A stretch of DNA of 49,732 nt, from the NCBI GenBank assembly GCA_029239975.1, contig JARBTX010000025.1, positions 1-49,732 of the forward strand, read 5' to 3'. A model generated the notes under the pieces. That model was not told where the DNA came from, made no database searches, and worked only from the letters and a program-made list of their open reading frames with translations. The DNA comes from Anaerocolumna sp. GTDB lineage: Bacteria > Bacillota > Clostridia > Lachnospirales > Lachnospiraceae. Positions 1 to 49,732 of the stretch are shown here, piece by piece. Numbering within the stretch: the stretch's first letter is position 1; every line of letters begins with the position of its first letter. Made by a program: the position numbers and the translations under genes.

Positions 1-63
1 CCTTGAGTAGCTCATTCTTACGCCGTTACCAACTTTGATTGGACGTATCCTGTTTTTATCCAT
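1..63 (-). CDS. rpoB: RNA polymerase beta subunit, N-terminal fragment
   Basis: Only the first 21 codons are in the window; the gene runs off the left edge. The translation MDKNRIRPIKVGNGVRMSYS resembles clostridial RpoB N-termini, which usually have a [IV]RPxKVGxxxRMSYS-like start. The ATG at 61-63 is preceded by AAGGGGTG with good spacing. RpoB is the catalytic beta subunit of RNA polymerase. Usually rpoB follows rplL directly; here about 3.4 kb with a glycosidase and a regulator separate them, and the gene has its own promoter at 250-278. The identification rests on a short stretch and on the upstream rplKAJL order. Confidence 0.85.
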   Translation of the reverse strand, partial: MDKNRIRPIKVGNGVRMSYSR

Positions 64-189
64 TGACGTTTTCACCCCTTGATATTTTATTGAATATCCT
101 TAAATATTCCTAAGATTGGCATGTTTACTGCTTTTTTTATATCTTCCGAAATATTCTTGAATAATTTTGTGAAACTACTTTTCATTTCT

Positions 190-242
190 ACTATTGTGTG
201 CTATAATAGATTATAGATGGGCATACCATAGCACAATAGTGC
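190..242 (-). other. Stem-loop in the rpoB 5' leader
   Basis: Near the predicted transcript start, two arms (190-204 and 228-240) pair around a 23-nt loop with one bulge. There is no U-tract, so it is not an obvious terminator. It may stabilise or regulate the rpoB mRNA; no known leader family was recognised. Confidence 0.4.
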
Positions 243-249
243 AACTTAC

Positions 250-278
250 ATATTATCATAAGGTTTTCAAGATGTCAA
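250..278 (-). promoter_or_regulatory. Sigma-A promoter for rpoB
   Basis: On the minus strand a perfect -35 TTGACA (273-278) lies exactly 17 bp before -10 TAATAT (250-255). The -35 box also forms part of an 8-bp inverted repeat (GTCAACAA/TTGTTGAC). The promoter lies downstream of the GH43 terminator and gives rpoB a leader of roughly 180 nt. It explains how rpoB is expressed despite the terminators after rplL and GH43. Confidence 0.85.
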
Positions 279-451
279 CAAGTTTTTGTTGACTTTTTCT
301 AATTATTCCAAAATTCTTAATAGTTTCTCTATTTTAATTTTATTCCCAAAAACTTTCACTCTATACTGCATCTACTATATTTTTCTATTTTTATTTTTAC
401 TATCTAACCATTTTGACTTACTTTGACTTTATATTTTTCCGTGAATTAAAT

Positions 452-492
452 AAACAAAAAAGTAACCAGTTATTTTGGTTACTTTTTTGTTT
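452..492 (-). terminator. Rho-independent terminator after the GH43 gene
   Basis: A 16-bp perfect stem (452-467 with 477-492, GGTTACTTTTTTGTTT arm) surrounds a 9-nt loop. The arms end in A/T runs, so it could work in both directions. It lies 130 bp beyond the GH43 stop and isolates rpoB from that gene. The stretch 499-620 is AT-rich with short imperfect repeats of a TTACGAT...TTCTCTT type and no gene. Confidence 0.85.
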
Positions 493-623
493 CAATATTC
501 ATAATTTAATACATAATCTCTTAACGATATTAATTCTCTTAATGAGTTTATTGCTTATGAGATTTAATCACTTTACGATGACTATTCTCTTTACGATATT
601 TATTCTCTTATGAGATTTACATT

Positions 624-1961
624 TTATTTACAGAATGTAAACTCTTCTAGTTCAAATAAGTGTCTGCCATGAAACATGTCTTTGAACCAACCGCCAAAAC
701 TAGCTTCTACAACAAAATAAACTGCATGTCTTCCAGTTACATTCTTAACAACTGCACTATAAACACCATCATCCATTCCGATTTCACATGTACCAATTTC
801 TTCACCGTTTTCACAATCATCTAGTAAAATCTTAATCTTGGATTTGCAGCCTGTACCTTTTACTCTTACGAATAACTCCATGGTTTTACTTGAGAAATCT
901 TCACCGAAGTCAAAGTATTTATATCCCATTATACATCCATCCGTTATTGCAGTAACAGGTCTTGAAAATACATTTCGTTCTGTTATCAAACATCCGCCTT
1001 TAAGAACACATGCAATTTCTGCAGGTGTAACTTTATATGGAGAAAGAGAATCTTCAAAGCCAAGTGATGTCATTTCTACCTGTGGAATAGTCCCATCTGG
1101 TAAAACCTGAATCTTTTCTACACATCCGCGTCTAGACATTATTGTACCATTGGTCATACGGTGATAGAAAATATACCATTGGCCATTGATATTACAGATT
1201 GAACCATGGTCGTTTCCACCTGGGTATTCTTCACCGTTGTCAACAATCACACCACGGTATTCAAAAGGTCCCATTGGAGATTTGCTAGTTGCATACACAA
1301 GCCTACTGCCTACTTTCGGAGAATATATTAAATAATAAGTATCTCCTATCTTTCTTAAGGAACAAGCTTCAAAAAATCGGAAAGGCTCTGTTATAGGTAT
1401 AATATCATCTTGATAAGTACCATCTATAATTTCGTACATATTTTCAGGATTGATTTCTGCAGCAAATGAACTCTCAAAACCACAATAAATATATACTCTA
1501 CCATCATCATCAACTAATACACATGGGTCAATAAACCAACCGTTACCAAAACAGTCTTCACCTTTGCCTGCTGGAATATTATATTTATACTGTGAAATTA
1601 ATTTAAATGGACCTTCTGGCTTATCGCTAACTGCAACACATCCTTTTGCTCCGTATATGTAAGCATATAAATAATATTTACCATCCTTTTCTACTACATC
1701 AGGTGCATATAGGTCATTAATTTCATTTGTCCAATCAGTATCAGACTTATGGTCACGATCATCTAATGTATGGAAAATGTCACCATGACATACCCAATTG
1801 TTTAGATTATTAACAGAAGCAGACCATACTTTTAATTTGTGATCACAAAATTTATCGGAACCAGCTGAATCATGTGAACCGTATACGTAAACACGGTCAC
1901 CAAAAACTCTTGGTTCACCATCTGGAATGTACTCCCACATTGGAAGATATGGATTCGGCAT
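624..1961 (-). CDS. Glycoside hydrolase family 43 protein with C-terminal CBM6-like domain
   Basis: This 445-aa protein is a probable beta-xylosidase or alpha-L-arabinofuranosidase acting on plant hemicellulose oligomers. The five-bladed GH43 propeller spans about residues 1-310. Candidate catalytic residues are the Asp in IPDGEP near residue 14 (base), the Asp in APDVV near residue 88 (pKa modulator) and the Glu in FFEACSLRKIGDTYYLIYS near residue 200 (acid). Residues about 320-445 look like a CBM6-type beta-sandwich. There is no signal peptide, so it is probably cytoplasmic and acts on imported oligosaccharides. AAGGAGG lies 6 nt before the ATG. It is divergent from an AraC regulator, the likely activator. 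Substrate specificity cannot be read from the sequence. Confidence 0.88.
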   Translation of the reverse strand: MPNPYLPMWEYIPDGEPRVFGDRVYVYGSHDSAGSDKFCDHKLKVWSASVNNLNNWVCHGDIFHTLDDRDHKSDTDWTNEINDLYAPDVVEKDGKYYLYAYIYGAKGCVAVSDKPEGPFKLISQYKYNIPAGKGEDCFGNGWFIDPCVLVDDDGRVYIYCGFESSFAAEINPENMYEIIDGTYQDDIIPITEPFRFFEACSLRKIGDTYYLIYSPKVGSRLVYATSKSPMGPFEYRGVIVDNGEEYPGGNDHGSICNINGQWYIFYHRMTNGTIMSRRGCVEKIQVLPDGTIPQVEMTSLGFEDSLSPYKVTPAEIACVLKGGCLITERNVFSRPVTAITDGCIMGYKYFDFGEDFSSKTMELFVRVKGTGCKSKIKILLDDCENGEEIGTCEIGMDDGVYSAVVKNVTGRHAVYFVVEASFGGWFKDMFHGRHLFELEEFTFCK

Positions 1962-2090
1962 AAAAAACCTCCTTGTAAACTAAGTATAATTCTGTATAAT
2001 AATAAATATTAGCACATATACATTGTTTAATTCAATGACTATAATGACATATATAAGCACAAATAAGACATATGAAAAAGGTGATTCTTA

Positions 2091-2945
2091 ATGAAACGAA
2101 TGGAACTTAAATTTTTCACAGATGATGAAAACTTTCCGTTTTTTATACAGTATGGTAAACATGATGAAGATATGTTCGTCCATACCCATGTTGATTTTTC
2201 TGAACTTGTAATTGTATTACAAGGTAATGCAACACATATTGTAGATAATGAAAGGTTTTTTATAAATAAAGGAGATGTATTTGTAATAAGCAATGATACA
2301 GCACATGGTTATGAATCGACAGAGAGTTTTCGGATATGTAACATTATGTTTCGTCCTGAGACTATTCTGTCAGCAGATTATGATGTAAAAAAATCAGCTG
2401 GCTTTCACGCATTATTTATGCTTGAACCATATTTCACTAAGGAGCATAGATTTCACAGCAGTTTTAAATTAAGTCCTTCTGATTTTGAAATAGTAAAAAA
2501 CATTACAGATGGCATGTTAGCAGAATACCAAACGAATGAAGATGGTCATAAAACGATTTTAATTGCAAGCTTTCTACAATTAGTTGTGAGATTATCAAGA
2601 CTTTATAATTTAAATAATTTTACTAATAAACCTGATGTTATCAATATTGCAAAAACTGTTTCTTACATTGAAAATCATTATACAGAAAACATTAGCATTA
2701 AATACTTAGCTGAAATAGCACATTATTCCAGTAGACATTTCACTAGAATATTTACAGATACCTATAACACTACACCAATCGATTACATTACATCTCTTCG
2801 AATTAGTAAAGCTTGTACGTTATTAAAAGAGGGTAAGTTATCTGTATCTGATATAGCACTGATGTGTGGTTTTAGCGATAGCAACTATTTTAGCAGAATC
2901 TTTAAAAAACGGATTGGAGTTTCGCCAAAACTTTATAGACAGTGA
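2091..2945 (+). CDS. AraC-family transcriptional regulator
   Basis: A 284-aa one-component sugar-responsive regulator. The N-terminal part (about 20-100) is a cupin-like sensor with HTHVDFSELVIVLQG and a GDVFVISNDTAHGY segment. The C-terminal part (about 185-284) has two helix-turn-helix motifs and the family signature ending in FSDSNYFSRIFKKRIGVSP. It shares a 129-bp divergent promoter region with the GH43 gene, which suggests it controls that gene. The start ATG has AAGGTGA upstream. The inducer is unknown. Confidence 0.9.
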   Translation: MKRMELKFFTDDENFPFFIQYGKHDEDMFVHTHVDFSELVIVLQGNATHIVDNERFFINKGDVFVISNDTAHGYESTESFRICNIMFRPETILSADYDVKKSAGFHALFMLEPYFTKEHRFHSSFKLSPSDFEIVKNITDGMLAEYQTNEDGHKTILIASFLQLVVRLSRLYNLNNFTNKPDVINIAKTVSYIENHYTENISIKYLAEIAHYSSRHFTRIFTDTYNTTPIDYITSLRISKACTLLKEGKLSVSDIALMCGFSDSNYFSRIFKKRIGVSPKLYRQ

Positions 2946-3101
2946 CTATTTTATTATATTTATCGTTTTTACTTGTTTTATTGCTTTTACTACTTTTACT
3001 GCTTTTTGTTTTTATTTTTGATTTTTTGATTTCTATATCACTTTAGTACTCAGAAATTTAAGACCACACCTTAATATCCACGTTTTGTGACTTACTTTTC
3101 A
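2946..3101. other. T-rich gene-free stretch
   Basis: Low-complexity T-rich DNA between the AraC stop and the long palindrome. I see no ORF with a ribosome binding site and no clear hairpin terminator for the AraC gene. Confidence 0.5.
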
Positions 3102-3349
3102 TAGCGTAAATTAGTCGGTCATAAATCCTCATAAACTTAAGAATAAGGGGTATGGATAGTATGAAAAAAGAGTTTTTCGTTTGCGGTGACAGACACAATC
3201 AATATGTATGTAAGAGAAAGACTACTTGTTATCTTTCTCCTACATACATATTGATTGTGGATGTCGTAGCATCGAAAAACTCGTTTCATACTATTCGTAC
3301 CCCTTATGTCACTAGCTTATCAGGATTTCTGACCGACTTCTATACGCTT
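3102..3349. repeat. Long imperfect palindrome (MITE-like or structured RNA)
   Basis: Two arms of about 115 nt fold back on each other around a centre near 3226. The best block is a 19-bp perfect match, 3194-3212 with 3241-3259. Further matching blocks lie outside it: AAGGGGTA with TACCCCTT, then the AGTCGGTC/GACCGACT ends. There is no credible coding sequence. A 21-bp direct repeat with two mismatches overlaps its right edge (about 3341-3361 and 3367-3387, TTCCGTTCG core). The position beside the foreign-looking araC-GH43 pair suggests a mobile-element remnant, but no terminal target duplication was seen. Confidence 0.75.
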
Positions 3350-3395
3350 CCGTTCGTTAACCTATCTATACGTTTCCGTTCGCTAACATCAATAA

Positions 3396-3430
3396 CACAA
3401 AAACCCCACCATAAAGGTGGGGTTTTCTAT
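3396..3430 (-). terminator. Rho-independent terminator after rplL
   Basis: An 11-bp stem AAAACCCCACC/GGTGGGGTTTT with a 5-nt loop and flanking T/A runs lies 20 bp beyond the rplL stop. It ends the rplJL transcript and separates it from rpoB. Confidence 0.9.
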
Positions 3431-3446
3431 TGAAAGATCGTTTAAA

Positions 3447-3804
3447 TTACTTAAGAGTAACTTTAGCGCCTTCTGCTTCAAGTTTAGCTTTGATATCTTC
3501 AGCTTCTTCTTTAGTTGCGCCTTCTTTAAGCATCTTAGGAGCTCCATCAACAACGTCTTTAGCTTCTTTTAAGCCTAAGCCTGTTACTTCACGAACAACT
3601 TTGATAACTTTAACTTTGTTAGCACCAACGTCTGTTAATTCTACGTTGAATTCTGTTTTTTCTTCTTCAGCTACTGCTGCTGGTCCTGCTACAACAACAC
3701 CTGCTGCTGCGGATACACCAAATTCTTCTTCACATGCTTTTACTAAATCATTTAATTCTAATACTGTTAAGCTCTTAATAGCTTCGAAATTCTTGAGTTG
3801 TCAT
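3447..3804 (-). pseudogene. rplL: 50S ribosomal protein L7/L12, frameshifted near the start
   Basis: From the ATG at 3802-3804 (GGAGG upstream) the frame reads MTTQEF and then RSY-stop. From the next bases another frame reads [20 protein letters not shown] and onwards through the whole L7/L12 protein to [15 protein letters not shown] at 3447. The span of 358 nt is not a multiple of three. The usual protein would read MTTQEFIEAIK, so a two-base loss in the Ile codon fits, as does one extra base. L7/L12 forms the ribosomal stalk that binds translation factors and is practically indispensable. A sequencing or assembly error is therefore the first explanation. A +1 slip at TTT-C is a more exotic one, since tRNA-Phe can re-pair from UUU to UUC. 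No in-frame ATG, GTG or TTG start lies near the shift. Confidence 0.9.
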
Positions 3805-3898
3805 TACTAAATACCTCCATTAAAATTTGTTTTATATTTGATTTCTGTTTTAGTTTTTAATTTCTTAAAAAACTTGTCCTAACGCTAACTTTGGTTTA

Positions 3899-4384
3899 TT
3901 ATGCTTGCTTTTCAGCGATTTGCTTAATAACACGAGCAAAGTTTGTAATAGGAGATTGTAAACTTCCAAGTAATTTGGAAATAAGTACTTCTCTTGAAGG
4001 AATAGTTGCGATAACTTGGATGCCTGCTGCATCATAGTAAGTTCCGTCAACAACACCAGCTTTGAACTCTAACTTAGGAGAAGTCTTCATTACATCGTTA
4101 ATTATTCTTGCTGGAGCAGTTGCATCATCATGACCAAATGCTATAGCAGTAGGTCCTTCTAAATGTTGAGACAATGATTCGAATTCTGTTCCTTCAAACG
4201 CACGTTTTAACAATGTGTTTTTGTAAACTTTATATACAACACCTGCTTCTCTTAATTGTTTACGAAGTTTTGTATCTTCTTCAACAGTAAGACCACGGTA
4301 GTCAACAGCAACGATTGCTTTCGCACCATTTACATGTCCTTTGATTTCATCAACGATAGGTTGTTTGATTTCTACTTTTGCCAT
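3899..4384 (-). CDS. rplJ: 50S ribosomal protein L10
   Basis: A 161-aa protein that anchors L7/L12 dimers to the ribosome and acts as a translational autoregulator. It begins MAKVEIKQPIVDEIKGHVNG and contains the YRGLTVEEDTKLRKQLREA region typical of L10. I chose the ATG at 4382-4384 because AAGGAGGTG lies just upstream; the open frame extends 19 codons further without such a signal. It has its own promoter and an L10 leader, and is followed by rplL. Confidence 0.97.
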   Translation of the reverse strand: MAKVEIKQPIVDEIKGHVNGAKAIVAVDYRGLTVEEDTKLRKQLREAGVVYKVYKNTLLKRAFEGTEFESLSQHLEGPTAIAFGHDDATAPARIINDVMKTSPKLEFKAGVVDGTYYDAAGIQVIATIPSREVLISKLLGSLQSPITNFARVIKQIAEKQA

Positions 4385-4473
4385 TCTAGTACACCTCCTT
4401 ATAGATTTTGCATAAACTTTTATAACGTCTATGTGAAACAAACGATACTCCGTAAAGAGTAAGTTTTATTCAT

Positions 4474-4508
4474 TAAAAAAATCCCTTACTCCGAGACAGT
4501 AAGGGATT
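4474..4508 (-). terminator. Attenuator terminator in the L10 leader
   Basis: An 11-bp stem AATCCCTTACT/AGTAAGGGATT with a 7-nt loop is followed by seven T on the minus strand, about 90 nt before rplJ. It is the expected premature terminator of the rplJL leader. Confidence 0.88.
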
Positions 4509-4514
4509 ATATAA

Positions 4515-4632
4515 GTCATCTTATAATCTAATTCCCTCGGTAGGCGTTTTCAACTTATGCCATGAATATTCATATTAGCATTCGCTATCATAAAATTCAT
4601 CCGGCACCTACTGTCTTCGGCAGATATTGCTT
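4515..4632 (-). ncRNA. Ribosomal protein L10 leader
   Basis: The minus-strand transcript contains the paired elements GACAGTAGGTGCCGG and CCTACCGAGGG separated by a side hairpin. This is the arrangement of the L10 leader that binds excess L10(L12)4 complex. It lies between a perfect promoter and the attenuator. Excess L10 is expected to favour termination or block rplJ translation. Confidence 0.85.
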
Positions 4633-4636
4633 TGAT

Positions 4637-4665
4637 ATTATAACATTAATCTATGATGATGTCAA
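4637..4665 (-). promoter_or_regulatory. Sigma-A promoter for rplJ-rplL
   Basis: Perfect consensus on the minus strand: TTGACA (4660-4665), 17-bp spacer, TATAAT (4637-4642). It lies directly upstream of the L10 leader. Confidence 0.92.
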
Positions 4666-4694
4666 CTATAAATCAAAACTTCTTTGCAAAATGA

Positions 4695-5387
4695 TTAGCT
4701 TAATTTAGCTGTGTTTAATTTTACACCAGGTCCCATAGTGGAAGCTAATGTTACGCTCTTAAGGTATTGTCCTTTTGCAGCAGATGGTTTTGCTTTATTG
4801 ATTGCACCGATTAGCGTTTGGAAGTTGTCCGCTAGTTGTTCTTCAGTAAATGAAGCTTTTCCCAATGGCACGTGAATAATGTTTGTTTTGTCTAATCTAT
4901 ATTCGATCTTACCTGCTTTAATTTCATTTACAGCCTTTGTTACATCCATGGTAACTGTTCCAGCTTTAGGATTTGGCATTAAACCTTTAGGTCCAAGTAC
5001 ACGTCCCAAACGACCTACAACACCCATCATGTCTGGAGTAGCAACTACAACGTCAAAATCTACCCAGCCATCATTTTGGATCTTAGGAACTAATTCCTCA
5101 CCACCAAAATAATCTGCGCCTGCAGCTTCAGCTTCAGTAAGTTTATCACCTTTAGCAAAAACAAGAACTTTAACTGTTTTACCTGTTCCGTGTGGTAATA
5201 CTACCGCACCACGAACTTGTTGGTCTGCATGACGTCCATCAACACCTAGTCTGATGTGTGCTTCAATTGTCTCATCGAATTTAGCAACTGCTGATTTTTT
5301 AACTAAACTAACTGCTTGATCTGCATCATAATAAGTAGCTCTGTCGATAAGCTTTGCAGCTTCAGCATATTTTTTTCCTTTTTTCAT
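4695..5387 (-). CDS. rplA: 50S ribosomal protein L1
   Basis: A 230-aa protein of the mobile L1 stalk; also a translational repressor of its own operon. It starts [20 protein letters not shown] and contains [19 protein letters not shown], the family signature. AGGAGG precedes the ATG. It follows rplK across a 161-bp gap holding a likely L1-binding structure. There is no clear terminator after it before the rplJ promoter. Confidence 0.98.
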
Positions 5388-5402
5388 TCTATTAACCTCC
5401 TA

Positions 5403-5524
5403 GTGGTATTATCGGGAGTATACATGATTCTTTCATACAAATCGCTTTGTATAATCTAGAGAATCACCGAAAATTGCGAATCAATTTTCCATGAATGCAT
5501 GCAATGCATTCATTACCCTCCCAC
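5403..5524 (-). promoter_or_regulatory. Likely L1-binding autoregulatory site before rplA, with inserted hairpins
   Basis: The 3' end of the region has CTCCCGATAATACCAC just before the rplA ribosome binding site and the 5' end has GTGGGAGGGTAA. The two halves pair as in the compact site before rplK (5998-6024), but here about 90 nt forming three hairpins separates them (a TGATTCT/AGAATCA stem with a TACAAA apex, GAAAATTG/CAATTTTC, and ATGAATGCA/TGCATTCAT). L1 repression through mRNA mimics of its rRNA site is known; assignment here is inference. Confidence 0.55.
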
Positions 5525-5548
5525 ATTTATAAACGATAAATAAATATA

Positions 5549-5974
5549 TTAGTCAACTACAGTGATTCCCATACTTCTTGCAGTACCAGAAATCATGCTA
5601 ATAGCTGTTTCAATGCTTGCTGCATTTAAGTCAGGCATTTTAAGTTCTGCAATTTTTTGTACTTCTGCTTTAGTAATAGTAGCAACCTTAGTCTTGTTTG
5701 GTGTAGCTGAACCTGATTTAAGGTTACATGCTTTCTTTAAAAGTACTGCTGCAGGTGGAGTCTTAGTAATGAAACTGAAACTTCTATCCTGATATACTGT
5801 AATTACTACAGGGATGATTAGTCCTTCTTGATCTGCTGTTCTTGCATTAAATTCTTTTGTAAATTGTACAATGTTAACACCGTGCTGTCCAAGAGCTGGT
5901 CCAACTGGTGGAGCTGGTGTAGCCTTTGCAGCAGGGATTTGTAATTTAATATAACCTGTAACTTTCTTTGCCAT
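5549..5974 (-). CDS. rplK: 50S ribosomal protein L11
   Basis: A 141-aa protein of the GTPase-associated centre of the large subunit. It starts [20 protein letters not shown] with [20 protein letters not shown], the proline-rich L11 hallmark, and ends with the conserved SARSMGI-type segment ([12 protein letters not shown]). AGGAGG precedes the ATG. It follows nusG in the normal order. Confidence 0.98.
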
Positions 5975-5997
5975 TATAGCATACCTCCTGAAATATT

Positions 5998-6024
5998 GTG
6001 GTTTTATCGGGATTGCCCTCCCAC
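5998..6024 (-). promoter_or_regulatory. Likely L1-binding site in the rplK leader
   Basis: On the minus strand GTGGGAGGGCAAT is followed at once by CCCGATAAAACCAC. The two pair into a short stem with an asymmetric internal loop, 23 nt before the rplK start. The same two half-motifs recur before rplA. This is the pattern expected for L1 autoregulation of rplK-rplA. Confidence 0.6.
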
Positions 6025-6084
6025 CATCTAGTTAAACAGTATCTGCAACGGAATATATCCCATCGTATCCTAGATGTTACTTCG

Positions 6085-6600
6085 TTAAATCTTTCTGATG
6101 TCTGTGAAACTTATTTCGACAGGAGTTTCACGACCAAACATATCAACACTGATAGTGATGATCTGTTTATGAGTATTAATCTGCTTAATAATTCCGGTTG
6201 TATTCTCCCACACACCAGAGATTACTTCTACCGTATCGCCAAGTTCAAAGTCAAATATAACATCGTCTTTTTTAATTCCCATTGAACGCATTTCTGCTTC
6301 TGTTAATGGAACTGGTTTAGATCCGGGACCAACGAAGCCGGTTACGCCTCTCGTATTACGAACTACGTACCAGGTATCATCGTTCATTTCCATGTTAAGT
6401 AAAACATATCCAGGGAACATTTTCTTCTGAACTTTTTTCTTAACGCCATTCTTTACTTCAATTACGTCTTGAAGTGGAACGGAAACCTCTAAGATTTGAT
6501 CTTGAAGCTTTCTGTTTTCAATTGTTTTCTCAATGTTGGCTTTTACCTTATTCTCATATCCTGAATAGGTATGAACAACGTACCAATTCGTCTTAGACAT
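6085..6600 (-). CDS. nusG: Transcription termination/antitermination protein NusG
   Basis: A 171-aa elongation factor that binds RNA polymerase. The NGN domain is at about 1-110 (WYVVHTYSGYENKVK, FPGYVLLNMEMND, GVTGFVG). The C-terminal KOW domain (about 120-171) shows LGDTVEVISGVWENTTGII and the typical end VEISFTDIRKI. It lies between secE and rplK as in most bacteria. Confidence 0.97.
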   Translation of the reverse strand: MSKTNWYVVHTYSGYENKVKANIEKTIENRKLQDQILEVSVPLQDVIEVKNGVKKKVQKKMFPGYVLLNMEMNDDTWYVVRNTRGVTGFVGPGSKPVPLTEAEMRSMGIKKDDVIFDFELGDTVEVISGVWENTTGIIKQINTHKQIITISVDMFGRETPVEISFTDIRKI

Positions 6601-6615
6601 ATTATCACCCTTATC

Positions 6616-6825
6616 CTATTTAATTAAGACTTCAATACCATATTTGATAACCATATCAAATGCAGCGATAACTATACCTAAAAAAATGGATGCAACAATA
6701 ACTGCCACTGACTGCTTCGCAAGTGATTCTTTATCAGACCAAACTATTTTGCCAAACTCAGCCTTGATACCTTTAAACCAACTTTTCTTTGGAGCTTTTT
6801 CTGTGATATTAGCAGCTTCTCCCAT
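6616..6825 (-). CDS. secE: Preprotein translocase subunit SecE
   Basis: A 69-aa single-span membrane protein of the SecYEG channel. The cytoplasmic amphipathic part (WFKGIKAEFGKIVWSDKESL) is followed by one membrane helix. I chose the ATG at 6823-6825 (MGEAANITEK) because GAAAGGAAAG lies upstream; an in-frame TTG eight codons earlier is possible but less likely. It lies between rpmG and nusG. Confidence 0.93.
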   Translation of the reverse strand: MGEAANITEKAPKKSWFKGIKAEFGKIVWSDKESLAKQSVAVIVASIFLGIVIAAFDMVIKYGIEVLIK

Positions 6826-6883
6826 ATTTTCACTTTCCTTTCTCAACAATGCATTTAATGCATGCTTAGAAGATTAGACATAA

Positions 6884-7033
6884 TTATTTTGTTTCTTTGT
6901 GTAATGTGTGTGACTTACAGAACTTACAATATTTTTTTGTTTCCATTCTGTCTGGATGTGTTTTCTTTTCCTTTGTCATGTTATAATTACGTTGTTTACA
7001 TTCTGTACATGCCAATGTGATCTTTACGCGCAC
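6884..7033 (-). CDS. rpmG: 50S ribosomal protein L33
   Basis: A short gene of 49 codons starting with GTG (7031-7033) after GGAGGTGGAAGTT. The product begins [20 protein letters not shown] and ends [15 protein letters not shown]. The two CxxC pairs mark the zinc-binding form of L33. rpmG-secE-nusG is the standard order in Firmicutes. Confidence 0.97.
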
Positions 7034-7151
7034 AACTTCCACCTCCGCTTAAATTTTAAATTGAGTGAACCATTTTTTTGCTTTAAATACAAAAAAGAAT
7101 GGAACACCGGTTTTTTAGGCATAAAAAAAAGACCTCTTCCATCGCTAGTCT

Positions 7152-7180
7152 AATATAACATACTCTATATCGTACGTCAA
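7152..7180 (-). promoter_or_regulatory. Sigma-A promoter for rpmG-secE-nusG-rplKA
   Basis: On the minus strand TTGACG (7175-7180), 17-bp spacer, TATATT (7152-7157). It lies about 120 bp before rpmG and heads the five-gene operon. Confidence 0.85.
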
Positions 7181-7258
7181 TATATTTTTTTTAAGTGCTT
7201 TAATAGTTTAACACTTTTTCAAAATAAAATCAATTATATTTTTCCTTATTTATATAAA

Positions 7259-7290
7259 GAAAAAGAGCTATAATTCATAGCCCTTTTTCT
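7259..7290. terminator. Bidirectional terminator hairpin
   Basis: A stem of about 12 bp (GAAAAAGaGCTAT with ATAGCcCTTTTTC, one mismatch) and a 5-nt loop, with T-rich DNA on both sides. On the minus strand it would stop readthrough from the small-ORF region into the rpmG promoter. Confidence 0.7.
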
Positions 7291-7294
7291 AGGT

Positions 7295-7735
7295 GTGGGG
7301 TAGGAGCCCACGATAGGAGTATATATATATGATAATATAGGAAAAAGTCAAATTTTATATTTATATTACTCCTTAACTCTTCCCAATGCAACACTTGCAA
7401 TAATATATTTTTACAAAGCAAAATATATGTTAATAATAGGTACAATTTCGGGCACTAACACGATCTATACAATACCATAATTACTACGAAAACTCACAAT
7501 TCTTAGAACTAGTACAAACATAGGAAAGTACTAATAAAAAGTGGATTGAATATCTGCACTTGATCTGGTGAATTTACTTAGTCTAGGTATTTAAATATAT
7601 GTAATCTACCTATCACAGATGTTACCAATGAATAGAGTTAGGAAGGCTTTAATAAAAGAAGTGTTACCGAACGAAAGATATGTATAATGGTCGCACCACC
7701 CAACATAACATTCAAACTGATTCCCAATGATAAAA
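7295..7735. other. Gene-free stretch with no recognised function
   Basis: No ORF with a ribosome binding site and no tRNA-like fold was found. A weak AT-rich fold pairs AGGAGTA near 7315 with TACTCCT near 7370. The rest is unstructured by eye. Confidence 0.5.
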
Positions 7736-7738
7736 TTT

Positions 7739-7766
7739 ATGCGCCACGCCTTTACGGCTGGCGCAT
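7739..7766 (-). terminator. GC-rich hairpin after the small ORF
   Basis: ATGCGCCA pairs with TGGCGCAT and an inner GCC with GGC around TTTAC. On the minus strand it is followed by AAATTTTATC, a weak T-tract. It sits 30 bp after the small ORF at 7797-7892 and probably ends its transcript. Confidence 0.6.
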
Positions 7767-7796
7767 ATTAATGTGCTATCTTTTATTACTTACTGA

Positions 7797-7892
7797 CTAT
7801 TCAGCAGTAAGTGTAAGGTATAAATCTAAAACGGCTTGCTTAAGGTCAGCAATTGCAATCACGAGCTTTTAATACATTCTGAATTTGCTCAC
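7797..7892 (-). pseudogene. Small ORF with an in-frame stop, function unknown
   Basis: AGGAGG lies 10 nt before a GTG start at 7892. The frame reads MSKFRMY, a TAA, then KLVIAIADLKQAVLDLYLTL and TAE before TAG. Without the TAA it would be 31 codons long. The second part is a plausible amphipathic helix. A strong ribosome binding site upstream and a terminator-like hairpin downstream argue that this was, or is, a real small gene. It may be a decayed gene, a seven-codon peptide, or contain a sequencing error. I do not recognise the family. Confidence 0.4.
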
Positions 7893-7947
7893 GATTTAAT
7901 CTCCTCCTTGGATTGTTACTATTAGTTATTCTTAAGATTGCATCCTT

Positions 7948-8054
7948 AATTTGAAACTTTCCCTTGATTCAAATTTCTAGTTCTCTTTTCGTTTAAAACT
8001 TTCCCTTGATTTAAACGAATGGATATTACTTTTAAGTCTTTCCCTTGACTTAAA
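7948..8054 (-). repeat. Three tandem hairpins with different stems and one invariant loop
   Basis: Hairpins at 7948-7975, 7990-8017 and 8031-8054 have 8-bp stems of unlike sequence (AATTTGAA, CGTTTAAA, TTTAAGTC). The minus-strand loop is the same in all three, TCAAGGGAAA. The first two also share the flanking bases. Stem change with pairing kept and loop fixed is the mark of an RNA element. The loop contains AGGGA, which fits the ANGGA core bound by CsrA in hairpin loops. The array lies between the LacI stop and the small ORF. Confidence 0.7.
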
Positions 8055-9071
8055 TTACATTTCCTTAAGATTCCTTACGGATCCGCCCTTAACTAGCTGA
8101 ACTTTTAAGTATATATTATCTAATGAGGTAGTCATAGGACTTTCAATTAGATTAATAAGCTGCTTAGCAGCTTCAGCTCCAATCTTATCTGTATCCTGCT
8201 TAATTGTTGTAAGCTTAGGCTCTAGAGCTTGGGATACAGAGATACCATCATATCCAGCTATGGATATATCATCTGGTATTTTTAATCCCAACCTTCTTGC
8301 AGTGTTCATAACACCTAACGCAGCATAATCATCTGGCGCTACAATACAAGTAGGTGGATCAGGCAATTCTAGTAATCGGAGAGCTAACTCTTCAGCCGAT
8401 TCTGCACTGCGATAGATTCCTTCCACAAAATATTCATCTGGAATAGAAATACCATTCTCTTTTAATACATTATTAAAACTTACTAAACGATTATGTGTAA
8501 CGGAAGATTTCGTTCCGTGTATGTATGCAATTTTTGTATGACCTTGGTCTATTATGTATTGGATCAGTTGTTTCATACCTTCCACATTATCAGATAAAAC
8601 AGAGATCGCCTCATTAAACGCATGATCTATGGTTACAACCGGATAATCACTATTAACAAGTTCTAACACTTCTGAATCACTAAATTCAGCACATGCAATA
8701 AATACTCCATCAAAATTTCTGTATCTGCAATGCTCTAGATAGGTCATCTTCCTATTACCAATGTTATGTTCTATAAATGTAATATCATATCCTCTTTTTG
8801 CAGCTCTTTCTTTAAAAGATGCTAGAATATGTGCAAAATATTCGTTTCTCAAACCATGATTGGATAATGTTGAGAATAAAACTCCTATATTGTAGGTTTT
8901 CTTCATCTTTAATGCTCTTGCATTGGCATCAGGAAAATATCCAATTTCATTTGCTGCCTTTATTACAATTTCTCTTGTTGATTCACTGATATCCTGGTAA
9001 CCGTTCAATGCTTTACTAACAGTTGATACTGAAACACCGCATCTCAATGAAAGATCTTTTATTGTTGCCAC
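8055..9071 (-). CDS. LacI-family transcriptional regulator
   Basis: A 338-aa sugar-responsive repressor. The N-terminal helix-turn-helix is MATIKDLSLRCGVSVSTVSK followed by ALNGYQDISESTR, and a periplasmic-binding-protein-like sensor covers about 60-330. The start is GTG at 9071. The upstream inverted repeat at 9096-9118 resembles a LacI operator, which suggests autorepression. No sugar gene is adjacent, so its targets are unknown. GH3 or GH43 control is possible but unsupported. Confidence 0.93.
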   Translation of the reverse strand: MATIKDLSLRCGVSVSTVSKALNGYQDISESTREIVIKAANEIGYFPDANARALKMKKTYNIGVLFSTLSNHGLRNEYFAHILASFKERAAKRGYDITFIEHNIGNRKMTYLEHCRYRNFDGVFIACAEFSDSEVLELVNSDYPVVTIDHAFNEAISVLSDNVEGMKQLIQYIIDQGHTKIAYIHGTKSSVTHNRLVSFNNVLKENGISIPDEYFVEGIYRSAESAEELALRLLELPDPPTCIVAPDDYAALGVMNTARRLGLKIPDDISIAGYDGISVSQALEPKLTTIKQDTDKIGAEAAKQLINLIESPMTTSLDNIYLKVQLVKGGSVRNLKEM

Positions 9072-9095
9072 TTATTCTCACCACCATATTAATAT

Positions 9096-9118
9096 CGAAA
9101 ACCACTATAACGTTTTCG
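9096..9118. promoter_or_regulatory. Likely LacI-type operator
   Basis: Inverted repeat CGAAAAC (9096-9102) and GTTTTCG (9112-9118) with a 9-bp spacer. It overlaps the predicted transcript start of the LacI gene, a good place for autorepression. Confidence 0.65.
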
Positions 9119-9125
9119 TAATTGT

Positions 9126-9154
9126 ATTATATAGCACATTTTACAAATAATCAA
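9126..9154 (-). promoter_or_regulatory. Sigma-A promoter of the LacI gene
   Basis: On the minus strand TTGATT (9149-9154), 17-bp spacer, TATAAT (9126-9131). The operator-like repeat begins 8 bp downstream. Confidence 0.8.
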
Positions 9155-9311
9155 GCATTTTATATTTCTTTTTATAACTTTTTAAAATGTTTCGTCCATA
9201 ATAATTACTTGTCTTACTTGCAATTTGTAAAATTACTCACTAAATTGTACTTTATTAATAAAATTTTAAAATAAATTCGAAATTTCTAGAATAAAGTTCG
9301 AAAGTTTAGGA

Positions 9312-9352
9312 ATAAAAAAACTCTTAGAAACCTTTCGTTGTCTCTAAGAGTT
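9312..9352 (-). terminator. Terminator of the rnf-Gx operon
   Basis: AACTCTTAGA (9319-9328) pairs with TCTAAGAGTT (9343-9352), and seven T follow on the minus strand. It lies about 160 bp past the last gene of the operon. Confidence 0.85.
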
Positions 9353-9363
9353 TACTATATTAG

Positions 9364-9450
9364 TATTTTATATAAGTTTTTTATATAAGTTTTTTATATA
9401 AGTTTTTTATATAAGTTTTATAAATTAGTTTTTTATATAAGTTTTATATA
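9364..9450. repeat. AT-rich short tandem repeat
   Basis: About six to seven copies of a 13-14-bp unit close to TTTTTTATATAAG, the later ones degenerate, lie between the Gx gene and its terminator. No gene is present. It is probably slippage-derived. Confidence 0.75.
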
Positions 9451-9511
9451 TTAGTTTTGTAAATTCTGTCAAATCGTAAGAGCAATACTAGATTTTTTTA
9501 ATTCAACAAAA

Positions 9512-10018
9512 TCATTGATTAAATATCTTTTTCTGTACTTTTAACAATCCAGCACCAAGAATACCTATAACAAGACCAGTAATGGTTCCTACTATTAACA
9601 ACACTGGTATATAATATGCAATGCTAGCAGTCTCAAGTATAATTGCTGCTACTACAATCTGGCCAATATTATGAGTTATACCACCTGCAATACTTACACC
9701 AATCATGCTAAAGGATTTTATTTTTTTACACAAACTCATTACAAGCCAACTTAATAATCCCCCAGCAAAACTAAATAAAATACTTGATAAATTACCAAAT
9801 GTAAATCCCACAAGTACAATTCTAATGCACGAAATAACAAATGCCTCTTTTGTTCCCATTGCGTAAAGAATTGTTAATACAACAATATTAGCAAGACCTA
9901 ATTTAATACCTGGAATTCCTATTGAGAATGGAATTAACACTTCGATATAGCTAAATACAAAGGCTAAGGCAACAAACATACCGTAATATGCAGTTCTTTT
10001 CGCTATAGAATTTTTCAT
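9512..10018 (-). CDS. Gx-family integral membrane protein
   Basis: A 168-aa, very hydrophobic protein with about five membrane helices (AYYGMFVALAFVFSYIEVLI onwards, with PGIKLGLANIVVLTILYAMG). This is the family annotated as heptaprenyl diphosphate synthase component I or Gx transporter, commonly next to rnf and NusG-II/ApbE genes in clostridia. The ATG at 10016-10018 is used because AAAGGAAG lies 8 nt upstream. The true substrate is not established; an ECF-type vitamin or flavin-related role is often suggested. Confidence 0.75.
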   Translation of the reverse strand: MKNSIAKRTAYYGMFVALAFVFSYIEVLIPFSIGIPGIKLGLANIVVLTILYAMGTKEAFVISCIRIVLVGFTFGNLSSILFSFAGGLLSWLVMSLCKKIKSFSMIGVSIAGGITHNIGQIVVAAIILETASIAYYIPVLLIVGTITGLVIGILGAGLLKVQKKIFNQ

Positions 10019-10106
10019 TTGTAAACTTCCTTTCTCTATCAATTCCAATTATATTTTTACTTTGTTTTTCATTATTGCCCATTCTTTATAATCCAATCAC
10101 GTAACA

Positions 10107-11000
10107 TTATACTGCTGCTTGTTTTTGAGCTGCAGCTGTAGGTAATTCAGATAAAATAACTTTTGTAGGGCATTTTTCAGCACACTTACCACAATTGGTA
10201 CATTTGCTATAATCAATTTTAGCTAAGTTATTCTCAACTTTTACAGCGTCAAATTCACAAGCTTTTACACATAACATACAACCGATACATCCAATGGAGC
10301 ATCCAGCCTTAACATCTTTGCCTTTATCTTTGGAGCTACAACGAACAAAATGACCTGTATTATATGGAACGAATTCAATTAAGGCATTTGGACATTCTGG
10401 AATACACAATCCACAAGATGTACATTTTTCTTTATCAACATAAGCAATACCATTTACGATATGAAGCGCATCGAATTGACATGCTTTCACACAAGATCCA
10501 TAACCTAAACATCCATAGCTACATTGTTTTGGGCCTTTACCAGGTGTAAGAGCTGCTGCTTTACAATCTTGTAATCCATAGTAATTATATTTCACTTTCG
10601 TTTTATCACAAGATCCAGCACACTTAACAAAAGCAACTTGTTTTTCTTTTTCTTCTGCATTGGTTCCCATAAGCGCAGCAATCTTTTTATGAATTTCACT
10701 ATTTGCAACTGGACAAGCATTGGCTGCTGCTTTTTCACCTGCTATAGCTTGAGCTAAGCTATCACATCCAGCAAATCCACAGGCACCACAATTATTACCT
10801 GGTAATAATTCACGTACTTGTTGTTCTTTTTCATCGATCTCTACTTCAAACTTTTTAGCTGCTACTCCAAGAAATACTCCAATAACCGCTCCAACAACAC
10901 CGATTAATGCAGTTGCTATTCCTACTCCCTCGGCACTAATTGCTAATACAGGTAGAACAGGTAAATCATTAACTAAACTACTAAGTTCAAAAAAGTTCAT
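10107..11000 (-). CDS. rnfB: Electron transport complex subunit RnfB
   Basis: A 297-aa iron-sulfur subunit of the ferredoxin:NAD+ oxidoreductase. An N-terminal membrane helix (about 20-50) is followed by the LLPGNNCGACGFAGCDSLAQ cluster domain and then several ferredoxin-type CxxCxxCxxxCP motifs (CTSCGLCIPECP, CIGCMLCVKACE, CTNCGKCAEKCP). It accepts electrons from reduced ferredoxin. AGGAGGATGAGTAT precedes the start. It is the last rnf gene, after rnfA. Confidence 0.97.
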   Translation of the reverse strand: MNFFELSSLVNDLPVLPVLAISAEGVGIATALIGVVGAVIGVFLGVAAKKFEVEIDEKEQQVRELLPGNNCGACGFAGCDSLAQAIAGEKAAANACPVANSEIHKKIAALMGTNAEEKEKQVAFVKCAGSCDKTKVKYNYYGLQDCKAAALTPGKGPKQCSYGCLGYGSCVKACQFDALHIVNGIAYVDKEKCTSCGLCIPECPNALIEFVPYNTGHFVRCSSKDKGKDVKAGCSIGCIGCMLCVKACEFDAVKVENNLAKIDYSKCTNCGKCAEKCPTKVILSELPTAAAQKQAAV

Positions 11001-11016
11001 ATACTCATCCTCCTTC

Positions 11017-11592
11017 TTAAATCAAACCGGAAAATCCGAAGAATGCAATTGCCATTAACCCTGAAGTAATTAGTACGATTGGCATTCCCTTAAAGGATTC
11101 TGGTATATCATTATATTCCATTCTCTCACGAATACCCGCAATAATTATAATTGCAACTAAGTATCCAGCAGCTATTCCAAGTCCATTCACAACACTGGTA
11201 ATAAAATTATATTCTTTTTGCACGTTGGTAAGAGCTACACCTAATACTGCACAGTTAGTAGTAATTAATGCTAAATACACTCCTAGGGCATTATATAATG
11301 CAGGGCTGTATTTCTTTATTACCATTTCAACAAATTGAACTAACGCTGCTATTACTAAAATAAATACGATCGTTTTAAGGTACTCTAACTTTAATGGCGC
11401 TAGCACAAAATCATATATAACGCTAGTACATGCGGTTGCAATCGCTATAACGAATACTACTGCAAAGCCCATTCCTGTAGCTGTTTTGATCTTTTTTGAT
11501 ACACCAACGAAGGAACATAAGCCAAGGAACTGACTTAGAACAACGTTACTAACTAGTGCTGAACCTATAAATACTAATAATAATTCTTTCAT
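11017..11592 (-). CDS. rnfA: Electron transport complex subunit RnfA
   Basis: A 191-aa membrane subunit with six predicted helices, homologous to NqrE. It carries the conserved VLSQFLGLCSFVGVSKK and LITTNCAVLGVAL segments; the Cys residues in them coordinate a membrane iron-sulfur cluster shared with RnfE. It is closely spaced with its neighbours. Confidence 0.97.
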   Translation of the reverse strand: MKELLLVFIGSALVSNVVLSQFLGLCSFVGVSKKIKTATGMGFAVVFVIAIATACTSVIYDFVLAPLKLEYLKTIVFILVIAALVQFVEMVIKKYSPALYNALGVYLALITTNCAVLGVALTNVQKEYNFITSVVNGLGIAAGYLVAIIIIAGIRERMEYNDIPESFKGMPIVLITSGLMAIAFFGFSGLI

Positions 11593-11607
11593 CTAAATCA
11601 TTCCTCC

Positions 11608-12336
11608 TTATATATTATTTTGCTTACTAGATGAATCAAGTTTCGCTCTGTTTTCTACACAAGTACCATTAGAGCATCCTGCGCAACCACCACCACAAGC
11701 AAGTTCATTTGATGACTCATTTTTATTAGTTGCTGATGGTAGTTTTAATTTATTTTGTATTGCTGTAAGTGCAGCTAATACAAAGAAGGCTCCTGGAGCT
11801 AGGATAAAGATTGTAGCTGGTTCAAAAGCTGCAGGCATAATTCTTACACCAAATGCAGAACCATTTCCTAATATTTCACGGAATAATCCAAGAAAAAGTA
11901 AACCTACTGTAAATCCTAGTCCCATACCAAATCCATCCATGATAGATGGGAAGATTGGATTCTTGGATGCAAATGCTTCTGCTCTACCTAAAATAATACA
12001 GTTAACTACGATTAATGGTATATAGATACCAAGAGATTCATAAACAGAAGGAACGAAACCTTCTAATAAAAACTGAATAATTGTTACGAAAGATGCTACT
12101 ATAACGATAAACGCTGGCATTCTTACTTTATCAGGAATTACATTTCTTAGTATTGATATTAATAAATTCGATGCTACTAATACTGCTGTGGAAGATAACC
12201 CCATACCAATTGCATTGCTTGCTGATGTTGTTACTGCTAGAGTAGGACATAGACCAAGCATCAAGATGAAGGTAGGATTCTCTTTTATAAGACCATTAAA
12301 GAATGGTTCAAAGTTTTTATTAGTTTTATTACTCAT
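11608..12336 (-). CDS. rnfE: Electron transport complex subunit RnfE
   Basis: A 242-aa membrane subunit homologous to NqrD and paralogous to RnfA, with LMLGLCPTLAVTTSASNAIG and LIVVNCIILGRAEAFA carrying the conserved Cys residues. About 35 residues extend past the last helix and include ACGGGCAGCSNGTC, with four Cys residues. That tail could bind metal or a cluster; I do not know whether it is common in relatives. Confidence 0.96.
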   Translation of the reverse strand: MSNKTNKNFEPFFNGLIKENPTFILMLGLCPTLAVTTSASNAIGMGLSSTAVLVASNLLISILRNVIPDKVRMPAFIVIVASFVTIIQFLLEGFVPSVYESLGIYIPLIVVNCIILGRAEAFASKNPIFPSIMDGFGMGLGFTVGLLFLGLFREILGNGSAFGVRIMPAAFEPATIFILAPGAFFVLAALTAIQNKLKLPSATNKNESSNELACGGGCAGCSNGTCVENRAKLDSSSKQNNI

Positions 12337-12348
12337 CCTACGCGCCTC

Positions 12349-12984
12349 CTAATTTCCTGCTTGTGCTAAATTAGCCACGAAGCATATTCCTGAATTTACT
12401 GCACCGGCAACTGCTGATGAAGTAATGGTAGCACCACTGATTGCATCAATCTGATTATCTGCAGTGGCACCAGATTTTGTAACTTCAAATTTATCTACGG
12501 TTTTATTTACAAACTGTTCTTTAAAAGCTTTTTCAGATGCTTTTTGTCCTAAGCCTGCTGTTTCATTAAGGTAGATAATCTCTAAACCTTTTAAATCACC
12601 TTCTAATCCAAGTCCGATGGATAAGGTAATTACATCTTTATAACCATTTTTTGTACTAACAGTTACAATATATCCAAGTTTATTGCCAGATGCATCAACC
12701 GCAATACGAGCCTCATCTATTGTAATATTTTTATATCCGTTTGGAATTAAAATATTATCTGTAGCAGTAGCAACTTGTGCATTTAAATCTTCATCTTCCA
12801 CAAATTCTGCTGCTTCGGAAAAAACTGACTTATACGCAGCTAACTTTTCTTCTAATCTAGCTTGTGCAATGATAGGTGCAGTTACTTCATAAACTAAACC
12901 CAATAAAAATCCAGCAATAACGGTTATTACAACTAAAACTAATGTATCTTTTAGTATAGTATTTTTTTTATTTTCATTACTCAT
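12349..12984 (-). CDS. rnfG: Electron transport complex subunit RnfG
   Basis: A 211-aa subunit with one N-terminal membrane helix and an extracytoplasmic FMN-binding domain. DAISGATITSSAV contains the SGAT-type motif whose Thr carries covalently bound FMN, attached by ApbE. It overlaps rnfD by 8 bp, which implies translational coupling. An ApbE gene lies at 47.9 kb. Confidence 0.96.
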   Translation of the reverse strand: MSNENKKNTILKDTLVLVVITVIAGFLLGLVYEVTAPIIAQARLEEKLAAYKSVFSEAAEFVEDEDLNAQVATATDNILIPNGYKNITIDEARIAVDASGNKLGYIVTVSTKNGYKDVITLSIGLGLEGDLKGLEIIYLNETAGLGQKASEKAFKEQFVNKTVDKFEVTKSGATADNQIDAISGATITSSAVAGAVNSGICFVANLAQAGN

Positions 12985-13942
12985 GAGCTTTAGTCTCCTT
13001 TCCGAATGCTTTTGGAAGAGTTAAATTCTCTATTAGTGGAACTAACATATTACAGATAATAATAGCATATGAAACACCTTCAGGAGAAGCACCAAATGTA
13101 CGGAATAAGCTAGTTAAAAGACCTAGTAATATACCAAATACAATTTGGCCTTTCACTGTAATTGGGCTAGTTACATAATCAGTTGCCATAAAGAACGCAC
13201 CTAACATTAAACCACCACTTAATACGTGAGCCATAACAAAATTAAGATCAAATCCTTTTCCACCAAATAAAATCATAAATACTGCAAATGATGCAATATA
13301 AGATAATGGTATACGAATATTAATTACTTTTCTTACAAGTAAATAAATTCCACCAATTAAAATAGCTGCAATACTTGTTTCACCAATTGTACCCGCAGTA
13401 CTACCGATGAATTTGTTGAATAAATCAATTGTTTCGCCAGCTTTTAATGCTGTTAATGGAGTTGCGCCTGATACACCATCGATTGCCATAGCACCACTAT
13501 TAACTGCAAAATTATTCATTCTTCCCGCAAAGCTGATAAGTAAGAAACAACGTGCAGCTAATGCTGGATTCATAAAGTTTTGGCCTAATCCACCAAATAA
13601 CATTTTAACAACTAGAATTGCAAATACACTACCTATAATAGGAATCCAAAGTGGAATTGCTGGTGGCATATTAAGACCAATTAATAAACCTGTAACTACA
13701 GCGCTGAAATCACCTATCGTAATTCGTTTTTTCATTCCTTTTTCATATATATATTCTGTTACGATACAAGTTCCAATACAAGCTAATAAAACTAACAAAG
13801 CATGTAATCCAAAATTATAAACACCAAATATACTCGCTGGTATCAAAGCAATTGCTACATCCTGCATAACTGTGGAAGTAGAAGCTACACTGCGCGTATG
13901 TGGTGAAGGGGATACATTAAATAATTCGTTCAAGTTAGACAC
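12977..13942 (-). CDS. rnfD: Electron transport complex subunit RnfD
   Basis: A 321-aa membrane subunit homologous to NqrB. GVSGATPLTALK holds the second covalent-FMN motif, and NFMNPALAARCFLL is a conserved membrane segment. It is part of the ion-translocating path that couples ferredoxin oxidation by NAD+ to Na+ or H+ export. It overlaps rnfG. Confidence 0.97.
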   Translation of the reverse strand: MSNLNELFNVSPSPHTRSVASTSTVMQDVAIALIPASIFGVYNFGLHALLVLLACIGTCIVTEYIYEKGMKKRITIGDFSAVVTGLLIGLNMPPAIPLWIPIIGSVFAILVVKMLFGGLGQNFMNPALAARCFLLISFAGRMNNFAVNSGAMAIDGVSGATPLTALKAGETIDLFNKFIGSTAGTIGETSIAAILIGGIYLLVRKVINIRIPLSYIASFAVFMILFGGKGFDLNFVMAHVLSGGLMLGAFFMATDYVTSPITVKGQIVFGILLGLLTSLFRTFGASPEGVSYAIIICNMLVPLIENLTLPKAFGKETKAHE

Positions 13943-13952
13943 CTCTTTCTCT

Positions 13953-15272
13953 CTATTTTCTTCTACTGTCCATTACACTTCTTCTCATCTGTTTAAAAGA
14001 TTGAGTAAGATTTAGTCTAGCAGGACATACATAAGAACAACAGCCACATTCGCAACATTCCATACCATTTAATTTAACAAAACTTTCACTGTCTCCATGT
14101 TGTACAAATTGGAATAATTTTTGTGGCACAACATGGCTTGGACAGACGGTTACACATCTTCCACAACGAATACAGTTTGTTGATTCTATACTGGCTAAAA
14201 CATCTTTTGAGAAAGCAAGTAATGCAGAAGAAGTTTTTGTTACAGGAATATCCAATGAGTAAAGAGCCTGCCCCATCATAGGTCCACCAGAGATTATTTT
14301 TTCTGGTCGTGTAATAAATCCATCTACTGCTTCTACTAATTCATTTAAATTTGTACCTGTTTTTACACTAAAGTTACCAGGATTTTTAACTGCATCGCCA
14401 GTAACTGTGATAATTCTACGCATTAATGGTGTTGATTCAGCAACAGCCATATAGATTGCAATTGCTGTATCCGTATTACTTACGATACAACCTGCTTCAT
14501 ATGGAAGCATAGATGAATTTATTTTTCTTCCAGTTGTAGCATAAATTAAAGAACGCTCACCACCTTGAGGGTATTTCGTCTTTAACGCTACTACTTCAAT
14601 CATAGGTTCATCTTTTACTAATTCTTGTACTTTCTTAATTGCATCTGGCTTATTATCTTCAATACCAATAATACCTTTTGCATTTGGGAATAAACTTAAT
14701 TCTATTTTTAATCCACCAACTACTTTTTCAGGTTCTTCTAATAACATTCTGTAATCAGAAGTTAAATATGGTTCGCACTCAGCTGCATTAATAATTACAA
14801 ACTCGATTTTTTCATCTTCTTTTGGCGTTACTTTTACATGAGTTGGGAATGCAGCTCCACCAAGACCTACAATACCTGCTTCTTTAATTATGTTACGAAT
14901 TTCTTCTTTTGTTAATTTCTTATAATCTCTTTTTTGTCCAAGTCCATCGATAGCTTTATATTCATGATCATTTTCAATTACTATTGATTCAACCATCGCT
15001 CCAGAAACTGTTAATCTTGGCTCTACAACCTTAACTGTTCCGGATACAGAACTTATTACATTTGCGGACACAAAACCGGTTGCCTCACCAATTTTTTGAC
15101 CCATTAAAACATAATCACCCTTAGCTACAAGGGGTTTCGCAGGTGCTCCAATATGTTGTGACATAGGAAACACCATATCACCTTTAGGCATCAGAACTTT
15201 AGTCTGCTTGTCTTTGGATAACTCCTTGCCGTCGTGGGGATGGATGCCACCTTTAAACGTTGCCGTTCCCAT
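13953..15272 (-). CDS. rnfC: Electron transport complex subunit RnfC
   Basis: A 439-aa soluble subunit that reduces NAD+. It has a Gly-rich flavin/NADH region (GIVGLGGAAFPTHVK) and two C-terminal 4Fe-4S motifs, CIRCGRCVTVCP and CCECGCCSYVCP. It is the first gene of rnfCDGEAB, the usual clostridial order. The start ATG follows AGAAGGAAAAAGAAC. Confidence 0.97.
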   Translation of the reverse strand: MGTATFKGGIHPHDGKELSKDKQTKVLMPKGDMVFPMSQHIGAPAKPLVAKGDYVLMGQKIGEATGFVSANVISSVSGTVKVVEPRLTVSGAMVESIVIENDHEYKAIDGLGQKRDYKKLTKEEIRNIIKEAGIVGLGGAAFPTHVKVTPKEDEKIEFVIINAAECEPYLTSDYRMLLEEPEKVVGGLKIELSLFPNAKGIIGIEDNKPDAIKKVQELVKDEPMIEVVALKTKYPQGGERSLIYATTGRKINSSMLPYEAGCIVSNTDTAIAIYMAVAESTPLMRRIITVTGDAVKNPGNFSVKTGTNLNELVEAVDGFITRPEKIISGGPMMGQALYSLDIPVTKTSSALLAFSKDVLASIESTNCIRCGRCVTVCPSHVVPQKLFQFVQHGDSESFVKLNGMECCECGCCSYVCPARLNLTQSFKQMRRSVMDSRRK

Positions 15273-15350
15273 GTTCTTTTTCCTTCTTTCTTTTTAATTT
15301 AATCGCTAAAATACAAATTTAATGATTTTAGCTAATGACTCAATACTTCT

Positions 15351-15379
15351 ATTTTAACATAAAAAGCATGATATTTCAC
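15351..15379 (-). promoter_or_regulatory. Candidate sigma-A promoter for rnfC
   Basis: On the minus strand GTGAAA (15374-15379), 17-bp spacer, TAAAAT (15351-15356), about 80 bp before rnfC. The match to consensus is moderate. Confidence 0.5.
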
Positions 15380-15455
15380 TACTTTTTTCACTCTTTTATC
15401 TAAAAATGTCGAATTTTCATTGTTAAATATCTGACAATTTCTTGATAAACGCACA

Positions 15456-15487
15456 ATGAAGGAGACCCTAAAAATCATCTCCTTCAC
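15456..15487 (-). terminator. Hairpin between the GH3 gene and rnfC
   Basis: TGAAGGAGA pairs with TCTCCTTCA around a 12-nt loop, with only a short T-run after it. It probably ends the GH3 transcript. The rest of 15273-15639 is AT-rich without a gene. Confidence 0.5.
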
Positions 15488-15639
15488 TGCTATATTTCTT
15501 ATTAAATTGATTAATTTTACACGAATTTTATGTATAAAAAGTGTTATAAACGTTATTTTTACTTAAATTTTAATAAAATCATGCTATAATTTATGATTTG
15601 CAATTTCTGAAGATAAAAGCTATGTTAAAAGAATATCAT

Positions 15640-17919
15640 TTATCCGATTTGCTCGTTTAATTCTTTTATAACTTGATCGATGTCTTCCAAACCAATGTTA
15701 CCAAAACCGATAAAGGAAAGTATGGAATGAATTGGCATTTCATCAAACATTTTCTTTATCATATCATTATTAAAGCCTTCCACATCTGCACTAGCAGGTG
15801 ATAATGGTGTCATAGCCAATAATCGTTCAATTGGAGATGGGTCTTTCACAAGTCGGTAAACATCACCAATGGTTGTTGAATCCGTTATAACATATGGAAT
15901 TTTTGTTGTGGATTCCACTTCAATAACCTGAGTTAACACAATTTCTTTGGATGATTTTCCAACTAATACTTCGTAACTACCGCTCTCTACATACCAGTCA
16001 TGGATATTTGTATTATAAAATGCAAAGGAGCGTTTGTCTAATGTAAATGAAACTGTTTTTTCTTCACCAGGATTTAATGATACTTTTTCAAATCCTTTTA
16101 ATTCTTTTTCTGGTCTTAGAACACTTGCTTCTACATCTTTAACGTAAAGCTGCACAATCTCTTTTCCATATACATTTCCGGTATTCTTTACATTAACCGT
16201 TACAGTTACGCTATCTGTATCTTTTATTTTAGTACTACTTACTGTTAAATTACTATATTCGAATGTAGTATAACTTAGTCCATAACCAAACGGGTAACGC
16301 ACTTCTAAGTTTTTCTTATCATAATAACGATATCCAACAAAGATACCTTCACTATATGTTACCATTTCTGATGTTCCTGGGAAGTTTATATAAGAAGGAT
16401 TATCCTCTACTCTTAATGGAAATGTTTCAGCTAACTTTCCACTTGGATTTACTTTTCCATACAATAAATCAACTGTTGCTTCACCTACTGCTTGACCACT
16501 TAGATACATTTCTATAATAGCTTTCACATCATTTGCCCATGGAAGCACCACAGGTGACCCGTTATACATTACAATTACAGTATTGGGTTGAACTTTTAAT
16601 ATTTCTTGTACCAAGTGATTTTGACAGTTTGGAAGGTTCATATGAGTTCTATCATAACCTTCACTCTCAAAACTATCTGGTAAACCAACGAAAACAACAG
16701 CTACCTTTGCTTCTTTTGCCGCTTTCACTGCTTCTGCTACCAAATTAGCATCAACTTTATCTTCCCTGATACTATAACCCTTAGCATAAGTTACTTTATA
16801 TGTATCTTTTGCTGCATCTACTGCATTACTAACCTTAAAAGAATTAATATGGCTTGAACCACCACCCTGGAATCGTGGCTCTTTTGCAAATTCACCAATA
16901 AATGCAACTTCCATATCTTCCTTTAGCGGAAGTATTCCATCATTTTTAAGTAATACTGCACATTCCGAAGCAATACGTCTTGCTAGATCATGATGAGCTT
17001 CTTTATCATAGGTAGCATCTTCTACCACATTATTATAATACGTTTCTACTAATTTAAGAACTCTTCTTACTGATCGGTCCACATCTTCCATAGAAAGTGT
17101 ACCATTATTTACAGCTTTTACAATTTCTTTATCTCTTACTCCACTAGACGCAGGCATTTCTAGGTCTAGGCCAGCTTTTACACCAAGAACTCTATCATTA
17201 ACAGCACCCCAGTCTGTTACAACAAGTCCTTCAAAACCCCATTCATCACGAAGAACTTTATTTAATAACCAATCATTTTCACTGGAATATACTCCATTAA
17301 TACGATTATAAGAACACATTACCGTATAGGGTTGCGCTTTTTTAACTACTGTCTCAAAATTGGATAAATAGATTTCACGTAAGGTTCTTTCATCTACTTC
17401 AGAACTAATACTCATACGACGAGTCTCTTGATTATTAGCAGCAAAATGTTTTAAGCTTGTACCAATATTTTTACTTTGTACTCCATTTACAAACTCTGCT
17501 GCCATCTCACCAGCTAGATACGGGTCTTCAGAATAATATTCAAAGTTACGTCCACAAAGTGGTGATCTTTTTATATTGACACCAGGACCTAATAAAGTTG
17601 AAACTTTCTCTGCTTGGCATTCATCACCCAAAGCTTCTCCAAGTGTACGCATTAAATCTCTATCATAAGAACAAGCAAGGGCTACTGCAGGTGGAAAACA
17701 AACTGCTGCTACGCTTTCTGTAATTCCTAAATGATCCGGGTCGCTTTCCTGTTTACGAAGTCCATGTGGTCCATCTGTTACCATTACATCAGGAATATTT
17801 AAGCGTTTTACTGCTTTGGTATGCCAGAAATCAGCACCGGATAATAAACCTGCTTTTTCTTCTAATGTGAGCTCTTTCAGTAACTCTTCAATATGTATTG
17901 ATCCTTTATTTTGCTCCAT
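15640..17919 (-). CDS. Glycoside hydrolase family 3 (beta-glucosidase/xylosidase type)
   Basis: A 759-aa protein with the full GH3 layout: a TIM barrel at about 1-300 with the nucleophile Asp in GLVVTDWGAV, an alpha/beta sandwich at about 330-540 (FQGGGSSHIN, GLPDSFESEGYDRTHMNLP), and a fibronectin-III-like domain at about 570-690 (ELKGFEKVSLNPGEEKTVSF). About 60 extra residues follow. There is no signal peptide, so it likely hydrolyses beta-linked oligosaccharides in the cytoplasm. It has its own strong promoter. The exact substrate is not readable. Confidence 0.92.
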   Translation of the reverse strand: MEQNKGSIHIEELLKELTLEEKAGLLSGADFWHTKAVKRLNIPDVMVTDGPHGLRKQESDPDHLGITESVAAVCFPPAVALACSYDRDLMRTLGEALGDECQAEKVSTLLGPGVNIKRSPLCGRNFEYYSEDPYLAGEMAAEFVNGVQSKNIGTSLKHFAANNQETRRMSISSEVDERTLREIYLSNFETVVKKAQPYTVMCSYNRINGVYSSENDWLLNKVLRDEWGFEGLVVTDWGAVNDRVLGVKAGLDLEMPASSGVRDKEIVKAVNNGTLSMEDVDRSVRRVLKLVETYYNNVVEDATYDKEAHHDLARRIASECAVLLKNDGILPLKEDMEVAFIGEFAKEPRFQGGGSSHINSFKVSNAVDAAKDTYKVTYAKGYSIREDKVDANLVAEAVKAAKEAKVAVVFVGLPDSFESEGYDRTHMNLPNCQNHLVQEILKVQPNTVIVMYNGSPVVLPWANDVKAIIEMYLSGQAVGEATVDLLYGKVNPSGKLAETFPLRVEDNPSYINFPGTSEMVTYSEGIFVGYRYYDKKNLEVRYPFGYGLSYTTFEYSNLTVSSTKIKDTDSVTVTVNVKNTGNVYGKEIVQLYVKDVEASVLRPEKELKGFEKVSLNPGEEKTVSFTLDKRSFAFYNTNIHDWYVESGSYEVLVGKSSKEIVLTQVIEVESTTKIPYVITDSTTIGDVYRLVKDPSPIERLLAMTPLSPASADVEGFNNDMIKKMFDEMPIHSILSFIGFGNIGLEDIDQVIKELNEQIG

Positions 17920-17977
17920 AGATTAAGCTCCTTCTACTATGATGTAATTATATTATCTTTTTATGGCCTACTGTTTT

Positions 17978-18006
17978 ATTATAAATTTGCGGTCACAAAG
18001 TGTCAA
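17978..18006 (-). promoter_or_regulatory. Sigma-A promoter of the GH3 gene
   Basis: Perfect consensus on the minus strand: TTGACA (18001-18006), 17-bp spacer, TATAAT (17978-17983). Two TGCGGT copies 20 bp apart flank the -35 box and could be a regulator site. Confidence 0.9.
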
Positions 18007-18042
18007 TGCGGTTTTCCATAATTTTCTATAAATTTTATATTA

Positions 18043-18092
18043 AATAAAAAATAAAACCGGTATCTATGATAGATTCCGGTTCTATTTTTATG
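18043..18092 (-). terminator. Terminator after the spoIIID C-terminal half
   Basis: AACCGGtATCT pairs with AGATtCCGGTT, and on the minus strand a T-rich run follows (TTTTATTTTTTATTTAA). It lies 18 bp past the spoIIID stop codon at 18110. Confidence 0.85.
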
Positions 18093-18109
18093 TAGCTATA
18101 TTCTCCAGC

Positions 18110-18277
18110 TTAGTAAACACTATTGTATTTTGTTTTATGAAGATATTTTTCTTTTGTGGCTAAGCCTCCTCTAATATGCCTTTCAGATTTATTCAGATCC
18201 AATACGACTCTGGCTCTGTTGGCTAGGGATGGATTAATCTGTACAAGACGTTCAGTGACATCTTTATGTACGGTTGT
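18110..18277 (-). pseudogene. spoIIID: SpoIIID, C-terminal half of a split gene
   Basis: The frame reads KTTVHKDVTERLVQINPSLA, then ...VLDLNKSERHIRGGLATKEK and ends ...NSVY before TAA. This is the second half of SpoIIID, the mother-cell DNA-binding regulator of sporulation, starting in the recognition helix. The N-terminal half and start codon are missing here; a TAA lies just upstream of the Lys-Thr-Thr codons. The missing half is at 45251-45382 on the same strand. The break is inside the direct repeat 18258-18274. No internal stop or frameshift is present, so joining the halves gives an intact 89-aa protein. I interpret this as a gene split by an intervening element, possibly rejoined during sporulation. 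Confidence 0.85.
18258..18274 (-). repeat. Direct repeat at the left end of the 27-kb interval (att-like)
   Basis: ACATCTTTATGTACGGT here matches ACATCTGTGTGTACGGT at 45261-45277 with two mismatches. The last 8 bases TGTACGGT (18267-18274) are identical. Each copy lies at the break in one spoIIID half. This fits the crossover sites of a serine recombinase. Confidence 0.7.
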
Positions 18278-18283
18278 CTTTTA

Positions 18284-19420
18284 TCAGAACGTTTTGTCAT
18301 TACATCTTAATCCAATATTTAATACTAATCCAACCGCTAACATAGAACTAACTAAAGACGTTACACCATAACTTATAAATGGTAAGGATAGCCCTGTATT
18401 AGGCAAAATGCTAGTTGCTACACCAACATTTATAAAAATCTGAAACATAAATAGTGCCGCTACACCGATGCAAATTAACTTCCCCATATTATCTGGTGCA
18501 CGAGTACCAATTATAATACTTCTTATAACTAAAGTAAGGTAGAAAATAAGTATTATACCAGTTCCTATAAATCCGAATTCTTCACCTACTACAGAAAAAA
18601 TAAAATCACTTTCATTTGCATATATACTTTTGTATAACCTATCAGAATTATCATCCGATATCATCTTTCCATGTAAACCACCGGATGCAATTGCTGTTAT
18701 TGCTTGATTTTGTTGATACTTACCAGTCATATCTTCGGATTCGTCTGTTGACATAAATGAAAGTATACGTTCTATTTGATACGTTTCAACAAATGGAAGC
18801 TTAAGATTAAACATTGTTACACTTATAATTAATGCAGCCACTGTTGGAATGGATACAGCTAAAACTATTCCGATTACCTTATAGCTAATTCCAGACGCAT
18901 ATACCATGATGCAAAAAATAAAAAATATAGCCATAGCAGAACTTAAATGTGGTTCTAATATTATTAAAACAGCTGGTAAAGCTGTCACCAGACACAAGAT
19001 AAAAAATACATAAAATTTATGCAATCTCTCCTTAAAATGATTACATAGAAATGCTAAAAATAGAATTATTACTACTTTGGTTAATTCAGAGGGTTGAAAT
19101 TGAATTCCTGCAATTATAATCCATCGTTTCACATTATTTAAAGAATTTCCAAACACGAGCAAATATGCTAAAATTAAAATAATACCTAAATACATTAACA
19201 AAGACATTTTACAAATAAAACGGTAATCAATAAATAACATGACAAAAATTAATCCAAAACCAATAGCAGCACCCATTAATTGCTTAGAAAATAACCCGGC
19301 TTTTGCATCATTTAAAATACCTACTTGCCGAATGCAATATAAACCACAACAGGTTAGTAGAATCATTACTATAAATATTATAACATCAAATTTTTTATAT
19401 TTAACTTTTAGTTCATTCAT
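18284..19420 (-). CDS. FtsW/RodA/SpoVE-family membrane protein
   Basis: A 378-aa SEDS-family peptidoglycan glycosyltransferase with about ten membrane helices. Typical segments are RWIIIAGIQFQPSELTKVVI, LEPHLSSAM, SDFIFSVVGEEFGFIGTGII and the C-terminal LPNTGLSLPFISYGVTSLVS. Length fits RodA/SpoVE. It is the gene nearest the left end of the proposed element; its stop is 10 bp from the att-like core. It stands alone, without a class B PBP neighbour. A spore cortex role (SpoVE-like) is an attractive guess only. Confidence 0.9.
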   Translation of the reverse strand: MNELKVKYKKFDVIIFIVMILLTCCGLYCIRQVGILNDAKAGLFSKQLMGAAIGFGLIFVMLFIDYRFICKMSLLMYLGIILILAYLLVFGNSLNNVKRWIIIAGIQFQPSELTKVVIILFLAFLCNHFKERLHKFYVFFILCLVTALPAVLIILEPHLSSAMAIFFIFCIMVYASGISYKVIGIVLAVSIPTVAALIISVTMFNLKLPFVETYQIERILSFMSTDESEDMTGKYQQNQAITAIASGGLHGKMISDDNSDRLYKSIYANESDFIFSVVGEEFGFIGTGIILIFYLTLVIRSIIIGTRAPDNMGKLICIGVAALFMFQIFINVGVATSILPNTGLSLPFISYGVTSLVSSMLAVGLVLNIGLRCNDKTF

Positions 19421-19636
19421 AAACTGAAGTTCCTTTCAAAATCTTTATATTAAGTTACCATAATATGTATTGTAAATAATTGTTTGACTTTTGTAAATAT
19501 AATCTAATAAAACAGTTATCTCTTCAGATAAGAGTATTACCATAAAATGCGCGTTATTAATACCATAAACTTATTCTGTTCTAAAAGTTTTAAGTTAGGA
19601 AAGAATAGATAAAAACAATGTATAGGAGTCATTTGC

Positions 19637-20044
19637 ATGAAATCCATTAAAGTAGTAGCAGCTATAATTTTTCTTAATAACCAAGTACTAGCAACAAAAC
19701 GTAGTTATGGAGATTACATTAACATGTGGGAGTTCCCAGGCGGTAAAATCGAAGCGAACGAAACAAAAGAAGACGCTCTAAAGCGTGAAATTAGAGAAGA
19801 GTTAGATGTAGCTATCTCCATTCATAAGCATATAACAACGATTGAATATGATTATCCGAACTTTCATCTTACTATGTATTGCTATTATTGCACTATATTA
19901 TCAGGAACAATTAAATTATCTGCACATAATGAAGCCAGATGGTTAGATTATAACAACTTAACTAGTGTAGAGTGGCTACCTGCAGATATAGATTTGATTC
20001 AATTTTTACAAAAGGAATTAGAAAATAAACAATTTCATTTATAA
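19637..20044 (+). CDS. MutT-type Nudix hydrolase, (8-oxo)-dGTP diphosphatase
   Basis: A 135-aa protein with a complete Nudix box, GGKIEANETKEDALKREIRE followed by ELDVAI, which binds Mg2+ and catalyses pyrophosphate hydrolysis. NMWEFPGGK upstream is typical of MutT, which removes oxidised dGTP. The ATG follows TAGGAGTCATTTGC. It is close to the restriction genes and on the same strand, 76 bp before the next gene. Confidence 0.88.
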   Translation: MKSIKVVAAIIFLNNQVLATKRSYGDYINMWEFPGGKIEANETKEDALKREIREELDVAISIHKHITTIEYDYPNFHLTMYCYYCTILSGTIKLSAHNEARWLDYNNLTSVEWLPADIDLIQFLQKELENKQFHL

Positions 20045-20120
20045 TATTTTATTTTTGAGTCATTTCGTGATAATATGTTATAAATAGATAGGTTATCAAC
20101 TTGGTAACATGGAGGATAAT

Positions 20121-20774
20121 ATGACAATTTTAGAGCTAGAACAAGCATCGATGAATCCTGGATTAGCATATGCGTTAGGATTAATCTACCCATTATATAA
20201 AGAAAAAGTTTTAAATGGCTGTGAATATATCCTAGGAAGTGTGAATCATAATTCTGGAAAAGTATCACAAAGCCAATTGGCAGATCATTATAAAGCAGTA
20301 TTTGAATTATTTGCAAAAAACAACTTAAGCACAGCTTTGACTTTAAAAACCAATAAATGTCCTGAATATACAATTACAGCAAAAGAAGGGTTTACTATTT
20401 TAATCGATAAAACGAATGTAGATAAAGAACAATGCCTAGATATATTAACGAAAAAAGTAAAAGATATAAGTATCTCTGATAAAACTATTAAAACTGAATT
20501 TGTAAAAGGATGTTTTGATGGTAGATCTTCCTTTGATACTACTTATCATTTTTTAGCATTAGATGTTGACAGAAATTACGAACGACAAGATTTAATCATT
20601 GAAATCACCCAAAGTTTACAGATTGAGTTAAATGTAAATCGTCGTGAAATAAATCATGCTAAAAATGATCAGATCCGTATAAAACCTACAAATATCCTAT
20701 ATTATATTACGAATATAGGCACGTACTCATCCTGCAGAAAGCAAATTATTGAAAAAGCTCTACACACATTATAG
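20121..20774 (+). CDS. LAGLIDADG-like protein linked to restriction genes
   Basis: A 217-aa protein. Two repeats recall LAGLIDADG folds: GLAYALGLIYPLYKEK near the N-terminus, and FVKGCFDGRSSFDT with a following fold and RIKPTNILYYITNIGTYSSC near the C-terminus. GGAGG lies 5 nt before the chosen ATG; an ATG four codons earlier would place the site inside the frame. It is 15 bp before the McrB-like gene and so probably part of the same restriction operon, like the three restriction genes of BsuMI. It could be the DNA-recognition subunit or a homing-type nuclease; activity is not proven. Confidence 0.6.
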   Translation: MTILELEQASMNPGLAYALGLIYPLYKEKVLNGCEYILGSVNHNSGKVSQSQLADHYKAVFELFAKNNLSTALTLKTNKCPEYTITAKEGFTILIDKTNVDKEQCLDILTKKVKDISISDKTIKTEFVKGCFDGRSSFDTTYHFLALDVDRNYERQDLIIEITQSLQIELNVNRREINHAKNDQIRIKPTNILYYITNIGTYSSCRKQIIEKALHTL

Positions 20775-20789
20775 CAAGGAGATTCCGTC

Positions 20790-21851
20790 ATGAATATTTC
20801 ATATGATAAAATAAACAAAACCTACATGTTAGATAATACTCCTTATACAAAGGAACAGTTTGTGGCATATATTAATAGTGATATGTTGCAAAGTGCATTG
20901 GCAACGCAAGCTGGTTCTATTGATATAAAGTCAGATGATATCAATTTTCTAACCGGCGGTAAAAATATAATTCTAATGGGCGCCCCTGGTACCGGAAAGA
21001 GCCATGATGCAGACCGGGATTATGGGCATAATTCCATTCGATGTGTGTTCCATAACGAATATACCAATAGTGATTTCGTTGGTACTTATAAACCAGTTCC
21101 AACCAAGGATGGTAGTAGTGTAACATATGAATTCAGACCAGGTCCTTTTACCCTTGCTCTTCTCAATGCCTATAACCAACCGAATGAAATGCACAATTTA
21201 ATAATAGAAGAAATCAATCGAGCAGATGCAAGTGCAGTCTTTGGTGAAATCTTTCAATTACTAGACCGCACAGGAGATGGAAACAGCGAATATACCATAC
21301 AGATTAGTAGGGAAATGCATGATTTCTTTGAATCTAAGTTAACAATCGAAGACGAAACATTAAAAGAATTAGTGCTGAATAAATCGAATATTCTCCTTCC
21401 AAGTAATTTAAATATGGTAGCAACTATGAATTCATCTGATCAAGGTGTTTTCACCCTAGATACTGCTTTTAAGAGACGTTGGATTTTTAAATTTAAAGAG
21501 ATTAACTTTACAGATGTATCACATAAAGATGAAGAATTAATTTACTGTGGACAAGCTATTACATGGGAACATTTTGCAGAAACCTTAAATAGATATATTG
21601 TTTTAAATGGTCTTCCAGAAGACAGGCAACTAGGTCCTTACTTTTTAAAAAAGGGTGAAGTATCCGATGTTGATACATTTTGTTCCAAACTCCTATACTA
21701 TTTATGGAATGATATTGCAAAATATAATAAAGACTTATACTTTGTTAATGCATATAAATTTTCTGAACTGGTAAGTAATTATAAAAATGGCCTGCCAATT
21801 TTAAATGACGCACTTCATAAATTGTTGATACCTGCGGAGAGCTCATTATGA
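20790..21851 (+). CDS. McrB-like AAA+ restriction subunit
   Basis: A 353-aa AAA+ NTPase. Walker A is GAPGTGKS (about 65-72), Walker B is LIIEEINRADASAVFGEIFQ, and sensor/arginine-finger motifs are ATMNSSDQGVFTLDTAFKRR. There is only a short N-terminal region before the AAA domain, so DNA recognition may lie in a partner, as in YdiS or LlaJI R1. It overlaps the McrC-like gene by 4 bp (ATGA), implying coupling. Confidence 0.88.
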   Translation: MNISYDKINKTYMLDNTPYTKEQFVAYINSDMLQSALATQAGSIDIKSDDINFLTGGKNIILMGAPGTGKSHDADRDYGHNSIRCVFHNEYTNSDFVGTYKPVPTKDGSSVTYEFRPGPFTLALLNAYNQPNEMHNLIIEEINRADASAVFGEIFQLLDRTGDGNSEYTIQISREMHDFFESKLTIEDETLKELVLNKSNILLPSNLNMVATMNSSDQGVFTLDTAFKRRWIFKFKEINFTDVSHKDEELIYCGQAITWEHFAETLNRYIVLNGLPEDRQLGPYFLKKGEVSDVDTFCSKLLYYLWNDIAKYNKDLYFVNAYKFSELVSNYKNGLPILNDALHKLLIPAESSL

Positions 21852-23131
21852 AACCATTGATACCTTTTATAGAAAACTACAGGTATGATTTCGCTATTCT
21901 TAATAAATATGGAATCGTATTAAATGACTTCCCTGATGAGAGTTATGAACAAAGCAGTACTTCATTTCGCTTTTGTGTTGTAGGATTATTCATTCACCGA
22001 GATTATCGTATTATGGTTTATCCAAAAAATTATAAAAAACCAAATGATATAAAAGATCAACACAAAGAAACTGCTAACTTAATAAAATCCATACAAAAAT
22101 ATAATCGAAAGTCAAAAAAATCAGACTTGATTTATCAATCCACCAATGGAAAGCTTAGCAAAAGAGAAAATTATATTGGTTCTATGATATTTATCATCGA
22201 GCATTACTTAAATCATGGATTGATTTATAGGGAACAAAAAGAGTTCAAAAAAAATTCCAATAAAAAAATTCATTGGAACAAAACAATGAGTAGTGTAGTA
22301 CCAGATGTATTCAATAGTACAACTGTTTATTTAGATACTTATTCTAACGTTAAGATGAAAGATTATGATAATGATATTACTAGATTGCATAAATTAGCGT
22401 TAATTGAAAGTCTCTATCAGCTTGGATTTCTATTTAATATGGATTACTCCCACTATGATTATGAATATTATGAATTAAATAATGATTTTACTAATCATAA
22501 AAATAAGTATGAGTACCAACTTCAAATGAAACTATCAAACACCTTTAATGATACCACATTAGAGTTATTAAATAATATAAAATCCATACTTTTTGAAACA
22601 AGCCTTTCAGAGACAAAACATAAGATTATTCCAATTATCACCTTTAATTTTGAATTAGTGTGGCAGGATGTTGTATCAGAATGCTTTAAAAATGAGGTAA
22701 AAAGATATCAAGAGTACTTCCCTTCCTTGGATATCATCTATAAAAGTGCAGAAGAACATAGACCACAGCTTCCTGATGTCGTTTATCAATCTGCACCAAA
22801 TTCCTGGTATATCTTAGATGCAAAATACTATGATGTTGATTTTAATCGCCCAAGTAAAGGCGATTATTTGAAACAATATTTTTATGAATTTAGTTTTAAA
22901 TATAATGGAGATAGCATCACCAATGCATTAATTTTTAACACCAATGGTGCTGACGTTGAATATCTAGGAAATGCACTGATAAAAGAAGCTACAAATCCTT
23001 TTCTAAAAGAAAAATCAATTCATATGATTGGTTTAAATCAAAGGGCTGCTTATGAGTATTATTCTAAAAACCAATCTACTAATTACTATCGTTCTCTCAT
23101 CACCGATGTGATTCATAAGAACAATAAATAA
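21848..23131 (+). CDS. McrC/LlaJI-type restriction endonuclease subunit
   Basis: A 427-aa nuclease subunit. The C-terminal third contains PDVVYQSAPNSWYILDAKYY, a PD-(D/E)XK active site (Asp...Asp-x-Lys). It works with the McrB-like NTPase that precedes it. The convergent methyltransferases protect host DNA. The Lys- and Asn-rich middle and low GC content suggest transfer. Confidence 0.85.
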   Translation: MKPLIPFIENYRYDFAILNKYGIVLNDFPDESYEQSSTSFRFCVVGLFIHRDYRIMVYPKNYKKPNDIKDQHKETANLIKSIQKYNRKSKKSDLIYQSTNGKLSKRENYIGSMIFIIEHYLNHGLIYREQKEFKKNSNKKIHWNKTMSSVVPDVFNSTTVYLDTYSNVKMKDYDNDITRLHKLALIESLYQLGFLFNMDYSHYDYEYYELNNDFTNHKNKYEYQLQMKLSNTFNDTTLELLNNIKSILFETSLSETKHKIIPIITFNFELVWQDVVSECFKNEVKRYQEYFPSLDIIYKSAEEHRPQLPDVVYQSAPNSWYILDAKYYDVDFNRPSKGDYLKQYFYEFSFKYNGDSITNALIFNTNGADVEYLGNALIKEATNPFLKEKSIHMIGLNQRAAYEYYSKNQSTNYYRSLITDVIHKNNK

Positions 23132-23180
23132 AAGTTTGTTAAGCAATAATTTTAAATAGTTGCTCAACAAACTTTTATTT
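23126..23180. terminator. Bidirectional terminator between restriction and methylase genes
   Basis: A 15-bp perfect stem (AAATAAAAGTTTGTT with AACAAACTTTTATTT) separates the convergent McrC-like and methyltransferase genes. T-runs exist on both strands. Confidence 0.88.
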
Positions 23181-23206
23181 TTATGCTACTGTAAAGAAGC
23201 AATATT

Positions 23207-23914
23207 TTATATGTTATTAAATCTATTTTGTGCAATCTCAAAATATTTGGTTTCATATTCTATCCCAATAAAAGCACGGTCGTTTTTAATAGCCGCAACT
23301 CCTGTACTTCCACTTCCCATAAATGGATCAAGTATGATTTCACCTGGATTAGTATGAATTTGAACTACTTTTTCCATTAACTTTAGGCTTTTTTGAGTAG
23401 GATGTCCTACTTTTTCTTTTCCACTAACTGTAGATGTCTGAAACATGGCTCTAAGATATGGTTCATCTTCTGGTTTATGAAATACCCATTTCGCATTTTT
23501 CTTCACTGCCCAAATCGCAAATTCCATGTCCTGAACATATCTTCTATTAATATTTCTTGGCATAGGATTCGACTTTTGCCATACTAGAACGTCTTTCACT
23601 TCCATGTTTTCATTCTCTAATCGTTCTATAATAAAACTGATAAAACGATAGGAACAAAAAATTATCATGGACCCATTCTTATCAAGTATTTGTACATACT
23701 TTCCAATCCAGGAATATAAATCAAATTTACCCCTATCCCAGTTACCAAAGTCAATACCAGCACGTGGATTTTTCATAGTAGTAAAATTATTATCTTGTGA
23801 AATATTATAAGGTGGATCTGTAATAATATGATTCACAGTTACCTTATCACGAATTAAATCGTCAATTAGAACATACGCATCCCCATTGTAAATCTTTAAT
23901 TTATCATTATTCAT
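23207..23914 (-). CDS. DNA methyltransferase, adenine-N6 or cytosine-N4
   Basis: A 235-aa methylase of the beta arrangement. The catalytic motif IV (TDPPYNIS) is near the N-terminus and the AdoMet motif I (DPFMGSGSTGVAA) near the C-terminus, with VGHPTQKSLKLMEKVV before it. The ATG at 23912-23914 overlaps the upstream cytosine methylase stop. DPPY does not separate N6-adenine from N4-cytosine with certainty. It probably modifies one strand or site of the restriction system. Confidence 0.88.
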   Translation of the reverse strand: MNNDKLKIYNGDAYVLIDDLIRDKVTVNHIITDPPYNISQDNNFTTMKNPRAGIDFGNWDRGKFDLYSWIGKYVQILDKNGSMIIFCSYRFISFIIERLENENMEVKDVLVWQKSNPMPRNINRRYVQDMEFAIWAVKKNAKWVFHKPEDEPYLRAMFQTSTVSGKEKVGHPTQKSLKLMEKVVQIHTNPGEIILDPFMGSGSTGVAAIKNDRAFIGIEYETKYFEIAQNRFNNI

Positions 23915-24983
23915 TCTCGTTACATTCCTTAATAATATTTTCACCAATTGCTTTTGCTAAAAGTGGGGGTACAGCATTACCAATTTGTTTACAGATGGAG
24001 CACTTATTTCCGTAAAAAACAAAGGAATCTGGAAAACTCTGAATTCTAGCAGCTTCTCTAGGTGTAATAGAGCGATTCAAAAAAGGATGTGAATTACGCC
24101 CGTTGGATGGAGTATCAAATCTTGTATCAATGGTTGGACTAGGTTTGTCCCATACTAATCTAGACCAGGTTGTCATAAATTTTTGATTACCATATAATTC
24201 AATAGGCATAGATGATTTATCACCTTCTGGTGGTATCAGCTTTAATTTATCTAAGGCTACTTTTGAATGATTGGTTGCAACATGATTATGCAATTGTTTA
24301 CTATTACCACGAAGCATTTTTTGATAGTTGGTATTAGGCTCATGAATATAATCTGAGATATTCTCACCTTCACCAGATTCTAAATATGCTAAATCGGAGA
24401 TTGCATCACGAACTGTTGCCTGTGTTTTTACAAATTCCTTTGGAAGTGGAATATCATGATCTAAGCATCCTATAATAATTGTTCTTTCTCTCGTTTGTGG
24501 CACCCCATAATTTACAGCATTTAAGATACCATACTTTACTTTGTAACCTAAAGCGGTAAACTTCTCATAAATCTGGTTAATGAAATATCCTTTTCCAGAT
24601 GAAATCATGTTCTTTACGTTTTCGATTACAAATACCTTAGGCATGATTTTACTTACGATTTCGTAATATTCTAAAAATAAATAATTTCTTGGGTCATCTA
24701 ATCCAAGGTTCTTACCTTTTAAACTAAAACCTTGGCAAGGTGGTCCGCCAACAATCATATTCACGTTATTCTTTATACTTTTATCTATAATTTCATTTTT
24801 TACTTCATCATCGCAGATATTACCGCACACGCAATCTGCATCAGGGAAGTTCTTTTTATATGTATGAATTGCATTCTTATCGAAATCTAACGCAACTTTT
24901 GTTTTAAATTCATCCAGAGAGTCAAGCCCACATGAGAAGCCACCTGCTCCACAAAACAAATCAAGAATTCTAAACTTTTCCAT
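23907..24983 (-). CDS. DNA (cytosine-5)-methyltransferase
   Basis: A 358-aa enzyme with the C5 motifs in order: LFCGAGGFSCGLD (I), GGPPCQGFS with the catalytic Cys (IV), FVIENVKNM (VI), QTRERTIIIG (VIII), the target region with SRLVWDKPSPTID, and GNAVPPLLAKAIG (X). It overlaps the next methylase gene by 8 bp. It protects the host against the convergent McrBC-like module. Confidence 0.95.
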   Translation of the reverse strand: MEKFRILDLFCGAGGFSCGLDSLDEFKTKVALDFDKNAIHTYKKNFPDADCVCGNICDDEVKNEIIDKSIKNNVNMIVGGPPCQGFSLKGKNLGLDDPRNYLFLEYYEIVSKIMPKVFVIENVKNMISSGKGYFINQIYEKFTALGYKVKYGILNAVNYGVPQTRERTIIIGCLDHDIPLPKEFVKTQATVRDAISDLAYLESGEGENISDYIHEPNTNYQKMLRGNSKQLHNHVATNHSKVALDKLKLIPPEGDKSSMPIELYGNQKFMTTWSRLVWDKPSPTIDTRFDTPSNGRNSHPFLNRSITPREAARIQSFPDSFVFYGNKCSICKQIGNAVPPLLAKAIGENIIKECNENE

Positions 24984-25003
24984 CTTTTGTCTCCCTATTA
25001 GTA

Positions 25004-25186
25004 TTATACGATTGCACTTTTACCGCTTTTTACCCACTCATCTAATTCTGAAAATTTAAATTTCCACTGTCTTCCTATCTTATGAGCTGGAATGCTATTC
25101 TTTTTAATCCAGTTGCGTATCGTATCCTTGTTAACGCCTAGGTATTCTGCAGTTTCTTCCAAACTACACCATTTTTCGTTCAACAT
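25004..25186 (-). CDS. Excisionase-family helix-turn-helix protein
   Basis: A 60-aa MerR-like HTH protein (WCSLEETAEYLGVNKDTIRN followed by WIKKNSIPAHKIGRQWKF). AGGAGG lies 9 nt before the chosen ATG; the open frame continues upstream without a better signal. It heads the methylase pair, so it may be a controller of the R-M genes. The same fold serves as recombination directionality factor in many mobile elements, so a role in excision of the 27-kb interval is also possible. Confidence 0.8.
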   Translation of the reverse strand: MLNEKWCSLEETAEYLGVNKDTIRNWIKKNSIPAHKIGRQWKFKFSELDEWVKSGKSAIV

Positions 25187-25565
25187 TTGGCTTTTCCTCC
25201 TATGACTTGCTCCATTTATTATAGTATAAATAACTATAATTTTCAAGAATTATTATAGAATAATTACAATTATATAGGTTTTATATGGAATAAATATGAT
25301 TAATTAAATTTAGTTATGATTAATTCGTATTTTATATGTTAATATAGAAATAAATTAAAATTAATATTTATTAATATGATTATATATGAATTAATATGAA
25401 TAATATTTTTTATTGTCCAATGTATGGAGATTTAAGTTGGAGATGGAAAGGTATAATTCATTGAAACATATGATGGAAATAAAATGACATCTGATGAATT
25501 TTTAACTATTTAGTAGATAATTGCAGTATGCAGTAAATAATAAACCACCATCACAAAGATCTTTT
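25187..25565. other. AT-rich gene-free stretch
   Basis: Extremely AT-rich with many TTAATATGATTA-like short repeats. Short reading frames between 25420 and 25530 are broken by stops and look decayed. No promoter for the HTH-methylase unit was clear. Confidence 0.5.
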
Positions 25566-25682
25566 ATGGATTCCCACCATTCCGCTGTATTTTTTATTAA
25601 TAGAAAGAATCCAAAATTAAATGAGTATAAAGTTAATAATGAAGACTATGTTAAAAATAATATTAACTTTGATAACAATTAA
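25566..25682 (+). pseudogene. Fragment of an unrecognised gene
   Basis: An open frame of 38 codons, MDSHHSAVFFINRKNPKLNE then YKVNNEDYVKNNINFDNN-stop, extends upstream a few codons (KPPSQRSF) to a stop. There is no ribosome binding site at the ATG. The composition looks like real protein and it is followed by a strong terminator, so it is probably the 3' end of a decayed gene. I do not recognise the family. Confidence 0.4.
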
Positions 25683-25713
25683 ATTTAAACTGATTAATTA
25701 GATTTTATGTTAG

Positions 25714-25764
25714 TTATCTTGTTCACAGTGATTCAATAACTTGTGAACAAGATAATTTTTTTTT
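25714..25764 (+). terminator. Strong rho-independent terminator
   Basis: TTATCTTGTTCACA (25714-25727) pairs perfectly with TGTGAACAAGATAA (25742-25755), and nine T follow. It ends whatever transcript covers the fragment at 25566-25682. Confidence 0.9.
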
Positions 25765-25813
25765 ATTTACTATTAGATTAGAGTGTTCAAAACCCTTCTG
25801 CAACTTTGCCATA

Positions 25814-25907
25814 GTCAATTTGCACATACGCATACCTACTTAAGCGTGATGCAAACTAACTTCTTGTTTGCATCACGCGTTGATAAGCTAACAACGTGCA
25901 AATTGAC
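25814..25907. repeat. Nested palindrome
   Basis: The outer 12-bp repeats GTCAATTTGCAC/GTGCAAATTGAC and inner 12-bp repeats GCGTGATGCAAA/TTTGCATCACGC are both perfect. They are separated by 18-nt unpaired stretches and an 11-nt loop. There is no T-tract and no gene. It resembles a small MITE or a structured RNA. Confidence 0.75.
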
Positions 25908-26074
25908 GTATATAAATTTAAAATGAGCTTTTGATACACGAAACCTATTCATTAATAATATTTTTTATATCTGGAAAATTATTTTAATTATCTCATTGAC
26001 ATTTTTTAAGACCCGTGCTATATTTAAGCATACATTTCATATAGATTTAGTATGATATAAAGAAGGGTAACAAA

Positions 26075-26734
26075 ATGGATTTTAATTTTATTGCAAAATA
26101 CACCCCAGAGTATTGGGAAGCAGCGAAATTGACTTTAACATTATCATTTTATGGCATATTGTTGTCGCTGGTAATTGGATTTCTTTTTAGTTTAATAAGG
26201 TATTATAAAATACCTGTCTTAAGAAGAATTGTTGAAATCTACATAGAAATATCCAGAAATACTCCCCTATTAATTCAATTATTTTTTCTATATTACGGAT
26301 TACCAAAGATGGGAGTCTTATTAGAAGCCAAAACCTGTGCTATTGTTGGCTTATCCTTTTTAGGCGGTAGTTACATGGCAGAATCCTTTCGTAGTGGACT
26401 TGAAGCGGTAGGAAAAATCCAGATTGAATCTGGTTTAAGCATTGGTCTAACAAAATTACAATTAATTCGATATGTAATTCTTCCGCAAGCACTTGCCATA
26501 TCTGTTCCATCATTAGGTGCAAATGCAATATTTCTTTTGAAAGAAACTTCTCTTTTTAGTGCAGTTGCCTTGGCTGATCTTATGTTCGTAGCAAAAGATT
26601 TGATTGGAATGTATTATAAAACAAATGAGGCCCTTTTCATGTTAGTACTGTCGTATTGTATTATTTTATTGCCTCTTTCTTTCTTACTTTCACGTTTAGA
26701 AAGGAGGTTACGATATGCTGGATATGGGCATTAA
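26075..26734 (+). CDS. Polar amino acid ABC transporter permease
   Basis: A 219-aa membrane protein of the HisM/GlnP family with about five helices. YIEISRNTPLLIQLFFLYYG is the characteristic N-terminal signature, and GLSIGLTKLQLIRYVILPQA is the EAA loop that contacts the ATPase. It overlaps the next permease by 20 bp. With 26715-29355 it makes an importer for polar amino acids such as Glu, Gln or Cys. Confidence 0.92.
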   Translation: MDFNFIAKYTPEYWEAAKLTLTLSFYGILLSLVIGFLFSLIRYYKIPVLRRIVEIYIEISRNTPLLIQLFFLYYGLPKMGVLLEAKTCAIVGLSFLGGSYMAESFRSGLEAVGKIQIESGLSIGLTKLQLIRYVILPQALAISVPSLGANAIFLLKETSLFSAVALADLMFVAKDLIGMYYKTNEALFMLVLSYCIILLPLSFLLSRLERRLRYAGYGH

Positions 26735-27392
26735 TATATTATTTCAAGGTAAAAATCTTGAACGAATGTTAAATGGTCTACTGGTATCATTCCGAATTGC
26801 TTTTATTGCAATTATCATATCAAGTATTCTAGGAATTATATTTGGAATCATTATGACTTCCAAAAAAACTTGGGTAAAGGTACTTTGTAGGATTTATCTT
26901 GAAACGGTTCGAATCATACCTGTACTTGTTTGGTTATTTATCTTCTATTTTGGTGTAACAAAAGCGTTAAAGATTCATCTTGATGGAGAAATCGTATCCA
27001 TTATTGTATTCACCCTGTGGGGAACCGCAGAAATGGGTGATATTGTTAGGGGGTCTGTAACATCACTACCAAAACATCAACGTGAAAGTGGTAAAGCAAT
27101 TGGTTTAACAGAAAACCAGATTTACTACTACATTATCATTCCACAAGCAGTAAGAAGAATGTTACCGGGTGCAATTAATTTAGCAACTAGAATGATAAAA
27201 ACTACTTCTTTAGTTGTACTTATCGGTGTTGTTGAAGTCTTAAAAGTAGGTCAACAGATTATCGAATCTGGTATATTAAAGAATCCAACTGCTCCATTTT
27301 ATATATACAGTTTTATCTTTGTATTATATTTTATCATCTGTTATCCCATCTCATTGTTATCAAAATGGCTTGAAAAGAAATGGGAATCCTAG
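26715..27392 (+). CDS. Polar amino acid ABC transporter permease
   Basis: A 225-aa second permease, pairing with the preceding one as a heterodimer. YLETVRIIPVLVWLFIFYFG is the family signature, and GKAIGLTENQIYYYIIIPQA is the EAA loop. AAAGGAGG lies 7 nt before the ATG, inside the end of the previous gene. Confidence 0.92.
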   Translation: MLDMGINILFQGKNLERMLNGLLVSFRIAFIAIIISSILGIIFGIIMTSKKTWVKVLCRIYLETVRIIPVLVWLFIFYFGVTKALKIHLDGEIVSIIVFTLWGTAEMGDIVRGSVTSLPKHQRESGKAIGLTENQIYYYIIIPQAVRRMLPGAINLATRMIKTTSLVVLIGVVEVLKVGQQIIESGILKNPTAPFYIYSFIFVLYFIICYPISLLSKWLEKKWES

Positions 27393-27401
27393 GAGGACAT
27401 T

Positions 27402-28148
27402 ATGGCAGTTTTAGAGCATGTTTTAGAAATTACAAACTTAAGTAAATATTACGATGGGAAATCTCCAATTTTAAAAGATTTATCTCTCACCATCAATAAA
27501 GGTGAAGTAGTCGTAATCCTTGGCCCTTCTGGCTGTGGTAAAAGTACATTACTTCGATGTATCAATGGTTTGGAAGAATTTCAGTCTGGTGATATTAAAT
27601 TAAACAAGGAATCTATTATAGCGAACAAAAAGGTTTTACACAAAATACGTCAAAAAGTTGGAATGGTATTTCAAAGTTATGATCTATTCCCTCATATGAC
27701 TGTTATGGATAACATATTATTAGGGCCTATGAAAGCACAGGGAAGAGAGAAAAAGGAAGTCATAAAGCAAGCGGAACAACTTTTAGAACGTGTTGGTTTA
27801 CTAGAAAAGAGAGATGCTTATCCTAGACAACTTTCAGGTGGCCAAAAACAAAGAGTTGCAATTGTAAGATCACTTTGTATGAATCCAGAAATTATGTTAT
27901 TTGATGAAGTTACTGCAGCACTTGACCCTGAAATGGTAAGAGAAGTATTAGATGTTATGTTAGAACTTGCAAAGCAAGGAACTACAATGGCTATTGTTAC
28001 TCATGAAATGAAATTTGCTAGTGCAGTTGCCGATCGTATTATATTTATCGACGAAGGAGTCATCATTGAAGAAGGAACTCCGGAGGAGTTCTTTTCTAGT
28101 CCTAAGACAGAACGCGCACAGCGCTTCTTAAATATATTTAACTTTTAG
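27402..28148 (+). CDS. Polar amino acid ABC transporter ATP-binding protein
   Basis: A 248-aa GlnQ-type ATPase. Walker A is [10 protein letters not shown], the Q-loop is [18 protein letters not shown], the signature is [15 protein letters not shown], Walker B is [12 protein letters not shown] and the H-loop is [20 protein letters not shown] precedes the ATG. It follows the two permeases directly. Confidence 0.95.
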
Positions 28149-28159
28149 AATTTAGGTTT

Positions 28160-28313
28160 GGATTACAAAGCATAGGATGAATATGAGTGTATATGAATTC
28201 ATCTGGCTCGCCTTTCCTTCAATCGGTAAAGGGCACCGATTTCAGCCGGTCTTCGTCATCTGAATCGATATACACTCATATTCATAATTTATGTTTTGGG
28301 AAATCTGAATCCT
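28160..28313. repeat. Long palindromic element C after the ABC ATPase
   Basis: A perfect 18-bp stem (28177-28194 with 28268-28285) encloses about 73 nt. Inside are GGCT/AGCC and ATCGGT/ACCGAT stems and two direct CATCTG copies. A weak outer GGATT/AATCC pairing surrounds it. There is no T-tract. It separates the membrane and ATPase genes from the binding-protein gene and may stabilise the upstream mRNA or be a mobile repeat. Confidence 0.7.
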
Positions 28314-28328
28314 ATATTTAACGTTTTG

Positions 28329-28473
28329 GCTATTGTGAAACATCATTTTTAATTATTTATCATACAGTTTATACGTTTTTTTAGCTGAATCTTGCCCATC
28401 ATGACAACTTAAGATATAGAATTCGCATAAGTTGTTTGATAAGTTCGTTAAAGTATAGAGTTTCGCAATTGAC
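28329..28473 (+). repeat. Palindromic element A (copy 1 of a two-copy family)
   Basis: The ends are ATTGTGAAAC (28332-28341) and GTTTCGCAAT (28460-28469). The centre holds TAGCTGAATCTTGCCC then ACAACTTAAG, and imperfect stems lie between. The second copy at 42012-42159 has the same ends and apical sequence on the same strand but different intermediate stems. It lies just before the solute-binding protein gene. Confidence 0.75.
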
Positions 28474-28500
28474 TATATTATTTTTAAAAGGAGAGAGATT

Positions 28501-29355
28501 ATGAAAAAAAGTATCAAATTATTATCACTTGTACTCGTAGTTATATTGGCTTTAGGAGCTTTAACTGCTTGTGGATCGAAAGGTTCAAGCAACGGTACAC
28601 CAACATTAGAAGACATTAAGAAAAACGGAAAAATTAGAATTGGTGTTTTTAGTGATAAGCCACCTTTTGGTTATGTAGATGCTGATGGAAAAAACCAAGG
28701 TTTTGATGTATATATAGCAAAAAGATTTGCAAAAGACTTACTTGGCGATGAAAATGCTGTGGAATTTGTATTAGTTGAAGCTGCAAGCCGTGTTGAATAT
28801 CTTGAAACAAATAAAGTAGATATTATTCTTGCTAACTTTACTGTAACTGATGAAAGAAAAGAAAAAGTTGATTTTACAAATCCTTATATGAAATGCGCTC
28901 TAGGTGTTGTATCCCCTGATGGAGCTTTAATCACAGATGTTGAACAATTAAAAGGTAAAAAACTAATCGTAAATAAAGGTACTACCGCTGAAACTTATTT
29001 TACAGAAAATTATCCTGATATTGAATTATTAAAATTCGATCAAAACACAGAAGCATTTAACGCATTAAAAGATGGCCGTGGTGATGCTCTTGCTCATGAT
29101 AATACCTTATTATTTGCATGGGCACTTGAGAATCCTGGATTTACAACTGGTGTTGAAGCTCTAGGAAATCAAGATTTAATTGCTCCAGCAGTTCAAAAAG
29201 GAAATACGGAATTATTAAACTGGATTAATGAAGAATTAACTAAACTTGGTGAAGAAAACTTCATTCACGAAGCATATGATGCAACATTACTTCCTGTTTA
29301 CGGTGATACTGTTGATCCAGAATCTGTTGTTGTAGAAGGCGGTATTGTAAAATAA
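28501..29355 (+). CDS. Amino acid ABC transporter substrate-binding lipoprotein
   Basis: A 284-aa SBP_bac_3 protein. The lipoprotein signal peptide covers 1-23 and ends in the lipobox LTAC. The binding domain has KIRIGVFSDKPPFGYVDADG, NFTVTDERKEKVDFTNPYM and GTTAETYFTENYP. It delivers polar amino acids to the preceding permeases. GGAGAGAGATT precedes the ATG. About 350 bp with two large hairpins separate it from the ATPase gene, perhaps allowing higher expression. Confidence 0.93.
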   Translation: MKKSIKLLSLVLVVILALGALTACGSKGSSNGTPTLEDIKKNGKIRIGVFSDKPPFGYVDADGKNQGFDVYIAKRFAKDLLGDENAVEFVLVEAASRVEYLETNKVDIILANFTVTDERKEKVDFTNPYMKCALGVVSPDGALITDVEQLKGKKLIVNKGTTAETYFTENYPDIELLKFDQNTEAFNALKDGRGDALAHDNTLLFAWALENPGFTTGVEALGNQDLIAPAVQKGNTELLNWINEELTKLGEENFIHEAYDATLLPVYGDTVDPESVVVEGGIVK

Positions 29356-29442
29356 TTAGCCATATTTGTAGCAATAATAATAGTTGATTAAGAATATTTA
29401 AACAAAAGCTATTCGCAAAATCGCTACTGAAACTTTATCTTA

Positions 29443-29482
29443 GATTAGGTGTATAAGATTTATTGTACACCTAATCTTTTTT
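29443..29482 (+). terminator. Terminator after the binding-protein gene
   Basis: GATTAGGTGTA pairs with TACACCTAATC and TTTTTT follows. Confidence 0.9.
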
Positions 29483-29517
29483 AATTAAGTTGCTTTTTTA
29501 CTTTCGTCCTTTTCATC

Positions 29518-29982
29518 CTAATTTGATAAACTTAAATCGTTATATTCATACAACTGATCTAAAATAAAAAACATCCGTTTTTGCTTATTTTTAATTAAGT
29601 CATCTACAACAATATTACTCAAATTATCGTCCTTGCAATGTTGTAATAATGCTGTATATATTTCATAGGAATTTTTTTCTTCTTGTAAAGCAAATCCAAA
29701 AAAGTCCTTTTGAGACATTAAATGTAGTTCTTTTCCGTTTGTTGTAATATAACTTAAGGCGTTTTTAAAAAGTTCATAAAATTGATTATCTAATTCTTGG
29801 TTCTTTAAATACTCATTATTAGCAAAATTAAGGATTTGTACTTTATCTTTTCTTTCCTCTTCTGCAAAAATTTTTAAAACTCGATTTCGCTCCTTATCAC
29901 TTAAAACAGAACTATTTTCATATATTTTAGCTGCTACGTCTTCTATATGAGCCAATACAATAAATCCAGTTTGTAATTTCAT
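29518..29982 (-). CDS. Helical ferritin-like hypothetical protein
   Basis: A 154-aa, all-helical, charged protein. Segments AHIEDVAAKIYENSSV, FAEEERKDKVQILNFANN and LQEEKNSYEIYTALLQHC have the spacing of rubrerythrin/ferritin-like helices with Glu, Glu-Glu and His candidates, but the full metal-site pattern is not clear. The ATG at 29980-29982 follows GGAGAAGTGAAT and comes directly after the glycosyltransferase stop, so it is the last gene of that operon. Function unknown. Confidence 0.6.
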   Translation of the reverse strand: MKLQTGFIVLAHIEDVAAKIYENSSVLSDKERNRVLKIFAEEERKDKVQILNFANNEYLKNQELDNQFYELFKNALSYITTNGKELHLMSQKDFFGFALQEEKNSYEIYTALLQHCKDDNLSNIVVDDLIKNKQKRMFFILDQLYEYNDLSLSN

Positions 29983-29984
29983 AT

Positions 29985-31382
29985 TCACTTCTCCAAGTCT
30001 TGAAAGGATCTTCTTTTTATTGTTCCCCATTTCTTACTTCCTTTTTTAAAATTGAAAAAAGAACTTACTCTCCACCATACCGTAAGTTGCCTGTACATGA
30101 ACTGTTCTAATAAACTATAAATGATAAGTTTTGTTATAACGTTTAGTCCGGTATAACGCTTATATGATAGAACTTCAAATAGTATGGCTGACAATGAATA
30201 TAGAATTCCATATAAAATTGCCATTAAAAATACATAGATAAAAAATTCTGATAAAGTCCCTGTAGTAATTGATAGTAATAAAAAAAGATATCCCGCAAAT
30301 TCAATAACAGGTCCAAGCATTTCTACAGCAAAAAAATAAGGCATAGAAAGCATTCCAACTGTTCCATATTTGGGATTTAAAATCATTTTTTTATGTCTTA
30401 GAATGGAATCCGTAAGGCCACGATGCCATCTAATTCTTTGATTTCTTAATCCTTTTAAGGTATCAGGAGCCTGGGTCCAACACACTGCATCTGAAGTAAA
30501 ATCAACTTTGTAATCTATTTTATTTTTTTTATAAAATTCATGCATTTTAAGGGTTAGCTCCATATCTTCTCCAATGGTTTTGCTATAACCACCCACATTC
30601 ACTACAGCTGATTTCTTAAAAACACCAAATGCTCCGGATATGATAAGAAGTGCATTCATTTTTTCCCATCCAATACGACTTGTTAAGAATGCTCTAAAAT
30701 ATTCAATAATCTGAAATCGCACAATAGCCTTTTTGGGCAATCTAGCCTCTACTAATTTACCTTCTTTAATAATACAACCATTTGCTATTCTTATAAAACC
30801 ACCTACTGCAATGGTATTTTCATTATTAAGAAATGGTTTTACTATCCTAAGCAAAGCATTTTTTTCAATAATACAGTCTGCATCTATTCCACAAAATAAT
30901 GGGTATCTAGAAAGATTAATGCCAGCATTTAAGGCATCTGCTTTTCCTCCATTTATTTTATCAACCACTACTAGATTTGGTAATGCAAATGAACTATATA
31001 CTGCTCTAATATGCTCACAATCGACTAGCATATTGATTTCAACGTCAATTTTTCTTAGATTAAAATACTCTACAATCTTAGATAGTGTATGATCTTTTGA
31101 ACCATCGTTTACAACCACTATCTCAAATTCCGGATAATTTAAATCTAGTAAAGATATGATATTATCAATAATAGTAGCTTCTTCATTAAATGCTGGTACA
31201 ACTATGGAAATAGGTTTTGTATAATTACTAATAATCGTAACATCATTATTTACTATTTTAATAAACTCTCTTAGCTTATTAGAAGAAAGTAAAATTAATA
31301 CAATATATAAAAAACTAATCAGAAAAAAATAAATAAATATAAAAATACTACTAATATTAATAAGTTGAATGAGCTGATTCAT
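29985..31382 (-). CDS. Membrane-bound family 2 glycosyltransferase
   Basis: A 465-aa processive-type GT2. One N-terminal helix leads to the catalytic domain with PISIVVPAFNEEATI, VVVNDGSKDHT, GIDADCII, GEDMELTLKMHEF and QRIRWHRG (the QxxRW motif), then three or four C-terminal helices. This layout is that of cellulose, hyaluronan or poly-GlcNAc synthases. It overlaps the HEAT-repeat gene by 26 bp. It probably polymerises an exported polysaccharide; the sugar is unknown. Confidence 0.9.
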   Translation of the reverse strand: MNQLIQLINISSIFIFIYFFLISFLYIVLILLSSNKLREFIKIVNNDVTIISNYTKPISIVVPAFNEEATIIDNIISLLDLNYPEFEIVVVNDGSKDHTLSKIVEYFNLRKIDVEINMLVDCEHIRAVYSSFALPNLVVVDKINGGKADALNAGINLSRYPLFCGIDADCIIEKNALLRIVKPFLNNENTIAVGGFIRIANGCIIKEGKLVEARLPKKAIVRFQIIEYFRAFLTSRIGWEKMNALLIISGAFGVFKKSAVVNVGGYSKTIGEDMELTLKMHEFYKKNKIDYKVDFTSDAVCWTQAPDTLKGLRNQRIRWHRGLTDSILRHKKMILNPKYGTVGMLSMPYFFAVEMLGPVIEFAGYLFLLLSITTGTLSEFFIYVFLMAILYGILYSLSAILFEVLSYKRYTGLNVITKLIIYSLLEQFMYRQLTVWWRVSSFFNFKKGSKKWGTIKRRSFQDLEK

Positions 31383-32454
31383 TCTTTTTTGCCTTGGTTC
31401 CTTTCACAATGTTATAAACATCTTTATTGGAATTTAAAAAGTAATAAGCCAAATCCGATATACTTTTATTATTCACATCTAAAGTCAAATCTATTAAAGT
31501 ATATATACCTTCTTCTCCCATGGCAACTATGGATTTAATTGCATTATAACGAACCCACCATTCTGCATCACTTGTCATTTTAATTAAACTATCTTTGACT
31601 AATGTAAATTTGAAATTACTTAATCCCTTTGTAACGGACATTCTTACTTGCCAATCTTCTTCATTTTCATATACATGAATTAAATCTTTTAGATATTTTT
31701 CATTTTCACTATTGCTTATAATTTTTATAGCAGCTATCTTAACCTCTCTGTCATCCTTTAAGAAGTTTAAAAAACAGTCTGTATAATTTTCCTGTTTTAT
31801 CTCTTCTTTTGTCATTATATTTTTCATATAAATTATTTTACCAGTACTAGTTGTTTCATTTAGTAATAACTCCATCCATTTTTCAAAAACCATCTTGAAT
31901 TTACTTAAAATCTCAACGATTCTATCACTGACAATACTAGAATGTATTAATCTTTTCATTACTTCTTCTTTTTTATCTACTGGTAATTCCATAAGAGCTA
32001 ACCCAAAATAACTTAGATAGCTAATATCTAAATTCTCTGATCCTGCCAGTTTTAGTAATATATCATAAGCGGAATTGACTCTCATTAAAACTAGTTTTTT
32101 TAAGTGTTTCATATTAGTTCGCTTATAAAGCTTTTTTATAAGTGGCGTGTCCATTTTTAACTGTATAAATAACTTACTTAAATCCACATCTTCCTTTTCT
32201 GAATAATCAATTAAAATATCTATCGCAACGAAACGTTTAAAATCATTGTTTAATAAACTTTGTAATTCAGGTAAGTAAAATCTGTTTTCAATTGTTTTTA
32301 ATACCATAGGTGTTAAATCGTATAAAGTTGCTTGATACTTTTGATGCTTCAACTTATCTCGTATTGTTTGAAAATAGATTACAATAAGGATGATCGTAAT
32401 AATAAATAGTAAAATTATTATATTTAGAATTACTAATGTTCGCATTTTATTCAC
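31357..32454 (-). CDS. Membrane-anchored HEAT-repeat protein
   Basis: A 365-aa protein with one N-terminal membrane helix (about 5-30) followed by helical repeats. EEDWQVRMSVTKGLSNFK and DAEWWVRYNAIKSIVAMG are clear HEAT/PBS-lyase-like units. It probably scaffolds the glycosyltransferase encoded just downstream with overlap. It lies 29 bp after the TIM-barrel protein gene. Confidence 0.75.
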   Translation of the reverse strand: MNKMRTLVILNIIILLFIITIILIVIYFQTIRDKLKHQKYQATLYDLTPMVLKTIENRFYLPELQSLLNNDFKRFVAIDILIDYSEKEDVDLSKLFIQLKMDTPLIKKLYKRTNMKHLKKLVLMRVNSAYDILLKLAGSENLDISYLSYFGLALMELPVDKKEEVMKRLIHSSIVSDRIVEILSKFKMVFEKWMELLLNETTSTGKIIYMKNIMTKEEIKQENYTDCFLNFLKDDREVKIAAIKIISNSENEKYLKDLIHVYENEEDWQVRMSVTKGLSNFKFTLVKDSLIKMTSDAEWWVRYNAIKSIVAMGEEGIYTLIDLTLDVNNKSISDLAYYFLNSNKDVYNIVKGTKAKKNESAHSTY

Positions 32455-32483
32455 GTGTTCACCACTTTTATTCTTCCTAAGGT

Positions 32484-34616
32484 TTAATCATAGTTATATT
32501 TTTTAAATGCTTCTTTTAATATAAAATAAGATTGTTTTAACCTTTCATGATAGATAGGCATATCCCACGATCTCCAACTATATAAATTCATATTAACTGT
32601 TTGCTTGTCTTTTTCTAAGATACAACAACCAAAATGAAAGCCTTCTACAAGTTTTGGTTTTATCCCATTTGTATGAAAATCATCCATTATCATCTTTTTA
32701 GATGGATCCATAACATTTAGTATCTGCCAAGGTAAACGAATTTCTAAAATATTACCCTTTACATAAAAATCAGATAGTGAATTATAGTTTTTACTATTTG
32801 GATTACCATTACCAAATTTTAATTTACCTGTCTCAAACATAGAGAATGGGATCTCCATATTGCTATTCTTAATATAAAGTTCCTTATTTAAGCATAAATA
32901 GATTGGTACAAAGGAACCACTATTTTTCTGTTCATATATTGAATTTTTATATATAATTCCATGCTCATCATTATAAAGATACGTAAAGCTATCATAATAG
33001 GCGTCTACCTTTACACTTGAATTATCTTTTCCATTAATCTCAATGATAAAATCCACATTCTGACTAAACGAAATAGTTTTATATTTTATATTACCTTGAT
33101 TTTCTATGGTGTTAATGGGTATTATTAAGGTGTCCTTTAGAAAATCATAATTTAAATCCTTATACATAATGTATAGATATGTTTCGTCAGATTTTACATA
33201 AAGCTCCTTATCCATATCTTTTATCAAAGGTTTTTCTTTACTCCAATCCTTACTATCACCATCTACATAACAAGTACTTTCTGTCTTACCTGAATCGAAA
33301 GCCATCAAACCAAAATGTTGCTCATTGGTTTGGGAATTATTCCAATAAGCCCTTCTATCCGGAATATCAAAATCCATAGTATTCCAAGTTGTTTTAAACC
33401 ACTCATCTTGAAATGCAAAAACAATACCACCAGCGAAATCTTCCAAAAAAATATCTCGAATCATAGATGCATCCATTTCACCTTGTTCTTCTTCTGTTAA
33501 ATTCCCTTGATTGAATCCTGTCACTTTATTTTCGTGTGCAATCCCTCTTGATGATGGAACTCCAAATTCAGCTACAATAATAGGCATGGTATGCTCTTTT
33601 TTTAGATCTTTTAAATATGCTCTATAAGGATTTATTTTATTATTCTCATCATAAAAATTTATATAATCTTCTTGATAAGACATAGAATCTGGATAATATG
33701 GATAGATATGATACGAAGCAAATAATCCTGTTTTATAATTGTCTTTCTTTTTTATATGTTCCATGTTAACCGATACCATATCTTCATTTACAAGTGGTTC
33801 ATTGGGGTGTATGAGCATATCAGTGGTCACCCAATTTGTAAAACTAATCGGGTTTTGCATACTATATTTGTCCATTTCATACCCTATAGCATAATCTCCT
33901 ACTTCACATAAAAAAGTTTCAAATGGAGTTGCATGTTGGGTATTTAAATAAATACCATCATAACTTACGTTACTCTTATTTATCTTATTAGTCGAAACAA
34001 CAAACTCTGGATCCCATTCTATCCCTAGTATATAACCTATGACATAGTTTGAGATATCTTTATTATACAATCCGTATGCCAAACCAGATTCCTTTGATAC
34101 TTTTTTATTTCCATGGATTACATCTATAATAGCTGCAATGTCTTGCTTAAAACGATCCATAATCACAGGATTATATGCATTTTTTTGTTTTTGTATATCC
34201 TCTTCATTAATCCATACACCCTGCATTAGGTATAGGGGATCTTTCCGGTTTTTATTATACTCATATAATGCTTCATAAAACTCTGGTTTTAACATGGTAT
34301 ACACACGTATTGTATTGGCTCCCATATTACTTATATAATGAAACCATCTTAAATAATCTTTCTTAGCAATTCCATGTTCTCCTGGAAAATAACCTGGCTT
34401 TGTAGCACCAATATTTACACCTTTTATAAATGTCTTGTTCCATTTATCATCTTGATATAAATAAAAATATTGATTATTCACTTTGGCTATATATTTTATA
34501 GAATCATTATCTACAAATACATTCCTTCGATGGTAATCTGTATTGAAACGGACTGTTATGATTAACAAGGTTATAACAATACTAAAAAATACTCCTATTA
34601 CTACTGATTTTTTCAT
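32484..34616 (-). CDS. Membrane-anchored TIM-barrel glycosidase-like protein with CBM9-like domain
   Basis: A 710-aa extracytoplasmic protein with an N-terminal signal anchor. Residues about 50-420 resemble a GH-A clan barrel: GANTIRVYTMLKPEFYEALY and MPIIVAEFGVPSSRG, whose Glu is a candidate nucleophile, and FAFQDEWFKTTWN. Residues about 450-600 resemble a CBM9-type domain (VDGDSKDWSKEKP...LYVKSDETYLYIMYK). It is first in an operon with the HEAT and GT2 genes and may trim or transfer the polymer made there. The activity is inferred, not assigned to a GH family. Confidence 0.7.
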   Translation of the reverse strand: MKKSVVIGVFFSIVITLLIITVRFNTDYHRRNVFVDNDSIKYIAKVNNQYFYLYQDDKWNKTFIKGVNIGATKPGYFPGEHGIAKKDYLRWFHYISNMGANTIRVYTMLKPEFYEALYEYNKNRKDPLYLMQGVWINEEDIQKQKNAYNPVIMDRFKQDIAAIIDVIHGNKKVSKESGLAYGLYNKDISNYVIGYILGIEWDPEFVVSTNKINKSNVSYDGIYLNTQHATPFETFLCEVGDYAIGYEMDKYSMQNPISFTNWVTTDMLIHPNEPLVNEDMVSVNMEHIKKKDNYKTGLFASYHIYPYYPDSMSYQEDYINFYDENNKINPYRAYLKDLKKEHTMPIIVAEFGVPSSRGIAHENKVTGFNQGNLTEEEQGEMDASMIRDIFLEDFAGGIVFAFQDEWFKTTWNTMDFDIPDRRAYWNNSQTNEQHFGLMAFDSGKTESTCYVDGDSKDWSKEKPLIKDMDKELYVKSDETYLYIMYKDLNYDFLKDTLIIPINTIENQGNIKYKTISFSQNVDFIIEINGKDNSSVKVDAYYDSFTYLYNDEHGIIYKNSIYEQKNSGSFVPIYLCLNKELYIKNSNMEIPFSMFETGKLKFGNGNPNSKNYNSLSDFYVKGNILEIRLPWQILNVMDPSKKMIMDDFHTNGIKPKLVEGFHFGCCILEKDKQTVNMNLYSWRSWDMPIYHERLKQSYFILKEAFKKYNYD

Positions 34617-34656
34617 ACTTTATCATTCAATTTTACGCCTTTCATTATATAAAACT

Positions 34657-34700
34657 AGGGTGCTCAATTCTTTTGTTTTTATAACAAAAGACGGCACCCT
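34657..34700 (-). terminator. Terminator after the recombinase gene
   Basis: AGGGTGC pairs with GCACCCT, with an inner CTTTTGTT/AACAAAAG stem. It starts directly after the recombinase stop codon, with a short T-run (GTTTTATA) beyond on the minus strand. Confidence 0.8.
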
Positions 34701-36212
34701 TCATTTTAAATTTAAATTTTTGTTAGAGAATTTCTTTATGTATATATCTACCTTTTTATCTTTTTCTATAGTAATATCATCAATGACTCTTTTCATAAAT
34801 TGATTCGTTATAAAATCAGGTGTTAATAATACATCTAGGTTATTCCAAGCATCATATAATTTAAATTCTATCTCATCATAACATAATGTATTTTCATCCA
34901 TTAACTTTAATTCTTCTTCTACTATGCAAATATCCTTACTTAAATCCTGGGATATTTGCTTTAATTCTTCCATGGTAATAATGTCATTGTTGTACATATC
35001 CATATATTTTTCTTTCGATTTTTTTAATTTAAACATCTTTTGAGTCAGTTCTTTTCGTAGTTGTTCTTGATTATCTTTTCGTTTATAATGTTTCAGCAAT
35101 TCATGCAAAAAATTCTTAGCTAACCCTGGCTTTTTACTTAAAACCATTTGAATATAATCTAGAATTGCGTTGAGAAGTTCTTCTTCTGATGCAGCTGTAT
35201 TATTAGAACAACTATCTACACCGTTACTATTTCGCCTTGCACAAACCCATGTAATATACGTATTTTTATAGGTTCTTACCATACGTCGAAACGTGGAGTT
35301 ACAATGTGCACAATGAATTAATTTGCTAAAAATATAATCGTCTGTTTCTCTTTCTTTTTTATCTACAAAAGAGTTCTTTCTTTTTTGTAGTAATTGTTGT
35401 GCATCATAAAAGATAGCATCACGAATGATAACAAGCTCTGGCTTATATGTAACAATCCAACCTTCTTCCCCTACTAGACGCCTTTCTCCAGTAAGAAAAT
35501 CAGACACTTCTTCTTTCCCATTTATTACTTTACCAATATAAATCGGATTCGATAGTGTCCTAACTACTGCATTTTGACTCCAACTACAATTTCTTTTTGT
35601 TTTCATTCCTTCTTCATTTAAGATTTTTGCAATTCGGTTTGTTCCATATTTTAGTACCACATACATATGAAAAATCCTTTGTACAATCTCTGCTTCTTTT
35701 TCATTGATATATAAATGAAATAAATCACCATTTACTTTATCATAGCCAAATACGAAGTTTGGAACTTTTCCCTTGCTGGCATTTATTTTCTTACCAAATT
35801 TAACACGTTTGGATGTATTTGCACTTTCTTCTTGTGCAATGGCACTAAGCATCGTTAGCATGAATTCCGAGCTATCCGATGATGTCTGATCGTAATTTAC
35901 AAATACGACTTTAGTTCCAAGATTTTTTAATTTTCGAATACTTGTTAGAAAGTCTACGGTATTACGTGCAAGACGAGATACATCTTTAATTAAAACTAAA
36001 TCAAATTCCTTCTCATTGGCATCACTAAGTAATTTTAATAATTGCGTTCTGTTCTTAATTTTTGTACCTGATTTTCCTTCATCTGCATAAATTCGAATTA
36101 ACTCGTAATTATTTCTTTTTGCATACTCCCCGAAAAAAGCTTGCTGGCTTTCTAAGCTATCTAGTTGTTCTTCTTTTTTTGTTGATACTCTGCAATAGGC
36201 TACCGCTTTAAT
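34701..36212 (-). CDS. Large serine recombinase, SpoIVCA-like
   Basis: About 503 aa, close to the 500 aa of B. subtilis SpoIVCA, the enzyme that excises the skin element from sigK. The resolvase domain (1-150) has AYCRVST with the catalytic Ser and IKDVSRLARNTVDFLTSIRK. A recombinase domain follows (FGYDKVNGD..., GTNRIAKILNEEGMKTKRN), then a zinc-ribbon with CAHCNSTF and CSNN, and a C-terminal coiled coil (about 385-450). The frame has no ATG, GTG or TTG before residue 120. I place the start at ATT (36210-36212), 7 nt after GGAAGG; the frame stays open a further 19 codons. It follows a 54-aa ORF and a sigma-E-like promoter. It is the only recombinase in the 27-kb interval that splits spoIIID. 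Confidence 0.85.
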   Translation of the reverse strand: MKAVAYCRVSTKKEEQLDSLESQQAFFGEYAKRNNYELIRIYADEGKSGTKIKNRTQLLKLLSDANEKEFDLVLIKDVSRLARNTVDFLTSIRKLKNLGTKVVFVNYDQTSSDSSEFMLTMLSAIAQEESANTSKRVKFGKKINASKGKVPNFVFGYDKVNGDLFHLYINEKEAEIVQRIFHMYVVLKYGTNRIAKILNEEGMKTKRNCSWSQNAVVRTLSNPIYIGKVINGKEEVSDFLTGERRLVGEEGWIVTYKPELVIIRDAIFYDAQQLLQKRKNSFVDKKERETDDYIFSKLIHCAHCNSTFRRMVRTYKNTYITWVCARRNSNGVDSCSNNTAASEEELLNAILDYIQMVLSKKPGLAKNFLHELLKHYKRKDNQEQLRKELTQKMFKLKKSKEKYMDMYNNDIITMEELKQISQDLSKDICIVEEELKLMDENTLCYDEIEFKLYDAWNNLDVLLTPDFITNQFMKRVIDDITIEKDKKVDIYIKKFSNKNLNLK

Positions 36213-36235
36213 TGTAGTTCCTTCCCTTCTCCTTA

Positions 36236-36400
36236 TTATTTCTCTTGTAATTTTTGAATAAAGTCAGAGACCGTTATCTTTTTTCTAATAATTTGATCGA
36301 TTAGATCATCTACTAATATCTTTGTAATATACGTTGCGGTAGTATCCGTATCATTAGGGTCATGTATTATTACATGCAAGTTGTTTCTTCTTTTATACAT
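36236..36400 (-). CDS. Small protein upstream of the recombinase
   Basis: A 54-codon ORF, MYKRRNNLHVIIHDPNDTDT then ...YITKILVDDLIDQIIRKKIT...LQEK. It has a basic N-terminus and a helical C-terminus. AAGGAATTAT lies before the ATG. It ends 23 bp before the recombinase start proposed here, and the ribosome binding site of the recombinase overlaps its tandem TAA stops. It is probably cotranscribed and could be a directionality factor. I do not recognise the family. Confidence 0.6.
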   Translation of the reverse strand: MYKRRNNLHVIIHDPNDTDTTATYITKILVDDLIDQIIRKKITVSDFIQKLQEK

Positions 36401-36421
36401 ATAATTCCTTCATTTTCATGG

Positions 36422-36466
36422 TTTGTACATCTTATGATGCTTGTTCCATAAATATACATGTACAAA
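36422..36466 (-). promoter_or_regulatory. Sigma-E-like promoter flanked by an inverted repeat, before the recombinase operon
   Basis: On the minus strand GTATATT (36451-36457) matches the sigma-E -35 consensus KMATATT at 6 of 7 positions. After exactly 14 bp comes CATAAGAT (36429-36436), matching CATACAHT at 6 of 8. Perfect 9-bp inverted repeats TTTGTACAT/ATGTACAAA (36422-36430, 36458-36466) flank the pair and could be an operator. Sigma-E is the mother-cell factor that drives spoIVCA in B. subtilis. Confidence 0.5.
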
Positions 36467-36543
36467 TGAATCTGGTAGAAATGAACAGCTTAAGAGCTCT
36501 AAGAACCCTATTTTGACCTTTTATAAAACAACAAATAATACAA

Positions 36544-36592
36544 TAAAAAAGTACTACATAAGCTTACAAAAAAGCTTTGTAGTACTTTTCTA
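36544..36592 (-). terminator. Terminator of the GntR-ABC operon
   Basis: AAAAGTACTACA pairs with TGTAGTACTTTT, with an inner AAGCTT stem. It lies 30 bp after the ABC permease stop. T-runs are present on both strands. Confidence 0.85.
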
Positions 36593-36623
36593 GTAAATAG
36601 TATTTTATTCTTTGTTATTATAC

Positions 36624-37259
36624 TTATAGTTCCTTTTTATTAAAAATTGAGACCGAGATAAAGTAGGATACAGCGAAAACTAGTAATACAATAAACGGAA
36701 ATGCATATCCGAGCATTTTTATTTGATCTTCACTTGGTTTTGGAATGTTGAATCTTTGAATTAATTTTAAAACTCCCAAAATAATTAATGTAGGAATACC
36801 AAAAACTACAAACATCATGATTCTTGCTTTCTCGACTCCAACTTTAAATATGACTGGTATAAGTAAACTGAATGCAGCAATAGCTATTAAAATAATTAAT
36901 CCACAAGCGATTAGTATTTCTTTTATATTTCCCATATCTAAAAATGTAATCATTAAAAGAGAGACAATTAATGAAACCCCTGCTCCCATTAAAGTTGTAA
37001 TAATTAGCAACAAATATTTTGATAATACGATGTCTTTTTTTAGAATTGGCATTGTTAAGGCATATTTATCCCATTTTGCTTGTTCATCATACCCCATGGA
37101 TGTAATTACCATCATAGATGACATCATAACCATCATACCAATGATGTATGGTGGATTCTTCATATTAATTCCGAATATTATGAATAAAATCATAGCAATA
37201 CCAATTTGTTTTACGTATTTTTTTAAATTTAAGATATCTTTTAATAATAATCCTACCAT
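36624..37259 (-). CDS. ABC-2-type transporter permease
   Basis: A 211-aa membrane protein with about six helices (MVGLLLKDILNLKKYVKQIG...; SSMMVITSMGYDEQAKWDKY). It pairs with the ATPase encoded just before it. GAGGTG lies 6 nt before the chosen ATG, which comes directly after the ATPase stop. With the GntR regulator it resembles the B. subtilis Ytr-type or BcrA-like exporters acting in envelope stress or antibiotic resistance. Confidence 0.85.
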   Translation of the reverse strand: MVGLLLKDILNLKKYVKQIGIAMILFIIFGINMKNPPYIIGMMVMMSSMMVITSMGYDEQAKWDKYALTMPILKKDIVLSKYLLLIITTLMGAGVSLIVSLLMITFLDMGNIKEILIACGLIILIAIAAFSLLIPVIFKVGVEKARIMMFVVFGIPTLIILGVLKLIQRFNIPKPSEDQIKMLGYAFPFIVLLVFAVSYFISVSIFNKKEL

Positions 37260-37260
37260 A

Positions 37261-38115
37261 CTATTCACCTCTTACTTTAAATAAAATAATTTCTTCAATT
37301 GATGTATTATCAATTACTAAACTCCTAAATTGCTTTTCTAATTCCTTTTTATTATTTACCATCACTTCATACCCAAACTGACCTTTTCTTGTACCTACAA
37401 TATATCTTTTATCAATTTTTTCATAATCATCTTTTTTACAGCGTACAACACCATAATGATAGATTAAATCATCTTTACTTTCGCTTAGAATAATTTTTCC
37501 ATTATGAATAAATGTAACGTAATCTGCCACCTTTTCAAGATCACTTATGATATGTGAGGATAGAAGAATTGTATGATCCTCGTCTTGAATGAATTCTAAG
37601 AATATATCAAGAATTTCGTCTCTAACGATAGGGTCTAATCCACTGGTTGCTTCATCAAGGATAAGTAATTTTGCATTATGGGATAGCGCAACCGCTATTG
37701 ATAATTTCATCTTCATACCCCTAGAATACTCTTTTACAATTTTATCCGGTGGTAATTTAAATTTCTCTACGGTATGTTTAAATATTGTTTCATTCCAATT
37801 AGTATAAATTTTGCTCATAATAAAGGAGATATCTTTTATCGTCAAGTTATCATGAAAATAACTTTCATCAAACACGACTCCTACTAACTCTTTTATTTTT
37901 CTTTCATCTTTTTTATTGTCTAATCCAAATACTTTGATTGAGCCACTATTGGTGTGTATCAGATTGAGGATAGACTTAATTGTTGTAGTCTTTCCGGCTC
38001 CATTTTCACCTACAAAACCCATGATGCTTCCTTTGGGAACTGCAAATGAAACATTATCCAAATAAAAATTGTTATATTGCTTTGTAATACCTTTTAATTC
38101 TATTGCATAATCCAT
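37261..38115 (-). CDS. ABC transporter ATP-binding protein
   Basis: A 284-aa BcrA/YtrB-type ATPase. Walker A is GENGAGKTTT, the signature is EYSRGMKMKLSIAVAL (SRGMK replacing LSGGQ, as in this subfamily), Walker B is LLILDEATSGLD and the H-loop is LLSSHIISDLEKVA. It is 2 bp from the GntR stop and adjacent to the permease. Confidence 0.93.
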   Translation of the reverse strand: MDYAIELKGITKQYNNFYLDNVSFAVPKGSIMGFVGENGAGKTTTIKSILNLIHTNSGSIKVFGLDNKKDERKIKELVGVVFDESYFHDNLTIKDISFIMSKIYTNWNETIFKHTVEKFKLPPDKIVKEYSRGMKMKLSIAVALSHNAKLLILDEATSGLDPIVRDEILDIFLEFIQDEDHTILLSSHIISDLEKVADYVTFIHNGKIILSESKDDLIYHYGVVRCKKDDYEKIDKRYIVGTRKGQFGYEVMVNNKKELEKQFRSLVIDNTSIEEIILFKVRGE

Positions 38116-38117
38116 TT

Positions 38118-38492
38118 CTAATCCTCCTTATAGATCATATCAAGAATTTCATGCAGTTCATCTGGTTTTATACCACTTGCTTTGGCATTGTCTACCGCTA
38201 TCTGCAGATGTTCTTCAATAACACGATATTGTTCTTCCTTCATTATTTCTGTATTACTTTCAGAAACAAAGCTACCTTTACCCACTAAAGTGGTTATAAA
38301 TCCATCTCTTTCTAAGTCTTCATAAGCTCTTTTGGTGGTAATCACACTGATTCTTAATTCTTTTGCTAATAATCGCATAGAAGGTAATGAATCACCTGGT
38401 CTTAAATCTCCACTCATTATCATATTTTTAATCTGCATTGTGATTTGTTCGTAAATTGGTTTACCACTAGAGTTACTTATTATTATTTCCAC
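38118..38492 (-). CDS. GntR-family (YtrA-type) transcriptional regulator
   Basis: A 124-aa short GntR protein: a winged helix (GKPIYEQITMQIKNMIMSGD, LRPGDSLPSMRLLAKELRIS, TTKRAYEDLERDGFI) and a short helical tail. I chose GTG at 38492 because GAGGTG lies upstream. It controls the downstream ABC genes and itself. A 9-bp perfect inverted repeat overlapping the -10 box is the likely operator. Confidence 0.92.
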   Translation of the reverse strand: MEIIISNSSGKPIYEQITMQIKNMIMSGDLRPGDSLPSMRLLAKELRISVITTKRAYEDLERDGFITTLVGKGSFVSESNTEIMKEEQYRVIEEHLQIAVDNAKASGIKPDELHEILDMIYKED

Positions 38493-38522
38493 AAATACAC
38501 CTCGTTTTCTCATGTGTTATTA

Positions 38523-38545
38523 TTGTATATACCTTATATATACAA
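38523..38545. promoter_or_regulatory. Likely GntR operator
   Basis: Perfect inverted repeat TTGTATATA (38523-38531) and TATATACAA (38537-38545) with a 5-bp spacer. It overlaps the end of the -10 box, as expected for repression by the first gene of the operon. Confidence 0.8.
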
Positions 38546-38572
38546 TATATCCTTATATAATACGTTTGTCAA
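38544..38572 (-). promoter_or_regulatory. Sigma-A promoter of the GntR-ABC operon
   Basis: On the minus strand TTGACA (38567-38572), 17-bp spacer, TATATT (38544-38549). Confidence 0.88.
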
Positions 38573-38752
38573 GAGTATTTTTATATTTTTATTTCATTAT
38601 TTTATAACTAAAAACTGATTATTCTCGGCCTTTTAATCTGTTTTCAGACACTATAATACACTCTAAAAATTCTCTTAAAAAAATATAAAAAAACTCTTTA
38701 CAAACTGAACTTCATATGGCAAAATATAAAAAATCTTAGGAGGTATGAAACA

Positions 38753-40123
38753 ATGTCATCTAAAAATCAAAACATTGGGTACTTGCCCGATGAACGCCCA
38801 CCATTTTTCGAACTAATACTTTTTGCATTGCAGCAAATTGTTGTTATGTTCCCAGCAACGGTATTAGTTGCATTAATTACAGGATTTCACGTATCTACTA
38901 CTATCTTTGCCAGTGGATTGGCAACTCTTTCATTTATTCTTGTTACGGGAAGAAAAATTCCTTTGTATTATGGTTCTAGTTTTTCTTATATCGCTGCTAT
39001 TGCTTCTATAATGAGCGCAGATGCATTTTCTAGTTATAGTCTTAATGATAAAATCTCTATTGCACAATTTGGTATCGTAATGTCTGGTTTTGTTTCTATT
39101 ATTGCCGGAATAATCATTAAACGTACTGGAAAAGCAACTATCGATAAAGTCCTCCCCCCTACTGTTACAGGAAGTATTGCTATTATTATTGGTTTATCAT
39201 TAGCTAGCAACGCTATGACGAATGCTGCAGCACATCCAGATGTAGCTAATACAGCTTTAGCAAGCAATATGGCTTGGATTATTGCATTAGTAACATTATT
39301 CTCAACAATTCTATATTCTGTATACTTAAAAGGTAAGCTAAGTCAGCTGCCTATTCTTTTTGGCCTTTTTACAGGTTATATCACTGCTTTAATAATCGGA
39401 TCAATTACAGATATCCCTTTTGTTATATTCAATACAATCGAATCTACAAAACCATTTAATCTTCCAATTTTCACATTGCCTAAGCCATCCTTAGCTGCAA
39501 TTGCTGCAATTATGCCAATTGCTATTGCAACGATCCCTGAATCAACTGCTCATGTATATCAGTTACACATCTATGTAAATGATTTAGCAAAGAAAAAGGG
39601 AAGTAAACCATATGCAATTGATGATAAACTTGGTCTTAATTTAATTGGTGATGGTATTGGTGATATCGTATCTGGTTTTATCGGTGGCCCAGCTGGTACA
39701 AACTATGGCGAAAACATTAGTGCTATGGCATTAAGTAAAATTTTCTCTGTACCAGTTTTAATAGCTGCATCCCTTATTACAATGGTAATATCTTGTTTCA
39801 CACCATTAATTAACGTAGTATATTCTATACCAACAGCAGTAATCGGTGGTTTATCCATTTACCTATTTGGTATCATCGCAGCACAAGGTATTACAATCAT
39901 GATGGAAAAACGAGTGGACATGTTTAAATCTAAAAACTTAGCAGTTATCGCTGTTATCTTAATCGTTGGTTTAGGTGGAAGCTTTGGCTTTGAAGGTGGT
40001 ATGATTCCAATGTTTGGTATACAGTTCCCTGCAATTGCATCTGCTGCAGTTGTTGGTATCGTATTAAACTTATTACTATCCATTGGTGAAAAATCAGAAG
40101 ATACAGCAATTGATAATAATTAA
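38753..40123 (+). CDS. NCS2-family uracil/xanthine permease
   Basis: A 456-aa membrane transporter with about 14 helices. FALQQIVVMFPATVLVALIT is the UraA-type N-terminus, ATIPESTAHVYQL the conserved substrate-site helix, and FIGGPAGTNYGENISAMALS the NCS2 signature. It imports a pyrimidine or purine base with protons. AGGAGG precedes the ATG. Uracil is more likely than xanthine by the N-terminus. No riboswitch was seen upstream. Confidence 0.88.
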   Translation: MSSKNQNIGYLPDERPPFFELILFALQQIVVMFPATVLVALITGFHVSTTIFASGLATLSFILVTGRKIPLYYGSSFSYIAAIASIMSADAFSSYSLNDKISIAQFGIVMSGFVSIIAGIIIKRTGKATIDKVLPPTVTGSIAIIIGLSLASNAMTNAAAHPDVANTALASNMAWIIALVTLFSTILYSVYLKGKLSQLPILFGLFTGYITALIIGSITDIPFVIFNTIESTKPFNLPIFTLPKPSLAAIAAIMPIAIATIPESTAHVYQLHIYVNDLAKKKGSKPYAIDDKLGLNLIGDGIGDIVSGFIGGPAGTNYGENISAMALSKIFSVPVLIAASLITMVISCFTPLINVVYSIPTAVIGGLSIYLFGIIAAQGITIMMEKRVDMFKSKNLAVIAVILIVGLGGSFGFEGGMIPMFGIQFPAIASAAVVGIVLNLLLSIGEKSEDTAIDNN

Positions 40124-40176
40124 AATAAAACGTGGACTTACTATAAATACTTAGTAAGAGTTATCCCGATGATAAC

Positions 40177-40234
40177 AAAAAGGTGCTTTTGCAAAATAGA
40201 TAAGTGATTATCTATGGAGCAAAAGCTCCTTTTT
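40177..40234 (+). terminator. Terminator after the NCS2 permease
   Basis: AAAAAGG and GCTTTTGC pair with GCAAAAGC and CCTTTTT, with one mismatch. An inner ATAGATA/TATCTAT stem caps the hairpin, and T-runs follow. Confidence 0.85.
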
Positions 40235-40245
40235 CAGTTTTTGAT

Positions 40246-40284
40246 AAAATAAAAGCAGATCCCGAAAGACCTGCTTTTATTTTA
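40246..40284. terminator. Bidirectional terminator
   Basis: AAAATAAAAGCAG pairs perfectly with CTGCTTTTATTTT (13 bp). It lies between convergent genes and probably serves the minus-strand nucleotidyltransferase. Confidence 0.85.
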
Positions 40285-40407
40285 TAATTAGTTATACGAC
40301 TAAATAATTACATTAATAAGAAATAAAACTGCAAATACTCAATATCAATTAGAATTCGCTAGAATTAGACGGACATAAAGAAATATAATTCTACTAATCT
40401 ATAAAAT

Positions 40408-41244
40408 TTACTTACAGTAATTATATATATTATTATATTGCACTTGAATTCTATCAAAACAATCTTGTATAGTATTTTTATTTAATTCAGATAATGCTGC
40501 TTCCACGTCATTCGCAAAATCTTTTGGAATAAATGCATCATTTTCCCTTAAGAGTCGCCCCAGACTGCCTTTTTCGTTCAGCATATACATCCCATTTATG
40601 GCATACAGAACATGTAGTAAACTAACTGCACACCGAAACAGTGAACCAGCAGCATATAGAAGATCTCCTTTTAAAGTTGCCTTCTTCCCGCACTGTAGAG
40701 AAAACTCGCATTCCCATAAAAACTTTTCTATGGTAGCTTTTTGGTAAGTTATAGGAAATTCTATAAGTCTTTTTTTCTGTTCTGAGATAAATTCGTTATT
40801 GTTACTTAAAATTTTGCAATAAGCGACTTCACCCATGTAGATAGAATTTACAAAACCAAACGGATGACCACATTGATAATCAATGGAGATTTTTCCATTA
40901 ATACAATCATCAATCACAGTAATCACTTTTCTGGTATCCCTGAAAAGAATATCCACAGCAATGCCATCAACTTGCAGCCAGCCTCCGCCGTTAATCCAAG
41001 GTCCCCATTCGCCGGGATTGGTTACTATATTATTTCTATGTTCATCATCTAGTGAGACAACCTTTTGTCTGAAATATGAAAGGTCAAATGTCATCTCATC
41101 ATAGTAGATCCCTATGTCTATATCGGAATCCTTATTTGCCGTACCCGTAGCGTGTGAGCCACCTAAAACGATGGCGTCAATTCCATCAATTCCGTGAAAG
41201 GCGTTTATGATCTGTTTTAAAATGTTTTCTGTTTTATTAAGCAT
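40408..41244 (-). CDS. Nucleotidyltransferase-domain protein
   Basis: A 278-aa protein. The N-terminal polymerase-beta-like fold has GGSHATGTANKDSDIDIGIY, the GS...DxD metal-binding motif, with a third acidic residue in VDGIAVDILF. The C-terminal half is helical. It resembles antibiotic nucleotidyltransferases and DUF4037-type proteins. The substrate is unknown; resistance to an aminoglycoside should not be assumed. Confidence 0.82.
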   Translation of the reverse strand: MLNKTENILKQIINAFHGIDGIDAIVLGGSHATGTANKDSDIDIGIYYDEMTFDLSYFRQKVVSLDDEHRNNIVTNPGEWGPWINGGGWLQVDGIAVDILFRDTRKVITVIDDCINGKISIDYQCGHPFGFVNSIYMGEVAYCKILSNNNEFISEQKKRLIEFPITYQKATIEKFLWECEFSLQCGKKATLKGDLLYAAGSLFRCAVSLLHVLYAINGMYMLNEKGSLGRLLRENDAFIPKDFANDVEAALSELNKNTIQDCFDRIQVQYNNIYNYCK

Positions 41245-41271
41245 ACATTTCTCTCCAATTTATTATTCTGC

Positions 41272-41445
41272 CTAGTGTAACAAAATGATCTCGACTGATT
41301 CTTCGGGGGACAGACTAAATGATTCATTCTTACATATGTTAATGTCATTCACAGCCCAACTATACGTTCCTTCCATAATGATTTCTATATGAAACAACTT
41401 CTTTATGATAAGTATATCGGATGCTTCAGCTTTCTCATATAAAAT
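41272..41445 (-). pseudogene. Possible gene fragment
   Basis: An open frame runs ILYEKAEASDILIIKKLFHI then EIIMEGTYSWAVNDINICKN and ESFSLSPEESVEIILLH before TAG. The internal ATG has no good ribosome binding site. Composition looks protein-like. It may be the tail of a lost gene between the reductase and nucleotidyltransferase; the family is not recognised. Confidence 0.3.
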
Positions 41446-41447
41446 TA

Positions 41448-41978
41448 TTATTTTACTATATAATGTAGTTCAACAAATTGATTAAAGCGTCTTAGACCTA
41501 TTAATTCTAACTCTATTTCTGTATCAAATTCCTTGAATAAAGGTATTCCACTTCCAATTAACGTAGGTGCAATGGTAATGATAAATTCATCAATTAATTG
41601 TTCTTTTAAGAAATCTAAAAGTAAATCTCCACCACCAACAATCCATATCTTTCCGCCATCTAATTGCTTTTGCTTTTCCACAAATGCTCTTATATCTTCA
41701 TCTATAAATTCTACATACTCATTACTACCTTTTAAGCTTTTTGAAAATACAAAACATTTCTTATTTTTATAAGGAAACTGATCCATCTCTTTCTCAATAA
41801 TCCAGTCATAAGTCCTTCTTCCCATTACTATGGTATCTACCGTATCATAGAATTCTGAATATCCATTATCACCTTCTCCATCCACCTTAAACAACCACTC
41901 TAAGGAATCATCTTTTGTAGCAATATAACCATCTAAACTTGAGGCTATAAATAAAATTGTATTTCTATTATTAATCAT
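41448..41978 (-). CDS. Dihydrofolate reductase/RibD C-terminal family protein
   Basis: A 176-aa reductase fold. NTILFIASSLDGYIATKDDS is the N-terminal strand and loop, TIVMGRRTYDWI the NADPH-binding segment, and GGKIWIVGGGDLLLDFLKEQ the second nucleotide-binding turn. This family (YyaP/YwjB type) reduces pteridine- or pyrimidine-like substrates; the true substrate is unknown. AGGAGTG precedes the start. Confidence 0.88.
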   Translation of the reverse strand: MINNRNTILFIASSLDGYIATKDDSLEWLFKVDGEGDNGYSEFYDTVDTIVMGRRTYDWIIEKEMDQFPYKNKKCFVFSKSLKGSNEYVEFIDEDIRAFVEKQKQLDGGKIWIVGGGDLLLDFLKEQLIDEFIITIAPTLIGSGIPLFKEFDTEIELELIGLRRFNQFVELHYIVK

Positions 41979-42011
41979 CTTGACACTCCTTTCATATATA
42001 AACTTACTTTA

Positions 42012-42159
42012 GGTAATTGCGAAACATTAAAGATGTCATTATTGATTATACAATATATACAATTTTATAGCTGAATCTTGCCCCTTAAGGCAACTGAAGC
42101 TAGAAAATTCGTATATATTGTATAATCAATTTGATAAACTATATAGTTTCGCAATTACC
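42012..42159 (+). repeat. Palindromic element B (copy 2 of a two-copy family)
   Basis: The ends are perfect 14-bp inverted repeats GGTAATTGCGAAAC/GTTTCGCAATTACC. Inside are unpaired stretches, a perfect 20-bp stem (42041-42060 with 42111-42130), and an apical hairpin TAGCTGAATCTTGCC/GGCAACTGAAGCTA. It shares its ends and apex with the element at 28329-28473, while the middle stems differ. No coding sequence. Confidence 0.85.
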
Positions 42160-42318
42160 TAATAAACTTACTTAGTTGATTGAAAATGTTAGTTTATCCA
42201 TTTATCGTTTTTGTTACCCAATTACCTTGATTGGCTACGTATTAATTTATAAATTATTAATCTTCTATTAATTTAGTTATATATACTAATATAAACATAT
42301 TTTCTTAATTTTTCAATT

Positions 42319-42366
42319 AAAAAAGCTCTTACCTATGATAATAAAATCAGTTAGGTAAGAGCTATT
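42319..42366 (-). terminator. Terminator of the purine permease gene
   Basis: AGCTCTTACCTA pairs with TAGGTAAGAGCT, and a T-run follows on the minus strand, 28 bp after the stop. Confidence 0.88.
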
Positions 42367-42393
42367 ATTATTCTGTTATTATTAATATTTTAA

Positions 42394-43812
42394 TTAGATG
42401 ATTGCTAAAATAACAAAGTTTGCAATGAATAATGCGGTTGCAACCCAAAGAATTGGATGAACTTCTTTTGCTTTTCCTCTACAAATTTTAATGATACAGT
42501 AGAAAATAAATCCAGCTGCAATACCATAAGAAATACTATAGCAGAATGCCATAAAGATTGCTGCAAAGAAAGCAGGAATTGCTTCATCAAGATCAGTCCA
42601 GTTTACTTCTTTAAAGGATGCTAACATCATAATACCTACTGCGATTAAAGCTGGAGCAGTTGCTTGAGCTGGTACAATACTTACAAAAGGTTGTAAGAAA
42701 ATACTTGCTGCAAATAATAAAGCTGTAACCACTGCTGTTAAACCTGTACGTCCACCTGCACCGATACCTGCTGCACTTTCAACGTATGTAGTAGTATTGG
42801 ATGTACCAAAGATAGCACCAATTGAAGTTGCGATTGAATCTGCAAATAATGCTTTATCCATTTTAGATTTAAATCCAGTACCTTCTTGAAGTGCTTTTTC
42901 ATCAGCAGCATCAAAAATACCTGTTCTTTTACCAGTTCCAATAAATGTTCCAAGTGTATCAAATGTATCAGATAAACTAAATGCAAATACTGTCATAAGT
43001 ACTAATGGTATCTTAGATACATCTGTGAATAAAGATAATAAACCTTCTTTACCTAACGCAACACCAAAAACTTGTCCTAACTCTTCAAATGAAGTTGATA
43101 AACCGGAAGTTGTACTAAGTGTAGATAAATCAACTAAATCCATAGGAATAGCTACAATGGTAGTTAATACAATTCCGATAAAAATAGCACCTTTTACTTT
43201 TAATATTAAAAGTAAGAATAAAATAAAGATACCAATTAAAGCTAAAATAACACTACGATTATTAAATTCAACAAGAGCAGGAACTGCACTACTACTTGCT
43301 ACAATCGTTCCACTATCTAAAGCTAAATATGTTCCTGGGTCTGAAGTAAAACTTAAAAGACCTGCATTTTTAATTCCTATATATGCGATGAAGATACCAA
43401 TACCACCACCAATAGCACTTTGAAGACTATTTGGGATTGCTTTGATAATAAGTTTACGAATCTTTGTAACTGTAATAATAATATTAATGATACCACATAA
43501 GAAAACCATACCAAGAGCTTGTTTCCATGAGAAACCAAGTCCAAATACTACGGTAAAAGTAAAGAATGCATTTAATCCCATACCAGGAGCTTGTGCATAT
43601 GGTACATTTGCAAAAAGACCCATTACTAAAGTTCCTACGATAGAAGCAATGATTGTTGCCAAGAATACTGCACCACTTGGCATACCAGTTTGTTGAAGCA
43701 TTTGTGGATTTACGAAAATAATATAAGCCATTGCAAAGAATGTTGTGAATCCGGCAAGGACTTCCGTAGAAACATTGGTTCCATGCTCTTTAAGTTTGAA
43801 AAATTTGTCCAT
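42394..43812 (-). CDS. AzgA-type guanine/hypoxanthine permease (NCS2)
   Basis: A 472-aa transporter with about 12-14 helices. EVLAGFTTFFAMAYIIFVNP is the AzgA/PbuG N-terminus, PGMGLNAFFTFTVV and LFADSIATSIGAIFGTSNTT the conserved segments. It imports purine bases with protons. GGAGAGAAATT precedes the ATG. The 360-bp upstream region has no convincing purine riboswitch. Confidence 0.92.
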   Translation of the reverse strand: MDKFFKLKEHGTNVSTEVLAGFTTFFAMAYIIFVNPQMLQQTGMPSGAVFLATIIASIVGTLVMGLFANVPYAQAPGMGLNAFFTFTVVFGLGFSWKQALGMVFLCGIINIIITVTKIRKLIIKAIPNSLQSAIGGGIGIFIAYIGIKNAGLLSFTSDPGTYLALDSGTIVASSSAVPALVEFNNRSVILALIGIFILFLLLILKVKGAIFIGIVLTTIVAIPMDLVDLSTLSTTSGLSTSFEELGQVFGVALGKEGLLSLFTDVSKIPLVLMTVFAFSLSDTFDTLGTFIGTGKRTGIFDAADEKALQEGTGFKSKMDKALFADSIATSIGAIFGTSNTTTYVESAAGIGAGGRTGLTAVVTALLFAASIFLQPFVSIVPAQATAPALIAVGIMMLASFKEVNWTDLDEAIPAFFAAIFMAFCYSISYGIAAGFIFYCIIKICRGKAKEVHPILWVATALFIANFVILAII

Positions 43813-44172
43813 AATTTCTCTCCTTTGTTTGTTTTCAGTTTGAAATTGAAATAAACCCCTCTATTTCTTATTAACTAACCAGACTTATTATATATGATTT
43901 TATTATTAATTTAAATAACATTTTTCATTCTATTAATTAGTTTTAATAATAAATAAACGATAAAATACTAATAAATAATCACATATTTTGGTAAATTACA
44001 ATTTTCCCAATTATTACTACCAATAAATTTACCTTTTCTAGTAGAAACTTATAATTAATTGCGTATTATGAGACTAGTATATATTCCCACCACCAGTTTG
44101 TTGTGATATAATCATGTATTATATATTTCAGAATTACTTAAGGTAATATATAGGATAGAAAGGAAGAACAAT
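43813..44172. other. Divergent regulatory region between the purine permease and CorA
   Basis: AT-rich DNA without a gene. A TATAAT-like -10 for the permease lies near 43893-43898 on the minus strand and one for corA at 44106-44111 on the plus strand, both with weak -35 boxes. GGTAAATT/AATTTACC near 43990 and 44030 could form a long hairpin. A GTTTCTACTAG stretch recalls purine riboswitches but other required parts are absent. Confidence 0.5.
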
Positions 44173-45108
44173 ATGTTTTTTCAAATAAAAGAACCATTAA
44201 CTGAAATAAAAACAAATGCAGTAAACTTGGATATTTTAACTCTAGGAATTGTAACGTTAGATGAACTTGAACAAAGTTATAAAACGTTTGGTTTCTCTCC
44301 AGCTACAGTGGAAGAATGTAAGCATTGTTCTAAACATATTCATGGTGCTATTGATGTATATGAAGATTATCATTTTGGTGTTATTTCCGGACTTGATACA
44401 AAATACTTAATGAAGATGCAAGATCGTTTCGGAATTTATATTAAACATAACCTTTTTCTTATTGTTATAATTGAAGATCAAGATGATAGCATAAGGAATA
44501 AATTACTTGAAACCGTACATCACATAAATCTAACTAAAGTCACACTCGAAAAATTAATATATGGATTTCTAGAACGGCTTATTAATCAAGATTTCATCAT
44601 ATTAGAAAAACTAGAATCAAAGATTAGTGAACACGAGGATAAAATAAATGCTAACAAACTAGATAAAGATATTAATTTTGTTATATCTGGACTGAGAAAA
44701 AGATTATTATTATTAAACAACTATTATGAACAATTAATTCAGATTGGCGAAGAATTAGAAGAAAATGGCTTAGACTTGTTTGCTGAAGATCAACTCCGTT
44801 ATTTTGCTTTATTTTCAAACAGAGTTTCTAGATTGAGTAACAATGCGCGAATGCTACAAGATTATTGTGTTCATGTACGGGATGCATACCATTCCCAAAT
44901 GGATTATAATCTAAACAATATCATGAAATTATTCACTGTGGTTACGTCAATATTTTTACCGCTTACATTAATTGTTGGATGGTATGGTATGAATTTTACA
45001 ACTATGCCTGAACTAACATGGAAATATGGATACCTTTTTGTAATTATAATATCAATTGCAGTAGCTGTTTCTTTTATTATTTATTTTAAGAAAAAAAAGT
45101 TTCTATAG
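44173..45108 (+). CDS. CorA-family divalent cation transporter
   Basis: A 311-aa protein: a cytoplasmic alpha/beta and helical domain, then two C-terminal membrane helices with the YGMNF signature (VGWYGMNFTTMPELTWKYGY) between them. It forms pentameric Mg2+/Co2+ channels. GAAAGGAAGAACAAT precedes the ATG. No M-box leader is visible. It is the last complete gene at the right end of the proposed 27-kb element. Confidence 0.93.
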   Translation: MFFQIKEPLTEIKTNAVNLDILTLGIVTLDELEQSYKTFGFSPATVEECKHCSKHIHGAIDVYEDYHFGVISGLDTKYLMKMQDRFGIYIKHNLFLIVIIEDQDDSIRNKLLETVHHINLTKVTLEKLIYGFLERLINQDFIILEKLESKISEHEDKINANKLDKDINFVISGLRKRLLLLNNYYEQLIQIGEELEENGLDLFAEDQLRYFALFSNRVSRLSNNARMLQDYCVHVRDAYHSQMDYNLNNIMKLFTVVTSIFLPLTLIVGWYGMNFTTMPELTWKYGYLFVIIISIAVAVSFIIYFKKKKFL

Positions 45109-45152
45109 ATAATTTATCTTTATATCAAATTTTACGTCTTAACAAAAAACAT

Positions 45153-45205
45153 ACCACGCTTTGTAAAAATGATGATGTCATCTTACATAGCGTGGTTATT
45201 TTATC
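45153..45205 (+). terminator. Terminator after corA
   Basis: ACCACGCT pairs with AGCGTGGT; inner TGTAA/TTACA and ATGATG/TGTCAT pairing continues the stem, and a T-rich run follows. Confidence 0.8.
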
Positions 45206-45250
45206 TTTTCTTAAAGCAATTTTTCTTCTTTCATTTATCCAAAAACCTTT

Positions 45251-45382
45251 CTAATAAGCTACATCTGTGTGTACGGTAGATTTCGAAATACCAAATTGTT
45301 TTGCTGTTTGTCTAACAGTCGCATTATTGTCAATAATGAAGTTTGCGATTTCTACTGCCCGTTCTTCTATATAGCCTTTCAA
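45251..45382 (-). pseudogene. spoIIID: SpoIIID, N-terminal half of a split gene
   Basis: The frame starts with TTG (45380-45382), 8 nt after AGGGGG, and reads MKGYIEERAVEIANFIIDNN then ATVRQTAKQFGISKSTVHTD, V, A, Y and TAG. This is SpoIIID up to the recognition helix, after which the sequence leaves the family. The C-terminal half lies at 18110-18277. A crossover at the shared 8-bp core changes VHTDVAY-stop to VHKDVTERL and restores the full 89-aa regulator in frame. A sigma-E-like promoter lies upstream, as expected for spoIIID. No decay is seen in either half, which favours regulated excision over simple inactivation, but this is inference. Confidence 0.85.
45261..45277 (-). repeat. Direct repeat at the right end of the 27-kb interval (att-like)
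   Basis: ACATCTGTGTGTACGGT, partner of 18258-18274 with two mismatches. The exact core TGTACGGT is at 45270-45277. The cores are 27,003 bp apart in direct orientation, which is what excision by a site-specific recombinase needs. Confidence 0.7.
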
Positions 45383-45413
45383 AAGGATATCCCCCTATTA
45401 TACTTGTTTGTAT

Positions 45414-45442
45414 ATTGTATGCATGAAAAGAATAAATTATAT
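45414..45442 (-). promoter_or_regulatory. spoIIID: Sigma-E-like promoter of the split spoIIID
   Basis: On the minus strand CATACAAT (45414-45421) is an exact sigma-E -10 box. ATATAAT (45436-45442) lies exactly 14 bp upstream and keeps the ATA core of the -35 element. The N-half start codon follows about 32 bp downstream. Confidence 0.65.
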
Positions 45443-45496
45443 CATGTTTGACGTCACAATATAGATTAAGACCTTGGCTTTTTATTGATACATCCC

Positions 45497-46846
45497 TTAA
45501 GCTCTTTCATTTTTTGATTTGTAAAAGAGATATCCAATCATGCTAACTAATAGACAAAACAATATAAATAATGTGACATACATTGGATTTGAAACGATTC
45601 CACCAATTAAGATTATGGCTGAACCCATCAAACCAAATATTGGGCAAATAATTCCTTTGAATACACTTTTAATGATGTTTTCATTTTTCATTTTTATTAC
45701 TTTTACATATAGCAAAGTATAACATATATAACTGAATACAATAGCAATTTCACTAATATCTCCACCACCTAGTAGATTTGCCTTCTGCGTAAAGTAATGA
45801 ATCACTAACCAAGCTACTGATACAATAAAGGAGATCAAACAAGAACCAAGGGATAATCCATAAGTAGGATGAATCTTCGCTATTTTATCTGAATTTGGTA
45901 ACATTTTTTTACTTGCAAGTGCTTGTGGCATACGTAAACTACCTAGAGTTACACCATTTACAACACCTAAGATGGATATAATGATGCAGATTAATAATAT
46001 TTTGCCGCCATTTTCTCCAAGTAACAATTCACCTGCTTTATTTACAGATTCGTTGCCAGTGGACATAATATATTCTGTACCTAACATATTGGTAATTCCT
46101 AAAAAGTAAAGTAAATACACCCCAAGAACTATCAATGGTCCAATGATCAAAGCAAGTGGCATGTTTTTCTCTGGTTTTTTTACTTCGTTGGTGATGCTAG
46201 TAGCGATAATCCAACCATCATAGGAAAATGCAATTGGAGCTAAAGCTGCAAGCCAACCAATACCTACATTACTTTTCATAGCCAAAGTTATTCCTTCTGG
46301 AATTTCAGGATGAGCTTGTCCAAAAAATACTCCAAATACAGCTATACCAATTAATGGAACTAGTTTGATGATTGTGGAAATATTTTGAAAATAACCACCT
46401 AATTTTACGGATAATATATTAACTGCATAAAAGAAAACCATAAATACAAATCCTAATAGAATTTGTGTCTCTAATGTTTGTTCAATTCCAAAAAGTGAAC
46501 AAGTATAAATCCCAGCTACCCATGAAACTACTGCCGTTAATGTTGGGTAATAAACAAACGTTTGGAACCAACCAAATCCTGATGCAACTTTGTTCGATAT
46601 AAACTCTTCGTAATATCCAACAAAACCACCACTTCTTTTTGTTCGAATAGAAAGCTCTGTTAATGTTAAACTACCAAAAATAATACTAAACGCCCCAATA
46701 CATAAAACTAAAACTCCTAACATTATATTTCCGCCAGTAGATTTTAATACGTCATCACTTTTAAAGAAAATACCTGATCCTATAACAATTCCTACTATCA
46801 TAGTAATTGCGGTAAATATACCATAATGTTCTTTTTTATCTGTCAT
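45497..46846 (-). CDS. APC-superfamily amino acid permease
   Basis: A 449-aa transporter with about 12 helices. GIFTAITMIVGIVIGSGIFF is the N-terminal APC signature, and ALAPIAFSYDGWIIATSITN with EVKKPEKNMPLALI is the conserved central part typical of LAT-like exchangers. GGAGG lies 5 nt before the chosen ATG; a TTG four codons upstream overlaps that site. Substrate not readable. Confidence 0.9.
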   Translation of the reverse strand: MTDKKEHYGIFTAITMIVGIVIGSGIFFKSDDVLKSTGGNIMLGVLVLCIGAFSIIFGSLTLTELSIRTKRSGGFVGYYEEFISNKVASGFGWFQTFVYYPTLTAVVSWVAGIYTCSLFGIEQTLETQILLGFVFMVFFYAVNILSVKLGGYFQNISTIIKLVPLIGIAVFGVFFGQAHPEIPEGITLAMKSNVGIGWLAALAPIAFSYDGWIIATSITNEVKKPEKNMPLALIIGPLIVLGVYLLYFLGITNMLGTEYIMSTGNESVNKAGELLLGENGGKILLICIIISILGVVNGVTLGSLRMPQALASKKMLPNSDKIAKIHPTYGLSLGSCLISFIVSVAWLVIHYFTQKANLLGGGDISEIAIVFSYICYTLLYVKVIKMKNENIIKSVFKGIICPIFGLMGSAIILIGGIVSNPMYVTLFILFCLLVSMIGYLFYKSKNERA

Positions 46847-46955
46847 TTTCTCCTCCAATTTTTATACCTTTTCTTTCGAAAAATTACTTATCGACACAAA
46901 TTCCATTGTATCATATATTATATACTTTTCAATCTTTTTATTTGAAAGCAAAAAT

Positions 46956-47001
46956 AAGAGAGTACTGCAATTTAGTTTAAACTATTTTTTGCAATACTCC
47001 C
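46956..47001 (-). terminator. Terminator after the second spoIIID-like gene
   Basis: GAGAGTACTGCAA pairs with TTGCAATACTC, with one mismatch and a 1-nt bulge. A T-rich run (TCTTATTTTTG) follows on the minus strand. Confidence 0.65.
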
Positions 47002-47041
47002 ATATTTTATTAGTAGTTGACACATTTTTTCGATTATACGA

Positions 47042-47296
47042 TTAAGACAAAACACATTTATATTTTTTTCGTGTTGCTAATCCACCTCGTATATGCCTTT
47101 CAGACTTATTAAACATTAGTATTTCATTTACAGCATGGTAAAGCTGCATATTGACAGTGGGCAATCTGTCTTGCAGGTCCTTATGTACGGTAGATTTGCT
47201 AATTCCATATTTTATAGCAGTTTCTCTTACCGTAGCCTTTTTCTCAATGGTATAAGTGGCTAATTCAATAATTCTTTCTTCAATATATTGCTGCAT
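47042..47296 (-). CDS. SpoIIID-family sporulation regulator, intact second copy
   Basis: An 84-aa HTH protein: MQQYIEERIIELATYTIEKK, ATVRETAIKYGISKSTVHKD, then LQDRLPTVNMQLYHAVNEIL and NKSERHIRGGLATRKKY. SpoIIID switches mother-cell genes on and off during sporulation. The ATG at 47296 is chosen by length; the open frame continues 16 codons upstream. The middle region departs from the INPxLA consensus kept by the split copy, so this is the more divergent paralog. A sigma-E-like promoter precedes it. Confidence 0.88.
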   Translation of the reverse strand: MQQYIEERIIELATYTIEKKATVRETAIKYGISKSTVHKDLQDRLPTVNMQLYHAVNEILMFNKSERHIRGGLATRKKYKCVLS

Positions 47297-47323
47297 CCTT
47301 GGGCCCCCAAGCTTGTTTTTTCT

Positions 47324-47352
47324 AATATATGCTTGTTTGTCCAATGATATGT
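47324..47352 (-). promoter_or_regulatory. Sigma-E-like promoter of the second spoIIID-like gene
   Basis: On the minus strand ACATATC (47346-47352), 14-bp spacer, CATATATT (47324-47331). This matches the sigma-E consensus at 5 of 7 and 7 of 8 positions. It lies between the thioesterase stop and the start codon. Confidence 0.55.
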
Positions 47353-47358
47353 CTATAT

Positions 47359-47826
47359 CTAATAGCCTTCTAATCTCCTTAATCTACGTAATTCTGTACG
47401 TTTACAACCGCCTTCCCATTCGGCTTTTTCTGATTCTGATTCTATTATCAAACGAGGAACTCTAGTAGGATTACCTTCTGTATCCAATGCAACCATAACC
47501 AAATATGCACGATTAATCGCTTTGCGCATACCAGATAGAGCTTCAACATAAGTGTCTACTCTAACTTCCATGGAAGTATTTCCAACATACGTTATTCTAC
47601 CTATTAAAACAAGAGTATCATTTTTATAGGCACCTTCTTTAAACCTAAGATTATCTACTGCGGCAGTAATTACATCACAACCTGAATGTCTTCTTGCAAC
47701 AACACCTGCTACCACATCAATCCATTCCATTAATTTACCACCAAATAATCTGCCGGCTCCATTAATATGTTGTGGCATGAGAATCTGTATTTGTTCTGTT
47801 ATGGAATCTTCCACTCGTTTCTCCAT
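47359..47826 (-). CDS. Hotdog-fold acyl-CoA thioesterase
   Basis: A 155-aa YciA/BACH-type thioesterase. INGAGRLFGGKLMEWIDVVA is the conserved helix with the catalytic Asp region, and RHSGCDVITAAVDNLRFKEG follows. It hydrolyses acyl-CoA in the cytoplasm. GGGAAGGAAAATAGT precedes the ATG. Confidence 0.92.
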   Translation of the reverse strand: MEKRVEDSITEQIQILMPQHINGAGRLFGGKLMEWIDVVAGVVARRHSGCDVITAAVDNLRFKEGAYKNDTLVLIGRITYVGNTSMEVRVDTYVEALSGMRKAINRAYLVMVALDTEGNPTRVPRLIIESESEKAEWEGGCKRTELRRLRRLEGY

Positions 47827-47872
47827 ACTATTTTCCTTCCCGTAACTTTTCGTATCGTATCTGTCTATTCCA

Positions 47873-48946
47873 TCATTCCACTTCTACTACCTTAATATTT
47901 TCAAAAAAACCTTCGGAATAATGTAATTGATAATCCTCCGTAATAAATACTGCATACGTATCATCTAAACTATTTATTAAATCTAATGCTTTATCTAATC
48001 CCAATGCAAATGTTGTTGTACTAAGCCCATCTCCATCTGTTGAATATTTCGATATAATTGTAGTTGCTATAATATTATTTTTATATGGATACCCTGTAGA
48101 TGGGTCTAAAATATGGTGATATAGTGTATCATCCTTTATAAAATATCGTTCATAAATACCAGATGATACTACTGATAAATCACTAATTTCCATAATAGCC
48201 GTAGTTTCATTTCGATCTGCAAATGGTTTTTGTATTCCAACTTTAAATGGTATACCGTCAGGCTTAGTTCCAACACATAACACGTTACCACCAAGGTTTA
48301 TCATAGCACTCTTAACACCTTGTTTTAATAGATATTCTTTTATTCGGTCTGCAATATATCCTTTTGCAATTGCACCTAAATCAATGGTAGTAGCATCTTC
48401 TTTCAAGGTAACTACATTTCCCTCTATTGTTAAGTTCTTGTAATTTACATGTTTTACTGCCTCTGCAATCTTATCTGCATCAGGTACAATTTTTTCACCA
48501 GAAGTAAAATTCCATAGTGAAGAAACTGGGGCAATGGTAATATCAAAACTTCCGCTTGATAGTTTACTGTAATATAATCCTTTACCAATTAAATCAGCTA
48601 ATTCATCGGAAACTACATAACTATTCTTACTATTATCAGCAGATGGTAATTGTCTATTATTTAATTTATATAACTCACTTGTTTCCAATGTTCTACTATA
48701 TATTTGTTCGTACTTATCACAAACTGCCATTGCACCTTCTAATATACTTTCATCCTTTGAATCATATAAAGTAATGGAAACAATAGTATTTAACTTAAAT
48801 TCACTTTTTGTAATCGAATCATTATCTTTGCTATTATCTTCACTTGTATCACTTCCTGGTACATTTAAGCCACAACCAGATAAGGAAACACTTAATATTA
48901 ACATGAACAGTAATGCAAAGATTTTTTGTTTTTTTATTTTGTGCAT
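47873..48946 (-). CDS. apbE: FAD:protein FMN transferase (ApbE lipoprotein)
   Basis: A 357-aa lipoprotein with a signal peptide ending in the lipobox LSGC. Family segments are SELYKLNNRQ, DLGAIAKGYIADRIKEYL, INLGGNVLCVGTKPDGIPFK, HHILDPSTGYPYKN and a C-terminal STTTFALGLDKAL. It attaches FMN to Thr in SGAT motifs of extracytoplasmic proteins, such as RnfD and RnfG at 12-14 kb. The second ATG of the frame is used, with AAGGAG 6 nt upstream. Confidence 0.93.
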   Translation of the reverse strand: MHKIKKQKIFALLFMLILSVSLSGCGLNVPGSDTSEDNSKDNDSITKSEFKLNTIVSITLYDSKDESILEGAMAVCDKYEQIYSRTLETSELYKLNNRQLPSADNSKNSYVVSDELADLIGKGLYYSKLSSGSFDITIAPVSSLWNFTSGEKIVPDADKIAEAVKHVNYKNLTIEGNVVTLKEDATTIDLGAIAKGYIADRIKEYLLKQGVKSAMINLGGNVLCVGTKPDGIPFKVGIQKPFADRNETTAIMEISDLSVVSSGIYERYFIKDDTLYHHILDPSTGYPYKNNIIATTIISKYSTDGDGLSTTTFALGLDKALDLINSLDDTYAVFITEDYQLHYSEGFFENIKVVEVE

Positions 48947-49018
48947 GTACATCTCCTTAACATCCCTGATGATAACAGTATTTTAGATAATCTCACCTAA
49001 CCTGTCAAGGTATCTTCT

Positions 49019-49381
49019 TTAATTTACTACTGCATCTACTTCGTTTTTCTTATCACTTTGTATTTCTACAACTACTTTATTTGGCAGGCATACAATAGTT
49101 TCTCCATCATGCTCAATCTGTCTTTGATGTACACATAATGCATCCGGACAACTAGCTTCGATAACATCAGCATGTCCATCTTCTATAATTAATTTATTTG
49201 TTCCACCAACACCTTCTATAATTTGGGTTGTATCCTTATTTAGTGGTAACTCTTCTACAACTTTTCCATCAACACGAACTATAACTAAATCTCCACCTTT
49301 TTTGTTAAGATTTACATACAATAATCCTGCTGCCGCAATTACTAAAATTATTGCAACCAATATAATATCATTTTTCTTCAT
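49019..49381 (-). CDS. NusG-domain-II (DUF1312-type) membrane-anchored protein
   Basis: A 120-aa protein: one N-terminal membrane helix (MKKNDIILVAIILVIAAAGL) and a small beta-rich outer domain with SCPDALCVHQRQIEHDGETI and VCLPNKVVVEI. The conserved SCPD-CVxxG/H-type Cys pair and CLPN are typical of the family often encoded beside rnf, Gx and apbE genes in clostridia. GGAGG lies 6 nt before the chosen ATG. Its role is unknown; a link with flavin or redox membrane proteins is inferred from context. Confidence 0.85.
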   Translation of the reverse strand: MKKNDIILVAIILVIAAAGLLYVNLNKKGGDLVIVRVDGKVVEELPLNKDTTQIIEGVGGTNKLIIEDGHADVIEASCPDALCVHQRQIEHDGETIVCLPNKVVVEIQSDKKNEVDAVVN

Positions 49382-49583
49382 CCTAATCCTCCATACTACC
49401 AAAGCACTGCGATTTTAAACATTAGCGTAATATTTTTCAAAGTGAATTACTCCGCCATTAATAAAATTTTGTTTTTTCCACTAATCTCTTATCATTCGCA
49501 TATTTATGCTCATTACTTGTCTAAATTTTAACATTGTATTGCTTATTATACTAGTAACACCTAAGAAACGCAAGTAAATGAAC

Positions 49584-49676
49584 AAAAGACAGACGAATTT
49601 TATAATAAGTTGTAGCTTTTAAAGCTAATCATTTATGGCTTCCCCATAACCTTATTATAAAATTTATCTGCCTTTT
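49584..49676. repeat. Long hairpin at the right edge
   Basis: AAAAGACAGACGAATTTTAT and following bases (49584-49611) pair with 49648-49676, with a few mismatches. Between the arms is AGCTTTTAAAGCT, itself a small palindrome. The flanks 49382-49583 and 49677-49732 show no gene. It could be a terminator for the next gene to the right or another palindromic repeat. Confidence 0.6.
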
Positions 49677-49732
49677 ATTGTTGTAAAATTATTAAACCTA
49701 CCGCGTAATATAAATTTCGATCACACATTACG

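Follow-up and report, generated by a model that had tools for sequence, protein, structure and literature searches.

A predicted intervening element splits the sporulation gene spoIIID in Anaerocolumna and other Clostridia

The spoIIID gene of Anaerocolumna sp. is present as two minus-strand pieces that lie 27,003 bp apart, core to core. The interval between them (18274–45270, with the element itself placed at 18278–45269) is probably a spoIIID-intervening element, predicted to be excised in the mother cell by its own recombinase, which would rejoin an 89-codon spoIIID. The window, the whole 49,732 nt stretch of DNA that we analyzed, is one contig (G000:C174) of a fragmented genome with 180 contigs and 6.54% contamination. 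The initial annotation had proposed that the interval is an excisable sporulation-gene element, and this is supported by the conserved split, the internal recombinase and the contig ends of a related genome (G011). The recombinase, a 54-aa partner protein, an intact paralog and the wide distribution described below go beyond that annotation.

The N-half of spoIIID (45251–45382, minus strand) has a TTG start and matches positions 1–41 of the SpoIIID family PF12116, and the C-half (18110–18277, minus strand) matches positions 27–81. As the initial annotation described, both halves are on the minus strand, in the right order, and broken at one place. The break falls in the codons of the helix-turn-helix recognition helix (STVH|KD). 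The direct repeat reported there was confirmed as 17 bp long with two mismatches, and its exact 8-bp core TGTACGGT is found at 18267 and 45270. We assign the core ACCGTACA to attL at 45270–45277 and to attR at 18267–18274 (both minus strand); at attL, the dyad centre of the arms lies on the CA of TACA. The reading frame of the N-half has 43 codons and passes beyond the core to a TAG, and in the C-half, which counts 55 codons with its stop, no ATG, GTG or TTG occurs earlier than codon 25. When the halves are joined at the shared core, they give 89 codons and a stop in frame, in agreement with the intact gene foreseen on deletion of the interval. Elements of the skin and gin kind likewise split a sporulation gene at a short direct repeat, with the halves in order and an intact gene once they are joined. 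The ribosome binding site (GGGGGAT) and the sigma-E-like promoter noted for the N-half were both located, the latter with a sigma-E-type −10 GCATACAAT at 45414–45422 (minus strand; the −10 consensus is printed as KCATANANTN in PMC3416734). This −10 is identical in all 14 Anaerocolumna N-half loci, window included. A terminator-like hairpin, read by eye, follows the C-half, where a terminator had been noted. In several genus mates, the inverted-repeat arms on the element sides can be read by eye as an attP-like site; the symmetry is clear in G005, G007 and G008 and weaker in the window. Such arms with a common crossover core are also found in skin/gin-type elements.

The cargo of the element includes two xanthine/uracil-type permease genes (38753–40123, plus strand; 42394–43812, minus strand), which are common in the genus, and corA (44173–45108, plus strand), which is found in most, not all, genus mates. 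A GntR regulator with an ABC-2 transporter (36624–38513, minus strand) is common to several mates. A permease of this type is inside the element in 13 of the 13 genus mates with N-half-side cargo read, and the "housekeeping-like" label given to the cargo is right for Anaerocolumna. LlaJI-type restriction-modification genes (20790–24983; McrB-like AAA, LlaJI REase, N4/N6 and C5 methylases) had no counterpart in the Anaerocolumna loci searched. No phage structural genes were seen among the window cargo proteins scanned with Pfam. PHROGs was run on eight window proteins; weak terminase-small-subunit matches (E 8e−6) came from a single small HTH protein, which has a better match to an excisionase. 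The phage structural or replication genes that mark skin, vfbin and vrin as defective prophages were not found in the window cargo. The earlier term "skin-like" holds for function, in an element that has no phage structural gene by Pfam in the cargo scanned. In other genera, defence, plasmid-mobility and transposase genes are among the element cargo, in a survey that covered the 25 commonest among 77 Pfam families.

Inside the element, as in skin and gin, is a site-specific recombinase gene (34701–36212, minus strand). The 503-aa product has a resolvase catalytic domain with its serine (Ser10 by alignment), a Recombinase domain (PF07508) and a zinc ribbon (PF13408), and is a large serine recombinase. 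Its solved relatives, found by profile, include SPbeta YokA fusions. The only start codon available is ATT, which is the probable start. All 14 genus mates have a near-full-length match, and internal stops are absent from the recombinases read as protein (window and seven mates); the match in G003 is listed with one TAA. To scan further genomes we used an alignment of 19 recombinases taken from those beside split spoIIID, with three ends trimmed by one codon; it left out L081, L044 and L039 (stop codons in the coordinates given) and several genus mates. Of 577 recombinase loci in named genomes, the best 80 were kept: a spoIIID C-half follows downstream in 75, two are beside an N-half, three beside neither, and none beside an intact spoIIID; because the scan was made with recombinases from split spoIIID loci, these counts describe the near clade only.

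A frame for a 54-aa HNPN-family protein (36236–36400, minus strand) ends 23 nt upstream of the recombinase gene. The pair has a sigma-E-like promoter at 36429–36456 (minus strand), with the −35 TATATTT at 36450–36456 and the −10 TCATAAGAT at 36429–36437. The AlphaFold model of the protein consists of an extended N-terminus and one long helix (pLDDT 79.6, pTM 0.42). The family has 4,187 database relatives; PHROGs gave no family for the copy in the window, and no sequence relative in the PDB was convincing (best E 0.64). With matches accepted to E 0.05 (6 of 96 above 0.001), an HNPN gene accompanies 67 of the best 80 of 577 recombinase loci and is missing from 13; in 37 of the 67 it is encoded on the opposite strand or separated from the recombinase by over 300 nt. 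From their position, size and promoter, HNPN proteins are candidate directionality factors. An HTH_17 protein at 25004–25246 matches excisionase families and is a rival candidate for this role; the cargo to which it belongs was absent from the genus mates searched.

A sigma-E-like promoter precedes the HNPN gene at 40 of 92 loci (Markov controls: mean 2.7, maximum 8), and at 32 of 74 once alike upstream sequences are grouped; 52 of the 92 genes are without the pattern. The pattern was shaped after viewing the sequences. The stricter −10 consensus was not, and it occurs at 18 of 92 loci against 4.9 expected (maximum 10). The sigma-E-like promoter is found in only 2 of 41 upstream regions of recombinases without a near HNPN gene. 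In these 41, from other genera, a sigma-A-like promoter is present in 18, and GTAACAGAAC in 20 (a count without shuffle control). A GGACAA box, first noticed and counted afterwards, lies at the promoter start in 18 of the 40 HNPN promoters (shuffle mean 0.9, maximum 4). The SpoIIID consensus is WWVRACARNY, and it scores at least 9 in 28 of the 40 (shuffle mean 13.6, maximum 24).

Of 14 genus mates, 12 have both halves together with an intact paralog, and six of these 12 are single-contig genomes. G003 has the N-half and the paralog with only a weak C piece, and no spoIIID piece was found in G001 (63% complete). Ten mates carry the same arrangement within one contig, including the six single-contig assemblies. 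In 12 of 12 Anaerocolumna loci joined, window included, the product is 89 codons in frame. Before joining, T replaces the K of KSTVHKD in 8 of 14 Anaerocolumna N-halves; KSTVHKD is present in all 27 intact copies read (of 29 loci). Over 66 pairs from 12 genomes, pN/pS is 0.015 for the N-half and 0.061 for the C-half, with mean synonymous differences of 11.9 and 19.0 and mean amino-acid differences of 0.6 and 3.6, respectively. These values point to strong protein-level selection on both halves.

In G011, the ends of contigs C5 and C60 and both ends of C53 stop at TACATAAAG, and all four junction ends fall exactly on the 9-bp core. C53 measures 7,042 bp and holds the recombinase, CorA and both permease matches. 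By the logic of assembly graphs, and in this one genome, we infer that this is the pattern expected if integrated and excised forms coexist. Among the ends that were read in other fragmented split genomes, no contig stopped exactly at the core.

Outside the element lies spoIIID2, an intact, divergent paralog (47042–47344, minus strand; PF12116 E 5.7e−36; likely start ATG at 47293), within which the core occurs a third time (47184). Its sigma-E-type −10 GCATATATT is at 47324–47332 (minus strand), with a GGACAA motif just upstream, and both the −10 type and the motif are present in 14 of 14 Anaerocolumna loci. The paralog is intact in all 13 genus mates with any spoIIID match. It could supply SpoIIID function, and therefore excision need not be essential in Anaerocolumna. 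We also considered sigK as a second split gene, but it is uninterrupted in this genome: a single open frame of 212 aa covers the match (positions 24–226 of 227).

As judged from sequence comparison, the recombinase lineage beside split spoIIID is widespread in Clostridia (Lachnospiraceae, Oscillospiraceae and others). In 11 of 11 loci joined from other genera, spoIIID is in frame and VHKD or IHKD is restored. Outside the genus, 30 genomes were rechecked, and the 20 among them with both halves gave partial SpoIIID matches only and no full-length one. In an order-wide sample, 218 of 295 genomes had a SpoIIID match, some with E-values in the partial range. Named isolates with a C-half beside the recombinase include Blautia sp. 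An81, Blautia glucerasea, Schaedlerella arabinosiphila and Sporofaciens musculi. Split and intact species occur within one genus in other genera. In the comparison with uninterrupted spoIIID, which the initial annotation had suggested, filled and empty sites of congeners share both flanks in two of five pairs and one flank in a third. MT838016.1, from a phage collection, was rejected as an excised circle; its recombinase sits beside a spoIIID C-half, and it thus holds an integrated end. No report of a split spoIIID was found in the literature searched, and the split in Clostridia is likely undescribed so far.

An ordinary integrative element, a genomic island that uses spoIIID as its attachment site and is excised rarely or never while spoIIID2 serves sporulation, would fit the intact paralog in the 13 mates, the defence, mobility and transposase cargo of other genera and the coexistence of split and intact species in one genus. 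We consider it unlikely, as the C-half is under selection (pN/pS 0.061) although none of its first 24 codons is a usual start, the 20 rechecked genomes outside the genus gave no full-length SpoIIID, and many HNPN genes are preceded by a sigma-E-like promoter. Another reading is that spoIIID was disrupted long ago by an insertion, that both halves have survived by chance, and that the paralog, which has its own conserved sigma-E-type promoter, took over. Such a relic is highly improbable: synonymous differences far exceed amino-acid ones across the 12 genomes, and the recombinase is near full length in every mate, with no internal stop in the eight read. Decayed halves in relatives had been named as grounds for rejecting the element; the halves are conserved, and the two pN/pS values rule out decay of the split gene. 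The fragmentation and contamination of the genome could also suggest an assembly or binning artefact that joined unrelated contigs, an error the initial annotation had itself raised. It is so very unlikely as to be negligible, because 10 genus mates, among them six single-contig assemblies, show the same split within one contig.

For the excisable element, we propose the following course. The sigma-E-like promoter of the HNPN gene would confine excision to the mother cell, as CD1234 does for the skin of C. difficile, and the 54-aa protein would act as directionality factor. The large serine recombinase would then cut the element out, turning the two halves into one 89-codon spoIIID, which the N-half's own sigma-E-type promoter would transcribe. 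In Anaerocolumna, spoIIID2 may act before or beside the rejoined gene. The mother cell would discard the element and the forespore would keep it, so that it would be inherited despite its loss in the mother cell. More tentatively, and with somewhat less than even confidence, we suggest that, through a dedicated recombinase and HNPN pair, spoIIID has become a gene that is split and then rejoined during development in many Clostridia, with a self-limiting switch in which sigma-E yields the HNPN factor, excision and SpoIIID, which may shut the HNPN promoter via the GGACAA box; spoIIID2 would be an early SpoIIID that hands over.

The closest parallel is the C. difficile skin, where sigK is split and CD1231 is the recombinase and CD1234 the directionality factor. 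As PMC5025042 describes it, a mother-cell regulator gene is likewise split, a large serine recombinase in the element has a small partner protein, and sigma-E-type control is on the partner and not on the recombinase. The target differs (sigK there, spoIIID here). CD1234 is under SpoIIID control, whereas here SpoIIID is the product of rejoining, unless spoIIID2 serves. CD1234 has no database relatives according to that paper, whereas the HNPN family has 4,187, a contrast in relatives alone. The gin element in gerE of Bacillus cereus ATCC10987, as presented in PMC5595907, is similar in size (28.6 kb), in having restriction-modification cargo and no phage genes, and in having its break in a small regulator gene marked by a short (9-bp) direct repeat. 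It needs the recombinase GirC and a second factor, GirX, the latter matched by a candidate here. In contrast, gin targets the late gene gerE, has three recombinase genes rather than one, and comes from some Bacillus strains rather than many Clostridia. The Bacillus subtilis skin (SpoIVCA, Skr) also has a small partner gene beside the recombinase, skr overlapping the 5′ end of spoIVCA, but it targets sigK and is a defective prophage (PMC6957869); spoIVCA is given as a SpoIIID target in PMC517825. In vfbin (spoVFB), vrin (spoVR), SPbeta (spsM) and yin (yabG), an excised element likewise splits a sporulation gene, but the targets are others and the elements are prophages or prophage-like (PMC4191935, PMC10747680). 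The split sporulation genes in these cited papers are sigK, spoVFB, spoVR, spsM, gerE and yabG. New here would be spoIIID as the target and a Clostridia-wide recombinase lineage, in an element predicted to work like skin, vfbin and gin.

Together, the recombinases with their att sites and HNPN partners form a large set of site-specific recombination systems. Annotation pipelines may score split genomes as lacking spoIIID, and hence spore formers as non-sporulating. Because SpoIIID works between sigma-E and sigma-K, gating by excision would set an irreversible step early in the mother-cell programme, and the distribution suggests that such rearrangement is common in gut Clostridia.

The initial annotation had described one spoIIID lying in two pieces, and its positions were borne out: the N-half lies at 45251–45382 and the C-half at 18110–18277, both on the minus strand. 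The shared core ACCGTACA (minus strand) is present at both breaks with a spacing of 27,003 bp, and at each break it lies within a 17-bp repeat whose two copies differ at two positions. Joining the halves at the core gives, as had been claimed, 89 codons plus a stop. Within the C-half, the first ATG, GTG or TTG does not occur before the 25th codon. The sigK gene of this genome is uninterrupted.

The element encodes a large serine recombinase, complete at 503 aa (34701–36212). Its aligned start has no ATG, GTG or TTG, one of which is found there in most of its relatives; the ATT at 36212, preceded by a ribosome-binding-like AAGGA, is the likely start codon. A 54-aa frame (36236–36400, minus strand) ends 23 nt upstream of the recombinase, and the remainder of the element is cargo. 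The permease cargo is common to the genus, and CorA, GntR and ABC-2 transporter genes are found in many members. For RibD, a counterpart occurs in one genus mate (G010), as it does for the amino-acid ABC transporter (G002). The genus loci searched contain no equivalent of the genes for LlaJI-type restriction (a restriction-modification set at 20790–24983), NUDIX, FtsW-family and HEAT proteins. The stop codon of the FtsW/RodA/SpoVE-family gene (18284–19420, minus strand) adjoins the core at the C-half break (attR). Pfam recognised no phage structural genes in the element. An HTH_17 protein (25004–25246, minus strand) matches phage excisionase families and may be either a competing directionality factor or a controller of restriction.

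The window also holds an intact second SpoIIID gene, absent from the initial annotation. This paralog, spoIIID2 (47042–47344, minus strand; PF12116, E 5.7e-36), lies about 1.7 kb upstream of the N-half, carries a third copy of the core ACCGTACA at 47184, and is present in 13 of 14 genus mates. In all 14 Anaerocolumna loci, spoIIID2 has GCATATATT immediately preceded by a GGACAA motif, a region that we read as a putative sigma-E promoter open to SpoIIID repression.

For the genus comparison, SpoIIID was searched in 60 relatives, including the 14 genus mates. Both halves and the intact paralog are found in 12 mates; G003 has the N-half and the paralog with a weak C piece, and no half or paralog was found in G001 (63% complete). 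The halves share one contig in the window and ten mates, at spacings of 4,846 to 27,003 bp. The parts present keep a constant order: thioesterase, spoIIID2, N-half, permease/transporter cargo, recombinase and C-half. RnfC follows the C-half in the fetched stretch of G002, G008 and G013, and the window has it at a greater distance; for the other mates, the short stretches fetched past the C-half did not show it. All 14 mates have a near-full-length recombinase match (49–57% identity). Recombinase and thioesterase distances correlate across 13 genomes (Mantel rho 0.65, a value reached in 1 of 2000 permutations), which speaks for inheritance of the recombinase with its host.

Signs of excision come from the contig ends of one mate, G011. 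Its N-half contig (C5) ends with TACATAAAG, its C-half contig (C60, reverse strand) starts with the same nine bases, and a 7,042-bp contig (C53) has them at both ends. C53 is the element, with matches to the recombinase, CorA and the permease, and the nine bases are exactly the overlap of both flanks and both element ends. De Bruijn contigs would break at this point if the reads included attL, attR, attB (the rejoined gene) and attP (the circle junction) together; a nine-base overlap would not interrupt a contig were only the integrated form present. The assembly suggests that the G011 reads hold integrated and excised forms. Mixed strains would be a less far-reaching explanation, but this would not by itself account for a break at the element's own ends.

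Both halves are under selection as protein, with pN/pS of 0.015 for codons 1–38 and 0.061 for codons 39–80 (66 pairs, 12 genomes). Constraint from the att site, which by the arms seen would cover about the first 25 bp of the C-half, does not explain protein conservation over the whole C-half. The sequence KSTVHKD is found in all 27 readable intact spoIIID copies (29 loci); in 8 of 14 Anaerocolumna N-halves, T replaces a K of this motif until the halves are joined.

A SpoIIID match was found in 247 of 397 family genomes. We rechecked 30 genomes, namely the 28 outside the genus with a best E of 1e-15 to 1e-24 and two from other families. Separate N- and C-halves are present in 20, only the N-half in five and only the C-half in four; in G152, spoIIID is broken at contig ends. 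A related recombinase (42–52% identity) lies beside the C-half in all 12 genomes with both halves on one contig. Joining the halves in 11 of these 12 (G143 was left out) gave an in-frame gene every time, the joins of G325, G429 and G210 beginning inside the gene, downstream of the true start. Among five congeneric split/intact pairs, the flanks are the same on both sides in two and on the C-half side in a third; the remaining two pairs aligned in the gene alone or could be compared on one side only. In place of this recombinase, serine recombinases of another lineage (23–26% identity) lie near the C-half in G169, G113 and G208 (loci L103, L105 and L113), which raises the possibility of repeated occupation of the site. 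At these three loci, the C-half match starts a few residues later.

With 19 recombinases as query, named genomes yielded at least 577 relatives, of which the best 80 were kept. The C-half lies downstream on the same strand in 75 of these, a share that describes the near clade because the queries came from beside split spoIIID; 13 of the 75 also have the N-half within the locus. Two others have only the N-half and three neither half, and no intact spoIIID was seen beside a recombinase among the 80. No pair of loci reaches 95% recombinase DNA identity; L130, L132, L142 and L161 are genomes already counted in the comparisons above. Among the genera named in the titles are Blautia, Schaedlerella, Sporofaciens, Flavonifractor, Pseudoflavonifractor, Ruminiclostridium and Anaerobacterium. 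In other genera, genes for defence and plasmid mobility occur among the cargo, as judged from 70 proteins of 11 elements and from the 25 most frequent families listed out of 77 (Pfam) and 117 (PADLOC). At 3,527 bp, the element of G092 is the smallest read; it carries a xanthine/uracil-type permease, the small gene described below and the recombinase. An entry labelled Bacteriophage sp. (L119, MT838016.1), with a recombinase beside a spoIIID C-half, looks like a piece of bacterial chromosome and was rejected as an excised circle. IMG/VR contigs (L116, 6500–6620) encode a 41%-identical recombinase with a CCGTTCC...GGAACGG inverted repeat behind it, and possibly represent phage with a similar type of target site.

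Frames of about 45–130 aa upstream of the recombinase have F-H-N-P-N...T-A-x-Y in common. A profile built from 17 such frames (E 0.05 or better) finds this HNPN gene in 67 of the 80 best loci, 65 on the recombinase strand; in 31 it lies within 300 nt of the recombinase, once on the opposite strand. The family has 4,187 database relatives; none of the 120 listed carries a Pfam domain, and all are named only as hypothetical or uncharacterised. Of 92 loci, 40 have a sigma-E-like promoter ahead of the HNPN gene (Markov mean 2.7, maximum 8 of 300), or 32 of 74 after grouping of alike sequences. Upstream of 41 recombinases without a near HNPN gene, the sigma-E-like promoter occurs twice and a sigma-A-like promoter 18 times (mean 2.8, maximum 7). 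An att-arm-like GTAACAGAAC motif lies in the promoter region of 20 of these 41 recombinases (including L140, L144 and L157) and is possibly an operator for self-repression. In the C. difficile skin element, CD1231 is reported to be constitutive, whereas sigma-E and SpoIIID control CD1234 (PMC5025042); the promoters found here resemble that division of labour, with HNPN in the place of CD1234 and the recombinase in that of CD1231. The HNPN protein is a candidate directionality factor.

We found no report of a split spoIIID in a search that covered open-access literature and few subscription papers or preprints. As split sporulation genes, a 2023 paper names sigK, spsM, spoVFB and gerE and contributes yabG (PMC10747680), and a paper of 2014 contributes spoVR (PMC4191935). 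The gene-intervening element is already known as a kind; what appears to be new is spoIIID as the target, the lineage of the recombinase together with the HNPN protein, and how widely the arrangement occurs.
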